Shown: piece after piece, positions 1 through 64,000 of the stretch
Layout of the letters: each line of letters starts with the position of its first letter
Numbering within the stretch: position 1 is the stretch's first letter
Program-made: the position numbers and the translations under genes
The notes under the pieces: model-generated
The model's input: only the letters and a program-made list of their open reading frames with translations
Database searches by the model: none
What the model was told of the DNA's origin: nothing
Source: Amaricoccus sp.
Lineage (GTDB): Bacteria; Pseudomonadota; Alphaproteobacteria; Rhodobacterales; Rhodobacteraceae
DNA length: 64,000 nt
NCBI RefSeq assembly: GCF_017993425.1
Contig: NZ_JAGOMQ010000018.1
Span: forward strand, 1-64,000
Direction: 5' to 3'

Positions 1-310
1 GGGGGCGCGCGGGCTCATGCGGCGGGTCGCTCCACGGTGAAGGCGCCCGCCATGGCCGCGACCGCGTCCTCGGGCGAGCGGGTCCAGGCATGGGCGCGGA
101 CGAAGGCGACCGTGCGGGTGACGCGGAGGCGTTCGGCGCGGGCGGGCAGGCGCCGGACGGGCTCGGGGGCGCGCGGGCTCATGCGGCGGGTCGCTCCACG
201 GTGAAGGCGCCCGCCATGGCCGCGACCGCGTCCTCGGGCGAGCGGGTCCAGGCATGGGCGCGGACGAAGGCGACCGTGCGGGTGACGCGGAAGCACTCGG
301 CGCGGGCGAG
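1..310. repeat. Partial tandem duplication of thioesterase 3' end
   Basis: Positions 1-127 are identical to positions 165-291 (offset 164 bp). About 50 further bases on the right side of each copy are still recognisably similar but diverged. The repeated segment is the 3' end of the thioesterase gene read on the minus strand. The left copy runs off the window, and its edge again shows the ATGA start/stop junction, so a third unit or a full paralogue may follow outside. Confidence 0.9.
15..182 (-). pseudogene. C-terminal fragment of a PaaI-type thioesterase
   Basis: This is a 55-codon open frame whose ATG overlaps the stop of the full thioesterase gene (ATGA). From about codon 20 its sequence equals the last 37 residues of that thioesterase. 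The hot-dog motif with the HGG and acidic residue is absent, so it cannot be an active enzyme. The first 20 residues resemble the corresponding region of the full gene but are diverged. I read it as a remnant of a tandem paralogue or of unequal recombination. Whether it is translated by coupling is unknown. Confidence 0.6.
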
Positions 311-622
311 CAGGCGCTGGCCGGGCTCGGCGGGGCGCAGGTAGTCGATGCGCAGGTCGATGGTCGCGGTCGGGCGCGACCCGGCGGGGTGCAGCATCAC
401 CGAGGCGCCGCCGCAGCTGTCGAGGAGCGCGGTGACCACGCCGCCGTGCAGCACGCCGGTGGCCGGGTCGCCGACGAAGCGGGGGTCGTAGCCGAGGGCC
501 ATGAAGGCCCAGCCGTCGCCGGCCTCGATCACCTCGATGCCGAGCGCCCGGCAGAGCGGCAGGGCGCCGAGGAACTGGCGCGCGAGCTCGGTCTTGCCGG
601 TGGGGGCGGCGGGGGGCTGCAT
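179..622 (-). CDS. PaaI-family hot-dog thioesterase
   Basis: The 147-residue protein has the length and motif layout of the PaaI/YigI acyl-CoA thioesterase family: a hot-dog fold core with HGGVV at residues 59-63 and the downstream acidic residue Asp68 in the central helix. Such enzymes hydrolyse acyl- or aryl-CoA thioesters in the cytoplasm. The substrate cannot be told from sequence. I chose the ATG at 622 because an AGGAGAG ribosome site precedes it; the longer open frame upstream is low-complexity shadow sequence. Its 3' end is duplicated immediately downstream. Confidence 0.88.
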
Positions 623-820
623 GGATTCTCTCCTGACGGGCGCAGATGGGCACATGCCGGCGGCGGGCGCAAGGCTGGCGCCGCGCGTCCTCCGGCGCGG
701 CAGCAGGCGGGGGCGGCGGGCGGGGTCCCTGCCTCGCCGCAGGGCCGTTCCGGCCCCGGGGATCCGGTCGGGAAGGCGCACACGCCTCCTGCCTTGTCCC
801 GCACGACGGCGGGGCCGGGC
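623..820. other. Upstream spacer with no recognised gene
   Basis: Between the thioesterase start and repeat A1 I see only GC-rich non-coding sequence. The long open frames here are antisense shadows. No clear promoter hexamers were found. Confidence 0.5.
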
Positions 821-821
821 G

Positions 822-1085
822 CCCTCATGGCCAATCGCGATGCTGTCGGACGGGACCGGGCAGATGCGAACGGGCGGCCTCTCGACCATGTTTGTTTCCG
901 TGCAAATATAATTCGAAATATATATGCAAATATTTTGAATATAAACGGTGAAATCATTGCACAGTCATCAGCGCCGCATTTCGCGGCGCCGTTCGATTCA
1001 CTTGCAGCTTGTGCCCTTCCTGTCCCGGCCGCTCCGCGTCGGGGAGGTTGACATGCGGGCGCCCTCGCGAGGCGGGACGGCGCCG
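822..1085 (+). repeat. Repeat A copy 1
   Basis: The AT-rich start (around 901-950), the GCGCCGC/GCGGCGC hairpin (about 970-990) and the GC-rich tail match the other A copies. The copy is the most diverged: the AT block carries an insertion and the CATGCGCATG palindrome has decayed. About 80 bp upstream (822-900) are also shared with copy 4 only, including the string CTCGACCATG, so copies 1 and 4 form a subtype. Its GC-rich end lies about 40 bp from the stop of the LysR gene at 1121. Confidence 0.82.
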
Positions 1086-1120
1086 CTGGTCGATCCTTGC
1101 CGCCTCGGTCGTGCAGGCCC

Positions 1121-2011
1121 TCACACCTGCGAGCGCAGCCAGGAGACGAAGGCCTTGAGCGGCGGGCGCATCACGCCGGGGCGGGTGACGATCCAGTAGC
1201 CGGCGCCCTCGTCGGCGAGACCGCCCCCCGGCGGCGGGGCGAAGACCTCGACGAGGCGGCCGGCGGCGATCTCGGCCAGCGCCGCGGGCCGCGCCATCAC
1301 CGAGATGCCGATCCCGGCGCGCACCGCCTCGAGCATGGAGTGGTTGGGGACCTGGGTCACGGTGCGGCGCGGCCCCTCGACCACCCCCTGCTCGGCGAGC
1401 CAGCGGGTCATCTCGTTGGCGCCGATCTCGACGATCCACGGCAGGTCGAGGAGGTCCGCGGCGGCGGCGACCCGCCGCCCCGCCACGAGCCCGGGCGCCG
1501 CGACGATCATGAAGTCCGAGGGAAGCAGCAGCTCGCAGGAAAGCCCGGCCCAGTCGCCCCTGCCGTAGCGGATGGCGACGTCGACGCCGCCGGGGGCGAG
1601 CTCGACGAGGTCGTAGGTCGGGTTCAGCAGCAGGTCGAGGTCGGGATGGGCGACGAGGAACGCCGGCAGCCGCGGCATCAGCCAGGCGCTGGCGAAGAGC
1701 GGGGTGACGGTCACCTGCAACGGCCGCCCGGCGTCCGCGCCGGTCAGCTCGTCGACGCCGCGGCGGATCTGGCGGAACCCCTCCTGGAGCGCCGCCGCGA
1801 GGCGCGCCCCCTCCGGCGTCAGCGCGAGCCGCCGGCCGCCGCCTCGGTCGACGAGCGTGGCCCCCAGCCGGTCCTCCAGCGCGCGGACCTGCTGGCTGAC
1901 CGCGGCGTGGCTGACGTTGAGCGCCGCCCCGGCGGCGGTGAAGCTGCCGGTCTGGGCCAGCGCGGCAAAGGCGCGGAGCGCGCCGAGGGAGGGGAGGGTC
2001 AGCCAGTCCAT
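1121..2011 (-). CDS. LysR-family transcriptional regulator (GcvA/AmpR-like)
   Basis: The 296-residue protein carries an N-terminal winged helix-turn-helix (about residues 8-65, with the typical GSFTAAGAALNVSHAAVSQQ recognition-helix pattern) and a periplasmic-binding-like effector domain. The pattern LTPEGARLAAAL after the HTH and the short effector domain resemble the GcvA/AmpR branch. The target is unknown. It is divergent from the DUF1127 gene. A dyad with T-N11-A geometry lies directly before the ATG and overlaps the AAGGA ribosome site, which may allow autoregulation. Confidence 0.9.
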   Translation of the reverse strand: MDWLTLPSLGALRAFAALAQTGSFTAAGAALNVSHAAVSQQVRALEDRLGATLVDRGGGRRLALTPEGARLAAALQEGFRQIRRGVDELTGADAGRPLQVTVTPLFASAWLMPRLPAFLVAHPDLDLLLNPTYDLVELAPGGVDVAIRYGRGDWAGLSCELLLPSDFMIVAAPGLVAGRRVAAAADLLDLPWIVEIGANEMTRWLAEQGVVEGPRRTVTQVPNHSMLEAVRAGIGISVMARPAALAEIAAGRLVEVFAPPPGGGLADEGAGYWIVTRPGVMRPPLKAFVSWLRSQV

Positions 2012-2013
2012 GC

Positions 2014-2028
2014 GTAAGGCGTCCTTAC
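2014..2028. promoter_or_regulatory. T-N11-A dyad overlapping the LysR ribosome site
   Basis: The sequence GTAAGG-CGT-CCTTAC is a perfect inverted repeat with T-N11-A spacing, the usual LysR-type operator geometry. It sits 3 bp upstream of the LysR start codon and contains its Shine-Dalgarno sequence, an unusual place for such an operator. Confidence 0.45.
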
Positions 2029-2267
2029 AGCGGCGAAGCTTTCCTGAGTCGCAGGAATGCCCGGAATCGGCGATTATCTCAAGTGTTCGGACGCAAGGTT
2101 CGGGAGGCGCGCCTGTCGGGAATTCTTGCAGAGTGCCTTTCGGTGGCCGTTCGCGCCGACGCCTGGTCGCCCGTCCCGTCGGACGGGGTCCGGACGACGG
2201 CGGGGGGCTTGCGGTTCCGGCGATCGGGGTCCGCGCGGCGACGCGCCGCCTCGGGATGGAGGATCAG

Positions 2268-2507
2268 ATGATGACGCATGTTCGGCAGGATGACTTCGGG
2301 TTCGGGACCGCGGCGGGTCGCGGCGGCGACGGGTTCCTCCGTCGCGTGGCGGCGGAGCTGCGCGCCTGGCGGGCGGCGCGGGCGCAGCGGGCGGGCGACC
2401 GCCGGGCCGGCCTGCGGCTGGCGTTGCTGGACGAGTATCTGCTGCGCGACATCGGCGTGACCCGCGGCGACGCGGTGCGTCTCGCGCTCGGCAGGGAGCA
2501 GAAGTAA
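2268..2507 (+). CDS. DUF1127 (YjiS-like) small protein
   Basis: The 79-residue protein ends in a DUF1127 domain: Arg-rich helix, then LLDEYLLRDIGVTRGDAVRLA (split here only by length limits of the family motif). DUF1127 proteins are small, basic and often bind RNA or act in stress, phosphate or carbon metabolism in alphaproteobacteria; a specific role is not visible here. The start at 2268 is preferred because GGAGG lies 5-8 bp upstream; an ATG at 2256 in the same frame would place the ribosome site inside the gene. It stands alone and is followed by two strong hairpins. Confidence 0.85.
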   Translation: MMTHVRQDDFGFGTAAGRGGDGFLRRVAAELRAWRAARAQRAGDRRAGLRLALLDEYLLRDIGVTRGDAVRLALGREQK

Positions 2508-2514
2508 CCGACCG

Positions 2515-2539
2515 CGCCGCGCCCGGGACGGGCGCGGCG
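2515..2539 (+). terminator. Hairpin after DUF1127 gene
   Basis: A 10-bp perfect stem (CGCCGCGCCC / GGGCGCGGCG) with a 5-base loop starts 8 bp after the stop codon. It is followed by TTCGG, with no long T-run. Confidence 0.6.
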
Positions 2540-2559
2540 TTCGGACGGGGGATGCGAGG

Positions 2560-2587
2560 GGCGGGGCGCGCGGGCGCCCCGCCCTTT
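2560..2587 (+). terminator. Second hairpin with short T-run
   Basis: A 9-bp stem (GGCGGGGCG / CGCCCCGCC) with a 6-base loop is followed directly by CTTTC. Together with the preceding hairpin it forms a tandem terminator for the DUF1127 transcript. Confidence 0.6.
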
Positions 2588-2783
2588 CGCGTCAGGAGGG
2601 CTGCGGGGGATCGCGCCGGGCGGGCGGGCGTGGTTGCACGTGGCTCGGGGCGACCTCTCCGGAGCGCATCGGCGCGCCAGACATGGCGGGCGCGCAGCGC
2701 CGGCCGGGGCGCTGCCGGATCGGCGGGAAGCCGGCGCCGTTGCGGCTCGTCCCGGGCGAAGCGATCAGGCGGGGGGCAGGAGA

Positions 2784-3524
2784 TCAGGCGTCGGGGGGCT
2801 CGTCGGGCGGGGTCGGGGCGAGGACGCCGCGGCGTTGCAGCCAGCCGGCGACGAGGAGGCAGCCGAGCGCCCAGCCGGCGCCGGCGGCCCAGCCGGCGAG
2901 GACGTCCGTCGGCCAGTGGACCCCGAGATAGACCCGGCTCGTCCCGACGAGGAGGGTGAGCAGGATCGCCACCGCGAGGATGTAGATGCGGACGCGGCGG
3001 CGCTTCTCGACGCGGGCGAGCATGACGGCGAGGGTGAGGTAGACCACCGCCGCCATCATGGCGTGGGAGCTCGGGAAGGACGAGGTGTAGGTGACGGCCC
3101 CGTGCGGCACGAGGTCGGGGCGCGGGCGGTCGAAGCCGCCCTTGAGGAGGAGGCTCGCCGCGATCCCGGAGGCGCTCGCGCCGAGGACGAGGGCGGTCGC
3201 GCCGCGGCGGCCGATCAGCCAGAGGTAGCCGGCCGCCGTCAGCGTGACCATGACGAGCACGCCGGTGCCGCCGAGCGCGGTGACGTCGCGGGCGAGCTCC
3301 GCCACCCAGACCGGGCCGAGCGGGTCGGCGGGGTCGCCGGGATCGCGCAGCGCGAGGAGGACCGCCACGTCGAAGCGGTGGGTCTCGCCCTCGCGCATCT
3401 CGTCGGCGAGCCGGGCGAAGGCCCAGCCGCAGGCGGAGATGACGAGGAGGAGGATCAGCGCGCGCCGGCCCACGAGGGGTCGCGCGCGGTCGAGGGCGTC
3501 GCGGGCGAGGCGGCGGAGGGTCAT
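2784..3524 (-). CDS. PAP2-superfamily membrane phosphatase
   Basis: The 246-residue protein has about six hydrophobic segments and all three PAP2 signature motifs: K-x6-RP (LKGGFDRPRP), PSSH (SFPSSHA) and SR-x5-H-x3-D (SRVYLGVHWPTD). These form the vanadate-haloperoxidase-like active site of lipid phosphatases acting on phosphatidic acid, undecaprenyl diphosphate or similar substrates at the outer face of the inner membrane. I chose the ATG at 3524; codons further upstream belong to repeat B1, which ends about 14 bp before the start. No strong ribosome site is visible. Confidence 0.88.
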   Translation of the reverse strand: MTLRRLARDALDRARPLVGRRALILLLVISACGWAFARLADEMREGETHRFDVAVLLALRDPGDPADPLGPVWVAELARDVTALGGTGVLVMVTLTAAGYLWLIGRRGATALVLGASASGIAASLLLKGGFDRPRPDLVPHGAVTYTSSFPSSHAMMAAVVYLTLAVMLARVEKRRRVRIYILAVAILLTLLVGTSRVYLGVHWPTDVLAGWAAGAGWALGCLLVAGWLQRRGVLAPTPPDEPPDA

Positions 3525-3537
3525 GCCGGCGCCCGGG

Positions 3538-3882
3538 CTACGGCGTTCACACATCCCGGCTGAAGCCACGGATCGGGAGGAATGGGCCGCGACGTCGAAG
3601 CCCGACGGATTTGACCCGCGGCAAATCCGTCCGCGATCGCCCCTGCGGGGGGCGAGCGCGATTCCGCGCTCGCCGGGGCGCTCACGGACGGATTGCGCGC
3701 GACGGAGAAATCTTCACCCCTGACGACCTCCGCGCCAGCGCGCTCCGGTCGTCGGCGCGGCGAAAGCCGTGCTTTCGCTTGTCGCGCCGCAGCCTCGCGG
3801 GCGGAGCCCGCTTCGGTCGGTCGGCTATCGGCTTCCTGTCGTTCGGTCCATGGCGGCTGGAGGAGACGTGTGAATTCGCTAG
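3538..3882 (+). repeat. Repeat B copy 1
   Basis: About 345 bp nearly identical to 52968-53312 and, for its central 240 bp, to 8752-8990. It contains a 9-bp hairpin ACGGATTTG/CAAATCCGT, a long imperfect stem between CCGTCCGCGATCGCCCC and its complement, an inner 10-bp stem GGCGAGCGCG/CGCGCTCGCC, and a hairpin around GCGGCGAAAGC. There is no plausible gene in it on either strand. Confidence 0.9.
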
Positions 3883-4088
3883 GCGTCCGGGAACTGGCGG
3901 GGCCGGGCTGGCGGTCATGTTCGAAGCGGGGGGTCGTGTGGGCTCCGGGGGGTTGTCCGCCCGGCCTGACCCGCCGCGCCGGCGGCTGCGCCCGGGTCCG
4001 GGGTTCTGGCGGGGGCGTCGGGTTTATTTCGTCAATTTGGCACGAATATAGCGGCGTAGACAAATGCTTGCGGAGCGCATCGCAATAT

Positions 4089-4319
4089 TGCGCGCAAATA
4101 TATTTCGAAATATTTTGAATATGAACGGTGAAAATCATTGCATCGTTATCAGCGCCGCATCTCGCGGCGCCGCTTGACTCACTTCGAGGTTCCGCCGTCC
4201 CCGCCCCTGCCGCTCCGCGTCGAGCCGGGCGGCATGCGCATGTCGCCCGGCGGGCGCCGTCGCGGGACAGGCCTTTCCGCTCGGGAAGGCCGGAGACGTC
4301 GGGAGGCCGGCTGGCCGGA
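4089..4319 (+). repeat. Repeat A copy 2
   Basis: The element starts with the AT block (TGCGCGCAAATATATTTCGA), continues with the GCGCCGC/GCGGCGC hairpin, the palindrome centred on CATGCGCATG at 4225-4250 (one mismatch), and a terminal hairpin GGCCTTTCC/GGGAAGGCC. Its GC end lies about 23 bp from the stop of the alkB-like gene at 4342. It follows repeat B1 by about 200 bp. Confidence 0.92.
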
Positions 4320-4341
4320 TCGCGGCAGGGGGCGGCGGGGA

Positions 4342-4938
4342 TCATGCGACCACGCGGCAGGTGAGGTTGAGGCGGCCGCCCTCGGGGAGGAGGCGGGAGG
4401 AGCCGAAGCGGATGCGGTCGATCCCGTGATAGGCCAGGCGGGCGGGGCCGGCCATGACGACGACGTCGCCGCTCTCGAGCTCGATGGCGGCGGTGGGGTC
4501 GTCGCGGCTGAGTCCGCCCATGCGGAAGAGCGCGCTGTCGCCGAGGCTGACGGAGAGGACGGGCCAGCGGAAGTCGCCCTCGTCGGCGTCGCGGTGGAGG
4601 CCCATGCGGGCCTTGGCGCCGTAGAAGTTGACGAGGCAGCAGTCGGGGTCGCGCTCCGGCGCGCAGAGCTCGCGCCAGAGGGCGAGGACGGCGGCGGGGA
4701 TCGGCGGCCAGGCGCCGCCGGCGGGGTGGCGGGGCTCGTAGCGGTAGCCGCGGCGGTCGGTGACCCAGCCGAGGCGGCCGGCGGAGGTCATGCGCACGCT
4801 CATCGGCTTGCCCCAGGGGGTGACGGGGGCGAAGAACGGCGCGGCGGCGGCGACGGCGCGCAGGTCCTCGACCAGCGCCCCCTGCGCGGCGGCGTCGAGG
4901 CGGCCCTTGTGGATCAGAAACCCGTTAACCTCGAGCAT
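4342..4938 (-). CDS. alkB: AlkB-family 2-oxoglutarate/Fe(II) dioxygenase
   Basis: The 198-residue protein has the AlkB signature: iron ligands His115 and Asp117 in MGLHRDAD, His171 in LAYHG, and the 2-oxoglutarate-binding RLNLTCR near the C terminus (Arg189, Arg195). AlkB proteins remove methyl groups from N1-methyladenine and N3-methylcytosine in DNA or RNA by oxidative demethylation. It is a single gene divergent from the macA-like gene, 150 bp away, and no ada-like partner is present. Confidence 0.92.
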   Translation of the reverse strand: MLEVNGFLIHKGRLDAAAQGALVEDLRAVAAAAPFFAPVTPWGKPMSVRMTSAGRLGWVTDRRGYRYEPRHPAGGAWPPIPAAVLALWRELCAPERDPDCCLVNFYGAKARMGLHRDADEGDFRWPVLSVSLGDSALFRMGGLSRDDPTAAIELESGDVVVMAGPARLAYHGIDRIRFGSSRLLPEGGRLNLTCRVVA

Positions 4939-5088
4939 CCGTGCGTTCCTTCCGGGGGCAACCCGGACTTAGGATGGCGGCGGCGGTTTCGCCAGACGCC
5001 GGCAGCCCCCATGTGGACGGGGTGGGGCGCGACGGAAGCGCGGGCCGGGCGCGTTGAAGCCCGGGAAGAGGACGGAAGCGAGGGCCGG

Positions 5089-6513
5089 ATGGCGGGACAT
5101 CTTCGCGACGCGGCGGACAAGGCGCCGCTGCATCCGGTGCGGGCCGAGGCCGGCGCGCCGGCGCAGCCGCGCGCGGTGGAGGCCCCGGCCGCGGCGCAGC
5201 CGCGGGTGGTCGAGCCGGCGGCGCAGCCACGCGTGGTCGAGCCGGCGGCGCAGCCGCGGGTGGTGGAGTCTCCGGCGGCGCAGCCGCGGGTGGCGGAGCC
5301 GCCAGCGGGGCCGGGGAAGCGGCGGGGGCGCGGGCGGTGGGTCGTGGGCGCGCTGGCGGCGGCGGCGGCCGTGGCGGCCGGGCTCTGGCTGCGGCCGGCG
5401 GCGGAGACCGCTTCGGCGCCGATCACCGCGCCGGTGGCGCTCGGCACGGTCGAGGAGAGCGTGCTGGCGACCGGGCTCCTGAAGCCGACGGACCTGGTGG
5501 CGGTCGGCGCGCAGGTGTCGGGGCGGATCGTCAACCTCGCGGTGAGCCTCGGGCAGGAGGTGCGCGCCGGCGACCTGATCGCCGAGATCGACCCGGCCCC
5601 CCGCGAGAACGCCATCCGCATCGCGGAGGCCGCGCTGGCGGAGGTGCGGGCCGAGCGGACGGAGCAGGAGGCGACGCTGGCCGAGCAGCGGCGGGTGCTG
5701 GCGCGGCGCGAGGCGCTGGCGGCGCGCGCGGCGATCTCGGAGGCCGACGCGGAGACCGCGGCCTCGGAGGTCGAGGTGACGCAGGCGCGGATCGACGCGC
5801 TCGACGCGCGGATCCGCTCGGCGGAGGTGGCGGTCGAGGACGCGCGGATCGACCTCGGCTATGCGCGGATCACCGCGCCGGGCGACGGGACGGTGCTCGC
5901 GGTGGTGGCGCAGCAGGGGCAGACGGTCAACGCGACGCAGACGACGCCGACGATCGTGGTGCTGGGCAGGCTCGACGTGATGAGCGTCGAGGCGGAGATC
6001 TCGGAGGCCGACGTGGTGCGGGTCGCGCCCGGGCAGGCGGCGTGGTTCACCATCGTCGGCGATCCGGAGACGCGGTATCCGGCGACGCTCGCCTCGATCG
6101 CGCCGGCGCCGACCTCGATCACCAAGGACACGCTGCTGACCGGCGAGGCGTCGACGGCCAACGAGGAGGCGATCTACTACAACGGCATCCTGACGGTGCC
6201 GAACCCGGACGGGCGGCTCCGGACCTACATGACCGCGCAGGTGCATCTGGTGCTCGGCCGCGCCGAGGACGTGCCGACGATCCCGGCGGCGGCGCTGGGG
6301 GCGCGCAACGCGGACGGGACGCGGGCGGCGACGGTGGTGGGCGCGGAGGGCGCGCTGGAGACGCGGACGGTGACAACGGGGCTCGCGGACGATGCGCTCG
6401 TCGAGGTGCGCTCGGGGCTCGCGGTCGGCGAGAACGTAGCGATCGGCGACGTCGGCGCCGCGCCGGCGCGCTCGACGGCGGCGCGGCGCGGGCCGCCGCC
6501 GATGGGGTTCTGA
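5089..6513 (+). CDS. macA: MacA/HlyD-like periplasmic adaptor subunit
   Basis: The 474-residue protein has one transmembrane helix (about residues 85-102), then a membrane-fusion-protein layout: a lipoyl-like half (QVSGRIVNLAVSLGQEVRAGDLIAEID), a coiled-coil hairpin rich in A, E and R, the second lipoyl half (YARITAPGDGTVLAVVAQQG) and beta-barrel and membrane-proximal domains. It would link the MacB-like transporter to an outer-membrane channel. The cytoplasmic N terminus is unusually long and holds about five imperfect repeats of AAQPRVVEP. The start at 5089 is the best ATG before this region; the open frame extends further upstream without support. Confidence 0.85.
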   Translation: MAGHLRDAADKAPLHPVRAEAGAPAQPRAVEAPAAAQPRVVEPAAQPRVVEPAAQPRVVESPAAQPRVAEPPAGPGKRRGRGRWVVGALAAAAAVAAGLWLRPAAETASAPITAPVALGTVEESVLATGLLKPTDLVAVGAQVSGRIVNLAVSLGQEVRAGDLIAEIDPAPRENAIRIAEAALAEVRAERTEQEATLAEQRRVLARREALAARAAISEADAETAASEVEVTQARIDALDARIRSAEVAVEDARIDLGYARITAPGDGTVLAVVAQQGQTVNATQTTPTIVVLGRLDVMSVEAEISEADVVRVAPGQAAWFTIVGDPETRYPATLASIAPAPTSITKDTLLTGEASTANEEAIYYNGILTVPNPDGRLRTYMTAQVHLVLGRAEDVPTIPAAALGARNADGTRAATVVGAEGALETRTVTTGLADDALVEVRSGLAVGENVAIGDVGAAPARSTAARRGPPPMGF

Positions 6514-6649
6514 GCGGCGGATGCGGCGTGGTTAACACGCGTGATAGGGTGGTCATGCTCTTGAAGTCGTTCGGTGAAACGGATCGTCGTGATTATGCGG
6601 GCGTGCGCCTCGTCGGCGGGCGCGGCCGGACGGAGGGGGCGGACTGACC

Positions 6650-8590
<1,941 letters not shown>

Positions 8591-8751
8591 GGCGGCGGGG
8601 CGGGCCCCGTTTCGCCGGGAGCGGCGCGGGCCTGCTCGCCGGTCGCGCGCGTGAAATCCGCATCAAGATGTTGATCCGGTTGGATGATCCGGAATCCGTC
8701 AACCGATTCTCACACTGCACGACAGTGGAGAGGAAGCCCGGCCCGAGGCTG

Positions 8752-8990
8752 GCCGCGACGCCGACGCCAGACGGATTTGACCCGTGGCAAATCCGTCCGC
8801 GATCGCCCCTGCGGGGGGCGAGCGCGATTCCGCGCTCGCCGGGGCGATCACGGACGGATGGCGCGCGACGGGGAAATCTGGCCCCCCCACGGCTTCCGCG
8901 CGCAACCGCGCTCCAGCCGTCGGCGCGGCGAAAGCCGTGCTTTCGCTTGTCGCGCCGAGCCTCGCGGGCAAGCCCGCTTCGGTCGGTCGG
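8752..8990 (+). repeat. Repeat B copy 2 (partial)
   Basis: This copy begins near the GGCCGCGAC motif and ends after the GGTCGGTCGG motif. It lacks the first 45 bp and the last 55 bp of copies 1 and 3. The long stem, inner GGCGAGCGCG stem and GCGGCGAAAGC hairpin are all kept. It lies between macB and the dnaK promoter, in the same orientation as both genes. Confidence 0.88.
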
Positions 8991-9244
8991 TCGACGCGCG
9001 CGCCCCGTGGACCCAGCAGAGCAGGCAGGTGTCGAGCAGTGTGACCGATTCTTCACGAAGGTTGACGGGCGCCGGCCGGGCGGAGCTTCCGCAGGCAGGG
9101 CCGCCGTCGCGGCGGTGCGTCGCGCCGGCGGGGCGCGGGGGTGGCGGGCGGGATCGGCGCGCCCGGGCCGGGGCGCGGGCGGCTTCCGGGCGGATCGGGC
9201 CGCGCGGCGACGGAACAATCGCGCGAGCGAGCGTGGGCGCGATC

Positions 9245-9273
9245 CTTGCGGCGAAAAAGGCCGGGACCTATAT
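9245..9273 (+). promoter_or_regulatory. RpoH (sigma-32) heat-shock promoter of dnaK
   Basis: CTTG at 9245-9248 and CCTATAT at 9267-9273 are separated by 18 bp. This matches the alphaproteobacterial RpoH consensus (CTTG, 17-18 bp, CYTATNT). It lies about 110 bp before the dnaK ATG. Confidence 0.8.
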
Positions 9274-9381
9274 ACCCGCCGAGTTCGGGCTCCGCACGAA
9301 CGCGTGAGCCCAGACAGGGATGCGGGACGGGGGCCGCTCGAGGACCCGCCTCGCGACATCGCCGCAAGAAAGGACCATTGA

Positions 9382-11295
<1,914 letters not shown>

Positions 11296-11315
11296 TCCGC
11301 GAGGATCGGCTGAGG

Positions 11316-11339
11316 GCCCGCCCCCGGAAGGGGGCGGGC
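11316..11339 (+). terminator. Intercistronic hairpin between dnaK and dnaJ
   Basis: A 10-bp perfect stem GCCCGCCCCC / GGGGGCGGGC with loop GGAA starts 20 bp after the dnaK stop. There is no T-run, so it is more likely an attenuator or mRNA-stabilising structure that lowers dnaJ relative to dnaK than a full terminator. Confidence 0.6.
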
Positions 11340-11369
11340 TGATCCGTGTGAAGGTGGAACGGGCGCCGC

Positions 11370-12518
11370 ATGGCCAAGCGCGACTACTACGAGACGCTGG
11401 GCGTCGTCCGCGGCGCATCCGAGGCGGAGATCAAGAAGGCCTATCGCAAGAAGGCCATGGACCTGCATCCGGACCGCAACCAGGACAATCCGCATGCGGA
11501 GAGCCGGTTCAAGGAGGTCAACGAGGCCTACGACTGCCTGAAGGACCCGCAGAAGAAGGCCGCCTACGATCGCTTCGGCCATGCGGCCTTCGAGAACGGC
11601 GGGGGCGGCGGGTTCCGCCATGCCGGGGCCAACGCCGACTTCGCCTCGGCGTTCTCGGACGTGTTCGACGACCTCTTCGGCGACTTCATGGGCGGCGGGC
11701 GCGGCGCCGGGGCGCGGACCCAGCGGGCGACGCGGGGCGTCGACCTGCGCTACAACCTGCGCATGTCGCTGGACGAGGCCTATGCCGGCAAGCAGGCGAC
11801 GATCACGGTGCCTTCCGCCGTCGCCTGCGACGTCTGCCGCGGCTCCGGGGCCGAGGGCGGCGCGGAGCCGGCGACCTGCCCGACCTGCTCGGGCCTCGGC
11901 AAGGTGCGGGCGCAGCAGGGCTTCTTCACGGTCGAGCGCACCTGCCCGACCTGCTCGGGCCGCGGCCAGATCATCAAGAACCCGTGCAAGGCCTGCGCCG
12001 GCGCCGGCCGGGTGCGCAAGGACCGCACGCTCAACGTCACCATTCCGGCGGGGGTGGAGACCGGCACGCGGATCCGGCTGGCCGGCGAGGGTGAGGCGGG
12101 GCTGCGCGGCGGCCCGTCGGGGGACCTCTACATCTTCGTCGAGGTGACGGCGCATCCGATCTTCGAGCGCGACGCCGCCAACCTCTACTGCCGCATCCCG
12201 GTCTCGATGGCGACGGCGGCGCTCGGCGGCGAGATCGACGCGCCGACGCTCGACGGCGGCCGCACCAAGGTGAAGGTGCCGGCGGGGGTGCAGTCGGGCA
12301 AGCAGCTGCGGCTGCGCGGCAAGGGGATGCCGGCGCTGCGCGGCGGCGTGTCGGGCGATCTCTACATCGAGCTGGCGGTGGAGACCCCGGTGAACCTGAC
12401 CCAGCGCCAGCGCGACCTCATGCGCGAGTTCGAGGCCGCCGGCCGCGACAACCATCCGGAGACCCAGGACTTCTTCTCGCGGGTGAAGAGCTTCTGGGAA
12501 GGGATGAAGGGCGTCTGA
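11370..12518 (+). CDS. dnaJ: Chaperone protein DnaJ (Hsp40)
   Basis: The 382-residue protein is a type I DnaJ: J domain with the HPD motif in MDLHPDRN, Gly/Phe-rich linker, four zinc-binding repeats ([32 protein letters not shown]), and two C-terminal beta-barrel domains. It delivers substrates to DnaK and stimulates its ATPase. It lies 74 bp after dnaK and probably shares its heat-shock transcript. It converges with the next gene, with only 7 bp between stop codons. Confidence 0.97.
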
Positions 12519-12525
12519 CGCCGCC

Positions 12526-14142
12526 TCACTTCACCGCGGCGAGGTCTCCGTCGAGGCCCGCACGCAACGCGGCGGTGCGGAAGCGTCGGCGGTACTCGGG
12601 CTCCCAGGGCCAGTCCGCGAAGAAGACGTCAGGGTCGAAGTCGGGCGAGAGGCGGGCTATCTCGCCGCGAGCCTCGCGTACGGTCTGCTCGTCGCCGAGC
12701 AGGGCGGCGGCGGCGGCGACGTAGACCCAGCTGTCGAGAAACTCTCTCGATCCCTGACGGAACGCCGCGATCGCTCCCGTGTTGTCGCCGGCGGCGAAGG
12801 CGGCGACGCCCTTCGCGATCATGTACCAGTCGGGGTGGGCCGGGTTGAGCGCCAGCGCCCGGTCCGCCCAGGCCACCGCTTCGGCCCCGATGGTCGAGCG
12901 CTCCGGCGCGGTCCAGGCGGCGACGGCCAGCACGTCGGCGTCGTTCGGGGCGCGCGCGACCGCCTCGCGGATCGCCCGCCCGGCGGCGGGGATGTCGCCG
13001 TGGATGGCGTAAAGCCGGCTCGCCTCGAGCAGCACGGTAGGGTCCGTCGGGTCGGCTTCCATGGCGCGCTCGATCGCGGCGACCTGGGCGTCGGCGTGCG
13101 CCGAGGCCTCCTCCGGGTTCATGGAGAGACCGCAGATGAAGCCCTCGGAGATCGCCAGCCCGACCCAAGCCTTGGCGAAGCCGGGGTCGAGCGCGACGGC
13201 GCGGCGGAAGTAGTCGCTGGCGAGCGTCAGATCCTCCCTGGTGAACCTGTGCTTGTGCTCGATGCCGAGGAGGAAGAGGTCGTAGGCCTCGAGGCTGCCG
13301 GTCTTGGCGTGGGCGCGGTCGCGGCTCGCGCGGGCGATGGCGCCGGTGTAGCTGCCGGCAAGCTCGGCGACGAGCGCCTCGGCCGTCCCGGTCTGGAGCG
13401 AGAGCAGGTCGTTCGCCGGGCCCTCGCGGCTCTCGCCCCAGACCTGCCGGCCGGTCGCGGCGTCGGCGAGCGCGGCGGTGACGCGCACCTGCTCCCCCTC
13501 CGCCTGGACGGCACCGGTGACGACGAAGTCGGCGTCGAGGGCGGCGCGGACTGCCTGCGGGGTCGCGCCGGCATGGGGCGCGGTCGCCGCGGCCGCATAG
13601 ACGAAGATCCAGTCGTTGCGCCCGAGATCGGCGATGACCTCGTCGGTGACCCCGCGCGCCAGCCGGCCCCAGCGTTCGTCGCCGGCATCGTTCGCAAATG
13701 GCAGCACCGCGACCACGGGGCCGCGCGGCGGGGGTGGGGCCGGAGCGAAGGCGCCGAGCGCCCAGGCGAGCGCGGCGGCGAGGACCGCCGCGGCGGCGCC
13801 GGCCGCGAGGATCGGCGCGCGCCGTCGCCCCTTGGCTCCGGACGGCGGCTCCTCACCGATCTCCAGCCGGTAGCCCTCGCGCGGGACGGTGCGGAGGGCG
13901 TCGCGGGCGGCGCCGAGGGCGCGGCGGATCTCGCCGATGCACTGGACGAGGCTGTCGTCGGTCACGGCGATCTCCGCCCAGACCTCGTCATGGAGCGTGT
14001 CCTTGCTCACAGTCTCGCCCGGCCGCGCCGCGAGGCGGCGCAGCACCGCGGCGGACTGTCGGCGCAGCTCCGTCAGCGTGCCGTCGGGCGCGCGCACCGC
14101 GCCGCGGGCGAGATCGATCTCCGCGCCGCGCAGGCGCAGCAT
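12526..14142 (-). CDS. CadC-like transmembrane regulator with FlgO/TolB-like and TPR domains
   Basis: The 538-residue protein has an N-terminal OmpR/CadC-type winged helix (about residues 1-98, ending with TVPREGYRLE), an Ala-rich transmembrane helix (about 110-130), a periplasmic segment of the adenylate-cyclase-associated TolB-like type (VAVLPFANDAGDERWGRLARGVTDEVIADLG), and tetratricopeptide repeats to the C terminus. Such one-component proteins sense a periplasmic or membrane state and control genes directly. The target is unknown. The start at 14142 (MLRLRG) is chosen because the domain begins there; the open frame runs on upstream. Confidence 0.82.
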   Translation of the reverse strand: MLRLRGAEIDLARGAVRAPDGTLTELRRQSAAVLRRLAARPGETVSKDTLHDEVWAEIAVTDDSLVQCIGEIRRALGAARDALRTVPREGYRLEIGEEPPSGAKGRRRAPILAAGAAAAVLAAALAWALGAFAPAPPPPRGPVVAVLPFANDAGDERWGRLARGVTDEVIADLGRNDWIFVYAAAATAPHAGATPQAVRAALDADFVVTGAVQAEGEQVRVTAALADAATGRQVWGESREGPANDLLSLQTGTAEALVAELAGSYTGAIARASRDRAHAKTGSLEAYDLFLLGIEHKHRFTREDLTLASDYFRRAVALDPGFAKAWVGLAISEGFICGLSMNPEEASAHADAQVAAIERAMEADPTDPTVLLEASRLYAIHGDIPAAGRAIREAVARAPNDADVLAVAAWTAPERSTIGAEAVAWADRALALNPAHPDWYMIAKGVAAFAAGDNTGAIAAFRQGSREFLDSWVYVAAAAALLGDEQTVREARGEIARLSPDFDPDVFFADWPWEPEYRRRFRTAALRAGLDGDLAAVK

Positions 14143-14523
14143 CGCGGATTTCCGGGTGGTTTCGGCCGGGTCTTGATACGCGCGCACAGCGGAGACGCCA
14201 CCCTCGTCAGCGGGGGACGAAAGCCGGCCCGGCCGTCTGTCAAGTCGCCACATGGCCCCTCGCGCGCCGGTGCGCAATCAGGACGCTAGCACGGCGCGCC
14301 CCGGAAGAGAACGCGCATGCCGGAGAAAGCCCGGCGAAGACCATGCTCGCCGCCGTTCGCGCGAGGTCGACGCCGGAGTCGTCTGCCTCGACCTCGCGAC
14401 GCCGCCGTCGGAGCGCGCACTCAAGGACGTGGACGGGCGAAATGCCATTAGACTCCGGCGACAAGGGCCGCTCCATCCTCGCCGGCGGCACGGGCAGGCG
14501 GCGGATGGGCGCGAGGCTGGCGC
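14143..14523. other. Non-coding interval between regulator and ABC binding protein
   Basis: I see no gene here. The open frames are shadows with no recognisable family. The interval carries the upstream region of the CadC-like gene and the downstream region of the binding-protein gene. Confidence 0.5.
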
Positions 14524-15528
14524 TCAGCGCGCCGGGCCGAGGAGCGTGTCGAGCGCCGTGTCGTCGAGGTCGACCTGATAGAAGAGGGCGTAGAAGTCGC
14601 GCACGTCGGCCCGCAGGTCGCCTTCCGCGGCGTCCGGGTAGAGCTTGTGCGTCAGCCAGCGCAGCCCGATGAGGCGGTTGACCGAGGGCGGGCCGTCGAG
14701 GAAGCCGAAGGGCGCCCGCGGCGCCAGCAGGACGCGGCCGGCCTGCACGGCGGGGACGTCCTTCCATGCCGGAAGCGCGGCGGCCGCGGCGGCGAAGCCG
14801 GCGTCCTGGGTCACGATCACGTCGGGCGCCCAGGCGGCGAGCTGCTCCGGGGTGACCTCCACGAGATTGCGCCCCGGCGGCGCCTCGACCACGTTGACCG
14901 CGCCGACACGGCCGAGGATCTCGGCGTTGATCGAGCCCGCGCCGCCCGATTGCAGCCCGTCCGCCCCGCGCGCCAGATAGGCCCGCGGCCGCGCCTCGGC
15001 CGGCACGCGCGCCAGCGTCGCGTCGACCTCTGCGAGCGTCGCCTCGGCGTAGTCCGCCAGCGCCCCGGCCCGCTCCGCCGTCCCCACCACGCCGCCGAGG
15101 GCGCGCAACGTGGCGGGGATGGCGTCGAGCCGGCCGTCGAGGAGCAGCGCGGGCACGCCGCTCGCCGCCTGCACCGCCTCGGCCTGCGCCACGTAGCTGT
15201 CGCGCACCGTCCCGTAGTCGAGGACGAGGTCGGCGCCGCTGGCGGCGATCGCCGCCACGTTCGGCTTGCCGGCGTCGTCGACCGTCGGCGGCAGCTCCGG
15301 CAGGTCGCGCGCGGCGGGCAGGAGCAGGTCCGGCGGCGGCCGCCCGTGCGACCAGCCGAGCAGCGCCTCGGGCGCGAGCGCGTAGACGAGCGCGGCGGCC
15401 GGGGGCCCGGCGATGAACACCCGCGCCGCCGGGGCCGGGACGGCGACGCTGCGCCCGGTCGCGTCGACGACCTCCGCGGCGAGCGCCGGCTGCGCCGCGA
15501 GGAAGGCCGCCGCCAGCCAGGCCCGCAT
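14524..15528 (-). CDS. TroA/FecB-like ABC transporter substrate-binding protein, probably molybdate/tungstate (MolA-like)
   Basis: The 334-residue protein has a Sec signal peptide (MRAWLAAAFLAAQPALAAE) and the class III binding-protein fold: N-lobe motifs DATGRSVAVP and ARVFIAG, a long linker helix, and the C-terminal motif GPPSVNRLIGLRWLTHKLYPD. That motif is shared by iron-complex, cobalamin and MolA-type proteins. Its ATG overlaps the stop of the mop gene (TGATG), so translation is coupled. The pairing with a molybdate-binding Mop protein and an upstream Mo-box suggests molybdate or tungstate uptake. No permease or ATPase partner is in the window. Confidence 0.75.
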   Translation of the reverse strand: MRAWLAAAFLAAQPALAAEVVDATGRSVAVPAPAARVFIAGPPAAALVYALAPEALLGWSHGRPPPDLLLPAARDLPELPPTVDDAGKPNVAAIAASGADLVLDYGTVRDSYVAQAEAVQAASGVPALLLDGRLDAIPATLRALGGVVGTAERAGALADYAEATLAEVDATLARVPAEARPRAYLARGADGLQSGGAGSINAEILGRVGAVNVVEAPPGRNLVEVTPEQLAAWAPDVIVTQDAGFAAAAAALPAWKDVPAVQAGRVLLAPRAPFGFLDGPPSVNRLIGLRWLTHKLYPDAAEGDLRADVRDFYALFYQVDLDDTALDTLLGPAR

Positions 15529-15734
15529 CAGTCCTTGCCGATCATCACGTCGGTGGCCTTGACCACCGCATAGGCCTGCTCGCCGACCCGGAGGCCGAGC
15601 TCGGCGACCGCCTCGTTGGTGATCGAGGCCGTCACCGTGGCGTCGCCGATGCGGAGCCGGACATGCGAGGTCACCGCCCCCGTCACGATCTCCACCACCT
15701 CGCCCTTCAGGACGTTGCGCGCGCTGATCCTCAT
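15528..15734 (-). CDS. mop: Mop-type molybdate-binding TOBE protein (molbindin)
   Basis: The 68-residue protein is a single Mop/TOBE domain: SARNVLKGEVVEIVTGAVTS, then HVRLRIG, TASITNEAVAELGL and KATDVMIGKD. Molbindins form hexamers that store or sense molybdate or tungstate in the cytoplasm. AGGAAGG lies upstream of the ATG. It is the first gene of a two-gene operon with the binding protein and lies directly behind a Mo-box-like dyad. Confidence 0.93.
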   Translation of the reverse strand: MRISARNVLKGEVVEIVTGAVTSHVRLRIGDATVTASITNEAVAELGLRVGEQAYAVVKATDVMIGKD

Positions 15735-15751
15735 TCGCCTTCCTCCCCAGA

Positions 15752-15775
15752 AGCTATCTTCAGTTGAATATAGCG
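15752..15775 (-). promoter_or_regulatory. Probable Mo-box (ModE/MopB-type operator)
   Basis: Read on the minus strand, CGCTATATT and AAGATAGCT are separated by 6 bases; seven of nine positions are inverted-repeat matches. The left half equals the CGCTATAT half of known ModE sites and the 6-bp spacer is also typical. It lies 17 bp upstream of the mop start codon, so bound regulator would block or place RNA polymerase at the promoter. Confidence 0.65.
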
Positions 15776-15835
15776 TTCGGCGTCCCGGGCCGGCAAGCCG
15801 CCCCGACCCGGCCCGGCGGCGGCAGCCGGAGAGGA

Positions 15836-16420
15836 TCAGGCGCGGCGCGGCGGGGTGACGTCGGCGAAGATGTCGAAGGTCTTCCACGCCGGCTCCACCC
15901 GCTCGACGCCGCAGCGCGGAACGTAGGGGGAGTCCTCGACGACCTGCATCCGCGGGATGTTGCGGGGGCAGTTCGGGAAGATGTCCTCGGGGGTGACCCG
16001 CACCAGCGCCTGCGCCCCCTCGAACTCCGGCAGGAGCGGGTCGTCGAGCGCGACCTTCGCGGTCCCGTTCACCCGGAGCCGCCGCGGGCGCTCCTCCATG
16101 GCGATGAAGAGCAGCCCGACATGGGGATTGGCGCGGATGTTGCCGAGGCTCTTGAACATGCCGTTGCCGTCGTAGTCGGGAAACGCCAGCAGGTCCGGCG
16201 CGAGCGCCCGCACGAAGCCCGGATCGCCGCCCTTGTAGGAGCAGTCCGGGCGGCCCTCCGGGTCGGCGGTGGCGAGGAAGAAGAAGCGGACGGAGCCGAT
16301 GAAGGCGGCGTCCTCCTCGGTGAACGCCGAGCGCCGCAGCCGCGATTCCAGCCGGTCGGCGAGGGCGCGGGAGCCGAACTCGTCCTGCAAGGCACGGGAG
16401 GCGTCATGATACATGACCAT
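15836..16420 (-). CDS. Pyridoxamine 5'-phosphate oxidase-like FMN-binding protein
   Basis: The 194-residue protein belongs to the MSMEG_1061/PNPOx-like split-barrel family: FIGSVRFFFLATADPEGRPD, then SYKGGDPGFV, FPDYDGNGMF and a C-terminal NCPRNIPRM. These proteins bind FMN or a related flavin; most reduce small molecules and have no fixed role. GAGGGGGATAGAT precedes the ATG at 16420. It is divergent from asd, 135 bp away. Confidence 0.82.
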   Translation of the reverse strand: MVMYHDASRALQDEFGSRALADRLESRLRRSAFTEEDAAFIGSVRFFFLATADPEGRPDCSYKGGDPGFVRALAPDLLAFPDYDGNGMFKSLGNIRANPHVGLLFIAMEERPRRLRVNGTAKVALDDPLLPEFEGAQALVRVTPEDIFPNCPRNIPRMQVVEDSPYVPRCGVERVEPAWKTFDIFADVTPPRRA

Positions 16421-16555
16421 ATCTATCCCCCTCGAACACCAATCCGGCGATGGTAGCACCCCTGCCACGCCCTGTAACGGGGAGCCGGCACGGCCCCGAG
16501 GTTTACAAGCGCCGCGAAAAGCTGCAAACGGCGGCGGCCAATCTGGAGAGAGAGA

Positions 16556-17578
16556 ATGGGCTATCGGGTCGCCGTCGTCGGGGCCACGGGCAACGTGGGC
16601 CGGGAGATGCTGAACATCCTCGCCGAGCGGGAGTTTCCCGTCGACGAGATCGTGGCGCTCGCGTCGAGGAAGAGCCTCGGCACGGAGTGCTCGTTCGGCG
16701 ACAGGACCCTGAAGACCCAGGACCTCGAGGGGTTCGACTTCGCCGGCTGGGACATCGCCTTCTTCGCGATCGGCTCGGACGCGACGAAGAAGTATGCGCC
16801 GATCGCGGCCAAGGCCGGCTGCGTGGTGATCGACAACTCGTCGCTCTACCGCTACGACCCCGAGGTGCCGCTGATCGTGCCGGAGGTGAACCCGGACGCG
16901 GTGATGGGCTATTCCCGCAAGAACATCATCGCCAACCCGAACTGCTCGACGGCGCAGATGGTGGTGGCGCTGAAGCCGCTGCACGACCGGGCGCGGATCA
17001 GGCGGGTGGTGGTCTCGACCTACCAGTCGGTCTCGGGCACCGGCAAGGAGGCGATGGACGAGCTCTGGAACCAGACCAAGGGCATCTTCGTGCCCGGGCA
17101 GGAGGTCGAGCCGTCGGTCTATCCCAAGCAGATCGCCTTCAACGTCATCCCGCACATCGACGTCTTCATGGAGGACGGCTCCACCAAGGAGGAGTGGAAG
17201 ATGGTGGCGGAGACGAAGAAGATCATCGACCCGTCGATCAAGGTCGTGGCGACCTGCGTGCGGGTGCCGGTCTTCGTCGGGCATTCCGAGGCGATCAACA
17301 TCGAGACCGAGGAGTTCCTCGACGAGGAGGAGGCCCGCGAGATCCTGCGCGAGGCGCCGGGGGTGCTCGTCGTCGACAAGCGCGAGCCCGGCGGCTACGT
17401 GACGCCGGTCGAGTGCGTGGGCGAGTATGCGACCTACGTCAGCCGGATAAGGCAGGACTCGACGATCGACAACGGGCTGTCGATGTGGGTGGTCTCCGAC
17501 AACCTCCGCAAGGGCGCGGCGCTCAACGCGGTGCAGATCGCCGAGCTGCTGGGCCGCCGGGTGCTGAAGAAGGGCTGA
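16556..17578 (+). CDS. asd: Aspartate-semialdehyde dehydrogenase
   Basis: The 340-residue enzyme catalyses NADPH reduction of aspartyl phosphate to aspartate semialdehyde, the branch point to lysine/diaminopimelate, methionine and threonine. The nucleotide-binding start VAVVGATGNVGREML, catalytic Cys130 in NPNCSTAQ and the conserved GREPGG-like C-terminal pattern are present. GGAGAG precedes the ATG. It stands alone, and a hairpin separates it from the convergent patatin gene. Confidence 0.96.
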   Translation: MGYRVAVVGATGNVGREMLNILAEREFPVDEIVALASRKSLGTECSFGDRTLKTQDLEGFDFAGWDIAFFAIGSDATKKYAPIAAKAGCVVIDNSSLYRYDPEVPLIVPEVNPDAVMGYSRKNIIANPNCSTAQMVVALKPLHDRARIRRVVVSTYQSVSGTGKEAMDELWNQTKGIFVPGQEVEPSVYPKQIAFNVIPHIDVFMEDGSTKEEWKMVAETKKIIDPSIKVVATCVRVPVFVGHSEAINIETEEFLDEEEAREILREAPGVLVVDKREPGGYVTPVECVGEYATYVSRIRQDSTIDNGLSMWVVSDNLRKGAALNAVQIAELLGRRVLKKG

Positions 17579-17584
17579 CGCCGC

Positions 17585-17616
17585 CGCCGGGCGATCGCTT
17601 CGCCGTTCGCCCGGCG
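17585..17616. terminator. Bidirectional hairpin between asd and patatin gene
   Basis: A 10-bp perfect stem CGCCGGGCGA / TCGCCCGGCG with a 12-base loop lies between two convergent stop codons. There is no T-run on either side. Confidence 0.55.
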
Positions 17617-17633
17617 CGTCTCCGGCGGCGGGC

Positions 17634-18716
17634 TCAGCCGTTCCAGAAGGCCGTCAGCTCGGCCGCGTCGGCGAGCGCGCGTTCGTGGCCATCTCGCAGG
17701 CAGGGCGCGATCCATTTCGGATCCATGATGCTGTCGACGTGCTGCGTCCCGGGCATCAGGCCGACGACCTTCAGGATCACCTCCGTGCCCTGGCTCCTCA
17801 GGGCGGCGATCTCCGCGTCGAGCGTGTTCGGCAGGCCCGAGGTGCGGAGGCCGGTGCGCACCGCGTCGGCGCCGCCGTCCGAGAGCGAGACGACCAGCGC
17901 CCGGCGGACGCCGGCGACGACGTCGCAATGGGTGCTGGTCTGGCAGATGCCGCCGTCCATGCAGAGGCGGTTGTCGAGCCAGGTCGGGCCCATCGAGCCC
18001 GGCAGCGACGAGCTGGCCGCGCAGGCATGGCTGATGGCGATCCCGGCGTCCTGCGACACCACGATCCGCTCGCCGGTGTAGCAGTCGTTGGCGGTGGTGT
18101 GGAGGTTCGGCGAGGGCCACGCCGTCTCGCCGATCACCGCCTTGACGGAGGCGAAGTAGTCGGCCGGCCCGGCGGGGTTGCGGGCGGCCATGGCGGCGCG
18201 GCCGATTCCCTGGATCGCCTCGGGCGTCGCCTCGGTGGCGTCGTCGGCGGCGCGCCGGGCGCGGATCTGGCTCGGGTTCGGCGGCAGGTCGGGAATCAGC
18301 CGGGCGAAGAGCGCGGGGTTGGCGCCGAGCTCCTCGAGCTCGGACGCGAAGGCCTCGAGCCGGCCGCCGAGCAGCACGGCGCCGACCAGCGAGCCGGCCG
18401 AGGTGCCGACGGCGATGTCGGCCTCGGCGACGTCGACGCCCTGCGCCTTGAGGGTGCGGAAGTAGCCCGCCATCCACGAGGCGAGGTAGATCCCGCCGCC
18501 GCCGAGCACGAGGCCGCGCGCCTTGCCGGTCCCGAGGTGCGGCGTGTAGGGGATCGGGCGGGCGAGGCCGTCGTCCCATCGGCCGCCCGCGGCGGCCGGG
18601 GGGCGCGCCGGCGGGGCGTCGGCGGATTGCGCGAGGGCGGCCGCGTCGCCGAGCAGGACCGCCGCGCCGAGGCCGGCGCCGGCGGTCAGGACGTCCCTTC
18701 GCTTCACCACGATCAT
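17634..18716 (-). CDS. Patatin-like phospholipase, exported
   Basis: The 360-residue protein has an N-terminal KRRDVLTAG signal region of twin-arginine type, so it is probably exported folded. The patatin domain shows the oxyanion GGGG loop (about residue 72), nucleophile Ser106 in GTSAGS, and catalytic Asp254 in MDGG. Patatins hydrolyse phospholipids or lysophospholipids. GGAGGG precedes the ATG. A 13-bp dyad CAACCTACGGTTG lies about 15 bp upstream of the start and may be an operator. Confidence 0.88.
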   Translation of the reverse strand: MIVVKRRDVLTAGAGLGAAVLLGDAAALAQSADAPPARPPAAAGGRWDDGLARPIPYTPHLGTGKARGLVLGGGGIYLASWMAGYFRTLKAQGVDVAEADIAVGTSAGSLVGAVLLGGRLEAFASELEELGANPALFARLIPDLPPNPSQIRARRAADDATEATPEAIQGIGRAAMAARNPAGPADYFASVKAVIGETAWPSPNLHTTANDCYTGERIVVSQDAGIAISHACAASSSLPGSMGPTWLDNRLCMDGGICQTSTHCDVVAGVRRALVVSLSDGGADAVRTGLRTSGLPNTLDAEIAALRSQGTEVILKVVGLMPGTQHVDSIMDPKWIAPCLRDGHERALADAAELTAFWNG

Positions 18717-18730
18717 CCCTCCGGTTGGTT

Positions 18731-18743
18731 CAACCTACGGTTG
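18731..18743. promoter_or_regulatory. Dyad upstream of patatin gene
   Basis: CAACC-TAC-GGTTG is an inverted repeat 15-28 bp before the patatin start codon. The length and position suggest a repressor site. I do not recognise the regulator. Confidence 0.4.
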
Positions 18744-18780
18744 GATGATCGCGGGCGGCGATGCAAGCGGCGCGGTCAGC

Positions 18781-19635
18781 TCAGACGACGGCGCGGCGGT
18801 AGAGGTGCCAGGTGGCGTGGCCGAGGACGGGGAGCACCACGAGGAGGCCGAGGAAGGCGGGGAGCGAGCCGAGCGCCAGCAGGACGGCGACGATCAGGCC
18901 CCAGACCGCGATCGGGCCGGGGTTCTCCTCGGCGACGCGGATCGAGGTGACGACGGCGACCGGCAGGCCGACATGGCGGTCGATCAGCAGCGGGAAGGAG
19001 ACGACGCTGGTGGCGAGCACCAGCGTGGCGAAGAGGCCGCCGACGGCGATGCCGACGATGGTCATCGCCCAGCCGGCGGGCGTGGTCAGCGCCTCGGTCA
19101 GGAACGAGCCCAGCGAGACGGGGGCGTCGGGGCCGAGGGTGATGACGTAGATGCCGTTCGCGACCAGCAGCCAGACCAGGAAGGTCACGCCGAGCATCAC
19201 GGCGAGCGCGAAGATCGCGCCGAAGGAGGGGGAGCCGGCGACCGCGAAGGCGTCGGCCCAGCTCGGCTCCTGGCCGCGCTCGCGCAGGCGGCTCATCTCG
19301 TAGAGGCCGACCGCGGCGGCGGGGCCGACCAGCGCGAAGCCGGAGACGATGGGGAAGGCGAGCGGCAGCAGCTCGCCCTTGAGCGCGACGTAGGCCATGG
19401 CGATGCCGATGATCGGGTAGAGCAGGCAGAGCGCCGCGACGTCGGAGCGGCAGGCGAGGAAGTCCTGCCAGCCGAGGCGCAGGCAGTCGCGCAGGTCCTC
19501 GTAGTCGATCCTGCGGACCCTGGGCACAGCCGTGTCGTGGCTGGCGATCTCGGCCGTCACGGCCTCGATGCCGCGGCCCGCGCCCCGCAACGCGCCGACG
19601 CCCCAGGAGAGGGGGTTGCCGATCGTCTCGGTCAT
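18781..19635 (-). CDS. DUF2189 integral membrane protein
   Basis: The 284-residue protein matches DUF2189: cytoplasmic start ending in DYEDLRDCLRLGWQDF, then about six transmembrane segments. The function is unknown; family members often lie near cytochrome oxidase or stress genes. The ATG at 19635 is chosen because AGGAAGTG lies just upstream; a GTG one codon earlier is also open. It lies 150 bp downstream of sodB on the same strand, beyond a terminator. Confidence 0.85.
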   Translation of the reverse strand: MTETIGNPLSWGVGALRGAGRGIEAVTAEIASHDTAVPRVRRIDYEDLRDCLRLGWQDFLACRSDVAALCLLYPIIGIAMAYVALKGELLPLAFPIVSGFALVGPAAAVGLYEMSRLRERGQEPSWADAFAVAGSPSFGAIFALAVMLGVTFLVWLLVANGIYVITLGPDAPVSLGSFLTEALTTPAGWAMTIVGIAVGGLFATLVLATSVVSFPLLIDRHVGLPVAVVTSIRVAEENPGPIAVWGLIVAVLLALGSLPAFLGLLVVLPVLGHATWHLYRRAVV

Positions 19636-19727
19636 CACTTCCTCCGCGGTCTCACGCGGCGGCGACGCCGCGCCATTGCGGGGGGCAGGGTAGCACGAAA
19701 CCGGCGGAGGGGCGCGTCAAAATGCCG

Positions 19728-19760
19728 GGACCGGCCCGCCCGCGGAGGGCGGGCCGGTCC
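19728..19760 (-). terminator. sodB terminator
   Basis: A 14-bp perfect stem GGACCGGCCCGCCC / GGGCGGGCCGGTCC with a 5-base loop, read on the minus strand, is followed by CGGCATTTTG. It starts 25 bp after the sodB stop. Confidence 0.8.
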
Positions 19761-19785
19761 GCGCGGCGAGGTCGGAGCCCGGAAG

Positions 19786-20382
19786 TCAGAGAGCGGAGGC
19801 GACCTTCTCCCAGTTCACCAGCTTGTCGAGGAAGTTGGTGAGGTAGGCGGGGCGCTTGTTGCGGAAGTCGATGTAGTAGGAGTGCTCCCAGACGTCGACG
19901 CCGAGCAGCGCGGTCTGGCCGAAGCAGAGCGGGTTGACGCCGTTCTCGGTCTTGGTGACCTTGAGCGCGCCGCCGTCCTTGACGAGCCAGGCCCAGCCGG
20001 AGCCGAACTGGCCGGCGCCGGCGGCGGAGAACTCCTCCTTGAACTTGTCGACCGAGCCGAAGCTCTCGGTCAGCGCCTTCTCCAGCGCGCCGGGGATGGC
20101 CACCGGCTTCGGGCTCATCCATTCCCAGAACCGGCAGTGGTTCCAGTGCTGGGAGGCGTTGTTGAAGATGCCGTTCTGGGCGACCGCGCCCTTCTGGTAG
20201 GTGCCCTTGACGATCTCCTCGACCGGCTTGCCCTCCCACTCGGTGCCGGCGATCAGCTTGTTGCCGTTGTCGACATAGGCCTTGTGGTGGATGTCGTGGT
20301 GGAACTCGAGGGTCTCCCTGGACATGCCGGAGGCGGCGAGCGCGTCGTGGGAATAGGGGAGATCGGGAAGCTCGAAGGCCAT
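19786..20382 (-). CDS. sodB: Superoxide dismutase, Fe type
   Basis: The 198-residue protein is a complete Fe/Mn-SOD. Metal ligands are His28, His82 (WNH), Asp163 and His167 (DVWEH). Gln78 in NNASQHWNH is the position typical of Fe-SODs. It converts superoxide to hydrogen peroxide and oxygen in the cytosol. The ATG at 20382 follows a GCGAGGAAACG ribosome site. The upstream region holds the AATTCGCACGCGTGCGAATT palindrome 115 bp away, which is also found before gshA. Confidence 0.97.
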   Translation of the reverse strand: MAFELPDLPYSHDALAASGMSRETLEFHHDIHHKAYVDNGNKLIAGTEWEGKPVEEIVKGTYQKGAVAQNGIFNNASQHWNHCRFWEWMSPKPVAIPGALEKALTESFGSVDKFKEEFSAAGAGQFGSGWAWLVKDGGALKVTKTENGVNPLCFGQTALLGVDVWEHSYYIDFRNKRPAYLTNFLDKLVNWEKVASAL

Positions 20383-20496
20383 GTCGTTTCCTCGCTGCTG
20401 TGCGCCTCGAACAATCCCCGGGCGCTCGTCGTGGGTTCCCCCTATATACGCCGCCGGCCGCCGGGGACCAGTCCTCCTCGCGCCGGGAGTCGGGCA

Positions 20497-20516
20497 AATT
20501 CGCACGCGTGCGAATT
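20497..20516. promoter_or_regulatory. 20-bp palindrome upstream of sodB
   Basis: AATTCGCACGCGTGCGAATT is a perfect palindrome 115 bp before the sodB start. The side away from the gene is AT-rich for about 50 bp. The same 16-bp core lies 90 bp before gshA. Confidence 0.55.
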
Positions 20517-20900
20517 GGTCATGTGTTTGATAAGATTGCGAATTAAGGGCATTGTAACCGTGCGGCGCGCTCCCTTCGGGCCGGATCCGCGGCGGGCGCG
20601 ACGTCCGGCCGGGACGGCTGGGACAGGGAGCGACGCCATCCCCCCTGCCCCATGCGGCGATTGCGGACGAGGTCGCCGCGGGTCGGTTCAGGCCGGGGTC
20701 GCCTGCACCGCAGGCCCGGCTTTCAGGGGGCGCCGCGGTCCCCGCCTGAGGCGGATCGCGCGACGGTCCCCGCCGAGGGCGAGCCGTCACTGGCCAGCCC
20801 GAACTGTTTCTCTTGAAGTGCGAGATGCCGACGTCGCCGGGGGCGTTCGGCGCACACACAGCAGCCTTACGGAAAACGCGAACAAGGCATTCGTGAATGC

Positions 20901-21110
20901 CCGCAAATATATTTCGAAATATTTTGAATATGAGCGGTGAAAATCATTGCATCGTCATCAGCGCCGCATTTCGCGGCGCCGTGCGGCTCACTTCGATGTT
21001 CCGCCGGTCCTGCCCCTGCCGCTCCGCGTCGAGCCGGGAGACATGCGCATGTCTCCCGGCAGGCGCCGTCGCGGGGCCGACCGCGCCGCCGGGAGACGCC
21101 GGGATCCGCC
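20901..21110 (+). repeat. Repeat A copy 3
   Basis: The AT block, hairpin GCGCCGC/GCGGCGC and a perfect 26-bp palindrome (21034-21059, centre CATGCGCATG, arms CCGGGAGA/TCTCCCGG) are present. Its GC end lies about 25 bp from the ilvE stop at 21134. Confidence 0.93.
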
Positions 21111-21133
21111 GGGCCGGATGGCCGGACGCCGTG

Positions 21134-22018
21134 TCAGGCGGCCTTGAGGCGGCCGCGGACCAGCTTCTCGTAGTCGCCGGCGACCTGGCGGGTGAGCGCG
21201 CCGACCTCGAAGCTGTAGTCGCCGATCGAGCCGACCGGGGTGACCTCGGCGGCGGTGCCGGTCAGCCAGCACTGCTCGAAGCCCTCCATCTCGGCGGGCT
21301 CGATGTGGCGCTCGATCACCGGGACGCCCTTCTCCTTCAGCATCTGGATGACCGTCTGGCGGGTGATGCCGTTGAGGAAGCAGTCGGGCTTCGGCGTGTG
21401 GACCTCCTCGCCCTTGACGAAGAACACGTTGGCGCCCGTCGCCTCGGCGACGTAGCCGCGATAGTCCATCATCAGCGCGTCCGAGCAGCCCTTGGCCTCG
21501 GCGGCGTGCTTGGACATCGTGCAGATCATGTAGAGCCCGGCCGCCTTGGCGAAGGAGGGGATCGTCTCCGGCGAGGGGCGCTTCCACTTCGAGATGTCGA
21601 GCTTCGCGCCCTTCATCTTGGCGTCGCCGTAGTAGGCGCCCCATTCCCAGACCGCGATGGCGAGGTGGACCGGGTTGCGCGAGGAGGCGACCCCCATGTC
21701 CTCGCCCGAGCCGCGCCAGATCACCGGGCGGACGTAGGCGTCGGTGAAGCCGTTCTTCGCCAGCGTCGCGACCTTGGCCGCCTCGATCTCCTCGGCGGCG
21801 TAGGGGTGCGGGATGTCGAGGTAGTCGCAGGACCTCAGCAGCCGCTCGGTGTGCTCGCGGCTCTTGAAGATCGTGCCGTCGTAGCAGCGCTCGCCCTCGA
21901 AGACCGAGGAGGCGTAGTGCAGCGCATGGGTCAGCACGTGGACCTTGGCCTCGCGCCAAGGGACGAACTCCCCGTCCAGCCAGATGAACCCGTCCCGGTC
22001 GTCGTATGCGCCAGCCAT
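21134..22018 (-). CDS. ilvE: Branched-chain amino acid aminotransferase
   Basis: The 294-residue PLP class IV aminotransferase interconverts branched-chain 2-oxo acids and valine, leucine and isoleucine with glutamate. Family motifs VLTHALHYASSVFEGER, SFAKAAGLYMIC (PLP lysine region) and EATGANVFFVK are seen. The ATG at 22018 follows AAGGGGGCGACG. Its promoter (TTGACA, 17 bp, TACCCG) overlaps the divergent petP promoter. Class IV enzymes also include D-amino acid transaminase and ADC lyase, but length and motifs favour IlvE. Confidence 0.92.
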   Translation of the reverse strand: MAGAYDDRDGFIWLDGEFVPWREAKVHVLTHALHYASSVFEGERCYDGTIFKSREHTERLLRSCDYLDIPHPYAAEEIEAAKVATLAKNGFTDAYVRPVIWRGSGEDMGVASSRNPVHLAIAVWEWGAYYGDAKMKGAKLDISKWKRPSPETIPSFAKAAGLYMICTMSKHAAEAKGCSDALMMDYRGYVAEATGANVFFVKGEEVHTPKPDCFLNGITRQTVIQMLKEKGVPVIERHIEPAEMEGFEQCWLTGTAAEVTPVGSIGDYSFEVGALTRQVAGDYEKLVRGRLKAA

Positions 22019-22096
22019 GGCGTCGCCCCCTTGGAATTCTGATTGTTGCGCCCTGCCCCGCTGCCGCGACAGTTTCTTCCGGACGCTGCGGGGAGG

Positions 22097-22142
22097 CGGG
22101 TAGCACTGGGGGCTTGGAATGTCAACAACGCTGACATAAACT
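22097..22142. promoter_or_regulatory. Overlapping divergent promoters of ilvE and petP
   Basis: For ilvE (minus strand): TTGACA at 22125-22120, 17-bp spacer, TACCCG at 22102-22097. For petP (plus strand): TTGGAA at 22114-22119, 17-bp spacer, TAAACT at 22137-22142. The two -35 boxes overlap, so transcription in one direction should interfere with the other. Confidence 0.5.
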
Positions 22143-22187
22143 GTGATGGAGCCGCGGCGGCGAACGGGCGCGGGCAGGAAGGGACGG

Positions 22188-22703
22188 ATGGCGCAGAGCG
22201 GCTTCTCGATCAATCCGACCCGCAGCGAGCAGTTGCTGTTCCTGACGGACGACCAGCTCCGGCAGGGCATCGAGCTGATGTTCTTCGCCTATCGCGAGTT
22301 CACCGCCGATCCGGACCGGATCCTCGACGCGCGCGGCTACGGGCGGGCGCATCACCGGGCGGTGCATTTCATCAACCGGCGGTCGGGGCTGACGGTGAAC
22401 GAGCTGCTCGACATCCTCGGGGTGACCAAGCAGTCGCTGAACCGGGTGCTGCGGCAGCTGGTCGAGGACGGGCTGGTGGAGAGCCGGGTGGGCGCGGTCG
22501 ACCGGCGGCAGCGGAACCTGCGGCTGACCGAGGCGGGGCGCGCGCTGGAGCACGAGCTGTCGGCGGCGCAGCGGCGGCGGATGCGGGCGGCGTTCTCGCT
22601 GGCGGGGCCGGAGGCGGTGCATGGGTTCCGGACCGTGCTGGAGGCGATGATCGACCCGGAGACGCGGGAGCGGGTGCTCGGCGCGCTGGAGCGCGAGCGG
22701 TGA
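22188..22703 (+). CDS. petP: MarR-family regulator, PetP-like
   Basis: The 171-residue protein has a MarR winged helix (about residues 60-135; LTVNELLDILGVTKQSLNRV then DRRQRNLRLTEAG). Together with the overlapping response regulator it matches the PetP-PetR pair of Rhodobacter, where PetR is needed for cytochrome bc1 expression. GGAAGGGACGG precedes the ATG at 22188, which I prefer to the open GTG/ATG 42-45 bp upstream. Confidence 0.87.
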   Translation: MAQSGFSINPTRSEQLLFLTDDQLRQGIELMFFAYREFTADPDRILDARGYGRAHHRAVHFINRRSGLTVNELLDILGVTKQSLNRVLRQLVEDGLVESRVGAVDRRQRNLRLTEAGRALEHELSAAQRRRMRAAFSLAGPEAVHGFRTVLEAMIDPETRERVLGALERER

Positions 22704-23404
22704 GCGAGGCGGAGGGGGCGCATGTCCTCGTCGTCGACGACGACGCGCGGATCCGGTCGCTGTTGCAGAAGTTCCTGGCGCGGAACGGGTTCATGGTGAC
22801 GACGGCGCGCGACGCCGCCCATGCGCGGCGGCTGCTCGAGGGGCTGGAGTTCGACATTCTCGTCCTCGACGTGATGATGCCGGGGGAGGACGGGGTGGCG
22901 CTGACCGCGGCGCTGCGCGAGACGCTGGCGACGCCGATCCTGCTGCTGACGGCGCGGGGGGATGCGGACGACCGGATCCGCGGGCTGGAGGCGGGGGCGG
23001 ACGACTATCTCGGCAAGCCGTTCGAGCCGCGGGAGCTCTTGCTGCGGGTGAACGCGATCCTGCGGCGGGTGCCGAAGCCCGTTCCGCGGAGCGAGCCGCC
23101 GAAGACGCTGCAGCTCGGCGAGGTACGCTACGACGTGAACCGGGGCGAGCTGTGGCGGGGGCGGGAGCTGGTGCGGCTGACCGCGACCGAGGCGATGCTG
23201 ATGCGGATCTTCGCGGGCCGGGCGCACGAGGCGGTGACGCGGACGGAGCTGGTCGAGGACCTGGGCGGCGGGGTGGCCGAGGCGCAGGAGCGGGCGATCG
23301 ACGTGCAGATCACCCGGCTGAGGCGCAAGATCGAGAGCGACCCGCGGGCGCCGCGATACCTCCAGACGGTGCGGGGGTCGGGCTACATGCTGGCGCCGGA
23401 TTGA
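22700..23404 (+). CDS. petR: OmpR-family response regulator, PetR-like
   Basis: The 234-residue protein has a receiver domain (acidic DDD at residues 13-15, phosphorylation site Asp57 in LVLDVMMP, Lys in GKPFEP) and an OmpR-type winged helix ending VRGSGYMLAPD. The GTG start overlaps the petP stop (GTGA), so the two are translationally coupled. No histidine kinase gene is adjacent, as in Rhodobacter petPR. The bc1 genes are not in the window. Confidence 0.88.
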   Translation: MSEAEGAHVLVVDDDARIRSLLQKFLARNGFMVTTARDAAHARRLLEGLEFDILVLDVMMPGEDGVALTAALRETLATPILLLTARGDADDRIRGLEAGADDYLGKPFEPRELLLRVNAILRRVPKPVPRSEPPKTLQLGEVRYDVNRGELWRGRELVRLTATEAMLMRIFAGRAHEAVTRTELVEDLGGGVAEAQERAIDVQITRLRRKIESDPRAPRYLQTVRGSGYMLAPD

Positions 23405-23629
23405 GGTCGGCGGCGGGGGCAGCATTCCGCGGCGGGCCGCGTGGCGGATGGCCATGTTGGCGGGTTGGTCCCGAGCTGCATCGGGTCGTCGTGGAAGACG
23501 ACGTCCATCACCCGGTGGACCGGCTCTCGATGCCCCGGTGGGCCCGCGCTGCTGGGGCGAAGGCGGGGGCGGACAGACGGGTGGAGGAGAGATGGCAGCG
23601 TCGGGCGATGCAGGCGCGCTCGGCGCGAA

Positions 23630-23658
23630 TTGACTCCCGCCGGCCGCCGCCCTATGAG
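23630..23658 (+). promoter_or_regulatory. Sigma-70-type promoter of rpmH
   Basis: TTGACT at 23630-23635 and TATGAG at 23653-23658 are separated by 17 bp, about 70 bp before the rpmH ATG. The rest of the 324-bp interval from petR holds no gene that I can see. Confidence 0.6.
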
Positions 23659-23728
23659 CCGGGCTTCGGATTTTCGCGGGGGGACCCGCGCCGGGCGGGC
23701 GTGCCCGGTCGGGACCAGGAGACGGACG

Positions 23729-23863
23729 ATGAAGCGGACCTATCAGCCGAGCAACCTCGTGCGGAAGCGCCGGCACGGCTTCCGGGCGCGCATGGCCACC
23801 AAGGGCGGCCGGCTGGTGCTGAACCGCCGCCGGGCTCGCGGCCGCAAGAAGCTCTCCGCCTGA
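23729..23863 (+). CDS. rpmH: 50S ribosomal protein L34
   Basis: The 44-residue protein starts [20 protein letters not shown] and ends with the basic [12 protein letters not shown] tail typical of L34. It is part of the large ribosomal subunit. CCAGGAGACGG precedes the ATG. It is followed 8 bp later by rnpA, the conserved order. Confidence 0.98.
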
Positions 23864-23871
23864 GCGAGGCG

Positions 23872-24231
23872 ATGCCCGCGCCGCTGGTCGTCCTGACCCG
23901 GCGGGCGGACTTCCTCGCCGCCGCCCGGGCGCGCCGCCGCGCCACCGCCGGCTTCACCCTGCAGGCGCGGCAACGCGGCGAGGGCGAGTCGCCCGGGGGT
24001 CTGCGCGTCGGCTTCACCGCCTCGAAGAAGGTTGGCAACGCCGTCGCCCGCAACCGCGCGAAGCGGCGGATGCGGGCGGCCGCCCGCGCCGTGCTGCCCG
24101 GGGCGGGCGTCCCCGGATGGGACTACGTGCTGATCGGCCGCCCCGGGGTCACCGCCGATCTGCCCTTCGACCGCCTGACCGCCGATCTCGCCGAGGCCGT
24201 CGCCGCCATCCACCGCGAGCGCGCCCGGTGA
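23872..24231 (+). CDS. rnpA: Ribonuclease P protein component
   Basis: The 119-residue basic protein binds the RNA subunit of RNase P, which matures the 5' end of tRNAs. The diagnostic motif [20 protein letters not shown] followed by RRMRAA is intact. The ATG lies 8 bp after the rpmH stop, with GAGCGAGG as a weak ribosome site, so it depends on read-through from rpmH. Confidence 0.96.
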
Positions 24232-24238
24232 GGCAGGG

Positions 24239-24472
24239 ATGAGCCCGGCCGCCGCAGTCCTTGCGCTGCCCGTCCGCGCCTACCGCCTCGTGCTCTCGCC
24301 TTGGGTCGGCCACAACTGCCGCTACCTCCCCACCTGCTCGGCCTACGCGCTCGAGGCGCTGGAGCGGCACGGGGCGCTGCGCGGCGGCTGGCTGGCGCTG
24401 CGGCGGGTGGCGCGCTGCCACCCCTGGGGCGGCTCCGGCGTCGACGAAGTGCCGGAGCGCCGCCCCCGGTGA
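24239..24472 (+). CDS. yidD: Membrane protein insertion efficiency factor YidD
   Basis: The 77-residue protein has the family core [20 protein letters not shown] then [11 protein letters not shown] and [13 protein letters not shown]. It is a small amphipathic factor that helps YidC and Sec insert inner-membrane proteins. It follows rnpA by 7 bp. In most genomes yidC comes next; here ung overlaps its 3' end. Confidence 0.95.
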
Positions 24473-25197
24473 CTGCGCCCCCCGTGACCAACAGCCCGGC
24501 AACCGACAACCGGGCGAGCGGTGGCCCGCCGACCGACAGCCCGGTCCCGCCCGCCTGGCGCGCCGCGCTCGCGCCGCAGGCCGACGCGCTTGCCGCCGTC
24601 GCCGCCCGGGTGGCCGCCGCGCGGGCCGCCGGCGTCGCCGTCGCGCCGGCCGCGGCGGACGTGTTCCGCGCGCTGGAGCTGACGCCGCCCGAGGCGGTGC
24701 GGGCGGTGATCCTCGGCCAGGACCCCTACCCGACGCCCGGCCACGCCGACGGGCTCTGCTTCTCGGTCCGCCCGGGCGTCGCCCCGCCGCGGTCGCTGCG
24801 CAACGTGTTCCGCGAGCTCGCCGCCGACCTCGGCCTGCCCGAGCCGCAGGGCGGCAGCCTCGAACCCTGGGCGCGGCAGGGCGTGCTGCTCCTCAACACG
24901 GTGCTCACCGTCGAGGAAGGCGCCGCCGCCGCCCATGCCGGCTGGGGCTGGGAGGCGGTGACCGACGCGGCGATCGACGCCGCAGCCGCCCGTCCGGAGC
25001 CGACGGTCTTCCTCCTGTGGGGCCGCCACGCGCAGGCCAAGGCGCCCCGGATCCCCGCGCGCCACACGGTGATCGCCACGGCGCATCCCTCGCCCCTCTC
25101 CGCCCGCCGCGGCTTCCTCGGCTCCCGCCCCTTCTCCCGCGCCAACGCCGCCCTGCGCGCCGCCGGCCGCGACGAGATCGACTGGCGTCTGCCCTGA
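24469..25197 (+). CDS. ung: Uracil-DNA glycosylase, family 1 (Ung-like)
   Basis: The 242-residue protein removes uracil from DNA. The catalytic loop [18 protein letters not shown] contains Asp85, and the second motif [11 protein letters not shown] carries His206. The loop differs from the classical GQDPYHGP by Pro-Thr in place of His-Gly. The GTG at 24469 overlaps the yidD stop (GTGA); a second in-frame GTG at 24484 is also possible. The N-terminal 60 residues are low in complexity and probably unstructured. Confidence 0.88.
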
Positions 25198-25261
25198 CCG
25201 CCGCCCGACGAGGGCGGAGAGACGCGGCCATCCGGCCAAGTCGGGACGGCTGAGAGACAGG

Positions 25262-25281
25262 CGACCCGCGGCAAATCCGTT
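25262..25281 (+). repeat. Short trace of repeat B
   Basis: The string GACCCGCGGCAAATCCGT, the right half of the first hairpin of repeat B, is present followed by CCGCGCTCGC. The remainder of the element is missing. Confidence 0.5.
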
Positions 25282-25337
25282 CCGCGCTCGCGATCCCGGC
25301 CGGCACGCCGCTCCGGCCGGCCCGGCGGCGCATCGCC

Positions 25338-26303
25338 TCAGGCGAGGCTCATCGCCGCAAGCCCGGCGAGGAGGATCAGGCCGGCGTCGCGGTTGGCCCG
25401 GAAGAGCGCGAGGCAGCCCGCCGCATCGTCGATGTCGAGCCGCCGCAGTTGCCAGCCGAGATGCAGGCCGAACCCGGCCACCCCCGCGAGCCCCGCCGCC
25501 AGCGCGCCCCCGCCCTGCGCCGCCAGCGCCACCGCGAGGCCCGCGCACCCCACCGCCACGACCGCGAAGCCGGCCAGCCAGGCATGGGTGCGGCCCCCGA
25601 ACAGCCGCGCGGTCGACCGCACCCCGATCAGCGCGTCGTCCTCGCGGTCCTGATGCGCATAGATCGTGTCGTAGAACAGCGTCCACGCGATCCCCGCGGC
25701 GTAGAGGAGCCCCGTCGCCCAGCCGACCGGCGTCCCGTGCGCCGCCCAGGCCAGCCACACCCCCCAGTTGAACGCGAGCCCGAGGAACACCTGCGGCCAC
25801 CAGGTGAACCGCTTGGCGAAGGGATAGATCGCCACCAGCCCCAGCGACGCCACCCCGAAGCCGATCGCCGGCCAGGGAAAGCTCAGCAGCACCCCGAACG
25901 CCAGCAGCGCCTGCGCGCAGAGCCAGACGAAGGCCGCCCGCGGCGTCACCTGCCCCGACGGCAACGGCCGCGAGCGCGTCCGCGCCACCCGCGCGTCGAA
26001 GTCGCGGTCGGTGAGGTCGTTCCACGTGCATCCCGCCCCGCGCATCAGGAACGCCCCGATGGCGCAGCCGAGGAACACCCACGCATCGAACGCCCGCGGC
26101 CCCGCCGGATCGGCCGCCATGGCGAGCGCCAGCCCCTGCCAGCACGGCAGCAGCAAGAGCCACGTCCCCGCCGGCCGGTCGGCGCGCGCCAGCCGCAGGT
26201 AGGGCAGCGCCCGCGCCGGCGCCCAGCGGTCCACCCAGTTGCCGGCCGGCGCGTCGGCGACCCTTCCCTCGGCCCCGTGGCCTCGCATAGCTTCTCCGCT
26301 CAT
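25338..26303 (-). CDS. ubiA: 4-Hydroxybenzoate polyprenyltransferase
   Basis: The 321-residue membrane protein attaches a polyprenyl chain to 4-hydroxybenzoate in ubiquinone synthesis. The two Asp-rich motifs are seen: NDLTDRDFD and DTIYAHQDRED (YDTIYAHQD), among about eight transmembrane segments. AGGAG precedes the ATG at 26303. It is divergent from rsmE with only 9 bp between start codons, so their promoters must overlap each other's coding ends. Confidence 0.95.
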   Translation of the reverse strand: MSGEAMRGHGAEGRVADAPAGNWVDRWAPARALPYLRLARADRPAGTWLLLLPCWQGLALAMAADPAGPRAFDAWVFLGCAIGAFLMRGAGCTWNDLTDRDFDARVARTRSRPLPSGQVTPRAAFVWLCAQALLAFGVLLSFPWPAIGFGVASLGLVAIYPFAKRFTWWPQVFLGLAFNWGVWLAWAAHGTPVGWATGLLYAAGIAWTLFYDTIYAHQDREDDALIGVRSTARLFGGRTHAWLAGFAVVAVGCAGLAVALAAQGGGALAAGLAGVAGFGLHLGWQLRRLDIDDAAGCLALFRANRDAGLILLAGLAAMSLA

Positions 26304-26312
26304 GGGGCTCCT

Positions 26313-27050
26313 ATGACAGATCGCGACGGGAAGATCAGGCTCTTTGTGGAGGCGGACCTCGGGCCGGGCGCCGAGGTCCCGTTGACCGCCGAGCAGGCGC
26401 ACTACCTCTTCACCGTGATGCGCCTCGGGCCGGGCGACCCCGTCGCCGTCTTCAACGGCCGCGACGGCGAGTGGATCGCCGAGGCCCGCCCCGCCGGCCG
26501 CCGCGGCGGCAGCCTCACGGCCCGCCGCCCCGGCCAGCCGCAGCGCCGGCCGCCCGACCTCTGGCTCCTCTTCGCGCCGATCAGGAAGGCGCGCACCGAC
26601 TTCATCGTCGAGAAGGCGGCCGAGCTCGGCTGCGCCCGCGTCGCCCCGGTCCTCACCCGCTTCACCAACGCCGAGCGCGTGCGCCCCGACCGTCTGCGCG
26701 CCCATGCCATCGAGGCCGCCGAGCAATGCGGCGAGACCTGGGTTCCGGAGGTGGCCGGGCCGGTCCGCCTCGACGCCGCGCTCGACGCCTGGGACCCGGC
26801 CCGCCGGCTGATGTTCTGCGACGAGACCCGCGACGCCCGCCCCGCCGCCGCGGTGCTGGCGCAGGCGCCCCGCGGCCCCTGGGCGATCCTGACTGGCCCG
26901 GCCGGCGGCTTCGCCCCGGAGGAGGCGGCCCGCCTGCGCAGCCTTCCCTTCGTCCTGCCGGTCACCCTCGGCCCCCGGGTGCTGCGCGCCGACACCGCGG
27001 CGGTGGCGGCGATCACCCTCTGGCAGGCCATCCTGGGGGATTGGCGGTGA
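26313..27050 (+). CDS. rsmE: 16S rRNA (uracil-1498-N3)-methyltransferase
   Basis: The 245-residue SPOUT methyltransferase has a PUA-like N-terminal domain (LTAEQAHYLFTVMRL) and a knotted C-terminal domain with ILTGPAGGFAPEEA and TLGPRVLRADTAAVAA. It modifies U1498 of 16S rRNA. The short gap to divergent ubiA and its place before gshA are typical of Rhodobacterales. Confidence 0.94.
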   Translation: MTDRDGKIRLFVEADLGPGAEVPLTAEQAHYLFTVMRLGPGDPVAVFNGRDGEWIAEARPAGRRGGSLTARRPGQPQRRPPDLWLLFAPIRKARTDFIVEKAAELGCARVAPVLTRFTNAERVRPDRLRAHAIEAAEQCGETWVPEVAGPVRLDAALDAWDPARRLMFCDETRDARPAAAVLAQAPRGPWAILTGPAGGFAPEEAARLRSLPFVLPVTLGPRVLRADTAAVAAITLWQAILGDWR

Positions 27051-27270
27051 CGGGGAACACGACCGCCCGCCGACCCGCCCCGCCCCACGAGCCACGCCCG
27101 TGCGCCGGCTACGACGGCGCGCGGGCCGCGGGAGGGGCGGCGCTGCGAACGGACGCCACGGCCCCCCGGATCGTGCGACGGCGCACCGACGGCCGTTATG
27201 GCGCCGGCGACGCGACGCGCCGGGCCGCGGAATCGGCGGCGACCGGCGCCGCGACGCCGGGAGGCCGGCC

Positions 27271-27771
27271 ATGACCGAGGCCGCGGAGCGGGCGAAGCGC
27301 GAGGTGGTGATCTGGGGCGCCGCGCTGGCGCTCGGGCTGTGGCTGGTCTGGCGCGGCTACGTGCGGGTCGACGTGCTGGTGCTCGTCGCGGGAATGGTCC
27401 TCGCCGCCACCGGCTTCGCGCTCGCCGCCGGCGCCATCGCCCGGCTGCGGCTCGCCGCCACGGCCCCCGAGCCCGGCGTGGTGCTGATCGACGAGGGCCG
27501 CATCGGCGTCTTCGGCCCCACCGGCGGCGGCTTCGTCGACCTCTCGACGCTCGCCGCCGTCGCGGTCTCCGGCGATCCCGGCGGCGCGGGAAGGGCCTGG
27601 GTGCTGCGCTCGGAGGACGGCGGCGTCCTCGTCATTCCCTTCGGCGCGGTCGGGGCCGAGCGCATCCCCGACGCGCTCGCCTCGCTCCCGGGCCTCGACC
27701 TCGCCGCCGCCGCCGAGCGCGCCGGCCCGGTCTGGCAGGCGGAGGGACGGGAGCGGCGGCGGCTGCTCTGA
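27271..27771 (+). CDS. Conserved membrane protein of unknown function
   Basis: The 166-residue protein has two N-terminal transmembrane helices (about residues 12-30 and 34-57) followed by a soluble domain with VVLIDEGRIGVFGPTGGGFV, VDLSTLAAVAV and VIPFGAVGAERIPDAL. I do not recognise a named family. The position between rsmE and gshA is often occupied by such a protein in this order. The 220 bp before it hold no gene. Confidence 0.75.
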   Translation: MTEAAERAKREVVIWGAALALGLWLVWRGYVRVDVLVLVAGMVLAATGFALAAGAIARLRLAATAPEPGVVLIDEGRIGVFGPTGGGFVDLSTLAAVAVSGDPGGAGRAWVLRSEDGGVLVIPFGAVGAERIPDALASLPGLDLAAAAERAGPVWQAEGRERRRLL

Positions 27772-27879
27772 CCCGCGCTCGGTGGGAAGGCGGTGTGTGC
27801 GCCGCCGACGCCCTCGCCACCTCAGGCGGTCACGCCGCCGCTGGAGCCGACCCTTCGTCGCGCCGCCGAAGGCGCGCCC

Positions 27880-28512
27880 TCACGCGGTCCCCGGCCCGAC
27901 CCGCCGCGCCATCGTCTCCGCCAGCGCCTCGCTTCCACTCCGCCGCAGCCCGTCGATCGCGCCCAGGCGGTCGCGCGGCTCGCGGTTCTGGCTCAGCTTC
28001 GACTTGGCCAGCACCCGCCGGACCTCGACGCGAAACGCCACGATGGCGGCGAGCATCGCCGTCATGTAGTCCGCCCGCGCGTCCGCCATCCGCCACGCCC
28101 GCTCCGCGTTCAGCCGCCGCTCGTGCTCGCGGGTCAGCAGCCCCACCACGGCGCGCTTGGCGCGCTCGTCGTGCTGGAACGCGATCGCCCCGGTGACATG
28201 CACCGCCTGATAGTTCCACGTCGGCACATGGCGGTGATGCTCGGCCTTGCTCGGGTAGAAGTTCGGCGAGACATAGCCGTCGTCGCCGCGGAAGATCACC
28301 AGCACCTCCTGCCCGTCGGCGACCGCCCGGTGCATGTCGTTCGCGAGCGCCACATGCCCGATCAGCGCCCCGTCCGCCGCGGCGAGCACCGGGACGTGGT
28401 TGGCGACCAGCCCCTCGGCGGTGCTCGCCACGACGCAGGCGAGCGGCGCCGCGGCGATGATCCGCGCGATCTCGGCCGGGTCGACCTCGCGGAAATGCTC
28501 GGGCATGTACAT
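27880..28512 (-). CDS. PaiB-family FMN-binding protein
   Basis: The 210-residue protein starts MYMPEHFREVD and has the PaiB layout: split barrel with PNFYPSKAEHHRHVPTWNYQ and a C-terminal KLSQNREPRDRLGAIDGL. PaiB proteins were described as negative regulators of sporulation and protease genes in Bacillus; in proteobacteria they are probably FMN-binding enzymes or redox proteins. It lies 14 bp downstream of lysE on the same strand. Confidence 0.87.
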   Translation of the reverse strand: MYMPEHFREVDPAEIARIIAAAPLACVVASTAEGLVANHVPVLAAADGALIGHVALANDMHRAVADGQEVLVIFRGDDGYVSPNFYPSKAEHHRHVPTWNYQAVHVTGAIAFQHDERAKRAVVGLLTREHERRLNAERAWRMADARADYMTAMLAAIVAFRVEVRRVLAKSKLSQNREPRDRLGAIDGLRRSGSEALAETMARRVGPGTA

Positions 28513-28526
28513 CGGCGCGGTCCCCT

Positions 28527-29135
28527 TCAGGCGGTCACGAGGCGGAGCGCGATCGTCCACATCACCACGGCGATCGCCCCTTCCAGAATGCGCCATGCCG
28601 CGGGCCGTGCGAAGAGCGGCCGCAACCGGATCGCCCCGTAGCCGAGGCCGAAGAAGAACAGGAAAGAGCCGGCGATGGCCCCGACGGCGAAGGCGACCTC
28701 GCCGCCGGGAAACCGGCTGGAGACGGCGCCGAGCAGGACGACCGTGTCGAGATAGACGTGCGGGTTCAGCCAGGTGATGGCGAGGCAGGCGAGGAGCGTG
28801 CGCGAGAGCGCCCGCGTCTCCGGCGCGCCGTCCACCCCCAGCGCCCCGGTCGCCGTCAGCGCCGAGCGCAGGCTGCGCGCCCCGTACCAGAGGAGGAAGG
28901 CCGCCCCGGCGTAGCGCATCGCCGGATCGAGCCAGGGCAGCGCCGTCGTCACCCGGGCGAAGCCGGCGACCCCGAGCACGATCAGGAGCGCGTCCGAGAG
29001 CGCGCAGGTCAGGCAGACCGGCAGCACGTGCTCGTCGCGCAGCCCCTGCCGCAGCACGAAGGCGTTCTGCGCGCCGATCGCGACGATCAGGCTCAGGCTC
29101 ATCGCCATGCCGGTAAGGAAGATGGGTAAGCTCAT
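28527..29135 (-). CDS. LysE/ArgO-family amino acid exporter
   Basis: The 202-residue protein has six transmembrane segments and the LysE family start LIVAIGAQNAFVLRQGLR, plus AITWLNPHVYLDTVVLLG. It exports basic amino acids (lysine, arginine or analogues). It is divergent from the ArgP/LysG-like LysR gene, the classical regulator of such exporters. Ribosome site and ATG at 29135 agree. Confidence 0.92.
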   Translation of the reverse strand: MSLPIFLTGMAMSLSLIVAIGAQNAFVLRQGLRDEHVLPVCLTCALSDALLIVLGVAGFARVTTALPWLDPAMRYAGAAFLLWYGARSLRSALTATGALGVDGAPETRALSRTLLACLAITWLNPHVYLDTVVLLGAVSSRFPGGEVAFAVGAIAGSFLFFFGLGYGAIRLRPLFARPAAWRILEGAIAVVMWTIALRLVTA

Positions 29136-29226
29136 TGGGGGCCTCGGTCTGTCCGCCGGGCCTTGCGATACGGCCCGCCCCGCGATTAGACAAGTTAATC
29201 CTCCTTGCCGGTGATTAGCGAAACTG

Positions 29227-30123
29227 ATGCTCGACTATCCCGCCGCCCGCGCCGTCGCCCTCGTCGTGCAGACCGGCAGCTTCGAGGCCGCGGCCCGGGC
29301 GCTCAACGTGACGCCCTCGGCGGTGTCGCAGCGGGTGAAGCAGCTCGAGGAGCGCCTCGGCGTCGTGCTGGTCGAGCGCGGCGCGCCCTGCCTCGCCACC
29401 GGCCACGGCGCTTGGCTCTGCCGGCACGTCGAGCATGTCGGCCTGCTGGAGAAGGCGCTCGCCGGGCAGCTCCCCGGGCTGGTCGATCCGGGCGCGCCGA
29501 CCCGGCGGGTCACCCTCCACGTCGCCACCAACGCCGACAGCCTCGGCACATGGTTCGTCGCCGCCGCCGCGGCCTTCGCCCGCGAGACCGGCGATCTCCT
29601 CGACATCGCCGTCGACGACGAGGAGCACACCGCCGACTGGCTCCGCCGCGGCCGGGTGCTCGCCGCGGTGACCGCGCTCGCGAAACCGGTGACCGGTTGC
29701 CACGTCCGGCCGATCGGCGCGCTCGCCTACGTGGCGACGGCGAGCCCGGACTTCATGACGCGGCACTTCCCGGGCGGCGTCACCGCCGCGGCGCTCGCCG
29801 ACGCGCCGGGGCTCACCTTCGACCAGAAGGACCGCCTCCAGCAGCTCTGGATCCGCCAGACCTTCGGCCAGGCCGTCGCCTATCCCAGCCACTGGCTGCC
29901 GGCGACGCAGAGCTTCCTCGACGCGAGCCTCGCCGGCATGGGCTGGGCGCTCAACCCGACGCCGCTTGCCCGACCCCACATCGCGGCCGGGCGGCTGGTC
30001 GAGCTCGTCCCCGGCTCGACGCTGGAGCGCCCGCTCCACTGGCAGGTCAACCGCCTCGTCGCCGACCAGCTCGCCCCCCTGACCCGCTGCGTCGCCGCCG
30101 CTGCGCGGGAGGCGCTGGCGTAG
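29227..30123 (+). CDS. argP: LysR-family regulator ArgP/LysG-like
   Basis: The 298-residue protein has the ArgP/LysG pattern: HTH with TGSFEAAARALNVTPSAVSQ, linker RVTLHVATNADSLGTWF, and a C-terminal effector domain including DQKDRLQQLWIRQ. Members activate the divergent exporter gene when lysine or arginine accumulates. The 91-bp spacer to lysE holds both promoters. Confidence 0.92.
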   Translation: MLDYPAARAVALVVQTGSFEAAARALNVTPSAVSQRVKQLEERLGVVLVERGAPCLATGHGAWLCRHVEHVGLLEKALAGQLPGLVDPGAPTRRVTLHVATNADSLGTWFVAAAAAFARETGDLLDIAVDDEEHTADWLRRGRVLAAVTALAKPVTGCHVRPIGALAYVATASPDFMTRHFPGGVTAAALADAPGLTFDQKDRLQQLWIRQTFGQAVAYPSHWLPATQSFLDASLAGMGWALNPTPLARPHIAAGRLVELVPGSTLERPLHWQVNRLVADQLAPLTRCVAAAAREALA

Positions 30124-30187
30124 CGCCGCAGTAGGTCCCTTCCCCGCGGGGGCTCGGAGATTCGCGCCGAGCCGCTTCCGGCCAGCT

Positions 30188-30212
30188 CGCCCCGCCCGGG
30201 CTCTCCGGGGCG
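30188..30212 (+). terminator. Hairpin after argP-like gene
   Basis: A 7-bp stem CGCCCCG / CGGGGCG with an 11-base loop lies about 65 bp after the stop. There is no T-run. Confidence 0.35.
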
Positions 30213-30288
30213 GGCATTCCACCCCCGGCCGGCGTGCGAGAAAGGTTTCAATGTTATGAATCTTAAATGAAATCAATAATGTGGCTAT

Positions 30289-30304
30289 TTCGCACGCGTG
30301 CGAA
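30289..30304. promoter_or_regulatory. 16-bp palindrome upstream of gshA
   Basis: TTCGCACGCGTGCGAA lies 90 bp before the gshA start, preceded by about 45 bp of AT-rich DNA. It matches the core of the sodB upstream palindrome exactly. Confidence 0.55.
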
Positions 30305-30393
30305 TTCGGCGGGCTCCCCCACCGATCCTCCCGCTTGCACAGACAAGCGGCCCCGGCTAGGCGTGGGCTCAAACGGCACGAGAGGCCAGTTCC

Positions 30394-31764
30394 ATGTCGA
30401 TCCCCCAATCCGGCGGCGGGCTCATCGAGCAGCCCGAGCAGCTGGCCGAATACCTCGCGTCCGGGTGCAAGCCGCCGGAGGACTGGCGGATCGGGACCGA
30501 GCACGAGAAGTTCGGCTTCGACCTCGCCCGGCATCTGCCGCTCCCCTACGAGGGGCCGGCCTCGATCCTCGCCATGCTGGAGGGCCTGCGCGACCGCTAC
30601 GGCTGGGCCGAGGTCCGTGAGGCCGGCAAGCTGATCGGCCTGACCCGGGACGGCGCCAACGTCAGCCTCGAGCCCGGCGGCCAGCTCGAGCTCTCCGGCG
30701 CGCCCCTCGAGACGATCCACCAGACCTGCGACGAGGTGAACGAGCACCTCCGCGAGGTGAAGGCGATCGCCGACGGGATCGGGGTCGGCTTCATGGGCCT
30801 CGGCGCCGCGCCGGAATGGACCCACGAGCAGATGCCGGTGATGCCGAAGGGCCGCTACGCCCTGATGACCCCCTACATGGACCGGGTCGGCACGACCGGG
30901 AAGATGATGATGTACCGGACCTGCACGGTGCAGGTGAACCTCGACTTCGCCTCCGAGGCGGACATGGTGGCGAAGCTCCGCACCTCGCTCGCCCTCCAGC
31001 CGGTCGCCACCGCCCTCTTCGCCGCCTCGCCGTTCTTCGACGGCAGGGTCAACGGCTGGAAGTCCTGGCGCGCCCGCATCTGGCGCGACCTCGACGCCGC
31101 GCGGACCGGGATGCTGCCCTTCGCCTTCGAGGACGGCATGGGGTTCGAGCGCTACGTCGACTACGCCCTCGACGTGCCGATGTACTTCGTCTACCGCGAC
31201 GGAAAATACATCGACGCGCTGGGCCAGAGCTTCCGCGACTTCCTCGCCGGACGGCTGCCGGCGCTGCCGGGCGAGCTGCCGACGTTCAGCGACTGGGCCG
31301 ACCACCTCACCACGATCTTCCCCGAGGTTCGGCTGAAGAAGTTCCTGGAGATGCGCGGCGCTGACGGCGGCCCCTGGCGCCGCCTCTGCGCCCTGCCGGC
31401 GCTGTGGGTGGGCCTGCTCTACGACGCGGACGCGCTCTCGGCGGCCTGGGACCTGTGCCGGGACTGGACCGCCGCTGAGCGCGACGCGCTCCGCCACGAC
31501 GCCGCCCGCTACGGGCTCTCGGCCGAGATCCGGGGGCGGACGATGCGCGACCTCTCCCGCGACGTGCTGGAGATCGCCCGCGCCGGCCTCGCCGCCCGCG
31601 CCCGGTCCGGGGCGGGCGGGACGGTGCCGGACGAGACGCATTTCCTCAACGCGCTCCACGAGATCGTGGAGTCCGGTGAGACGCCGGCGGACGAGATGCT
31701 CGCCCGCTACGACGGGCCGTGGAAGGGCGAGCTTTCGCCCGTCTATTCGGAGTACGCCTATTGA
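30394..31764 (+). CDS. gshA: Glutamate-cysteine ligase (plant/alphaproteobacterial type)
   Basis: The 456-residue enzyme makes gamma-glutamylcysteine, the first step of glutathione synthesis. It belongs to the class shared by alphaproteobacteria and plants: RIGTEHEKFGFDL, MGLGAAPEWTHEQMPVMPKG and RYALMTPYMDRVGTTGKMMM are diagnostic. The start ATG at 30394 is the first with a plausible GAGAGG-like site. A palindrome shared with sodB lies upstream. gshB is not in the window. Confidence 0.96.
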   Translation: MSIPQSGGGLIEQPEQLAEYLASGCKPPEDWRIGTEHEKFGFDLARHLPLPYEGPASILAMLEGLRDRYGWAEVREAGKLIGLTRDGANVSLEPGGQLELSGAPLETIHQTCDEVNEHLREVKAIADGIGVGFMGLGAAPEWTHEQMPVMPKGRYALMTPYMDRVGTTGKMMMYRTCTVQVNLDFASEADMVAKLRTSLALQPVATALFAASPFFDGRVNGWKSWRARIWRDLDAARTGMLPFAFEDGMGFERYVDYALDVPMYFVYRDGKYIDALGQSFRDFLAGRLPALPGELPTFSDWADHLTTIFPEVRLKKFLEMRGADGGPWRRLCALPALWVGLLYDADALSAAWDLCRDWTAAERDALRHDAARYGLSAEIRGRTMRDLSRDVLEIARAGLAARARSGAGGTVPDETHFLNALHEIVESGETPADEMLARYDGPWKGELSPVYSEYAY

Positions 31765-31814
31765 GGGCGGTAAAATGCCGCACGGTGCGACGCTAGCCAA
31801 CCTATTGTTATTAT

Positions 31815-31847
31815 TGGATAACTAAGTTATCCATAGGCTTATCCACA
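31815..31847. promoter_or_regulatory. DnaA-box-like cluster
   Basis: TGGATAACT-A-AGTTATCCA (31815-31833) is a perfect 19-bp inverted repeat. TTATCCACA (31839-31847), a perfect DnaA box, follows 5 bp later in the same orientation as the right arm. The surrounding 45 bp are AT-rich, in sharp contrast to the genome. The two arms of the dyad read TTATCCAAT and TTATCCATA, one or more mismatches from the DnaA box. Confidence 0.6.
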
Positions 31848-31994
31848 GCTACGGGGAGGCGCTTGCGGCGGCCGCGCTCAGGGGAATCGTCGGGGCGCGA
31901 AGATGCGCGCCGGAGTCGTTATCCCCTTTCGAGCGACGGCTGCACAGGCCACGCCTGAGGCAATTCGCTGCGGATCCGCTCTTGCCAAGGCCGT

Positions 31995-32009
31995 GAACAA
32001 AATTAGAAC
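31995..32009. promoter_or_regulatory. LexA (SOS) box
   Basis: GAACAAAATTAGAAC is a perfect GAAC-N7-GAAC direct repeat; on the other strand it reads GTTC-N7-GTTC, the LexA box of alphaproteobacteria. The only rightward candidate is a 41-codon open frame that starts at the very next base. Confidence 0.6.
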
Positions 32010-32135
32010 ATGAGCCATGGACCCGGCCCTTGCCCGCATCCGTCCTACCTGCTGCGGCTGCCGGACGGGGAGAAGCCGGCGGCGTGGGCGGCGTTCCTCG
32101 CCGACCTGCGGGCGGTGCGGGAGATGGCGGCCTGA
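32010..32135 (+). CDS. Small ORF next to LexA box (uncertain)
   Basis: A 41-codon frame starts at the ATG abutting the LexA box and encodes a short protein with an amphipathic C-terminal part (PAAWAAFLADLRAVREM). It has no ribosome site, because the box occupies that place, so it would need leaderless translation. I do not recognise it. It may be the relic of an SOS gene or chance. Confidence 0.25.
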   Translation: MSHGPGPCPHPSYLLRLPDGEKPAAWAAFLADLRAVREMAA

Positions 32136-32256
32136 GGGGGTCGTGGGGAGCGGGTCGACGGGCAGCGCCGTCGAGCCGGGGAGAGGACCCGTTCAGGACC
32201 GCGGCCGTCGAGCCGGGGAGGAGCGGGCCCATTCCGGGGATGCCGCTCCGGGCGGG
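32136..32256. other. Spacer with short direct repeat
   Basis: The string GCCGTCGAGCCGGGGAG occurs twice about 40 bp apart near 32168 and 32207. Nothing else is recognisable. Confidence 0.4.
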
Positions 32257-32279
32257 CCGGCCCTCGGGAGGAGGGCCGG
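32257..32279 (-). terminator. Terminator of the liv-type binding protein gene
   Basis: A 9-bp perfect stem CCGGCCCTC / GAGGGCCGG with a 5-base loop lies 21 bp after the stop codon. A T-run is lacking. Confidence 0.6.
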
Positions 32280-32299
32280 GGGAGGCGCGTCGGCCGGGG

Positions 32300-33562
32300 T
32301 TACCGGGCGCCGGCGCGGAGCGCGGCGACCTCGTCGGCGCTCATCTCGCCGATGGTGGTGACCTCGCCGTTCTCGATGCGCCACAGGCGGAACGGGCCGG
32401 TGATGTCGCCGAACTCGTCGAAGGAGACCGGGCCGATGACGCCCTCGTAGCGGATCGGCTTGCCCTCGGCGAGGAGCGCCAGCGCCTTCGCGAACTCGTC
32501 CTTGCCGGCGAAGATCGGCGCGCCGTCGGCGGCGACGACCTGCGGCATCGCCGCCTTGATCGCCGCGGGATCGGCGCCGCCGGCCTTGGCGATCGCGAGC
32601 GCCACGATGGCGCCGGCGTCGTAGGAGCGGTCGGCGGCCGGGGCGTCGGGCGCGATGCCGCCGGAGAAGGCCTCGAAGTTGTCGTAGAAATACTTGGTCG
32701 AGGCGGTCTCGCTGGTGCCGGAGGAGGTGCCGAAGGCGTCGGCGAGGTACTTGGCGCCGACCGCGTCGATGAAGTCGGTCGAGTTCATGCCGTCGTTGAG
32801 CAGGAACCTCGCCGGGCCGCCGGCGGAGAGCCAGGCGCGAGCGATCGTGGCGCCGTCGACCGGGTAGCTGACGAGGTAGAGGCCCTCGGGGTCGCCGGCG
32901 AGCGCGGCGCTCGCCTCGGCGGTGTAGGACGCCTGCTTCTCGTTGTAGGGGGTGACCGAGGTGATCACGCCGCCGAGCTTCTCGTAGGCGGCGGTGAACT
33001 CGCGGACCATGTTCACGCCGAAGTCGTTGTTGACGTTGATGATCGCGAGCTTCTTCAGGCCCTGGTCGATGGCGAACTTCGCCGCCGCCGTGCCCTGGAG
33101 CGCGTCCGAGGTGATGGTGCGGAAGAAGACGCCGTTGGTCTTGCCGTCGCGGGCGAGGGCGGTCAGCGTCGGCGAGGAGGAGGCGGGCGAGACCTGGACG
33201 ATGCCGGCGGGGGCGGTGACGGAGGTCAGGATCGGGATCGACACCGAGGAGATGATGCCGCCGATGATGACCGGCACCTTCTTGATGTTGACGAGCTGCG
33301 TCGCCTGGTCGACGGCGACGTTGCCCTGGCTCTGGCTGTCGCGGACGTCGGCGACGATGTCGCAGCCCTTGACGCCGCCGGCCTCGTTGAAGTCGCGGAG
33401 CGCCATCTCGGCGGCCTTGGCGCCGGCCTGCCCGTAGGCGCCCGCCGGGCCGGTCAGCTCCATCACCATGCCGATGGTGATGTCGCAGTCCTGGGCCGCG
33501 AGGGGACCGCCGAGGGCGCCGGCCGCGACGAGCATCGCCGTGCCGCAGAGGAGGTGCTTCAT
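32300..33562 (-). CDS. Branched-chain-type ABC transporter substrate-binding protein
   Basis: The 420-residue protein has a Sec signal peptide (MKHLLCGTAMLVAAGALGG) and a type I periplasmic-binding fold (IGMVMELTGPAGAYGQAGA, VPVIIGGIISSVSIPILTSV). It would deliver a ligand to the LivFGHM-type importer encoded divergently. The ligand is not necessarily an amino acid; homologous systems take up amides, urea, aromatic acids or nucleosides. It ends the leftward operon GntR-TIGR04076-AKR-binding protein. Confidence 0.92.
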   Translation of the reverse strand: MKHLLCGTAMLVAAGALGGPLAAQDCDITIGMVMELTGPAGAYGQAGAKAAEMALRDFNEAGGVKGCDIVADVRDSQSQGNVAVDQATQLVNIKKVPVIIGGIISSVSIPILTSVTAPAGIVQVSPASSSPTLTALARDGKTNGVFFRTITSDALQGTAAAKFAIDQGLKKLAIINVNNDFGVNMVREFTAAYEKLGGVITSVTPYNEKQASYTAEASAALAGDPEGLYLVSYPVDGATIARAWLSAGGPARFLLNDGMNSTDFIDAVGAKYLADAFGTSSGTSETASTKYFYDNFEAFSGGIAPDAPAADRSYDAGAIVALAIAKAGGADPAAIKAAMPQVVAADGAPIFAGKDEFAKALALLAEGKPIRYEGVIGPVSFDEFGDITGPFRLWRIENGEVTTIGEMSADEVAALRAGAR

Positions 33563-33594
33563 GTCTCTCGTTCTCCCGTTGGAGGGGGCCGCTC

Positions 33595-34644
33595 TCAGGC
33601 GACGCCCCGGCTCAGATTGTATTTCATGATCGACCCGTGGCGCCCCTCGCGGTCGCGCTCGAGGGCGTAGACGTCGCCCTCGAGCGGCCGGGCCTGCGCC
33701 AGCGCGGCCTCGATCGCCGCAAGGTCGCCCGCGTCGAGCGCGAGGTCGGAGATGGCGAGGTTGGCCGCGAGGTGCGACCGGTTGCGGGCGCCGACGATCA
33801 CCGCGGCGACGCCGGGCCGCGCGAGCATCGCGGCGCTCGCCACCGTGGCGATGTCGCTGCCGTGGCGGTCGGCGACGCGGCGCAGGGTGGCGAGGAGGGA
33901 CTGGAACAGCTCCCAGCCGCCGAGGTCGTCGATGATGAGCTTGTACTTCGTCAGCGAGCGGTTCTCGAGCGGCTCCGCCGGCTCCGGCCGGCCGAGCCAG
34001 CGGTCGCCGAGGAAGCCGCCGGCGACCGTGCCGTAGCAGAGGAGCGCGACCCCGCGCTCGGCGGCGGCGGCGCGGAAGGCCTTCTCGGGGCGGCGGTCGA
34101 GGAGGGAATACTGGAGCTGCATCGAGAGGAGCGGCACGCCGTCGTCGACGATCGCCGCCATGCGCGCGGTGTCGAAGTTGGTGCCGCCGACGTGGCGGAT
34201 CTTGCCGACCCGGCGCAGCTCGTCGAGCCAGTGCGCCGCCTCGAGCCAGCCGGGGGCGGCGTAGTCCCACCAGTGGAACTGCACGAGGTCGAGCCGCTCG
34301 GCCCCGAGGCGCCCGAGCGAGCGGTCGATCACCCGCTCGACGTCGGCGCGGGTCAGCCGCGGCAGCAGGTCGAGGTCGGGAACATACTTGGTGTGGACGC
34401 GGATGCGGGCCAGCGCCTCGGCGCCGCGCAGGTCGGCATAGGCGCGGCGGAAGTCGCCGATCAGCTCCTCGACCCCGGTGTAGATGTCGGCGCAGTCGAA
34501 GGCGGTGACGCCCGCGTCGGCGAAGGCGACGAGGTCGGCCACCGCCTCGGCGTGGTCTACGGCGCCGTGGCCGCCGGCCATCTGCCAGCCGCCGCGGATG
34601 ACGCGGGAGATCTCGTGGTCGGGAGCGAGGGCGATGCGCTGCAT
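33595..34644 (-). CDS. Aldo/keto reductase
   Basis: The 349-residue TIM-barrel oxidoreductase has the catalytic tetrad in AFDCADIYTG (Asp, Tyr), HTKY (Lys) and DLVQFHWW (His). It reduces a carbonyl or oxidises an alcohol with NAD(P)H. It is a paralogue of the N-terminal half of the AKR-Rid fusion at 39284: both share HWW and the GTxxGGFL-x4-LGRPEP and KYK-x3-D-x2-GGW patterns. Its place in this operon suggests catabolism of the imported compound. Confidence 0.9.
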   Translation of the reverse strand: MQRIALAPDHEISRVIRGGWQMAGGHGAVDHAEAVADLVAFADAGVTAFDCADIYTGVEELIGDFRRAYADLRGAEALARIRVHTKYVPDLDLLPRLTRADVERVIDRSLGRLGAERLDLVQFHWWDYAAPGWLEAAHWLDELRRVGKIRHVGGTNFDTARMAAIVDDGVPLLSMQLQYSLLDRRPEKAFRAAAAERGVALLCYGTVAGGFLGDRWLGRPEPAEPLENRSLTKYKLIIDDLGGWELFQSLLATLRRVADRHGSDIATVASAAMLARPGVAAVIVGARNRSHLAANLAISDLALDAGDLAAIEAALAQARPLEGDVYALERDREGRHGSIMKYNLSRGVA

Positions 34645-34645
34645 G

Positions 34646-34993
34646 TCAGGCCTCGGGCAGGGGAACGGCGGTGGTCGCCGCGTGGCTGAAGCGGCGGCGG
34701 CCGGTGCGGGTGATCCGCAGCCGCGTCGAGCAGTTCGGGTCCGGGCAGGCGATCTCGGCGTCGCTGGTCATCCAGTCGCGCCGGTCGGTCGGGCGCTGCT
34801 TCGCGGCGAGGAGCGGCAGCACCGCGGCGAGCGAGTAGATCGAGAAGCCCTGCCCCGGCGGCAGGTGCAGCATCTCGCCGCGCAGCTCGAAATGGTCGCC
34901 CGGCCGCGCGCCGCAATAGACCGGCCCGCCGGGAAAGACGACCTCGACGCGGAGGTCGTAGAGCTCGAAGCTGTCGTCGCCGGCCTCAGCCAT
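34646..34993 (-). CDS. TIGR04076-family protein
   Basis: The 115-residue protein shows the family outline: VYCGARPGDHFELRGE, IYSLAAVLPLL, and two C-terminal cysteines in IACPDPNCSTRLRI that may bind metal. The function is unknown; members often lie beside aldo/keto reductases and amidohydrolases. It overlaps gntR by 8 bp and lies 1 bp before the AKR gene. Confidence 0.8.
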   Translation of the reverse strand: MAEAGDDSFELYDLRVEVVFPGGPVYCGARPGDHFELRGEMLHLPPGQGFSIYSLAAVLPLLAAKQRPTDRRDWMTSDAEIACPDPNCSTRLRITRTGRRRFSHAATTAVPLPEA

Positions 34994-35735
34994 CCTGCCC
35001 CTCCCGGGCGATGCGGTCGCGGATGAGATCGAAGGAATGGGTGATGTCGGAGACGAGCGACGCGACCGTCGCCGCGGCGTCGCGGCGCTCCAGCGCCTCG
35101 ATCAGCGCCCAGTGGTGGTGGACCGCCTGCCTGCGCCCGACCTCCTGGTGGATGCGGGCGGCCCGGCGCACGTAGGGGCCGGATTGCAGCCACAGGCTCT
35201 CGACGATCGGGATCAGCACCGCCGACCCGGCCGCGTGGTAGATGTGGAAGTGGAAGGCGTGGTTGAGCTCCGAGGTGGCCTGCGCCCGGTCGGCGGCGTC
35301 GCCGGCGAAGACGGCCTCCGTCGCGACGGTAAGCTCGCGCAGGCCGGCGAAATCCTCCGGCCCGAGGTTCGGCAGCGCGAGGCGGACGAGCTCGCCCTCG
35401 ACGAGGCAGCGGGCGCGGGCGAGGTCGTCGAGGCGCTCGCGGGTGATCAGCGGCACCCGCACCGAGCGGCTCGGCAGCGCCTCGAGCGCCTGCTCGGAGA
35501 CCAGCCGGGCCAGCGCCTCGCGCACCGGCATGGTGCTGGTCTGGAGCCGCTCGGAGAGATCGGCGATGCGCAGCACCTCGCCCGCCTCGAGGACGCCGTG
35601 GATCAGCGAGCGGCGAAGCTCGGCATAGACGCGCTCGTTGATGCTCTCGCGGCCGATGGGGGCGAGCGAATCGCGCCGGCGGGTCGCGGCCCTCGGGTCG
35701 CCGCCAGCCTGCAACGCGGCCGCCTCTCCCTTCAC
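34986..35735 (-). CDS. GntR-family regulator (FadR/FCD type)
   Basis: The 249-residue protein has a GntR winged helix (INERVYAELRRSLIHGVLEA, STMPVREALARL) and an all-helical FCD effector domain with metal-site histidines (SELNHAFHFHIYHAAG, HHHWALIEAL). FCD regulators usually respond to a carboxylate intermediate and repress the adjacent catabolic genes. The 25-bp dyad at 35804 between it and the importer operon is the obvious operator. Confidence 0.9.
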   Translation of the reverse strand: MKGEAAALQAGGDPRAATRRRDSLAPIGRESINERVYAELRRSLIHGVLEAGEVLRIADLSERLQTSTMPVREALARLVSEQALEALPSRSVRVPLITRERLDDLARARCLVEGELVRLALPNLGPEDFAGLRELTVATEAVFAGDAADRAQATSELNHAFHFHIYHAAGSAVLIPIVESLWLQSGPYVRRAARIHQEVGRRQAVHHHWALIEALERRDAAATVASLVSDITHSFDLIRDRIAREGQDG

Positions 35736-35803
35736 CGTCGCGCCTCCCCCGACGTTTTCGTCGCGCCTGAAACTTTCTCCTTGCGCTTTCCCTTGTCAAG
35801 AGT

Positions 35804-35828
35804 GATCTTTGATCAGTGATCGAAGATC
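35804..35828. promoter_or_regulatory. Candidate GntR operator
   Basis: GATCTTTGATCA and TGATCGAAGATC, separated by one G, form a 25-bp dyad with 11 of 12 matched positions. It is centred between the divergent gntR (start 35735) and livG-like (start 35863) genes. Confidence 0.65.
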
Positions 35829-35862
35829 GCGAATCTGGCGAGCATCCTGCGAGGGAGGGGCC

Positions 35863-36660
35863 ATGACACCGCAAGACCGGCCGACGGCCTCCGATGGGCC
35901 CATCGTCCTCGAGGCGCGCAATCTCGTGAAGCGCTTCAGCGGCCTCGTCGCCGTCGACGGCATGTCGCTCGCGCTGGCGCGGGGGGAGATGGTCGGGCTC
36001 ATCGGCCCGAACGGCGCCGGCAAGACCACGCTCTTCAACCTCCTCGCCGGCGCCCTCGCCCCCACCTCGGGCGAGATCCGCATCGGCGCGGTCGACGTGT
36101 CGCGCGAGGGCCCGGAGCGGAGGATCGCCCGCGGCGTCGGGCGGACGTTCCAGATCCCCCGGCCCTTCGCCGAGATGACCGTGCTGGAGAACGTGCTGAC
36201 CGGCGGCCAGTCCCAGGCCGGCGAGCGGGCATGGATGAACTTCCTCCGCCCCGGCGTCGTCGCCGCCGAGGAGCGCGCGGCGGTGGAGCGCGCCCGTTCG
36301 CTCCTCGACTTCGTCCTGCTGTCGCGGCTGGAGCGCGAGCAGGCCAAGGTGCTGTCCGGCGGCCAGCGCAAGCTCCTCGAGCTCGCGCGCGTGCTGATGG
36401 CCGATCCGCAGGCGATCCTGCTCGACGAGCCGGCCGCCGGGGTGAACCCGACCCTGCTGGAGCTGATCATCGACCGCATCCTCGCGCTCAACGCGCAGGG
36501 CCGGACGGTGCTCCTCATCGAGCACAACATGGACATGGTGGCGCGGCTCTGCGGCCGGGTGGTGGTGATGGCCGCCGGCAAGCAGCTCGCGCACGGCACG
36601 CCGGAGGAGGTCGCCCGCGACCCCGCCGTGGTCAGCGCCTATCTGGGGGACGTGGCATGA
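35863..36660 (+). CDS. livG: Branched-chain-type ABC transporter ATPase (LivG-like)
   Basis: The 265-residue ATPase has Walker A GPNGAGKTT, the LivG-typical RTFQIPRPFAEMTVLENV, signature LSGGQRKLLELAR and Walker B ILLDEP. GAGGGAGGGG precedes the ATG at 35863; a longer in-frame start at 35809 would lie inside the operator. First gene of the rightward operon; its stop overlaps livF (ATGA). Confidence 0.95.
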   Translation: MTPQDRPTASDGPIVLEARNLVKRFSGLVAVDGMSLALARGEMVGLIGPNGAGKTTLFNLLAGALAPTSGEIRIGAVDVSREGPERRIARGVGRTFQIPRPFAEMTVLENVLTGGQSQAGERAWMNFLRPGVVAAEERAAVERARSLLDFVLLSRLEREQAKVLSGGQRKLLELARVLMADPQAILLDEPAAGVNPTLLELIIDRILALNAQGRTVLLIEHNMDMVARLCGRVVVMAAGKQLAHGTPEEVARDPAVVSAYLGDVA

Positions 36661-37403
36661 GCGCGCCCGCGCTGGCGACCCGGGCGCTCGTCGCCGGCTA
36701 CGAGCGCGACCTGCCCATCGTGCAGGGCGTCGACCTCGCGGTGGCGCGGGGCGAGTTCGTCGTGCTCCTCGGCCCGAACGGCGCCGGCAAGTCGACGCTC
36801 GTCAAGACGATCGCCGGCCTCGTGCCGGTCCATGCGGGCTCGGTCTGGCTCGACGGCGCCGAGATCACCGCGGCGCCCGCGCACCGGAAGGTGCGGCACG
36901 GGCTCGCCTTCGTGCCGCAGACCGAGAACATCTTCGCGACGCTGACCATCCACGAGAACCTGCTCCTCGCCGCCAACATCCTGCCGAAGCGCCGGCGCGC
37001 GGAGCGCGTCGCGGCGCTCTACGCGATGTTCCCCGACCTCGCGGCGCGGCCCCGGCATCGGGCGGGGGCGCTCTCCGGCGGCCAGCGGCAGATGCTCGCG
37101 GTCGCCCGGGCGCTCGTCGTCGAGCCCTCGGTCCTCATCCTCGACGAGCCCTCGGCCGGCCTGTCGCCGAAGATCGTGCTGGAGGTGTTCGAGCGGCTGA
37201 GGGCGATCAACCGGGCGGGCGTCACCACCGTCCTCGTCGAGCAGAACGTCAAGGCGGCGCTCGCCATCGCCGACCGCGCCGTCATCCTCGTCGAGGGCCG
37301 CATCGCCCACGAGGGCCCGGCCGCCACCCTCGCCGACGACCCGATCATCGGCGAGCTCTACCTCGGAGCCCGCAAGGGCGGGCACGAAGCGAGGCCGGCA
37401 TGA
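36657..37403 (+). CDS. livF: Branched-chain-type ABC transporter ATPase (LivF-like)
   Basis: The 248-residue ATPase has Walker A GPNGAGKST, the LivF-typical LAFVPQTENIFATLTIHENL, signature LSGGQRQMLAVAR and Walker B LILDEP. It overlaps livG and livH by 4 bp each, so translation of all three is coupled. Confidence 0.95.
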   Translation: MSAPALATRALVAGYERDLPIVQGVDLAVARGEFVVLLGPNGAGKSTLVKTIAGLVPVHAGSVWLDGAEITAAPAHRKVRHGLAFVPQTENIFATLTIHENLLLAANILPKRRRAERVAALYAMFPDLAARPRHRAGALSGGQRQMLAVARALVVEPSVLILDEPSAGLSPKIVLEVFERLRAINRAGVTTVLVEQNVKAALAIADRAVILVEGRIAHEGPAATLADDPIIGELYLGARKGGHEARPA

Positions 37404-38311
37404 CCGCACAGATCCTCGTCGACGGACTGATCGCGGGGGCGATGATCGGCCTCGGCGCCATCGGGGTGACGCTCACCTACTCGATCCTGCGCTTCGCCAA
37501 CTTCGCGCATGGCGAGTTCGTGTCGTGGGGCGCGTATCTCGCGCTGATGGTCAGCGGCGCCCTCGGCTCGCTCGCCGGCGGGCTGACCACGCCGATCGGG
37601 CCGTTCTCCTTCGGCTGGTCGCTGCCGATCGCCGCCGTCGTCGCCGTGGCGCTGACCGCGGGCCTCGCGCTCCTCGTCGACGCGCTGCTCTTCGGCCCGC
37701 TCCGGGCGCGGCGTAGCGCGGTGATCATCCTGGTGATGGCGAGCTTCGGGGCGGCGCTGACGCTGCGGAACCTGCTGGAGTTCCTGTTCACCTCGCGGCC
37801 GGCCTACTATTCCGAGGAGCTGCAGATCGCGATGAAGCTCGGCGGCGGCATGCGCGCCACGCCCGACCAGCTCCTGAGCCTCGGGGTCGCCGCCGTGCTG
37901 GTGGCGCTGGTGCATCTCCTGCTCACCCACACCGCCATCGGCCGCTCGATGCGCGCGGTCAGCGAGAACCCGCAGCTCGCCGGGGTGGTGGGGGTCGACG
38001 TGCGCGGGGTGGTGCGCACGGTCTGGGCGCTCGGCGCCGGGCTCGCCTGCATGGCCGGGGTCATCGCCGGGCTGCTGATCCAGATCCGGCCGCAGATGGG
38101 GCTCGACCTGCTCTTGCCGCTCTTCGCCGCGGCGATCCTCGGCGGGATCGGCAGCGTGCCCGGGGCGATGCTCGCGGGGCTTATCATCGGCGTCGCCGAG
38201 GCGCTGACGGTGCAGGTGGTCGGGGCCGAGTGGCGCGCCGCCGTCGCCTTCGTGATCCTCGTCGCGATCCTGCTCCTCCGCCCCCAGGGGCTGTTCGGGA
38301 GGCCGGAATGA
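37400..38311 (+). CDS. livH: Branched-chain-type ABC permease (LivH-like)
   Basis: The 303-residue permease has about eight transmembrane helices and the LivH motifs LTYSILRFANFAHGEFVSWG and GRSMRAVSENPQLAGVVGVD. It forms one half of the channel with LivM. Start and stop overlap its neighbours. Confidence 0.94.
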   Translation: MTAQILVDGLIAGAMIGLGAIGVTLTYSILRFANFAHGEFVSWGAYLALMVSGALGSLAGGLTTPIGPFSFGWSLPIAAVVAVALTAGLALLVDALLFGPLRARRSAVIILVMASFGAALTLRNLLEFLFTSRPAYYSEELQIAMKLGGGMRATPDQLLSLGVAAVLVALVHLLLTHTAIGRSMRAVSENPQLAGVVGVDVRGVVRTVWALGAGLACMAGVIAGLLIQIRPQMGLDLLLPLFAAAILGGIGSVPGAMLAGLIIGVAEALTVQVVGAEWRAAVAFVILVAILLLRPQGLFGRPE

Positions 38312-39297
38312 TCCTCGACCTGCTCGGCTACGGCGCGTTCTTCCTGACCGTCGCCCTGACCTATGCGATCATCTGCCTCGGGCTGAACGTGCAGTGGGGG
38401 CAGACCGGGCTCTTCAACGTCGGCGTCGCCGGGTTCGTGGCGATCGGCGCCTACGCCTCGGCGCTGCTGACCACGCCGGACGCGCCGGACCGCCTCGGCG
38501 GCTTCGGGCTGCCGATCCTCGTCGGCTGGGCGGGGGGCGCGCTCGCCGCCGGGCTCGCGACGCTGCTCGTCGGGGCGCTGACCGTGCGGTTGCGCGCCGA
38601 CTACCTGGCGATCGCCACCTTCGGCGTCGCCGTCGCGGTGCAGCTCTGCCTCCTGAACCTCGAGCCGCTGACCGGCGGCCCCTTCGGCATCGGCTTCATC
38701 CCGCGGCCCTTCGCGGCGACGGCCTCCAACCCGACGCTCTTCGCCTCGCTGAACCTCGCGGTGCTCGTCGTGGTCGTGGCGCTCCTCTACCTCGCCCTCG
38801 AGCGGCTGGTCCGCAGCCCCTGGGGCCGGGTGCTGCGCGCGATCCGCGAGGACGAGACCGCCGCCCGGGCGCTCGGCAAGGACGCCGACCGCTTCCGCCT
38901 GCAGGCCTTCGCCATCGGCGGTGCGATCATGGGGCTCGCGGGCGCGGTGCAGGCGCATTTCATCGGCTTCATCGCGCCGGACAACTATGTCCCGATGCTC
39001 ACCTTCCAGGTCTGGGCGATGCTGATCGTCGGCGGCTCCGGCAACAACCGGGGCGCGATCCTCGGGGCTGTCGTGGTCTGGGGCCTGTGGGCGCTCTCCG
39101 CGAGCGCGATCGCGTCGATCTTCCCCGCCGACCAGCAGGCCCGCGCCGCGTCGCTGCGCATCGTGCTGATCGGCGTCGCGCTCTGCGCCATCCTGCTCTT
39201 CCGGCCGCGCGGCATCCTCGGCGAGGTGAGCGTCGTCTCCCGCCATGTCGGCGCCGGCCCGGCCCAATCCGAGAGGTCCCCCGATGCCGACGCCTGA
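38308..39297 (+). CDS. livM: Branched-chain-type ABC permease (LivM-like)
   Basis: The 329-residue permease has about nine helices and the LivM motifs ICLGLNVQWGQTGLFNVGVA and GRVLRAIREDETAARALGKD. The C terminus is extended beyond the last helix and overlaps the start of the AKR-Rid gene by 14 bp. Confidence 0.93.
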   Translation: MILDLLGYGAFFLTVALTYAIICLGLNVQWGQTGLFNVGVAGFVAIGAYASALLTTPDAPDRLGGFGLPILVGWAGGALAAGLATLLVGALTVRLRADYLAIATFGVAVAVQLCLLNLEPLTGGPFGIGFIPRPFAATASNPTLFASLNLAVLVVVVALLYLALERLVRSPWGRVLRAIREDETAARALGKDADRFRLQAFAIGGAIMGLAGAVQAHFIGFIAPDNYVPMLTFQVWAMLIVGGSGNNRGAILGAVVVWGLWALSASAIASIFPADQQARAASLRIVLIGVALCAILLFRPRGILGEVSVVSRHVGAGPAQSERSPDADA

Positions 39298-40750
39298 GCG
39301 CACCGCCCTGAAGGGCGGCCCGACCATAAGCCGCCTGATCTGCGGCCTCTGGCAGGTGGCCGACCTCGAGAAGGACGGCGCCACCGTCGACCCCGACCGC
39401 GGCGCCGACGCGCTCGCCGCCTATGCGGAGGTCGGCTTCGACACCTTCGACATGGCCGACCACTACGGCAGCGCCGAGCTGATCGCCGGGCGGCTGCTGT
39501 CGCGCTACGACGGGGCCGACCGGCCGCTCGCCTTCACCAAGTGGTGCCCCGAGCCCGGCCCGATGACCGCGGAGGTGGTGCGCGCCGGGGTGCAGGAGCG
39601 CCTCGACCGGCTCGGCGTCGCGAAGGTCGACCTCCTCCAGCTCCACTGGTGGAGCTTCGAGCACCCCGCCTGGCTCGACGCGCTGCACGAGATGGACCGG
39701 CTGCGGCAGGAGGGGCTGATCGGCGCGATCGGCGTCACCAACTTCGACGCCGCCCACCTCGCGCTCGCGCTTGCCGACGGCGTGCCGCTGGCGACGAACC
39801 AGGTCTCGTTCTCGATGATCGACCGCCGCGCCGCCGGCCCGCTGGCCGAGCTCTGCCGCGCGACCGGCGTCCGCCTCCTCGCCTACGGCACGCTCTGCGG
39901 CGGGTTCCTCGCCGAGAAATGGCTCGGCCGCCCCGAGCCGGAGGAAATCCCGGACTGGAGCCGCTCGAAATACAAGCGCTTCATCGACGCCGCCGGCGGC
40001 TGGGGGCCGTTCCAGGGCGTGCTCGCCGCCGCGGCGGAGGTCGCCCGCCGGCACGGCGTCTCGCTCTCCAACGTGGCGAGCCGCTGGGTGCTGGAGAACC
40101 CGGCGGTGGCGGCGACGATCATCGGCGCCCGCATCACCGAGAGCGAGCACCGCGCCGACAACGCCCGGGTCTTCGGCTTCGCCCTCGACGCCGAGGACCG
40201 CGCGCGGCTGGAGGCGGCCTTCGCCGCCACCACGCCGATCCCGGGCGACTGCGGCGACGAGTACCGCCGCCCGCCCTATCTCACCGCCTCGGGCGACCTC
40301 AGCCACCACCTCGACGCGCTGCCGAGCGCCTACCGCGCCGAGCCCGTCCCCGGCCGCCCCGGCCGGCTCCGCGCCAGCTCGGGCAGCGTCTGGGAGCCGA
40401 TCGCCGGCTACAGCCGCGCCGTCCGCGTCGGCGACCGCATCTCGGTCTCCGGCACCACGGCGACCCACGGCGCCGACCGCTGCGTCGCGCCCGGCGACGC
40501 CGGGGCGCAGACGACCTACGTCCTCGACAAGATCGCCGGCTCCGTCGCCGCCCTCGGCGGCAGCCTCGAGGACGTCATCCGCACCCGCATCTTCGTCCGC
40601 GACGCCAGCGCCTGGGAGCCCGTCTCCCGCGCCCACGGCCGCGTCTTCGGCGACATCCGCCCGGCGAACACGCTGGTCGAGGTCTCGAACCTCGTCGGCG
40701 ACTACGAGGTGGAGATCGAGGCCGAGGCGGTGGTCTCGCCGCAGGCCTAG
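39284..40750 (+). CDS. Aldo/keto reductase fused to a Rid-family domain
   Basis: The 488-residue protein has an aldo/keto reductase domain (residues 1 to about 340; FDTFDMADHYGSAEL, FTKW, DLLQLHWW) and a C-terminal RidA/YjgF domain (about 365-488; SVSGTTATHGADR, VIRTRIFVRDAS, EVEIEAEAVV). The arginine that in RidA binds the substrate carboxylate (PARS) is replaced (PANT), so the Rid half may act on another substrate or be structural. GAGAGG precedes the ATG. It closes the importer operon, which suggests an imine or carbonyl intermediate in catabolism of the imported compound. Confidence 0.88.
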   Translation: MPTPERTALKGGPTISRLICGLWQVADLEKDGATVDPDRGADALAAYAEVGFDTFDMADHYGSAELIAGRLLSRYDGADRPLAFTKWCPEPGPMTAEVVRAGVQERLDRLGVAKVDLLQLHWWSFEHPAWLDALHEMDRLRQEGLIGAIGVTNFDAAHLALALADGVPLATNQVSFSMIDRRAAGPLAELCRATGVRLLAYGTLCGGFLAEKWLGRPEPEEIPDWSRSKYKRFIDAAGGWGPFQGVLAAAAEVARRHGVSLSNVASRWVLENPAVAATIIGARITESEHRADNARVFGFALDAEDRARLEAAFAATTPIPGDCGDEYRRPPYLTASGDLSHHLDALPSAYRAEPVPGRPGRLRASSGSVWEPIAGYSRAVRVGDRISVSGTTATHGADRCVAPGDAGAQTTYVLDKIAGSVAALGGSLEDVIRTRIFVRDASAWEPVSRAHGRVFGDIRPANTLVEVSNLVGDYEVEIEAEAVVSPQA

Positions 40751-40752
40751 GC

Positions 40753-40783
40753 GGCGCCCCCCGGGAGGGGGTGTTCACGCGTG
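40753..40783 (+). terminator. Hairpin and palindrome after AKR-Rid gene
   Basis: CCCCCC-GGGA-GGGGG forms a hairpin a few bases after the stop, followed by the 12-bp palindrome TTCACGCGTGAA and AAATT. Confidence 0.5.
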
Positions 40784-40865
40784 AAAATTGCCTAAGCCAT
40801 TGATTCTTCGTCGCGGGCGATGAGCTTGCCCGCGTCCGGGCGCCCGAAACGACGCCAGGGCCGTG

Positions 40866-41172
40866 CATCCTCAGGGCAATCGCCCGTGATGCTTCCGGAC
40901 GAGATCGGGCAGATGCTAACGGGCGACATCTCGACCATGATTATTTGCGCGCAAGTATATTTCGAAATATTTTGAATATAAACGGTGAAAATCATTGCAC
41001 AGTTAGCAGCGCCGCATTTCGCGGCGCCGTTTGATTCACTTGAGGCTTGCACGCTTCCTGCCCCGGCCGCTCCGCGTCGAGCCGGGTGACATGCGCATGT
41101 CACCCCGCGGGCGCCGTCGCGGGACAGACCTCGCCGCCCGGGAGGGGCGGCGACGCGGGGAGGGAAGGTCGG
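40866..41172 (+). repeat. Repeat A copy 4
   Basis: The core starts at 40945 with the AT block; the GCGCCGC/GCGGCGC hairpin and the palindrome (41082-41107, arms CCGGGTGA/TCACCCcG with one mismatch) follow, then a TCGCCGCC/GGCGGCGA hairpin. The 80 bp upstream (40866-40944) match the upstream part of copy 1. Its GC end lies about 53 bp from the cbpM-like stop at 41225. Confidence 0.92.
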
Positions 41173-41224
41173 GAGCTGAACAGCCGAAGCTGGTATGATA
41201 GCGCCGGCCGCGCCGGGCGCCGCG

Positions 41225-41560
41225 CTACGGCCGTTGCAGGCGGGCGCGGATGCGGGCGCGGACCTCGTCGGGCTCGTCGGCGAGGGCGGCGCCGAGGCCG
41301 CGGAGGCGGTGGCGGAGGCCGTGGATCTGGTCGATGAGCGACAGGACCATGCCGGCCGCGTCCTCGTCCATGCCGAAGTCGTCGGAAAGCTCGGCGAGGA
41401 GGCGGGCGCGGGCGACGTCGGCGTCGACGAAGGCGAGGCGGCCCTCGCGCTCGGTGGGGGCGAGGCAATGCGCGGCGACCCAGGTCCGCAGGCGGGCGAC
41501 GGTCACGCCCTCGACCTGGGCCACCACCTCGGTCTCGCTGTAGTACCGGATCTCCGCCAT
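41225..41560 (-). CDS. CbpM-like chaperone modulator (MerR-like fold)
   Basis: The 111-residue protein has the CbpM outline: YYSETEVVAQVEGVTVARLR, then RLAFVDADVARARLLAELSD and a C-terminal helix with HRLRGLGAAL. CbpM binds the J domain of CbpA and inhibits it. Its ATG overlaps the stop of the DnaJ-like gene by one base (TGATG), so they are made together. Confidence 0.82.
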   Translation of the reverse strand: MAEIRYYSETEVVAQVEGVTVARLRTWVAAHCLAPTEREGRLAFVDADVARARLLAELSDDFGMDEDAAGMVLSLIDQIHGLRHRLRGLGAALADEPDEVRARIRARLQRP

Positions 41561-42480
41561 CAGCTCATTCCCTTGCGCGGGTCGTAGGCGTGGTCCTTGC
41601 GCCACGTCTCCATGAACGCCTGAAGCCCGGGATCGATCTCGGGCGGGGCGACGATCCTCAGGCGGACGCGCTGGTCGCCGCGCCTGTCGCCGCGCTTCAC
41701 GCCGCGGCCGCGCAGGCGCAGCGTCTGGCCGGAGCTCGCGCCCTTGGGGATCGTCAGGTTGACCTTGCCGTCGATGGTCGGGGTCGGGACCTTTCCGCCC
41801 AGGATCGCCTCGTCGATGGTGATCGGCAGCTCGATCTCGATGTCGTCGCCGTCGCGGGTGAAGGTCGGGTGCGGGGCGACGGTGACGGTGACGAGCGCGT
41901 CGCCGGGCGGGCCGTCGCCGAGGCCGGGGGCGCCCTTGCCGCGCAGGCGGACGGTCTGGCCGTCCTGCACGCCCTGCGGGATCGCCACCTCGAGCGGGCC
42001 GCCGCCCGGCAGGGTGACGCGCTTCGTCGCGCCGTAGATGGCGTCGAGGAAGCTGATCTCCAGCGTGAAGTGCTGGTCCTGGCCGCGCATGGAGAAGCCT
42101 TCGGCCCGACCGCCCGCGCGGCCGCCGCCGGCGCGGCGGCCGAAGAGGTCGGAGAAGACGTCGGACATGTCGATGTCCTCGAAGCCGCGGCTGGAGCGGT
42201 AGGTGGCCTCGGGGCCTTCGGCGTACTCGCGGTAGAAGCGGCGGTCGGGGCGCTCCTGGCCGCTGGCGTCGATCTCGCCGGCGTCGAAGCGGCGGCGCTG
42301 CTCGGCGTCCTTGAGGAGGTCGTAGGCGGCGGAGGCGGCCTTGAACTTCGCCTCGGCCTTGGCGTCGCCGGGGTTGAGGTCGGGGTGGCTCTCGCGGGCG
42401 ATGCGCTTGTAGGCCTTGCGGATGTCGTCGGCGCTCGCGGTCTTGCTCACGCCGAGGGCGGCATAGGGGTCGTCGCTCAT
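41560..42480 (-). CDS. cbpA: CbpA-like DnaJ co-chaperone without zinc fingers
   Basis: The 306-residue protein has a J domain (DPYAALGVSKTASADDIRKA, HPD in ESHPDLN), a Gly-rich linker and two C-terminal substrate-binding domains (LPGGGPLEVAIPQGVQDGQT, KVPTPTIDGKVNLTIP), but no CxxCxGxG repeats. This is the CbpA/type II architecture. It would work with DnaK in stress or nucleoid functions, in addition to the DnaJ at 11370. Confidence 0.92.
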   Translation of the reverse strand: MSDDPYAALGVSKTASADDIRKAYKRIARESHPDLNPGDAKAEAKFKAASAAYDLLKDAEQRRRFDAGEIDASGQERPDRRFYREYAEGPEATYRSSRGFEDIDMSDVFSDLFGRRAGGGRAGGRAEGFSMRGQDQHFTLEISFLDAIYGATKRVTLPGGGPLEVAIPQGVQDGQTVRLRGKGAPGLGDGPPGDALVTVTVAPHPTFTRDGDDIEIELPITIDEAILGGKVPTPTIDGKVNLTIPKGASSGQTLRLRGRGVKRGDRRGDQRVRLRIVAPPEIDPGLQAFMETWRKDHAYDPRKGMS

Positions 42481-42541
42481 CCGGTCCTCTCGGTCGCGCC
42501 GCGTCGGGGCGGGCGGAGCCTCGCAAACCCGGGCGGCGGCG

Positions 42542-43477
42542 TCAACGCGCCCGCGCGGCGGCGAGCGCCAGCGCGCGGGCGTAGACCTCGCGGCGGGGCA
42601 GGCCGAGGCGGGCGGCGACGGTGGCGGCGGCGTCCTTGACCGAGCCGGCCGCGAGCGCCTCGGCGAGGGCGGCGTCGATCGCATCCTCGCCGACCCCGGC
42701 GTCGGCCGGGGGCGGGCCGACGACGACGACGATCTCGCCCTTCGGCTCCGGCGCGGCGGCGTAGGCGGCGGCGAGGGCTCCGAGGCTGTCGCGGCGGGTC
42801 TCCTCGAAGCGCTTGGTCAGCTCGCGGCAGACCGCGGCGGGGCGGTCGGGGCCGAGGGCGTCGGCCATGGCGGCGAGGCTGGCGGCGAGGCGGCGGGGGC
42901 TCTCGTAGAAGACCAGCGTGGCGGGGACGGCGCCGAGCTCGGCGAGGGCGCGGGCGCGGGCGGAGGCGCGGGGCGGCGGGAAGCCCGCGAAGAGGAAGCG
43001 GTCGGTGGGCAGTCCCGCGACCGAGAGCGCGGCGAGGAGGGCGGAGGCCCCGGGGGCGGCGGTGACGGGGAGGCCGGCGTCGATGGCGGCGCGGGCGAGC
43101 CGCCAGCCCGGGTCGGCGACGAGGGGCGTGCCGGCGTCGGAGACGAGGGCGACGGACTTGCCCTCGGCCAGCGCGGCGAGGAGGCGGGGGCGCATCGCCG
43201 CGCCGTTGTGGTCGTGGTAGGGCAGGATGGTCCGCGCGTCGCGGCGGACGCCGTGGATGTCGAGGAGCTTGCGGGCGCGGCGGGTGTCCTCGGCGGCGAG
43301 GATGTCGGCGCCGGCGAGGATGTCGAGCGCCCGCAGCGTGACGTCGCGGGCGGCCCCGATCGGCGTGGCGACGAGGTGCAGCCCCGGGGGGACGCGGCCG
43401 CCGGCCGCCGGGAGGTCGAGGTCCGCGGGGGCCGCCTCGGGCGTGTCCTGCGGCGCGGCGCCATCGTCCTTTCGCAA
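42542..43477 (-). CDS. rsmI: 16S rRNA (cytidine-1402-2'-O)-methyltransferase
   Basis: The 311-residue tetrapyrrole-methylase-fold enzyme modifies C1402 of 16S rRNA. GLHLVATPIGAARDVTLRAL, AAEDTRRARKLL, VALVSDAGTPLVADPGWRL and TLVFYESPRR are RsmI signatures. It is divergent from the lpoA-like gene with 87 bp between starts, a conserved arrangement. Confidence 0.95.
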   Translation of the reverse strand: MRKDDGAAPQDTPEAAPADLDLPAAGGRVPPGLHLVATPIGAARDVTLRALDILAGADILAAEDTRRARKLLDIHGVRRDARTILPYHDHNGAAMRPRLLAALAEGKSVALVSDAGTPLVADPGWRLARAAIDAGLPVTAAPGASALLAALSVAGLPTDRFLFAGFPPPRASARARALAELGAVPATLVFYESPRRLAASLAAMADALGPDRPAAVCRELTKRFEETRRDSLGALAAAYAAAPEPKGEIVVVVGPPPADAGVGEDAIDAALAEALAAGSVKDAAATVAARLGLPRREVYARALALAAARAR

Positions 43478-43564
43478 GTTTACTTTCCCCGCCCGACGCC
43501 CTAGCCTCCCGCCCGACCGGGACGGAAGCCCGATCTGACGGAAGAGCGAGGGTCTGCGCGCGCC

Positions 43565-44749
43565 ATGAAGCTGTCAACCGTCGTCTCCGCCGTCTCGCGG
43601 CGCAGCTTCGCGCTCGGCGCGGCGCTGCTGCTCCTCGCCGCCTGCGAAACCGGCCCGGCCATCCGTGGCGGCGGCGGGCCGTCGGTCGACCCGAACGCGC
43701 AGGTGAAGGTGGCGCTGCTGGCGCCGCAGACCGCGGGCGACCCCGCGCTCCAGCGCATCGCCCGCGACCTCGTCAACGCCGCTCAGCTGGCGCGGGCCGA
43801 CCTGCGCAACGCCGACGTCGATCTGCAGGTCTACGACACCCGCGGCACCTTCGAGGGCGGGCAGTCGGCCGCGACGCAGGCGGTGGCGGGCGGGGCGCAG
43901 ATCATCCTCGGGCCGCTGCTCAGCGTCGAGGCGGCGGGCGCGCAGCCGCCGGCGGCCTCGGCCGGGCTCAGCATGCTGACCTTCAGCAACAACCCCTCGG
44001 TCGCCGGGCCGGGAACCTACCTCCTCGGGGTGACGCCGGGCAACTCGGCGAGCGCGCTGGCGGGGTTCGCGCTCGGGCGCGGGCTGTCGCGGTTCGGCGT
44101 GCTCTACGTGCAGGGCGAGGCCGACGAGGTGATCCGCGACAGCGTCGTCTCGGCGGTGAACGCGGCCGGCGGGCAGGTCGTGTCGACGCAGGCCTATCCC
44201 TATTCGCAGCAGGGCGTCGGCGACACCGTGGCGGTGATGTCGGTGGCGCTGCAGAACGCCGGCGCCAACGCGGTGTTCCTGACCGAGCGGTCGACGGCGG
44301 GGCTGGTCGCCGACGGGCTGCGCGGCAACGGGCTCTCGGCGGAGCAGGCGCTGCTGCTCGGGCTCCAGCCCTGGGGCGGCGACGCCGACACGCTGGCGCG
44401 GCCGAGCCTGCAGGGCGCGGTCTACGCGGCGCCGGACCCGCAGCTGCTCTCGGCCTTCCAGGGGCGCTACGCCGCCGCCTATGGCGAGCAGCCGCACGAG
44501 CTCGCCGTGCTCGCCTATGACGGCGTGGCGGCGATCGGGGCGCTGATCGCCGAGGCGCGGGCGCAGGGCGGCTCGCCGTTCTCGCCGGCGCGGCTGACCC
44601 AGCCGCAGGGCTTCGCCGGCGCCAACGGCGCGTTCCGCTTCCAGCAGAACGGCCTCAGCCAGCGCAACCTCGCGATCGTCGAGGTGCGGAACGGCGCGGC
44701 CGTGGTGGTCTCGCGCGCCGCGCGCGGCTTCGGCGGCCTTGGCAACTGA
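43565..44749 (+). CDS. Penicillin-binding protein activator, lipoprotein
   Basis: The 394-residue protein has a lipobox LLAAC (Cys27) behind an SRRSFALG segment that matches the twin-arginine consensus, so it may be a Tat-exported lipoprotein. The rest is a type I periplasmic-binding-like domain of the LpoA family (VKVALLAPQTAGDPALQRIA, IILGPLLSVEAAG, LLGLQPWGGDADTL). It would stimulate peptidoglycan synthases from the outer membrane. Its end overlaps glnD by 11 bp. Confidence 0.87.
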   Translation: MKLSTVVSAVSRRSFALGAALLLLAACETGPAIRGGGGPSVDPNAQVKVALLAPQTAGDPALQRIARDLVNAAQLARADLRNADVDLQVYDTRGTFEGGQSAATQAVAGGAQIILGPLLSVEAAGAQPPAASAGLSMLTFSNNPSVAGPGTYLLGVTPGNSASALAGFALGRGLSRFGVLYVQGEADEVIRDSVVSAVNAAGGQVVSTQAYPYSQQGVGDTVAVMSVALQNAGANAVFLTERSTAGLVADGLRGNGLSAEQALLLGLQPWGGDADTLARPSLQGAVYAAPDPQLLSAFQGRYAAAYGEQPHELAVLAYDGVAAIGALIAEARAQGGSPFSPARLTQPQGFAGANGAFRFQQNGLSQRNLAIVEVRNGAAVVVSRAARGFGGLGN

Positions 44750-47567
44750 CGCGGCGGCCCGCGCGGACGTCGCGCCGCCGGACTGGCCCGGGATCTGCGC
44801 CGGCCCGGCGGCCATCCTCGACGTCGCCGGCGCGCAGGCGGCGATCTCGGCCGCCGCCTCGGGCGCGGCGGACCGGACCGACCGGCGGCCGCGGGCGGTC
44901 GCGGCGTTGCGCGAGGCCCATGCCGAGGGCCGCGCCCACATCGCCGCCGCGGTCGCCGCGGCGCCGACCGAGGCGCACCGGGCGATCCACGACTACGCCT
45001 GGCTGACCGACCGGATCGTCACCCTGACGCTCGACCTCGCCTTCAACTGGCTGCACCCGCTCGCCAACCCGACCTCGACGGAGCGGGTCGCCGCCATCGC
45101 CACCGGCGGCTACGGCCGCGGCGAGATGGCGCCCTTCTCCGACATCGACCTCCTGTTCCTCACCCCCTACAAGCAGACCGCCTGGGGCGAGAGCCTGATC
45201 GAGAGCGTGCTCTACTGCCTGTGGGACCTGCGGCTGAAGGTCGGGCACGCGGCGCGGACGGTGGACGACTGCATCCGGCTGGGGCGGCAGGACCTGACGA
45301 TCCGCACCTCGCTCCTCGAGAACCGCTACGTCTGGGGCGACGCGGCGCTGGCGGCGACGCTGTCGGACCGGCTGTGGACGGAGCTTTTCGCCAATACCGG
45401 CCCGGAGTTCGTCGAGGCGAAGCTCGTCGAGCGCGCCGACCGCCACACCCGCCAAGGCGCCTCGCGCTACCTGCTCGAGCCGAACGTCAAGGAGGGCAAG
45501 GGCGGCCTGCGCGACCTCCAGACGCTGTTCTGGATCACCAAGTACCTCTACCGCGGCGCCACGCCGGCGGATCTCGTCGAGCTCGGGGTGTTCACGCCGG
45601 AGGAGCACCGCATCTTCGCCGACGCCGAGGCGTTCCTGTGGATGACGCGGGTGCATCTGCACCTGATCAACAACCGCGCCACCGAGCAGCTCACCTTCGA
45701 CGCCCAGGTCGAGATCGCCGCGACGCTCGGCTACACGCCGACCGAGGGCCAGCGCTCGGTCGAGCGGTTCATGCAGCGCTACTTCACCCATGCGAAGCAC
45801 GTGGGCGACCTCACCCGCATCTTCCTCGCCGGGCTGGAGGCGCGGCACGTGCGGCCGAAGCCCTCCTTCGGGCAGACGCTGAAGAACGTGTTCTCGATCG
45901 GCCGCGACCCGCAGGCGGCGCCGGGCTACCGGCTGAAGCACGGGCGGCTCGACATCGCCGACCCGGAGCGGTTCCTCGCCGACCCGGTCAACCTGCTGCG
46001 GCTCTTCGAGGTCGGCTCGGCGAGCGACGCGCCGATCCATCCCGACGCGCTGCGGCTGGTCGCCGCCAACCTCGCGCTGGTCGACGACACGGTGCGCACG
46101 GACCCGGAGGCGAACCGCATCTTCCTCGCGCTGCTGACCGGGCACAACAACCCGGAGCGGGCGCTCCGGCTGATGAACGAGGTGGGGCTCCTCGGCGCCT
46201 TCATCCCGGAATTCGGCCGGGTGGTCGCGATGATGCAGTTCAACATGTACCACCATTACACGGTGGACGAGCACACGATCCGGGCGATCTCGACGCTGAG
46301 CCAGATCAGCCGGGGCGAGCTCAACGACGAGCTGCCGGTCGCCTCTGGGATCGTCGAGCGCGGCGTGAACCGGCGCGTGCTCTACGTGGCGCTGCTGATC
46401 CACGACCTCGGCAAGGGATCGGGCAAGGACCATTCGCTGGTGGGGGCGGGGATCGCGCGGACGCTGTGCCCGCGGCTCGGGCTCGACGCCGAGGAGAGCA
46501 CGCTGGTCGAGTGGCTGGTCAAGCATCACCTGATGATGTCGGACGTCGCCCAGCGCCGCGACCTCGCCGACCCGCGCACCGTGCGCGACTTCGCCGCCGC
46601 GGTGCAGAGCCCGTCGCGGCTGCGGCTGCTGACCGTGCTGACGGTCTGCGACATCCGCGGGGTGGGGCCGGGCATCTGGAACAACTGGAAGGCGATGCTG
46701 CTGCGGGCGCTCTATGCCGAGACGATCGAGCACCTGACCGGCGGCAGCCAGGCGCAGAGCGGGCCGGAGCGCGAGGCGGCGGCCAAGGAGGCGCTGGCGG
46801 GCGAGCTGGCCGGCTGGCCGCCCGACGCCGTCGCCGCCGAGCAGGCGCGGCACTACACGCCCTACTGGCTGGGGTTCGACCCGCGCACCCACGCGATCTT
46901 CGCCGGGCTGATCGAGCGGCTCGCGGGGGGCGAGGAGCCGGCGATGCATGTCGAGCCCGCCGAGGAGCGCGACGCGACGCAGGTCTGCTTCGTGATGTCG
47001 GACCATCCCGGCATCTTCGCGCGGCTCGCGGGCGCGCTGGCGCTCGCGGGGGCGAACGTGGTCGACGCGCGGACCTACACCTCGTCGGACGGCATCGCGA
47101 CGGCGGCGTTCTGGATCCAGGACCGCGAGGGCAAGCCCTACGAGCATTCGCGGATGGCGCGGCTGCGCACGGCCGTGCTGCGCACGCTGAAGGGCGAGAT
47201 CGTCGCCCGCGACGCGTTGCGCGACAAGGACAAGGTGAAGCGCCGCGAGCGCGACTTCGACGTGCCGACCCGGGTGAGCTTCGACAACGAGGGGTCGGAC
47301 ATCTACACGATCATCGAGGTCGAGACGCGCGACCGGCCCGGGCTGCTCTTCGACCTCGCCCGGACGCTGACGGCGAACAACATCTCCATCGCCTCGGCGA
47401 TCATCGCCACCTACGGCGAGCAGGCGGTGGACGTGTTCTACGTGAAGGACCTGTTCGGGCTGAAGCTCTTCGCCGAGTCGAAGCGGCGCACCCTCGCCAC
47501 CCGGCTGCGCGCCGCCATCACGCCCCCGCCTGCGGCCGGGGCCGAGGCGGGCGAGCCGTCGGCGTAG
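44739..47567 (+). CDS. glnD: Bifunctional uridylyltransferase/uridylyl-removing enzyme
   Basis: The 942-residue protein senses glutamine and modifies PII proteins. Domains in order: nucleotidyltransferase (ATGGYGRGEMAPFSDIDLLF), GlnE-like helical region, HD domain (LLIHDLGKGSGKDHS), and two C-terminal ACT domains (SDHPGIFARLAGALALAGAN; RDRPGLLFDLARTLTANN). No ATG is open near the start; the TTG at 44739 overlapping the upstream gene is the only suitable start, so translation is probably coupled. Confidence 0.95.
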   Translation: MATDAAARADVAPPDWPGICAGPAAILDVAGAQAAISAAASGAADRTDRRPRAVAALREAHAEGRAHIAAAVAAAPTEAHRAIHDYAWLTDRIVTLTLDLAFNWLHPLANPTSTERVAAIATGGYGRGEMAPFSDIDLLFLTPYKQTAWGESLIESVLYCLWDLRLKVGHAARTVDDCIRLGRQDLTIRTSLLENRYVWGDAALAATLSDRLWTELFANTGPEFVEAKLVERADRHTRQGASRYLLEPNVKEGKGGLRDLQTLFWITKYLYRGATPADLVELGVFTPEEHRIFADAEAFLWMTRVHLHLINNRATEQLTFDAQVEIAATLGYTPTEGQRSVERFMQRYFTHAKHVGDLTRIFLAGLEARHVRPKPSFGQTLKNVFSIGRDPQAAPGYRLKHGRLDIADPERFLADPVNLLRLFEVGSASDAPIHPDALRLVAANLALVDDTVRTDPEANRIFLALLTGHNNPERALRLMNEVGLLGAFIPEFGRVVAMMQFNMYHHYTVDEHTIRAISTLSQISRGELNDELPVASGIVERGVNRRVLYVALLIHDLGKGSGKDHSLVGAGIARTLCPRLGLDAEESTLVEWLVKHHLMMSDVAQRRDLADPRTVRDFAAAVQSPSRLRLLTVLTVCDIRGVGPGIWNNWKAMLLRALYAETIEHLTGGSQAQSGPEREAAAKEALAGELAGWPPDAVAAEQARHYTPYWLGFDPRTHAIFAGLIERLAGGEEPAMHVEPAEERDATQVCFVMSDHPGIFARLAGALALAGANVVDARTYTSSDGIATAAFWIQDREGKPYEHSRMARLRTAVLRTLKGEIVARDALRDKDKVKRRERDFDVPTRVSFDNEGSDIYTIIEVETRDRPGLLFDLARTLTANNISIASAIIATYGEQAVDVFYVKDLFGLKLFAESKRRTLATRLRAAITPPPAAGAEAGEPSA

Positions 47568-47613
47568 GGGGGCCCGCCGCAGGCCCGTCGACACGGGATC
47601 CGGCTGTTCGGTT

Positions 47614-47840
47614 CCGACCTTCCCTCCCCGCGTCGCCGCCCCTCCCGAGCGGCGAGGGTCCGTCCCGCGACGGCGCCCGCCGGGCGACATGCGCATGTCA
47701 CCCGGCTCGACGCGGACCGGTAGCGGCGGGGACGGCGGAACCTCGAAGTGAGTCGAACGGCGCCGCGAAATGCGGCGCCGATAACGATGCGATGATTTTC
47801 ACCGCTCATATTCAAAATATTTTGAAATATATTTGCGCGT
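47614..47840 (-). repeat. Repeat A copy 5 (inverted)
   Basis: This copy is reversed relative to the others. Read on the minus strand it has the AT block, a 9-bp CGGCGCCGC/GCGGCGCCG hairpin, the palindrome (47680-47705; arms CCGGGTGA/TCGCCCGG, one G-T pair) and the final hairpin. Its GC end lies 47 bp from the glnD stop. Confidence 0.93.
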
Positions 47841-48051
47841 AAATTCCAGTAACAGGCAGGCGCGCCGGAAGTTCTTTTAATGCGCTATTCCTCATCCGAT
47901 CAACATCAACGTGCTCGGGCTCGTCGATCCCACGGCCAAGCGGCTCAACCGCCGACACGAAAGACCAGGCCCCAAGGCCGTCCGAGGCGACCAACCTGCG
48001 CCTGTACGAAAGGGTTGGCAGAGCCCTTCCGGGCGACCCGGCCCGTCGATT
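47841..48051. other. Spacer between repeat A5 and GFA gene
   Basis: No gene or clear regulatory site is visible. Part of it is less GC-rich than the coding regions. Confidence 0.45.
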
Positions 48052-48471
48052 TCAGGGATCGATGGGCGACGGGACGCCTTCGGCGAAGGCCGGCAGGCTG
48101 GGGTCGGTCGGGGCCCAGGACAGGCGGTGCGAGAGCCAGGTCTCGCAGACGGGCGGCGCGGCCTCGGGGTCGTCGAGGCTGGCGAGGGTGACGTCGATGG
48201 TGTGGGGCTCGCCCTGCCAGGTCAGGCTGGCCCCGCAGGCGGCGCAGTGGGCGCGGGCGACGCCGGGCGAGGAGGCATGGCGCGCCGGGGCGGCGGCGGT
48301 CCAGGCGAAGGCGGCGCCGGGGAACGTCCCCCAGGCGACGGACTGCGCCCCGGCGGCGCGGCGGCAGGTGGCGCAGTGGCAGATCAGGGTCACGAGCGGC
48401 GCGGCCTCGATCCGGTAGCGGACCGCGCCGCAGAGGCAGCCGCCGGTCAGGACCGGGGCGGGCCGCGTCAC
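48052..48471 (-). CDS. GFA-family protein (Gfa/CENP-V-like)
   Basis: The 139-residue protein has the zinc-binding pattern of the glutathione-dependent formaldehyde-activating family: GGCLCGAVRYRIEA, LICHCATCRRAAG and HCAACGASLTWQG. The fold binds two zinc ions; most members have no proven activity. The GTG start overlaps the ocd-like stop (GTGA), so it is the last gene of the sseA operon. Confidence 0.88.
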   Translation of the reverse strand: MTRPAPVLTGGCLCGAVRYRIEAAPLVTLICHCATCRRAAGAQSVAWGTFPGAAFAWTAAAPARHASSPGVARAHCAACGASLTWQGEPHTIDVTLASLDDPEAAPPVCETWLSHRLSWAPTDPSLPAFAEGVPSPIDP

Positions 48472-49391
48472 GAGGCGGCCCGCCAGGCGGCGAGGATGGC
48501 GCGGCCGGTCATCAGGTCGAGATGGGCGCCGCCGCCGTTCTTGAAGAGGGTGATCTCGTCGGGAGCGCGGCGGCCGACCCGGCCGGCGACGAGATCGTGC
48601 AGGTCGCCGAGCACCCGGTCGCGCGAGATGACGCCGCGGGTCAGCGGATCCTTCAGCTCGCCGATATGGTCGAGGGTGGTGTCGCGGCTGTCGACGAAGA
48701 TGCGGGCCCGCCGCAGGCAGTCGTCGTCCGCCTCGCGCATGTCGGCGCGGTAGGCCCCGATCAGGTCGAGGTGCTGGCCCGGGCGGAGCCACGCCCCGTG
48801 CAGGACGGGCTCGGTCGCCATGGTGGCGGTCGCGACGATGTCGGCCTCCGCGACCGCGGCGGGGAGGTCCTCGACGGCCTCGGCCGCCTTGGCGGCGGCG
48901 AGGCGGCGGGCGGCCTCCGGGGTGCGGTTCCAGATCGACACGGCGAGGTCGGGAAAGCCGGCGCGGTAGGCGTCGACGAGCGAGGCGGCGACGGAGCCGG
49001 CGCCGAGGATCAGGAGCCGCCGCGCGTCGGGGCGGGCGAGCAGGCGCGCGCCGAGGAGCGAGTCGGCGGCGGTCTTCCACCGGGTGACCAGCGCGCTGTC
49101 GACGATCGCCTCGACGGCCCCGGTGGCGTCTTCGAAGAGCAGGAGCGCGCCGTTGACGCTCGGCAGGCCGCGGCCCGGGTTGGCGGGGACGACGGTCACC
49201 GAGTTGGTCGCCGCGCCGAGGCCGTCCACCCAGGCCGAGCGGGTGAGCAGGGTGTCCTCGCCGCGGCGCAGGAGCAGGTCGGCCAGCGCCGGGCGGTGGC
49301 GGCGGTGGCCCTCGGCCAGCGCCCCGGTCATCGCCAGCCAGTCGAGGCGGTCCTCGACGTCCCCGGCGGCGATGACCGGGATGGCGGCCAC
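48468..49391 (-). CDS. Ornithine cyclodeaminase/mu-crystallin family protein
   Basis: The 307-residue protein has the family motifs NSVTVVPANPGRGLPSVNGA, LVTRWKTAADSLLGARLLA, ILGAGSVAASLVDAYR and VDSRDTTLDHIGEL. Members include ornithine cyclodeaminase, alanine dehydrogenase and imine reductases such as those for pyrroline-2-carboxylate. The exact reaction cannot be told. It sits between an aminotransferase and a GFA gene in one operon. Confidence 0.87.
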   Translation of the reverse strand: MAAIPVIAAGDVEDRLDWLAMTGALAEGHRRHRPALADLLLRRGEDTLLTRSAWVDGLGAATNSVTVVPANPGRGLPSVNGALLLFEDATGAVEAIVDSALVTRWKTAADSLLGARLLARPDARRLLILGAGSVAASLVDAYRAGFPDLAVSIWNRTPEAARRLAAAKAAEAVEDLPAAVAEADIVATATMATEPVLHGAWLRPGQHLDLIGAYRADMREADDDCLRRARIFVDSRDTTLDHIGELKDPLTRGVISRDRVLGDLHDLVAGRVGRRAPDEITLFKNGGGAHLDLMTGRAILAAWRAAS

Positions 49392-49401
49392 GGCGGCGCG
49401 C

Positions 49402-50586
49402 TCAGACCCCCGCCGACGCGATGGCGGCGGCGAGGCGGTCTAGGCCCTGCGCGGGCAGGCCCGCGACGTTGATGCGGCTGTCGCCGACCATGTAGACGCC
49501 GTGCTCGTCGCGCAGGCGCTGGACCTGCTCGGGCGTCGCGCCGGTCAGCGAGAACATGCCGCGGTGGTTGAGGATGAAGTCGAAGCGGTCGGAGTTGGTC
49601 GCCCGGCGCATGGCGTCGGCGAGGCCCTGCCGGAGCACGAGCATCCCGAGGCGCATCTCCTCGAGCTCGGCCGCCCAGTCGGCGCGCAGCTCCGGGTCGT
49701 TGAGGATGATCTCGACGACCTTGGCGCCGTGGTCGGGCGGGAAGGAGAAGTTGAGCCGGTTGAGCGTCGCGAGGTTCGCCCGCGCCCGGCCGGCCTCGTC
49801 GGCGTCACGGGCGATGGCGAGCGCGAGGCCGACGCGCTCGCGGTAGAGGCCGAAGTTCTTGGAGCAGCTCGCGGCGAGCAGGAACTCCGGCGCGCGGGCG
49901 GCGAGGCGGCGCAGGGCGGCGGCGTCCTTGTCGAGCCCGTCGCCGAAGCCCTGGTAGGCGAGGTCGACCATCGGGATCGCGCCGGTGGCGTCGAGGATGT
50001 CGGCCACCTTGTCCCACTGGTCGAGGGTGAGGTTGGCGCCCGTCGGGTTGTGGCAGCAGCCGTGCAGGAGCAGGACGTCGCCGGGCTTCATCGCCGCGAG
50101 GTCGGCCGTCATGCCCTCGAAGTCGACGCCGCGGGTGGCGGGGTCGAAGTAGCGATGGGTGCGGAAGGGGATGCCGATCCCCTTGAGGATCGCGGCGTGG
50201 TTCGGCCAGCTCGGCTCGGGCAGCCAGACGGTGAGGCCGGGATTAGCGCGGCGGGCGAGGTCGAAGAGCTGGCGGAGCGCGCCGGTGCCGCCGACGGCCT
50301 GGGTCATGGCGATGCGCTCGCGCGGGCGGTCGGGGCCGAGGACCAGCTCCGCCATCGCCTCGTTGAAGGCGGAGTCGCCGAGGAGGGCGACGTAGGCCTT
50401 GGTGGCCTGGCCCTCGAGCAGGCGCTTCTCCGCGGCCTTGACCGCGCGCATGACCGGAGTGCGGCCGTTCGCGTCCTTGTAGACGCCGACGCCGAGGTCG
50501 AGCTTGTCCTGGCGCGGGTCGGCGGCGAACTCGGCCATCATGGCGATGATCTTGTCGGCCGGCTGGTTCTCGAGGGTCTCAAGCAT
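49402..50586 (-). CDS. Aromatic/aspartate aminotransferase (class I)
   Basis: The 394-residue PLP enzyme is of the AspC/TyrB subgroup: LDLGVGVYKDANGRTPVMRAV, AVGGTGALRQLF, GCCHNPTGANLT and the PLP lysine in SCSKNFGLYRERVG. It transaminates aspartate or aromatic amino acids, and AspC-type enzymes can also turn cysteine into 3-mercaptopyruvate, the substrate of the SseA protein in the same operon. Confidence 0.92.
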   Translation of the reverse strand: MLETLENQPADKIIAMMAEFAADPRQDKLDLGVGVYKDANGRTPVMRAVKAAEKRLLEGQATKAYVALLGDSAFNEAMAELVLGPDRPRERIAMTQAVGGTGALRQLFDLARRANPGLTVWLPEPSWPNHAAILKGIGIPFRTHRYFDPATRGVDFEGMTADLAAMKPGDVLLLHGCCHNPTGANLTLDQWDKVADILDATGAIPMVDLAYQGFGDGLDKDAAALRRLAARAPEFLLAASCSKNFGLYRERVGLALAIARDADEAGRARANLATLNRLNFSFPPDHGAKVVEIILNDPELRADWAAELEEMRLGMLVLRQGLADAMRRATNSDRFDFILNHRGMFSLTGATPEQVQRLRDEHGVYMVGDSRINVAGLPAQGLDRLAAAIASAGV

Positions 50587-50607
50587 CTCGGGGATCCTGG
50601 TGCTGGG

Positions 50608-51165
50608 CTAGTCGCCGACGCTGGCGCGGTCGCGCGTCAGCACGCGGCTGCGCGTCTCGCGGCGGACCGGCGCGAAGCCCGCCTTCTGGTAGAGGGGCAG
50701 CGCCCTCGGGTGGTCGAGCGAGTTGGTGTTGACGGTGACCCGGGCCACGCCGGGGCGGTCCCAGGCGGCGTGGACCGCCGTCTCGACGAGGAAGCGGCCG
50801 AGCCCCTGGCCGATCGCCTCCGGCGGCAGGCCGAAATAGGCGAGGTCGCAGACGCCGCGCTCGCGGGCGTCGAGGGCGAAGAAGCCGTGCGGCCAGCCGG
50901 CCCGCATCAGGGTGTGCAGGGTCACCGCCGGGTCGGCGAGGAAGGTCTCGAGCTCGGGCCTCGGGCGGTCGTGCTGGTCAGTCCACTCGTACTCGGAGCC
51001 GACGGCGTCGTAGAGGGCGAGGAACCACCAGACCGGCGGGCGCTCGGCGACGAGGAGCGCGGAGGCGGGGCCGACGGGCATCGGCGGCCGCGGCGATGCC
51101 GGCCGCGCGTCCATCTCGAGGAAGGTCACGACGTAGTCGACCCGTTCCCCGGCGCGGTGGATCAT
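50608..51165 (-). CDS. GNAT-family N-acetyltransferase
   Basis: The 185-residue protein has the acetyl-CoA motif region EAIGQGLGRFLVETAVHAAW and the C-terminal NTNSLDHPRALPLYQKAGF typical of GNAT enzymes. The target is unknown. It lies 11 bp after sseA and 21 bp before the aminotransferase gene. Confidence 0.88.
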   Translation of the reverse strand: MIHRAGERVDYVVTFLEMDARPASPRPPMPVGPASALLVAERPPVWWFLALYDAVGSEYEWTDQHDRPRPELETFLADPAVTLHTLMRAGWPHGFFALDARERGVCDLAYFGLPPEAIGQGLGRFLVETAVHAAWDRPGVARVTVNTNSLDHPRALPLYQKAGFAPVRRETRSRVLTRDRASVGD

Positions 51166-51176
51166 CGCGCCCCCCT

Positions 51177-52028
51177 TCAGCCCTTCTCGACCTTGAGGTC
51201 GGGATAGGCGCCCCACTCCGCCCAGGAGCCGTCGTAGAGGGCGTGGCGGTCGTTGCCGAGGCGCTCCAGCGCGAGGTTGAGGATCGCCGCGGAGACGCCC
51301 GAGCCGCAGGAGGTGATCACCGGCTTCTCGACGTCGACGCCGGCGGCCTCGAAGGCGGCGCGGAGGGCGGCGGGGTCCTTGAGCGTGCCGTCGGGGTTGA
51401 CGAGGGTGGCGTAGTGGACGTTCCGCGCGCCGGGGATGTGGCCGGAGCGCAGGCCGGGGCGGGGCTCCGGCTCTTCGCCGCGGAAGCGGCCGGGCGAGCG
51501 GGCGTCGACGATCTGGGTGTCCGCGAGCTTCGCCGAGGCCGCAACCTGGGTGACGTCGCGGACGAGGGCGGCGTTGCGGCGGGCGGTGAAGTGGCGGTCC
51601 CGCAGGATCGGCCAGCCCTCCTCGATCGCGCGGCCCTCGGCCTTCCACTTCGGCAGGCCGCCGTCGAGCACGGCGACGTCGGTCTTGCCGAAGAGGCGGA
51701 AGAGCCACCAGACCCGGGCGGCGGAGAAGAGGCCGGCGCTGTCGTAGACGACGACGCGGTGGCCGTCGCCGACGCCCATGGCCCGCATCCGGGAGACGAA
51801 CTTCTCGACCGGCGGCGCCATGTGAGGCAGCTCGGACTGGGTGTCGGAGATCTCGTCGATGTCGAAGAAGCGGGCGCGGGGGATGTGGCCGGCGATGAAC
51901 TCGGCCCTGGGGTCGCGGCCGGCGTCGGGCATGTGCCACGACGCGTCGAGGACGCGCAGGTCGGGGGCGCCGAGATGCGCCGCCAGCCATTCGGTGGAGA
52001 CGAGGAGCTGGGGGTCGCTGGTGCTCAT
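51177..52028 (-). CDS. sseA: 3-Mercaptopyruvate sulfurtransferase
   Basis: The 283-residue protein has two rhodanese domains; catalytic Cys241 lies in CGSGVSA, the loop of mercaptopyruvate rather than thiosulfate sulfurtransferases. It moves sulfane sulfur from 3-mercaptopyruvate to acceptors such as thioredoxin. The ATG at 52028 is the domain start. It heads the operon sseA-GNAT-aminotransferase-ocd-gfa. Upstream lies a four-unit iteron array. Confidence 0.93.
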   Translation of the reverse strand: MSTSDPQLLVSTEWLAAHLGAPDLRVLDASWHMPDAGRDPRAEFIAGHIPRARFFDIDEISDTQSELPHMAPPVEKFVSRMRAMGVGDGHRVVVYDSAGLFSAARVWWLFRLFGKTDVAVLDGGLPKWKAEGRAIEEGWPILRDRHFTARRNAALVRDVTQVAASAKLADTQIVDARSPGRFRGEEPEPRPGLRSGHIPGARNVHYATLVNPDGTLKDPAALRAAFEAAGVDVEKPVITSCGSGVSAAILNLALERLGNDRHALYDGSWAEWGAYPDLKVEKG

Positions 52029-52200
52029 GCGGCGCCTTTCGGGCTCTTGGGCGGGCGGTCGGCCCGGAATACCGGCCGCGGGCCCCAGCGGCAAGCCCGG
52101 GCGCAACGGGTTCTTGCGGCGGGTCGTCGCCGAGGCGGCGCGTGAACCGTGTGTGCCCACGCGTGAACAGGGGTCAAGTCATTGAAATCACGTGTCGCTA

Positions 52201-52240
52201 TGCACGAGATTGCACGAACCTGCACGATATTGCACGGATT
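52201..52240. repeat. Four 10-bp iterons upstream of sseA
   Basis: TGCACGAGAT, TGCACGAACC, TGCACGATAT and TGCACGGATT follow each other without gaps, so TGCACG recurs exactly every 10 bp, one helical turn. It lies about 175 bp before the sseA start codon. Exact phasing suggests a binding site for a multimeric protein. Confidence 0.7.
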
Positions 52241-52674
52241 TCCCCCGGGCGGGAGAGATCGGGTTCATACGGCGGACTGCTTCGCCGTGGCCGGTTCCAG
52301 GAACGCCCTGCGCGCGTCCGGCCGATGTCTTCCGGATCGGGATTTTCATGGGCGGCCTTCCCGTGAAAATGGTGGCGCTGGCGCCGAACCCCGCCCATCT
52401 CGCACGACGACCGGCCAACCTGCCTCGGCGGCTGTGCGGCGAAGCGACAGAGGTCGTCAATGGCGACTTCGGCCGACGCCTGCCGTTCGCGTGGACGGGA
52501 CGGGTTTTCGGTATGCGCCCCCGGGCTGCGGCGCGATTTGTCATACCGGCTCGCTTCGTCTGCTCCGTTTTGGATTGGCGGGATCGACAGGTCCGGGCAT
52601 CTTGGCGTTGATGAGGCTGGGGCGGCGGACCGCACACAGAAACATCACGGCGAAGGGTCAAGGCGTTCCTGAAT
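52241..52674. other. Spacer between iterons and repeat A6
   Basis: No gene is recognised. An 11-bp stem ATTTTCATGGG / CCCGTGAAAAT (one G-U pair, 7-base loop) occurs at 52342-52370. Base composition is less GC-rich than in the genes. Confidence 0.45.
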
Positions 52675-52903
52675 TTGCGCGCAAATATATTTCGAAATAT
52701 TTTGAATATGAACGGTGAAAATCATTGCATCTTTATCAGCGCCGCATTTCGCGGCGCCGTGTGACTCACTTGGAGGTTCCGCCGTCCCCGTGGCTGCCGC
52801 TCCGCATCGAGCCGGGTGACATGCGCATGTCACCCGGCGGGCGCCGTCGCGGGACGGACCTCGCCGCCCGGGAGGGGCGGCGACGCGGGGAGGGCGGGTC
52901 GGG
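52675..52903 (+). repeat. Repeat A copy 6
   Basis: It has the AT block, the GCGCCGC/GCGGCGC hairpin, a perfect 26-bp palindrome (52812-52837, arms CCGGGTGA/TCACCCGG) and the TCGCCGCC/GGCGGCGA hairpin. Between it and the stop of the next gene (53355) lies repeat B3. Confidence 0.93.
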
Positions 52904-52967
52904 CGATTCCGGCATGAGGGCAGAAGGGCCGGGCGGACGCCGGGCGCCTGCCCGGCCCGACCGCGAC

Positions 52968-53312
52968 CTACGGCATTCACACATCCCGGCTGAAGCCACG
53001 GATCGGGAGGAATGGGCCGCGACACTGACGCCAGACGGATTTGACCCGCGGCAAATCCGTCCGCGATCGCCCCTCGGGGGGCGAGCGCGTCGCCGCGCTC
53101 GCCGGGGCGATCACGGACGGATGGCGCGCGACGGGGAAATCTTCACCCCTGACGGCCTCCGCGCCACCGCGCTCCGGTCGTCGGCGCGGCGAAAGCCGTG
53201 CTTTCGCTTGTCGCGCCGCAGCCTCGCGGGCGGAGCCTGCGTCGGTCGGGCGGCTGTCGGCTTCCTGTCGTTCGGTCCATGGCGGCTGGAGGAGAAGCGT
53301 GAATCCGCCAGG
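52968..53312 (+). repeat. Repeat B copy 3
   Basis: It is colinear with copy 1 over about 345 bp with few differences, including one single-base deletion in the CCCCT-CGGGG region. It lies 65 bp from repeat A6 and 43 bp from the stop of the TonB-dependent receptor gene. Confidence 0.9.
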
Positions 53313-53354
53313 ACCGCGCCCGGTCCGGTGGTTCGGGGCGGGCGCGGGGCGCGC

Positions 53355-55451
53355 TTACCAGAGGCCGACGCTGAGGGTGAGCTGGACCTGGCGCTCGTCG
53401 CCGCGGGAGCAGCCGCCGCCGGGGTAGCAGATGGCGTAGTAGTCCTTGTCGAAGAGGTTCGTCACGTTGATCGCTCCCTCCACATTGCCGCGCTGGTAGC
53501 GGAGCGCCGCGTCGAAGAGGGTGTAGGCCGGGGTCTCGCGGTCGTTGGTCGAATCGCCGAAGCTCGACCCGACGTAGCGGACGCCGCCGCCGAAGCTCAG
53601 GCCCTCGAGCGGGCCCGACTGCACCGCGTAGTTGGCCCAGAGCGAGGCCGCGTGCTCGGGGACCAGCGCCGGGCGGTTGCCCTCGTCGCCGTCGTTGCTC
53701 GAGGTGATCTCGGCGTCGATGTAGCTGTAGGCGGCGACGGCGGAGAAGCCCTCGGCCAGCGACACGTCGGCCTCGAGCTCGAGGCCGCGGTGGCGCACCT
53801 CGCCGGTCTGGACCCAGTAGTTGAGATGGTCGGGGTCGGTGGTCAGCACGTTGGTCTTGGTGATCTGGTAGAGCGCGGCCGAGAACAGCGCCTCGAAGGT
53901 CTCGGGGCGCCAGCGCGCGCCGATCTCGTACTGCTCGGCCTCGGTGGGCTGGTAGAGCGCGCCGTCGAAGTCGGCCCCGGTGTTGACGACGAAGCCGGTG
54001 GCGTAGCTCGCGTAGGGCGTGACGCCGTGGTCGAGCTCGTAGACCGCGCCGATGTCCCAGACGAGCTTGTCGTCGTCCTGGTCCTCGTCCTCGCCGTAGA
54101 GGTGGTCGTCGAAGCGGTTCTCGACCCAGGTCTGGCGCAGGCCGAAGCTCGCGAAGAGCCGGTCGGTCAGCTGCGCCTGGTTGTGGGCGTAGAGGCCGTA
54201 CTGCTCCACGGTCTGGACGCCGTCGTAGTAGATCTCCGGGCGGGGGAAGTCGAAGTCGAACTCAGGGTCGAGGACGGAGATGTAGTGGCTGTCGTCGTAG
54301 CCGTTGCGGGAATCCGCCTCCATGCGGCTGTAGTCGACGCCGAGGAGCAGGGTGTTGTCGACCTGGCCGAGGGCGAAGCCGATCTCGGCCTGGGTGTCGA
54401 TCGCCTGGGTCTCGGCGGTCTCCTCGACGGTGAAGTCGGCGTAGTTCATCTCCGTGTCGGAGGCCATGCCGTTGAAGTAGAAGTCGCGGTAGTCGGTCTC
54501 CTGCCGGGCGACCCGCGCCTGCTGGCGGATGACGAGCGAGGGCGAGACCTCGTGGGAGAAGAGGTAGCCGCCCGAGGCGATGTCGGCGTCGAAGTGCGAG
54601 ATCTCCGGGTTGGCGTTGCGGAACCACGACGGCAGCCTGCCGGAGGCGGCCGGGTAGTCCTCGCCGGCGACGGGCAGGTAGAGCGTGGGCGTGGTCTTGT
54701 CCTTCTGGAAGTTGGTGAGGATGGTGATCTCGGTGGCGTCGTCGGGCCGCCAGGTCAGCGCCGGCGCGAGGAGCTGGCGGTCGTTGAAGGAGTTGGCGAG
54801 CCCGGTCTCGCCCTCGCGGTAGAGGCCGGTCAGGCGCCAGGCCAGCGTGCCCTGCTCGCCGAGCGGGCCGCCGACGTCGATGCCGCCCTGCCAGGTGTCG
54901 AAGGGGCCGTAGGTGACGAAGCCGTCGCGGAGCGGCTCGAAGGTCGGGCGCTTGGTCACCGCGTTGACGATGCCGCCCGGGTCGGTCTCGCCGTAGAGCA
55001 CGGCGTTGGGGCCGCGCAGGACGTCGACGCCCTCGATGCTCCAGGGCTCGATGACGAAGCCGGAGAAGCCGATGACCTTCTGCGGCAGGCCGTCGCGGTA
55101 GATGCCGTAGGGGCCGATGTCGAAGCCGCGGATCAGGAACTGCGGGAAGCGGTTGTCCTGGCCCCAGGGCGAGGGGATGACGCCGGGGACATAGGAGATC
55201 GCCTGCTCCATGGATTGCGGGCGGCGCTGGGCGAGCGATTCCTGGGTGACGATGGAGACGGCCTGGGGGATGCGCTCGATCGGGGTGTCGGTCTTGGTGG
55301 CGATCGCCGAGGAGATCGGCACGAGGCCGACGTCGGCCTGGGCGTCGATGCTGAGCGTGTCGAGCGTCAGCGTGCCCGGCCCGTCCTGGGCGAGGGCCGG
55401 GGCTGCGAGGAGGAACGCGGGCAGGGCCGCGCCGAGGATGGCGGGTTTCAC
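53355..55451 (-). CDS. TonB-dependent siderophore receptor
   Basis: The 698-residue outer-membrane receptor has a signal peptide (MKPAILGAALPAFLLAAPALAQ), a plug domain (IERIPQAVSIVTQESLAQRR, GVDVLRGPNAVLYGETDPGG) and a 22-strand barrel of the ferrichrome/ferrichrysobactin type ending QVQLTLSVGLW. It takes up a ferric siderophore at the expense of TonB energy. No siderophore ABC importer is adjacent; the neighbouring metal ABC genes are of Mn type. I see no clear Fur site upstream. Confidence 0.92.
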   Translation of the reverse strand: MKPAILGAALPAFLLAAPALAQDGPGTLTLDTLSIDAQADVGLVPISSAIATKTDTPIERIPQAVSIVTQESLAQRRPQSMEQAISYVPGVIPSPWGQDNRFPQFLIRGFDIGPYGIYRDGLPQKVIGFSGFVIEPWSIEGVDVLRGPNAVLYGETDPGGIVNAVTKRPTFEPLRDGFVTYGPFDTWQGGIDVGGPLGEQGTLAWRLTGLYREGETGLANSFNDRQLLAPALTWRPDDATEITILTNFQKDKTTPTLYLPVAGEDYPAASGRLPSWFRNANPEISHFDADIASGGYLFSHEVSPSLVIRQQARVARQETDYRDFYFNGMASDTEMNYADFTVEETAETQAIDTQAEIGFALGQVDNTLLLGVDYSRMEADSRNGYDDSHYISVLDPEFDFDFPRPEIYYDGVQTVEQYGLYAHNQAQLTDRLFASFGLRQTWVENRFDDHLYGEDEDQDDDKLVWDIGAVYELDHGVTPYASYATGFVVNTGADFDGALYQPTEAEQYEIGARWRPETFEALFSAALYQITKTNVLTTDPDHLNYWVQTGEVRHRGLELEADVSLAEGFSAVAAYSYIDAEITSSNDGDEGNRPALVPEHAASLWANYAVQSGPLEGLSFGGGVRYVGSSFGDSTNDRETPAYTLFDAALRYQRGNVEGAINVTNLFDKDYYAICYPGGGCSRGDERQVQLTLSVGLW

Positions 55452-55670
55452 GGGGGATGCCTCCGAAGCCGGACGGCTTGCCTGGCCGGACCTCGGTGGG
55501 TAGCGCCGCTATCACGCCGCCGTTAACGGGCGGCGGGGTCGGCGTCAACCTCGGGGGATGGTCCCTGTGGCCGACGGCGCGCCTTTGCGGAGCCCGTCTC
55601 CCGACGCGCAAGCTGTGGCGAGCGTCGGTCCGCGGCGGCGGGGTCGGGGCGGCGGGGTCAGATGGGCGAG

Positions 55671-55780
55671 GGCGTGGAGGAGGCTGGCGACGGAGGCGAG
55701 GGTCAGGGCGAGCACGACGGCCGGGCCCGGGGCGGCGCCGATGCGGAGGCTGGCGTAGACGCCGGGGATCGCCGCCGCGA
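55671..55780 (-). pseudogene. Remnant of the SitD C terminus
   Basis: These 110 bp are about 92 percent identical to 55875-55984, the end of the SitD-like permease gene. The frame still reads GVYASLRIGAAPGPAVVLAL like the parent, then diverges. It has no start of its own and represents an old partial duplication of the gene's 3' end. Confidence 0.8.
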
Positions 55781-55826
55781 ACGAGCGGGGCGATGGCGGG
55801 CGTCCGTCCGAGGTGGCGGGGTGGCT

Positions 55827-56669
55827 TCAGGCGGGCGCGGAGGGGGTGGCGCGGGCGCGGCGTTCGGCGCGGCGGGCGTGGAGGAGGCTGGCGACGAAGG
55901 CGAGGGTCAGGGCGAGCACGACGGTCGGGGCCGGGGCGGCGTCGATCCAGAAGCTGGCGTAGACGCCGAGGATCGCCGCGGCGAGCGAGACGGCGGTGGC
56001 GATGGCGAGCATCGGGCCGAGGCGGCGGGCCCAGAGCAGCGCCGTGGCCCCCGGGGTGATGAGGAGCGCGATGGCGAGGATGATGCCGACGGCCTGCAGC
56101 GCGCCGACGACCGCGAGGGCGACGAGGGCGAGGAGGCCATAGTGGAGGCCGCGGACGGGGAGGCCGATGGCGCGGGCGTGGGTCGGGTCGAAGATCTGCG
56201 CGGCGAGATCGGCGCGGAAGGCGAGGACCGCGGCGGTGACCACGGCGCCGGCGGCGGCGGACCAGGCGACGTCGGTCCAGACGACGCCGAGCATGTCGCC
56301 GAAGAGCAGGTGCGAGAGGTGGAGCGTGGTGGGCAGCGAGGCGTAGAGGACGAGGCCGAGGCCGAAGAGGCCGGAGAACACCACGCCCATGGCGGTGTCC
56401 TCCTTGATGCGGCTGTTGTCCTTGAGCCAGCCGGTGCCGGCCGCGCAGGCGAAGCCGGCGACGAAGGCGCCGACGGCGATGGGGAGGCCCGCGACGTAGG
56501 CGAGGACGACGCCGGGGAGGACGGCGTGGCTGATGGCGTCGCCCATCAGCGCCCAGCCGCGCAGCACGAGGAAGCAGGAGAGCAGCGCCATCGGGATGGC
56601 GACGGCGACGGCGATGGCGAAGGCCGTCTGCATGAAGGGGAGCTGGAACGGGAGCAGGAGCTCAGGCAC
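55827..56669 (-). CDS. sitD: Manganese/iron ABC transporter permease (SitD-like)
   Basis: The 280-residue permease has about eight transmembrane helices with the ABC-3 family motifs LRGWALMGDAISHAVLPGVV and ALQAVGIILAIALLITPGAT. The start is a GTG at 56669. The GTG-CC-TGA sequence here is the same as at the end of sitC, which suggests the two genes originally overlapped before repeats were inserted between them. A copy of its 3' end lies just downstream. Confidence 0.9.
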   Translation of the reverse strand: MPELLLPFQLPFMQTAFAIAVAVAIPMALLSCFLVLRGWALMGDAISHAVLPGVVLAYVAGLPIAVGAFVAGFACAAGTGWLKDNSRIKEDTAMGVVFSGLFGLGLVLYASLPTTLHLSHLLFGDMLGVVWTDVAWSAAAGAVVTAAVLAFRADLAAQIFDPTHARAIGLPVRGLHYGLLALVALAVVGALQAVGIILAIALLITPGATALLWARRLGPMLAIATAVSLAAAILGVYASFWIDAAPAPTVVLALTLAFVASLLHARRAERRARATPSAPA

Positions 56670-56936
56670 GGGGGCGGCTCCGGGTAGCGCGGCGGAAGGC
56701 GGCGACCGTCGGCGCCGCGTCGCGGGGGAAGCGGGACAGGCCCGTGGGCGGGGCGGCCGCGGCCGGGTGTCGGGCGGGGAGCCGGACGAGGAGGGGCTCA
56801 GGCACGGGGGCGGCTCCGGGTAGCGCGGCGGAAGGCGGGGACCGTCAGCGCTGAGCCGCGGGGGAGGCGGGGCAGGCCCGCGGGCGGGGCGGCCGCGGGC
56901 GGCTGTCGGGCGGGGAGCCGGAGGGGCAGGAGAGGC
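56661..56936. repeat. Two tandem 136-139 bp repeats between sitC and sitD
   Basis: The string CTCAGGCACGGGGGCGGCTC at 56661 recurs at 56797, and its end is found again at the sitC stop (56936). Each unit continues with TAGCGCGGCGGAAGGCGG and a GC-rich stretch including GGGCGGGGCGGCCGCGG. They are 80-90 percent alike. They separate sitC and sitD by 267 bp. Confidence 0.85.
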
Positions 56937-57776
56937 TCAGGCACGGCGGCGGCTCCTTGTGGCGAGGAGGCCGTGCTTGGGGGCGAGGAGGAAGGCGGCG
57001 AGGAAGAGCGCGGTCATCAGCACGATGATGAGCCCGCCGGTGGCGCCGTCGAGGAAGAAGGAGAGGTAGGCGCCGACGGCCGAGCAGCCGGCTCCGATCG
57101 CGACGGCGATGAGGATCACGTAGCCGAAGCGGTCGGTGAGGAGGTAGGCGGTGGCGCCCGGGGTGATGATCATGGCGACGACGAGGAAGGCGCCGACGGT
57201 CTGGAGGGCGGCGACGGTGGCGAGGGCGAGGAGGGCGAAGAACACCACCTTGAGCGCGTCGGGGCGCAGGCCGACGGTGCGGGCGTGCATCTCGTCGAAG
57301 AAGACGGCGAGGAAGTCGCGCCATTTCAGGGTGAGGACGACGAGGGCGACGCCGCCGATCAGCACGAGCTGGAGCGTGTCGAGCGGCGTGATGGCGAGGA
57401 CGTTGCCGAGCATGATGGTCTGGAGGCTGACCGCCGCCGGCCGGATCGAGATCATGAAGAGGCCGAGGGCGAAGAAGCCGGTGTAGACGACGCCGATGGC
57501 GGCGTCCTGGCGGAGCCGCGTCGAGGCGCCGAGCCAGAGCATGGCGCCGGCGGCGAGCCCGCCGGAGACGAAGGCGCCGAGCGCGAAGGGCAGGCCGAGG
57601 ATATAGGCGCCGGCGACGCCGGGGACGACGGCGTGGCTGAGGGCGTCGCCGACGAGGGACCAGCCCTTGAGCATCAGGAAGGCGGAGAGGAACGCGCAGA
57701 GGGCGCCGACGAGGGCGGAGACCCAGATGGCGTTGGTCATGTAGCCGTAGGTGAAGGGCTCGAGGAGGGTGGTCAT
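56937..57776 (-). CDS. sitC: Manganese/iron ABC transporter permease (SitC-like)
   Basis: The 279-residue permease resembles SitD: LKGWSLVGDALSHAVVPGVA and AALQTVGAFLVVAMIITPGA, with about eight helices. Together SitC and SitD would form the channel for Mn(II) or Fe(II). The ATG at 57776 starts MTTLLEPFTYGYM. It is separated by 430 bp from sitB although in related genomes these genes touch. Confidence 0.92.
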   Translation of the reverse strand: MTTLLEPFTYGYMTNAIWVSALVGALCAFLSAFLMLKGWSLVGDALSHAVVPGVAGAYILGLPFALGAFVSGGLAAGAMLWLGASTRLRQDAAIGVVYTGFFALGLFMISIRPAAVSLQTIMLGNVLAITPLDTLQLVLIGGVALVVLTLKWRDFLAVFFDEMHARTVGLRPDALKVVFFALLALATVAALQTVGAFLVVAMIITPGATAYLLTDRFGYVILIAVAIGAGCSAVGAYLSFFLDGATGGLIIVLMTALFLAAFLLAPKHGLLATRSRRRA

Positions 57777-58206
57777 CGTACCGCGCTCCGGCGGCGCCTG
57801 GACGGGGCCGTCGCGGGCCGGGCGGCGCGCGGGTGCGGTGGGCCGGCGTCCGGCGCCCTGACTTCCGTTGTCTGGTCGGCGGCCTGCGAGCGTGGGCGCG
57901 ATAGTCCTCGCACCCGATCGCCCTGGACCGAGGCGGGGCGCATCGGGAGCAAAGACCCGGCCGATGCGCCGGCATCGGCAGCGCCTGCCTGCCCCGTCAC
58001 GCCGGAGGCGTGCCTTCGGCACGACGCAGGCGCTTCGCGCCAGCCCGGGCAGGCGCGCCGACGCCCTCTTGAGATGTCGCTGGTCCCGGATGCAACCGCC
58101 GACGCTGGAAGTGGGGCGGATCGCTCGTCCGAGGCGGTGGCCCGAGGCCCACATGAGGTGATCGCCGCAGATACCCGGGTGGTGGGAACGGCCGGAGCGC
58201 ACGCCA
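57777..58206. other. Hairpin-rich spacer inside the sit operon
   Basis: No gene is found. GGCGCATCGG/CCGATGCGCC forms a 10-bp stem at 57937-57970. A second structure at 57987-58054 has an outer stem GCCTGCCC/GGGCAGGC enclosing small 5-bp hairpins with GGA or TTC loops (ACGCC/GGCGT or GTGCC/GGCAC, then GGCGC/GCGCC), like a cloverleaf. It would be part of the sit mRNA. Confidence 0.65.
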
Positions 58207-59079
58207 TCAGCGGACCTCGCGGGCGGCGGCTTCGGCCTTCGATTCGGGGTCGTGGCCGGCGTCGTAGATGACGAAGGGGCGCTCGTCGTCGGTGAGCACG
58301 GTGACGCGGCGCTCGTCGGCGTCGTCGTGAAGGTCGCGGCCGCCGAGGACGAAGTGGCGGAGCTTGCCGCCGAAGGCCGCCTCGAGGTTCTTCTGGGTGA
58401 AGACCTCGGCGGTCGGGCCGGAGGCGAGGATGCGGCGGTCGATCAGCACCGCGCGGTCGCAGAAGTCCGGCACCGAGCCGAGGTTGTGGGTGGAGATCAG
58501 CATGACCCGGCCCTCCTCGCGGAGGTCCTTGAGGAGCGCCACGATGGCGTCCTCGGTGGTGACGTCGACGCCGGTGAAGGGCTCGTCGAGGAGGATCACC
58601 CTGCCCTCCTGCGCCAGCGCGCGGGCGAGGAAGACGCGCTTCTTCTGGCCGCCGGAGAGCTCGCCGATCTGGCGGTCGGCGAGCGGCGCGACGCCGACGC
58701 GCTCCATCGCCGCCTCGACCAGCTCGCGGTCGCGCGGCGAGGCGCGGCGGAGCCAGCCCATGTGGCCGTAGCGGCCCATCATCACCACGTCGCGGACGAC
58801 GATCGGGAAGGTCCAGTCGACCTCCTCGGCCTGGGGCACGTAGGCGACGAGGTTGCGGTCGAGCGCCTGGTCGCGGGGCATCCCGAGGATCTCGACGCCG
58901 CCGGTGCGCAGCGGCACGAAGCCCATGATCGCCTTGAAGAGCGTCGACTTGCCGGAGCCGTTCACGCCCACGAGCGCGGTGATCGAGCCCTCGGGCAGGG
59001 TGAAGGTGGCGTCGTCGAGCGCGGTCAGGCCGGTGCGGTAGGTGACGGAGACGTCGCGGACGGCGAGGCCGGGCTTCAT
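58207..59079 (-). CDS. sitB: Manganese/iron ABC transporter ATPase (SitB-like)
   Basis: The 290-residue ATPase has Walker [10 protein letters not shown], signature [13 protein letters not shown], Walker B VILLDEP and H-loop ISTHN. The segment [20 protein letters not shown] is typical of Mn/Zn transporters. A C-terminal extension of about 45 residues follows the ATPase core and is rich in D and R. Its ATG overlaps the sitA stop (ATGA). Confidence 0.94.
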
Positions 59080-59957
59080 GGCGCGAGCGCCTCGGCGACC
59101 GTCGTCGTGGTGACGCGCATCAGGTCGAGGTAGTGCGGCACCGGCCCCCCCGGCTCGCTGAGGCTGTCGACGTAGAGGACGCCGCCATAGGCGACGCCGG
59201 TCTCGCGGGCGACCTGCTGGGCGGAGCGGGGGTCGACGGTCGATTCGGAGAACACCGCCGGCACGTCGTGCTCGCGGATGCGGTCGATGGCGCGGCGGAT
59301 CTGCTGTGGCGTGCCGGTGTTCGCCTCGTTGATCGGCCAGATGTAGATCTCGCCGAGGCCGAAGTCGCGGGTGAGGTAGGCGAAGGCGCCCTCGGAGGTG
59401 GCGAGCCAGCGGCGCGCCTCGGGGATGGCGGCGAGGCGCTCGCGGATCGGGGCGGCGAGCGCCTCGATCTCGGCGGAATAGGCCATGGCGTTCGCCTCGT
59501 AGGCCGCGGCGTTGGCCGGGTCGGCGGCGGCGAGCGCGGCGCGGATGTTCTCGACGTAGATCAGCGCGTCGGAGAGCGACATCCAGGCGTGCGGGTTGGG
59601 GCGGCCGGCGTAGGGGCCCTCGGAGATGGGGATGGGCTCGATGCCGTCGGTGAGGACGACGGCCGGCACGTCGCCGAGGTTGCGGAAGAACCGCTCGAAC
59701 CAGGCCTCGAGCCCGAGGCCGTTCCAGAGGATCAGGTCGGCGTCGGAGGCGGCGAGGATGTCGGAGGGCGTCGGCTGGAAGTTGTGGACCTCGGCCCCGG
59801 CCGGGATCAGCGACACGACGTCGGCCGCGTCGCCGGCGACGTTCTGCGCCATGTCGGCGATGATCGTGAAGGTGGTGGCGACCTTGAGCCGCTCCTGGGC
59901 GGCGGCGGGAAGCGCGAGGGTGAAGGCGACGAGGAGACTGGGAACAAGACGCGACAT
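59076..59957 (-). CDS. sitA: Manganese/iron-binding periplasmic protein (SitA-like)
   Basis: The 293-residue protein has a Sec signal ([21 protein letters not shown]) and a cluster A-I fold. Likely metal ligands are His58 ([12 protein letters not shown]), His123 (NPHAW), Glu238 (FSESTVDP) and a later Asp. The Glu/Asp pair rather than a third His points to Mn or Fe, not Zn. The ATG at 59957 is chosen for the signal peptide; the longer frame upstream overlaps the Mur box. Confidence 0.93.
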
Positions 59958-60004
59958 GCGAACTCCGGACGTTTCCGGGAGACCATAGCGGATCCCGATC
60001 CGGA

Positions 60005-60025
60005 TGCAAATGATAATCGTTCGCA
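60005..60025. promoter_or_regulatory. Mur/Fur box between sitA and mur
   Basis: TGCAAATGAT-A-ATCGTTCGCA is a 21-bp dyad with 8 of 10 positions matched. It resembles the Mn-responsive Mur boxes (TGCAAAT-type) of alphaproteobacteria and lies 48 bp before sitA and 47 bp before the mur gene. Confidence 0.75.
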
Positions 60026-60071
60026 AAAACGGGATTGGCGCGGGCGGGCGTCTCGGCTATGGTCGGGGCCG

Positions 60072-60500
60072 ATGACGGTTCCGGGCAAGACGGCGGACTA
60101 CGAAGCGATCCTGCGCGAGGCGGGGCTGCGCATCACCAAGCCGCGCCGGATCATTCTCGAGATCCTGCACGGGGCGCAGGGGCATCCGGACGCGGCGGAG
60201 ATCTTCGAGCGGGCGGTGGCGATGGACAGCCGGATCTCGCTGGCCACGGTCTATCGGACGATGCGCGCGCTGGAGGAATCCGGGGCGATCCAGCGCCACG
60301 CCTTCGGGCACGGGCCGGCGCGGTTCGAGCAGGCGCAGGAGGGGCATCACGACCACCTGATCGACGTCGACACCGGCGAGGTGATCGAGTTCTCCTCGAG
60401 CCGGATCGAGGCGATCCAGGAGGAGATCGCCGCGCGGCTCGGCTACGAGATCGTGCATCACCGGCTGGAGCTCTACGGGCGGCGAATCAAGGCGGAGTGA
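60072..60500 (+). CDS. mur: Fur-family regulator, probably Mur (Mn-responsive)
   Basis: The 142-residue protein has the Fur winged helix ([37 protein letters not shown]) and metal residues HHDHLI (His92, His93, Asp94, His95). It has no cysteine, so the structural CxxC zinc site is missing, as in Mur. It lies divergent from sitABCD with a shared dyad, which fits a Mn-dependent repressor of the transporter. Its end overlaps the convergent ialB-like gene by 14 bp. Confidence 0.88.
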
Positions 60501-61137
60501 CGGCTTGCGGCCCCGCCTTCGACGTCTTCGGCGCGGCGGATGGTTCCTCCTCCGGCGGGGCGGTCGGTTCGGCGCCCGGGGCAGGGGGCGGGGTCGCTTC
60601 GGCCGCGCGCGGAGCGGGCGCGGGCGGCTGGCGGGCGGCGGCGTCCCAGGCGGCGGTGAAGCCGAGGAGCGAGGCGGGCAGGCGGACGCGCACGCCGTCG
60701 AGGAGGGTCAGCGTCACGTCGGCGACGCGCTCGCGCTTCAGGGCGGCGAGGAGGTCGGCGTCGAAGGGCGCGAGCGCCTGGCAGCTGGCGCGGTCGCAGG
60801 TGCGCCAGGGGACGTCGCGGGGGGCTGCGTCGCCGAGGGCGATCGAGATCCCGTCGGGGAGGAAGAGCGGCAGCGGGGTGGAGAGGGCGAGCTGCCCCCC
60901 CTGCCCGTCCGGGCGCGCCTCCAGCGCCAGCACGGCGCTGCCGTCGGCGCCGCGGACGGCGGCGCGGATGGCGCAGGCGTCGCCGAGGCAGGCGAGCCGC
61001 CAGTCGCGGAAGGTGAGCTCGGCGCCACGCCGCGCGGCATAGGCCGCGGGCGGGTCGGCGGCGGCGGGCGCGGCCGAGAGGAGCGCGGCGGCGAGGAGGA
61101 GCGCGCGGTCGAGCGGCGCTAACCTTATGTCAACCAA
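60487..61137 (-). CDS. Invasion-associated locus B (IalB)-family protein
   Basis: The 216-residue protein has a signal peptide ([20 protein letters not shown]) and the IalB core: [30 protein letters not shown] (paired cysteines) and a Pro/Ala-rich C-terminal tail. The role in free-living bacteria is unknown. No ATG is available; the TTG at 61137 ([12 protein letters not shown]) gives the best signal peptide but has a weak ribosome site. Confidence 0.75.
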
Positions 61138-61336
61138 GATAGCGTTGCCCCGTTAGCCGCTTCTTAGCGTTGTTCGCGGAATGTGCCCCCACGCGGCCCG
61201 AAACGGCCGGCGCGGCGGGGCGCGAAACCAGCCCCAACGCCGCAGATGTCAGAAGGACGGTCATCGGCCCGCAGGCGCGGGCACGCCAGTCAACCAGCGG
61301 GGTCGAAGGCCCCGCGTCTCGAAGGGAAACCAACCG

Positions 61337-62155
61337 ATGTCCTCGATCCTCACCAACTCCTCCTCGCTCGTCGCGCTCCAGACCCTGAAGTCGATCAACT
61401 CGAACCTCGGCAAGGTCCAGAACGAGATCTCGACGGGCCTGAAGATCTCGACCGCGAAGGACAACGCCTCGACCTGGGCCATCGCCTCGACGATGACCTC
61501 GGACGTCGGCGCCTACAAGAAGATGTCGGAGTCGCTGACCGCGGCCTCCGAGACCATCGGCGTCGCCCGCAACGCGGCCGAGCAGATGGTCGACACGCTG
61601 AAGCTCGTGCAGGCGAAGGTCGTCGAGGCGAAGAAGCCCGGCGCCGACCTCGCGAAGCTCCAGGCCGACGTCGACGCGCTGACCGCGACGATGCAGTCGA
61701 TCGGCGCCTCGGCGCAGGTCAACGGCATCAACATGGTCAACAACACCGACACCCAGAGCTTCGCCGTCTCGCTGACCCGCGTCGGCGCGGGCGACGTGGG
61801 CCTCGAGGTGCTCGGCGTGGACGGGATCGACCTCGTCACCGACGCGGCGGCGGACGTGACGCTCGTCGCCGACGCGACCGACGAGAGCGACGTCGACGCG
61901 GTGGAGACCCAGCTCCAGGCGGCCATCGACGCGGCCGCCTCCTTCGGCGCCGCGCAGGCGCGGATCGACGCGCAGAACACCTTCCTCGGCAAGCAGATGG
62001 ACGCGATCAAGAACGCCTCCGGCGCGATGATCGACGCGGACATGGAGGAGGCTTCCGCCCGGCTGACCGCGCTGCAGACGCAGCAGCAGCTCGGCATCCA
62101 GGCGCTGTCGATCGCCAACCAGGCGCCGCAGAGCATCATGTCGCTCTTCCGCTGA
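61337..62155 (+). CDS. fliC: Flagellin
   Basis: The 272-residue protein has the D0/D1 helices at both ends (SSLVALQTLKSINSNLGKVQ, QNEISTGLKISTAKDNAS and IDADMEEASARLTALQTQQQ, ALSIANQAPQSIMSLF) and only a short centre, so it lacks D2/D3 domains. This is the short flagellin of Rhodobacterales. GAAGGGAAACC precedes the ATG. It is followed by a strong terminator and then flaF and flbT, which control flagellin export and mRNA. Confidence 0.96.
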   Translation: MSSILTNSSSLVALQTLKSINSNLGKVQNEISTGLKISTAKDNASTWAIASTMTSDVGAYKKMSESLTAASETIGVARNAAEQMVDTLKLVQAKVVEAKKPGADLAKLQADVDALTATMQSIGASAQVNGINMVNNTDTQSFAVSLTRVGAGDVGLEVLGVDGIDLVTDAAADVTLVADATDESDVDAVETQLQAAIDAAASFGAAQARIDAQNTFLGKQMDAIKNASGAMIDADMEEASARLTALQTQQQLGIQALSIANQAPQSIMSLFR

Positions 62156-62167
62156 TAGCGGTCCCGG

Positions 62168-62198
62168 CGGGGCGGGCCTGACGGCCCGCCCCGTCCTC
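62168..62198 (+). terminator. Flagellin terminator
   Basis: An 11-bp perfect stem CGGGGCGGGCC / GGCCCGCCCCG with loop TGAC starts 12 bp after the stop and is followed by TCCTCCCTC. Confidence 0.75.
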
Positions 62199-62260
62199 CC
62201 TCGCTCCATCGCCCTGATCCTCCCGGACCGCGTGGTCCCGGGCCCCCACGAGGCTTGACG

Positions 62261-62659
62261 ATGACCTTGAACGCCCATGCCCGCTCCGGCTACGCCAGCG
62301 CCGCCGCTCCCGTAAGGTCCGAGCGCGACACGGAATACGCCGTCTTCGCCCGCGTCACCCACCGCATGAGCGCGGTGGACGAGGGCGACAAGTCCGCCTT
62401 CCCCGCCCTCGCGGCGGCCGTCTCCGACAACCAGCGGCTGTGGGGCGTCCTCGCCGAGGATCTGCTCTCGGAGGGCAACCGGCTCCCCGCCGCGCTCAAG
62501 GGCCAGCTGGTCGGCCTCGCCGAGTTCGTCCGCAAGCACACGCTGCGGGTGCTCGCCGGCAAGGCCCCGGTCGCGCCCCTCGTCGAGATCAACACCACCA
62601 TCATGCGCGGGCTGCGCGGGCAGACCGCCGCCGGCGACATCGGGGGGGTCGCGTCATGA
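62261..62659 (+). CDS. flaF: Flagellar biosynthesis regulator FlaF
   Basis: The 132-residue protein shows FlaF features: GYASAAAPVRSERDTEYAVF, FARVTHRM and DNQRLWGVLAEDLL, then PAALKGQLVGLAEFV. FlaF is needed for flagellin synthesis and secretion in alphaproteobacteria. The ATG at 62261 is 8 bp after AGG; a TTG two codons earlier is also open. Its stop overlaps flbT (ATGA). Confidence 0.93.
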   Translation: MTLNAHARSGYASAAAPVRSERDTEYAVFARVTHRMSAVDEGDKSAFPALAAAVSDNQRLWGVLAEDLLSEGNRLPAALKGQLVGLAEFVRKHTLRVLAGKAPVAPLVEINTTIMRGLRGQTAAGDIGGVAS

Positions 62660-63060
62660 GCGGGCTCGTCCTGAAGCTCGGGCCGCACGAGCGGATCATG
62701 ATCAACGGCGTCGTCATGCAGAACGGCGACCGGCGGGCGCGGCTGAACATCCTGACGCCCGAGGCGAACGTGCTGCGGTTGCGCGACGCGATCCACCCCT
62801 CGGAGGCGAACACGCCGGTGCGGCGGGTGGCCTATGTGGCGCAGCTCGTCCTCGCCGGCGAGGCCGATCCCGAGGAGGGCCGCCGGCAGGTGCTGCGCGG
62901 CATCGAGCAGCTGAGCCAGGTCTTCACCGACGCGGAGAGCCGGGCGCACCTCACCGCGGCGACCGAGGCGGCGGCGGCGGGGCGGTTCTACCAGGCGATG
63001 CGGGCGCTGCGGAACCTGATGCCGCGTGAGATGCGCCTGCTCGGCAGCGCGGCCGGGTAG
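62656..63060 (+). CDS. flbT: Flagellin mRNA regulator FlbT
   Basis: The 134-residue protein has the FlbT start LVLKLGPHERIMINGVVMQN then GDRRARLNILTPEANVLRLR. FlbT binds the 5' leader of flagellin mRNA and promotes its decay when assembly is blocked. It overlaps flaF by 4 bp, so production of both is coupled. Confidence 0.95.
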   Translation: MSGLVLKLGPHERIMINGVVMQNGDRRARLNILTPEANVLRLRDAIHPSEANTPVRRVAYVAQLVLAGEADPEEGRRQVLRGIEQLSQVFTDAESRAHLTAATEAAAAGRFYQAMRALRNLMPREMRLLGSAAG

Positions 63061-63068
63061 CCGGGGCG

Positions 63069-63899
63069 ATGGGCTTCTCCCCGCAGATACCGCTCGCGGG
63101 CATCGCCGGCTGGCGGTTCCTCCAGCGGACCCAGGCGACGCAGGAGGCCGCGTTCGCGAAGGGGGCGGAGCTCCAGCGCGAGATCGCCTATTTCCGCGAG
63201 AACATCGGCTCGGTGACCTCGGCCGAGGAGCTGGTCGCCGACCGGCGGCTGCTCAAGGTGGCGCTCGGGGCCTTCGGGCTCGAGGGCGAGATCGACAAGA
63301 AGGCCTTCATCCGCAAGGTGCTGGAGGGAGGGACCGAGGACCCGGAGGCGCTGGCGAGCCGGCTGACCGCGCCGGGCTTCAAGGAGATCGCCGACGCCTT
63401 CGGCTTCGGCAACGCCGCCGGCGCCCGGACGGGGACCGCCGGATTCGCCGACGGGATCGTCGCCGCCTACAAGTCGCGCGCCTTCGAGGCGGCCGTGGGC
63501 GAGAAGGACAACGACATGCGGCTGGCGATGAACCTCCGCCGGGAGATCGCCGCGCTCGCGGCCGGAGAGGGCGGCAGCTGGTACAAGGTGATCGGCTCGT
63601 CGCCGCTGCGCGAGGTGTTCGAGAAGGCCTACGGGCTGCCGTCGTCGTTCGGCCAGCTCGACGTCGACAAGCAGCGCGACGTCCTGCGCGACAAGACCTC
63701 GGCGCTCTTCGGCACGTCCGGCCTGACCGCCTTCGCCAAGGAGGAGAACGTCGAGAAGCTCGTCACGCGGTTCCTCGTGCGGGCGCAGATCGACGCGGGA
63801 CCGTCCGCGACCGCGCCGGGCGCGGCGGCGCTGACGCTGTTGCAGGGGTCGCGGGGCTCCTCGTCGGGGCTCCTCAACCTCATCTCGGCGCTGGGCTGA
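63069..63899 (+). CDS. DUF1217 flagellar protein
   Basis: The 276-residue protein matches DUF1217: GIAGWRFLQRTQATQEAAFA, then AYFRENIGSVTSAEELVADR, FGLEGEIDKKAFIRKVLEGG and YGLPSSFGQLDVDKQRDVL. Members lie in flagellar clusters of Rhodobacterales and Rhizobiales; the molecular role is unknown. It lies 8 bp after flbT. Confidence 0.9.
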   Translation: MGFSPQIPLAGIAGWRFLQRTQATQEAAFAKGAELQREIAYFRENIGSVTSAEELVADRRLLKVALGAFGLEGEIDKKAFIRKVLEGGTEDPEALASRLTAPGFKEIADAFGFGNAAGARTGTAGFADGIVAAYKSRAFEAAVGEKDNDMRLAMNLRREIAALAAGEGGSWYKVIGSSPLREVFEKAYGLPSSFGQLDVDKQRDVLRDKTSALFGTSGLTAFAKEENVEKLVTRFLVRAQIDAGPSATAPGAAALTLLQGSRGSSSGLLNLISALG

Positions 63900-63909
63900 G
63901 AACGCGAAG

Positions 63910-63929
63910 CGCCGCCCCGGGGGGCGGCG
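63910..63929. terminator. Hairpin after DUF1217 gene
   Basis: A 9-bp stem CGCCGCCCC / GGGGCGGCG with a 2-base loop lies between two convergent ends. No T-run is seen. Confidence 0.55.
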
Positions 63930-63956
63930 TCGGCGCGTGGGCGAAGGTGAAGGGCG

Positions 63957-64000
63957 TCAGTTGTCGGTGACGATCTTCTCGATCTGCATCTTCTGCTCCG
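63957..64000 (-). CDS. C-terminal end of a convergent gene (partial)
   Basis: A frame entering from the right edge reads EQKMQIEKIVTDN and stops at 63957. It is too short to identify. In this position a flagellar gene is likely. Confidence 0.4.
   Translation of the reverse strand, partial: EQKMQIEKIVTDN

What the first reader, a model, noticed from the sequence alone, without database searches (positions are those of the whole stretch)
822..52903. Six-copy structured intergenic element (repeat A) always placed in 3' regions
Six copies of a 200-230 bp element lie at about 822-1085, 4089-4319, 20901-21110, 40866-41172, 47614-47840 (reverse) and 52675-52903. Each has an AT-rich block with the palindrome ATATTTCGAAATAT, the hairpin GCGCCGC/GCGGCGC, a 26-bp palindrome centred on CATGCGCATG, and a last hairpin. 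In all six the GC-rich end faces a stop codon (23-53 bp away; in the sixth, repeat B3 intervenes). So every host transcript reads the element in the same sense: hairpins first, AT block last. I know of no named element with this layout. It may be a 3'-UTR/terminator module or a mobile element with strict site preference.
Basis: seen in the sequence. Interest (0 to 1): 0.8.

Follow-up and report, generated by a model that had tools for sequence, protein, structure and literature searches.

The report
Mosaic miniature mobile element, 70+ copies
A family of more than 70 small non-coding repeats in this Rhodobacterales genome is best read as a miniature mobile element that lacks its own enzyme; it sits between genes, mostly just after stop codons, and the unusual part is that its structured middle is well preserved while its ends are not.

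Summary
The six copies are real and the family is larger: 66 core sites in the 4.24 Mb genome (reversed-pattern control 0), 72 copies in the stretches read. No full copy was found in 40 relatives, and no match in 84,980 genomes by exact pattern, plasmids or phages. Two forms share one core (AT block, hairpin, long palindrome). Form 2 (27 copies; window copy 1) is a ~345-bp MITE-like element: inverted ends CACGCTRCACGAC, 9-bp target duplications in two copies. Repeat B (duplications in 20 of 26 copies) and an insertion-sequence-like end at several contig edges carry the same ends, so one transposase probably moved all three. Form 1 (45 copies) has other, mostly unrecognisable ends. 'Always in 3' regions' is only partly right: the GC end faces a stop in 58 of 70 (form 1 40/44, form 2 18/26). 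Copies avoid divergent gaps (1 of 65), but so does repeat B (1 of 26). A sister species lacks the element at 4 of 4 comparable sites. Verdict: a new MITE family, ordinary in kind; the conserved core and form 1's orientation bias remain unexplained.

The parts
795..1120 (+). Copy 1, form 2: decayed left end at 795, AT block ~903-945, hairpin 1 ~971-989, palindrome 2 partly deleted, right inverted end reaching 1120
1121..2011 (-). LysR-type regulator gene whose stop codon (1121-1123) abuts the right end of copy 1
4088..4319 (+). Copy 2, form 1: core and part of right arm; no recognisable left arm
4342..4938 (-). 2OG-Fe(II) oxygenase gene; its stop faces the GC end of copy 2
20898..21110 (+). Copy 3, form 1: core and part of right arm; sister genome G003 is collinear only down to window 21133, the stop-codon edge of the next gene
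40841..41198 (+). Copy 4, mosaic: form-2 left arm (from 40841), mainly form-1 core, form-1 right arm ending GGTATGA (41192-41198)
47591..47966 (-). Copy 5, form 1 with diverged left arm (bounds approximate); stop of glnD (47567) faces its GC end
52541..52903 (+). Copy 6, form 1 with left arm starting TCATACC (52541)
52684..52712 (-). Promoter-like site TTCATA-17-TATATT in the AT block of copy 6, firing outward; the same site in copy 2 is 4097-4125
   Evidence: consensus match only
8711..9043 (.). Repeat B copy 2: 333-bp MITE, inverted ends CACACTGCACGAC / CACACTGCTCGAC, flanked by exact 9-bp target duplication ACCGATTCT; same end type as form 2 of repeat A
3585..3883 (.). Repeat B copy 1, left of copy 2 of repeat A; the usual B end was not found here within 1 mismatch
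53014..53312 (.). Repeat B copy 3, between copy 6 of repeat A and the TonB receptor gene; the usual B end was not found here within 1 mismatch

Best explanation
Repeat A is a lineage-specific family of non-autonomous mobile elements (MITE type). Form 2 was moved by a transposase that recognises ends beginning CACRCTRCACGAC and duplicates 9 bp of target; the same enzyme probably moved repeat B and belongs to an insertion sequence whose ends break several contigs. Form 1 carries the same core between other, mostly unrecognisable ends and is probably an older relative; recombination between copies has made mosaics. Copies are found only between called genes and mainly behind stop codons, most likely because insertions into genes and promoters were removed by selection. 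Shown: copy number, inverted ends of form 2, target duplications for B and for two form-2 copies, element-free sister sites, mosaics, shared avoidance of divergent gaps. Inferred: the transposase, how form 1 moved, and why the core is conserved (constraint, gene conversion or variable source elements).
For: 66 core sites, control 0. Form 2: left end recognised 101-106 bp before the core with 9 or fewer of 26 mismatches in 9 of 27 copies, right end with 6 or fewer of 32 in 11 of 27; form-1 flanks give 2 and 0 of 45, shuffled form-2 flanks 1.5% and 0%. Target duplication 9/9 in L119, 8/9 in L142. Repeat B: 20 of 26 TIR-bounded copies have 9- or 10-bp duplications with at most one mismatch (its 27th row is a form-2 A). 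The TIR pattern occurs 151 times, reversed control 1. Near-identical ends with this TIR start four contigs, and a second end closes C24. Of nine flank pairs tried in sister G003, four are adjacent there, none with repeat A; own spacing is 317, 366, 418 and 171 bp longer. No copy overlaps a called gene by more than 60 bp: 0 of 72. Mosaics: window copy 4, L113, L108, L109.
Against: Ends are the worst conserved part of A (form 1, 38 copies: left arm 0.31-0.50 mean pairwise identity against 0.78-0.96 in the core; form 2, 15 copies: from 0.94 in the core to 0.47 and 0.59 at the ends), the reverse of what a recently mobile MITE shows. Only 2 of 5 form-2 copies with both ends recognised show a target duplication; L130 and window copy 1 have 4 and 3 mismatches, L140 has a B inserted at its right end. 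A crude shared-word test of flanks shows no excess in either form. The interior of the insertion sequence and its transposase were not found. At three sister sites the extra DNA exceeds the core by roughly 100-200 bp, little of it alike between copies.
Confidence: 0.75

Rival explanations
1. A host-maintained 3'-end cassette: the core is transcribed from the upstream gene as hairpins, ends or stabilises that transcript, and its AT block is an outward promoter for the next gene. Former MITEs were domesticated.
For: Core conserved while arms are not; in 51 aligned copies palindrome 2 and hairpin 1 keep pairing, with compensatory changes in palindrome 2 (37 cells against 9.2 in shuffles, 97.7% paired); form-1 tandem copies oriented 17:4 with the AT block toward the next start; outward promoter-like match of at least 9/12 in 40 of 61 copies against 11% of mononucleotide shuffles, inward 5 of 61 (copies are related, so this is close to one observation).
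Against: No terminator-like site in the core of the two copies scanned (one weak hit outside the core of copy 2, none in copy 6); GU-type intermediates in 62 palindromes show no clear strand preference (5 against 8); form 2 has no orientation bias (7:5); the AT side faces a start codon in only 25 of 65 non-edge copies; absent from the sister species.
Confidence: 0.13
2. Not exclusive of the best explanation: copies are kept alike by gene conversion between dispersed cores, without host function; the loss of similarity in the arms marks the edges of conversion tracts.
For: Identity falls away from the core on both sides in both forms; mosaic copies exist; collinearity with G003 ends within about 40 bp of the GC edges of window copies 3, 4 and 5, as ectopic recombination could give.
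Against: No tract analysis was done; L119 has an exact target duplication but a diverged left end, so end divergence need not reflect age.
Confidence: 0.3
3. REP/BIME-type repeat moved by a RAYT (Y1) transposase.
For: Intergenic, palindromic, multicopy.
Against: No Y1_Tnp (PF01797) in the genome while 5 of 14 control genomes ring; inverted ends and 9-bp target duplications.
Confidence: 0.02
4. A structured small-RNA family.
For: Copy 2 folds better than shuffles: z -1.7 in gene sense, -3.0 in the other sense.
Against: No Rfam match; no clear strand preference of GU pairs; inward promoter-like match of at least 9/12 in only 5 of 61.
Confidence: 0.04

Closest known systems
Bacterial MITEs (non-autonomous IS derivatives; definition recalled)
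   Same: Short, non-coding, multicopy; inverted ends and 9-bp target duplications in repeat B and in part of form 2
   Different: Ends of A less conserved than its interior; one core occurs with two kinds of ends
Pneumococcal RUP, SPRITE and BOX repeats (PMC3049150; passages seen)
   Same: Over-represented between convergent genes, as IS elements are there; some BOX copies supply stop codons; the authors take the distribution as a sign of parasitic mobile repeats
   Different: No sequence relation tested; A shows an orientation bias in form 1
REP/BIME repeats (PMC3733652; start of abstract in search listings)
   Same: Extragenic palindromes in many copies
   Different: A is ~200-390 bp (REPs 20-40 bp per that abstract), has inverted ends, and the genome has no Y1 transposase

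Membership tests
MITE (form 2 of A) | Short, multicopy, no coding capacity of its own | tested here: met
   ~345 bp, 27 copies, no called gene overlapping
MITE (form 2 of A) | Terminal inverted repeats | tested here: met
   9 of 27 left and 11 of 27 right ends recognised, both in 5; form-1 flanks as control 2 and 0 of 45
MITE (form 2 of A) | Target-site duplication | tested here: inconclusive
   9/9 in L119, 8/9 in L142, not in L130 or window copy 1, L140 interrupted
MITE (form 2 of A) | Ends shared with an autonomous IS in the same genome | tested here: inconclusive
   Same TIR at repeated contig-edge ends; transposase not seen
MITE (form 1 of A) | Terminal inverted repeats | tested here: inconclusive
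   TGATACC/GGTATCA in long copies; left end within 3 mismatches at 8 sites, right end at 4
MITE (form 1 of A) | Target-site duplication | tested here: inconclusive
   Shared 8-letter flank words in 31 of 44 against shuffled mean 26.9, max 33; the test is weak, since form 2 gives 14 of 20 against 11.4, max 16
MITE (repeat B) | Inverted ends plus 9-bp target duplication | tested here: met
   20 of 26 with at most 1 mismatch over 9 or 10 bp; copies were chosen by their ends
REP/RAYT | Y1 (RAYT) transposase in the genome | tested here: not met
   PF01797 absent; 5 of 14 control genomes positive
Intrinsic terminator | GC stem followed at once by a T run | tested here: not met
   No such site in the core of the two copies scanned; commonest sequence after hairpin 1 is TGATAACGATGCAATGATTT
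Known Rfam family | Score above gathering threshold | tested here: not met
   0 matches in the window

The most novel reading that the evidence does not exclude
The core is a domesticated, self-contained 3' boundary module: hairpins behind one gene and an outward promoter for the next, spread to 70-odd loci by two different transposon backbones and since then kept by selection while the backbones rotted away.
Probability: 0.12. Interest if true: 0.7.

Novelty: new member of a known kind. Interest (0 to 1): 0.38.

Why it matters
It adds a lineage-specific MITE pair (A form 2 and B) with a common end type to Rhodobacterales, and warns that a 3'-end position seen in six copies can come from selection against other positions. 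A core conserved better than the ends that should have moved it would, if confirmed across strains, be a good test case for gene conversion against host constraint on a mobile repeat.

Tried and rejected
RAYT/REP: no Y1 transposase. Rfam: none in the window. Known plasmid or phage element: no match for A or B (plasmids, 88 viral contigs). An autonomous element with form-1 ends: the end patterns hit only A copies (8 left, 4 right). Long direct repeats flanking A: 10 of 72 copies against 17 of 132 control positions, no excess; L114 (46 bp, 89%) and L094 (41 bp, 90%) remain odd. Transposase family of the insertion sequence: a 40-residue end fragment matched no Pfam or NCBIfam model and no plasmid; its other end gave one plasmid match, 82% over 78 bp, none in phages. 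Interior of the insertion sequence: not in the first 1.6 kb of 40 further contigs. Papers: three searches returned nothing, two returned lists from which I used the two papers cited. Limits: gene calls come from my own codon-model script; background gaps come from stretches centred on A copies; the relatives search scored at most 19 candidates per genome; own-genome DNA searches scored at most 40. No covariance-model search was run; E. coli and metagenome collections were not searched.
Full report
Observation. The six copies exist as described. The window lies in a 4.24 Mb, 102-contig genome; the nearest named relatives by GlnD are an Amaricoccus MAG (74%) and other Rhodobacterales. A core pattern with up to 3 mismatches finds 66 sites, 35 forward and 31 reverse, and none for the reversed control. 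In the window plus 60 fetched stretches a profile finds 72 copies of at least 70 bits; a further partial copy turned up in L290, so 72 is a lower bound.

Distribution. No full copy was found in 40 relatives, ten of them of the same genus; three weak partial matches of 40-46 bits lie at the GC end (at most 19 candidates scored per genome). An exact core pattern is absent from 84,980 genomes and from viral contigs; plasmids and phages give no match. The tools say that the own or very near genomes may be left out there.

Two forms. Diagnostic sites separate form 1 (45 copies) and form 2 (27). Form 2 usually has an extra 12-bp AT unit and the palindrome arm CAGGTTG instead of CCGGGTG. Some copies are mosaics: window copy 4 and L113 have a form-2 left arm on a form-1 body, L108 a form-1 left arm on a form-2 body, L109 a form-1 body with the form-2 palindrome.

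Ends of form 2 and repeat B. Five form-2 copies with both ends recognised run 326-348 bp between inverted ends CACGCTRCACGAC. Left ends are recognisable in 9 of 27 and right ends in 11 of 27, against 2 and 0 of 45 for form-1 flanks and 1.5% and 0% of shuffled flanks. L119 has an exact 9-bp target duplication and L142 one with a single mismatch; L130 and window copy 1 show none, and in L140 a B copy sits at the right end. Repeat B has the same kind of end, and 20 of 26 copies have 9- or 10-bp duplications with at most one mismatch, window 8711-9043 exactly. B copies were chosen by their ends, so their end conservation is not independent. The end pattern occurs 151 times in the genome (reversed control 1). 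Contigs C8, C19, C22 and C23 begin with one near-identical ~126-bp end of this type, and C24 closes with another, as a multicopy insertion sequence would cause; its interior was not found.

Ends of form 1. Long copies begin TGATACC and end GGTATCA; these ends were found only at A copies. The left arm is recognised at E below 0.001 in 16 of 72 copies, 13 of which built the profile. A crude test finds no excess of shared words in the flanks of form 1, nor of form 2, so it says little.

Sister genome. G003 (GlnD 90% identical) has no A match. Of nine sites tried, four have both flanks adjacent there, and none of the four holds A; the own spacing is longer by 317 bp (L104), 366 (L116), 418 (L118) and 171 (L132). 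At L104 the sister genes overlap where the own genome has the element between stop and start. Elsewhere collinearity ends within about 40 bp of the GC edges of window copies 3, 4 and 5.

Placement. Excluding 7 copies at contig edges, 31 lie in convergent, 33 in tandem and 1 in divergent gaps; gaps of at least 120 bp without A in the same stretches are 9, 37 and 31 (Fisher p 6e-9 for divergent). In the window alone all gaps of at least 60 bp are 6 convergent, 19 tandem, 9 divergent. Repeat B, without the one form-2 A in that list, shows 15, 10 and 1. The GC end faces a stop in 40 of 44 form-1 and 18 of 26 form-2 copies. In tandem gaps the ratio is 17:4 in form 1 (p 0.007) and 7:5 in form 2 (p 0.77). 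In convergent gaps the GC end is the nearer one in 25 of 31, in part because the left arm is longer than the right. So the 3' position is mostly generic, with a residual bias in form 1. Pneumococcal repeats and IS elements show the same convergent enrichment (PMC3049150, passages seen).

Structure and signals. In 51 aligned copies the named helices are kept (97.7% of cells paired, 37 double changes against 9.2 shuffled, the double changes in palindrome 2). In 62 of 72 palindromes that could be scored, pairing intermediates show no clear strand preference (5 against 8), so this fits DNA palindromes as well as RNA. An outward promoter-like motif scores at least 9/12 in 40 of 61 copies. No terminator-like site lies in the core of the two copies scanned.

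Open point. Mean pairwise identity is 0.78-0.96 in the form-1 core (38 copies) and 0.31-0.50 in its left arm, where copies without a recognisable arm are counted in; form 2 (15 copies) shows a milder gradient. This is not what a freshly amplified MITE shows. Gene conversion, constraint and variable source elements all remain possible.

Noticed in passing
window 3585-3883, 8711-9043, 53014-53312: Repeat B is a second MITE family in this genome (49 matches from a capped search; 26 end-bounded copies examined), with the same kind of ends as form 2 of A.
   Followed up: yes
L101, L107, L124, L138 (contig edges): An insertion-sequence-like end (GAGACCTCTGCGAAAC, with variants) sits in the AT block of four A copies; resemblance to IS5-type ends is recalled, not tested.
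   Followed up: partly
L114 2557: A 46-bp direct repeat (89%) that includes the 3' end of the neighbouring gene lies on both sides of a form-1 copy; L094 has a 41-bp repeat (90%).
   Followed up: partly
L113 2115-2677: Three A copies in inverted and direct arrangement within 570 bp.
   Followed up: no
window 52122-55850: Copy 6, repeat B3 and a TonB-dependent receptor gene are together missing from the matching place in sister G003.
   Followed up: partly
L268 2501-3069: A Limimaricola plasmid carries an 82% match to 78 bp of the insertion-sequence end near an unannotated fragment with the DUF772 transposase domain.
   Followed up: partly
window 1-328; 56652-56923: Tandem duplications of 164 bp (96%) and 136 bp (90%).
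   Followed up: no
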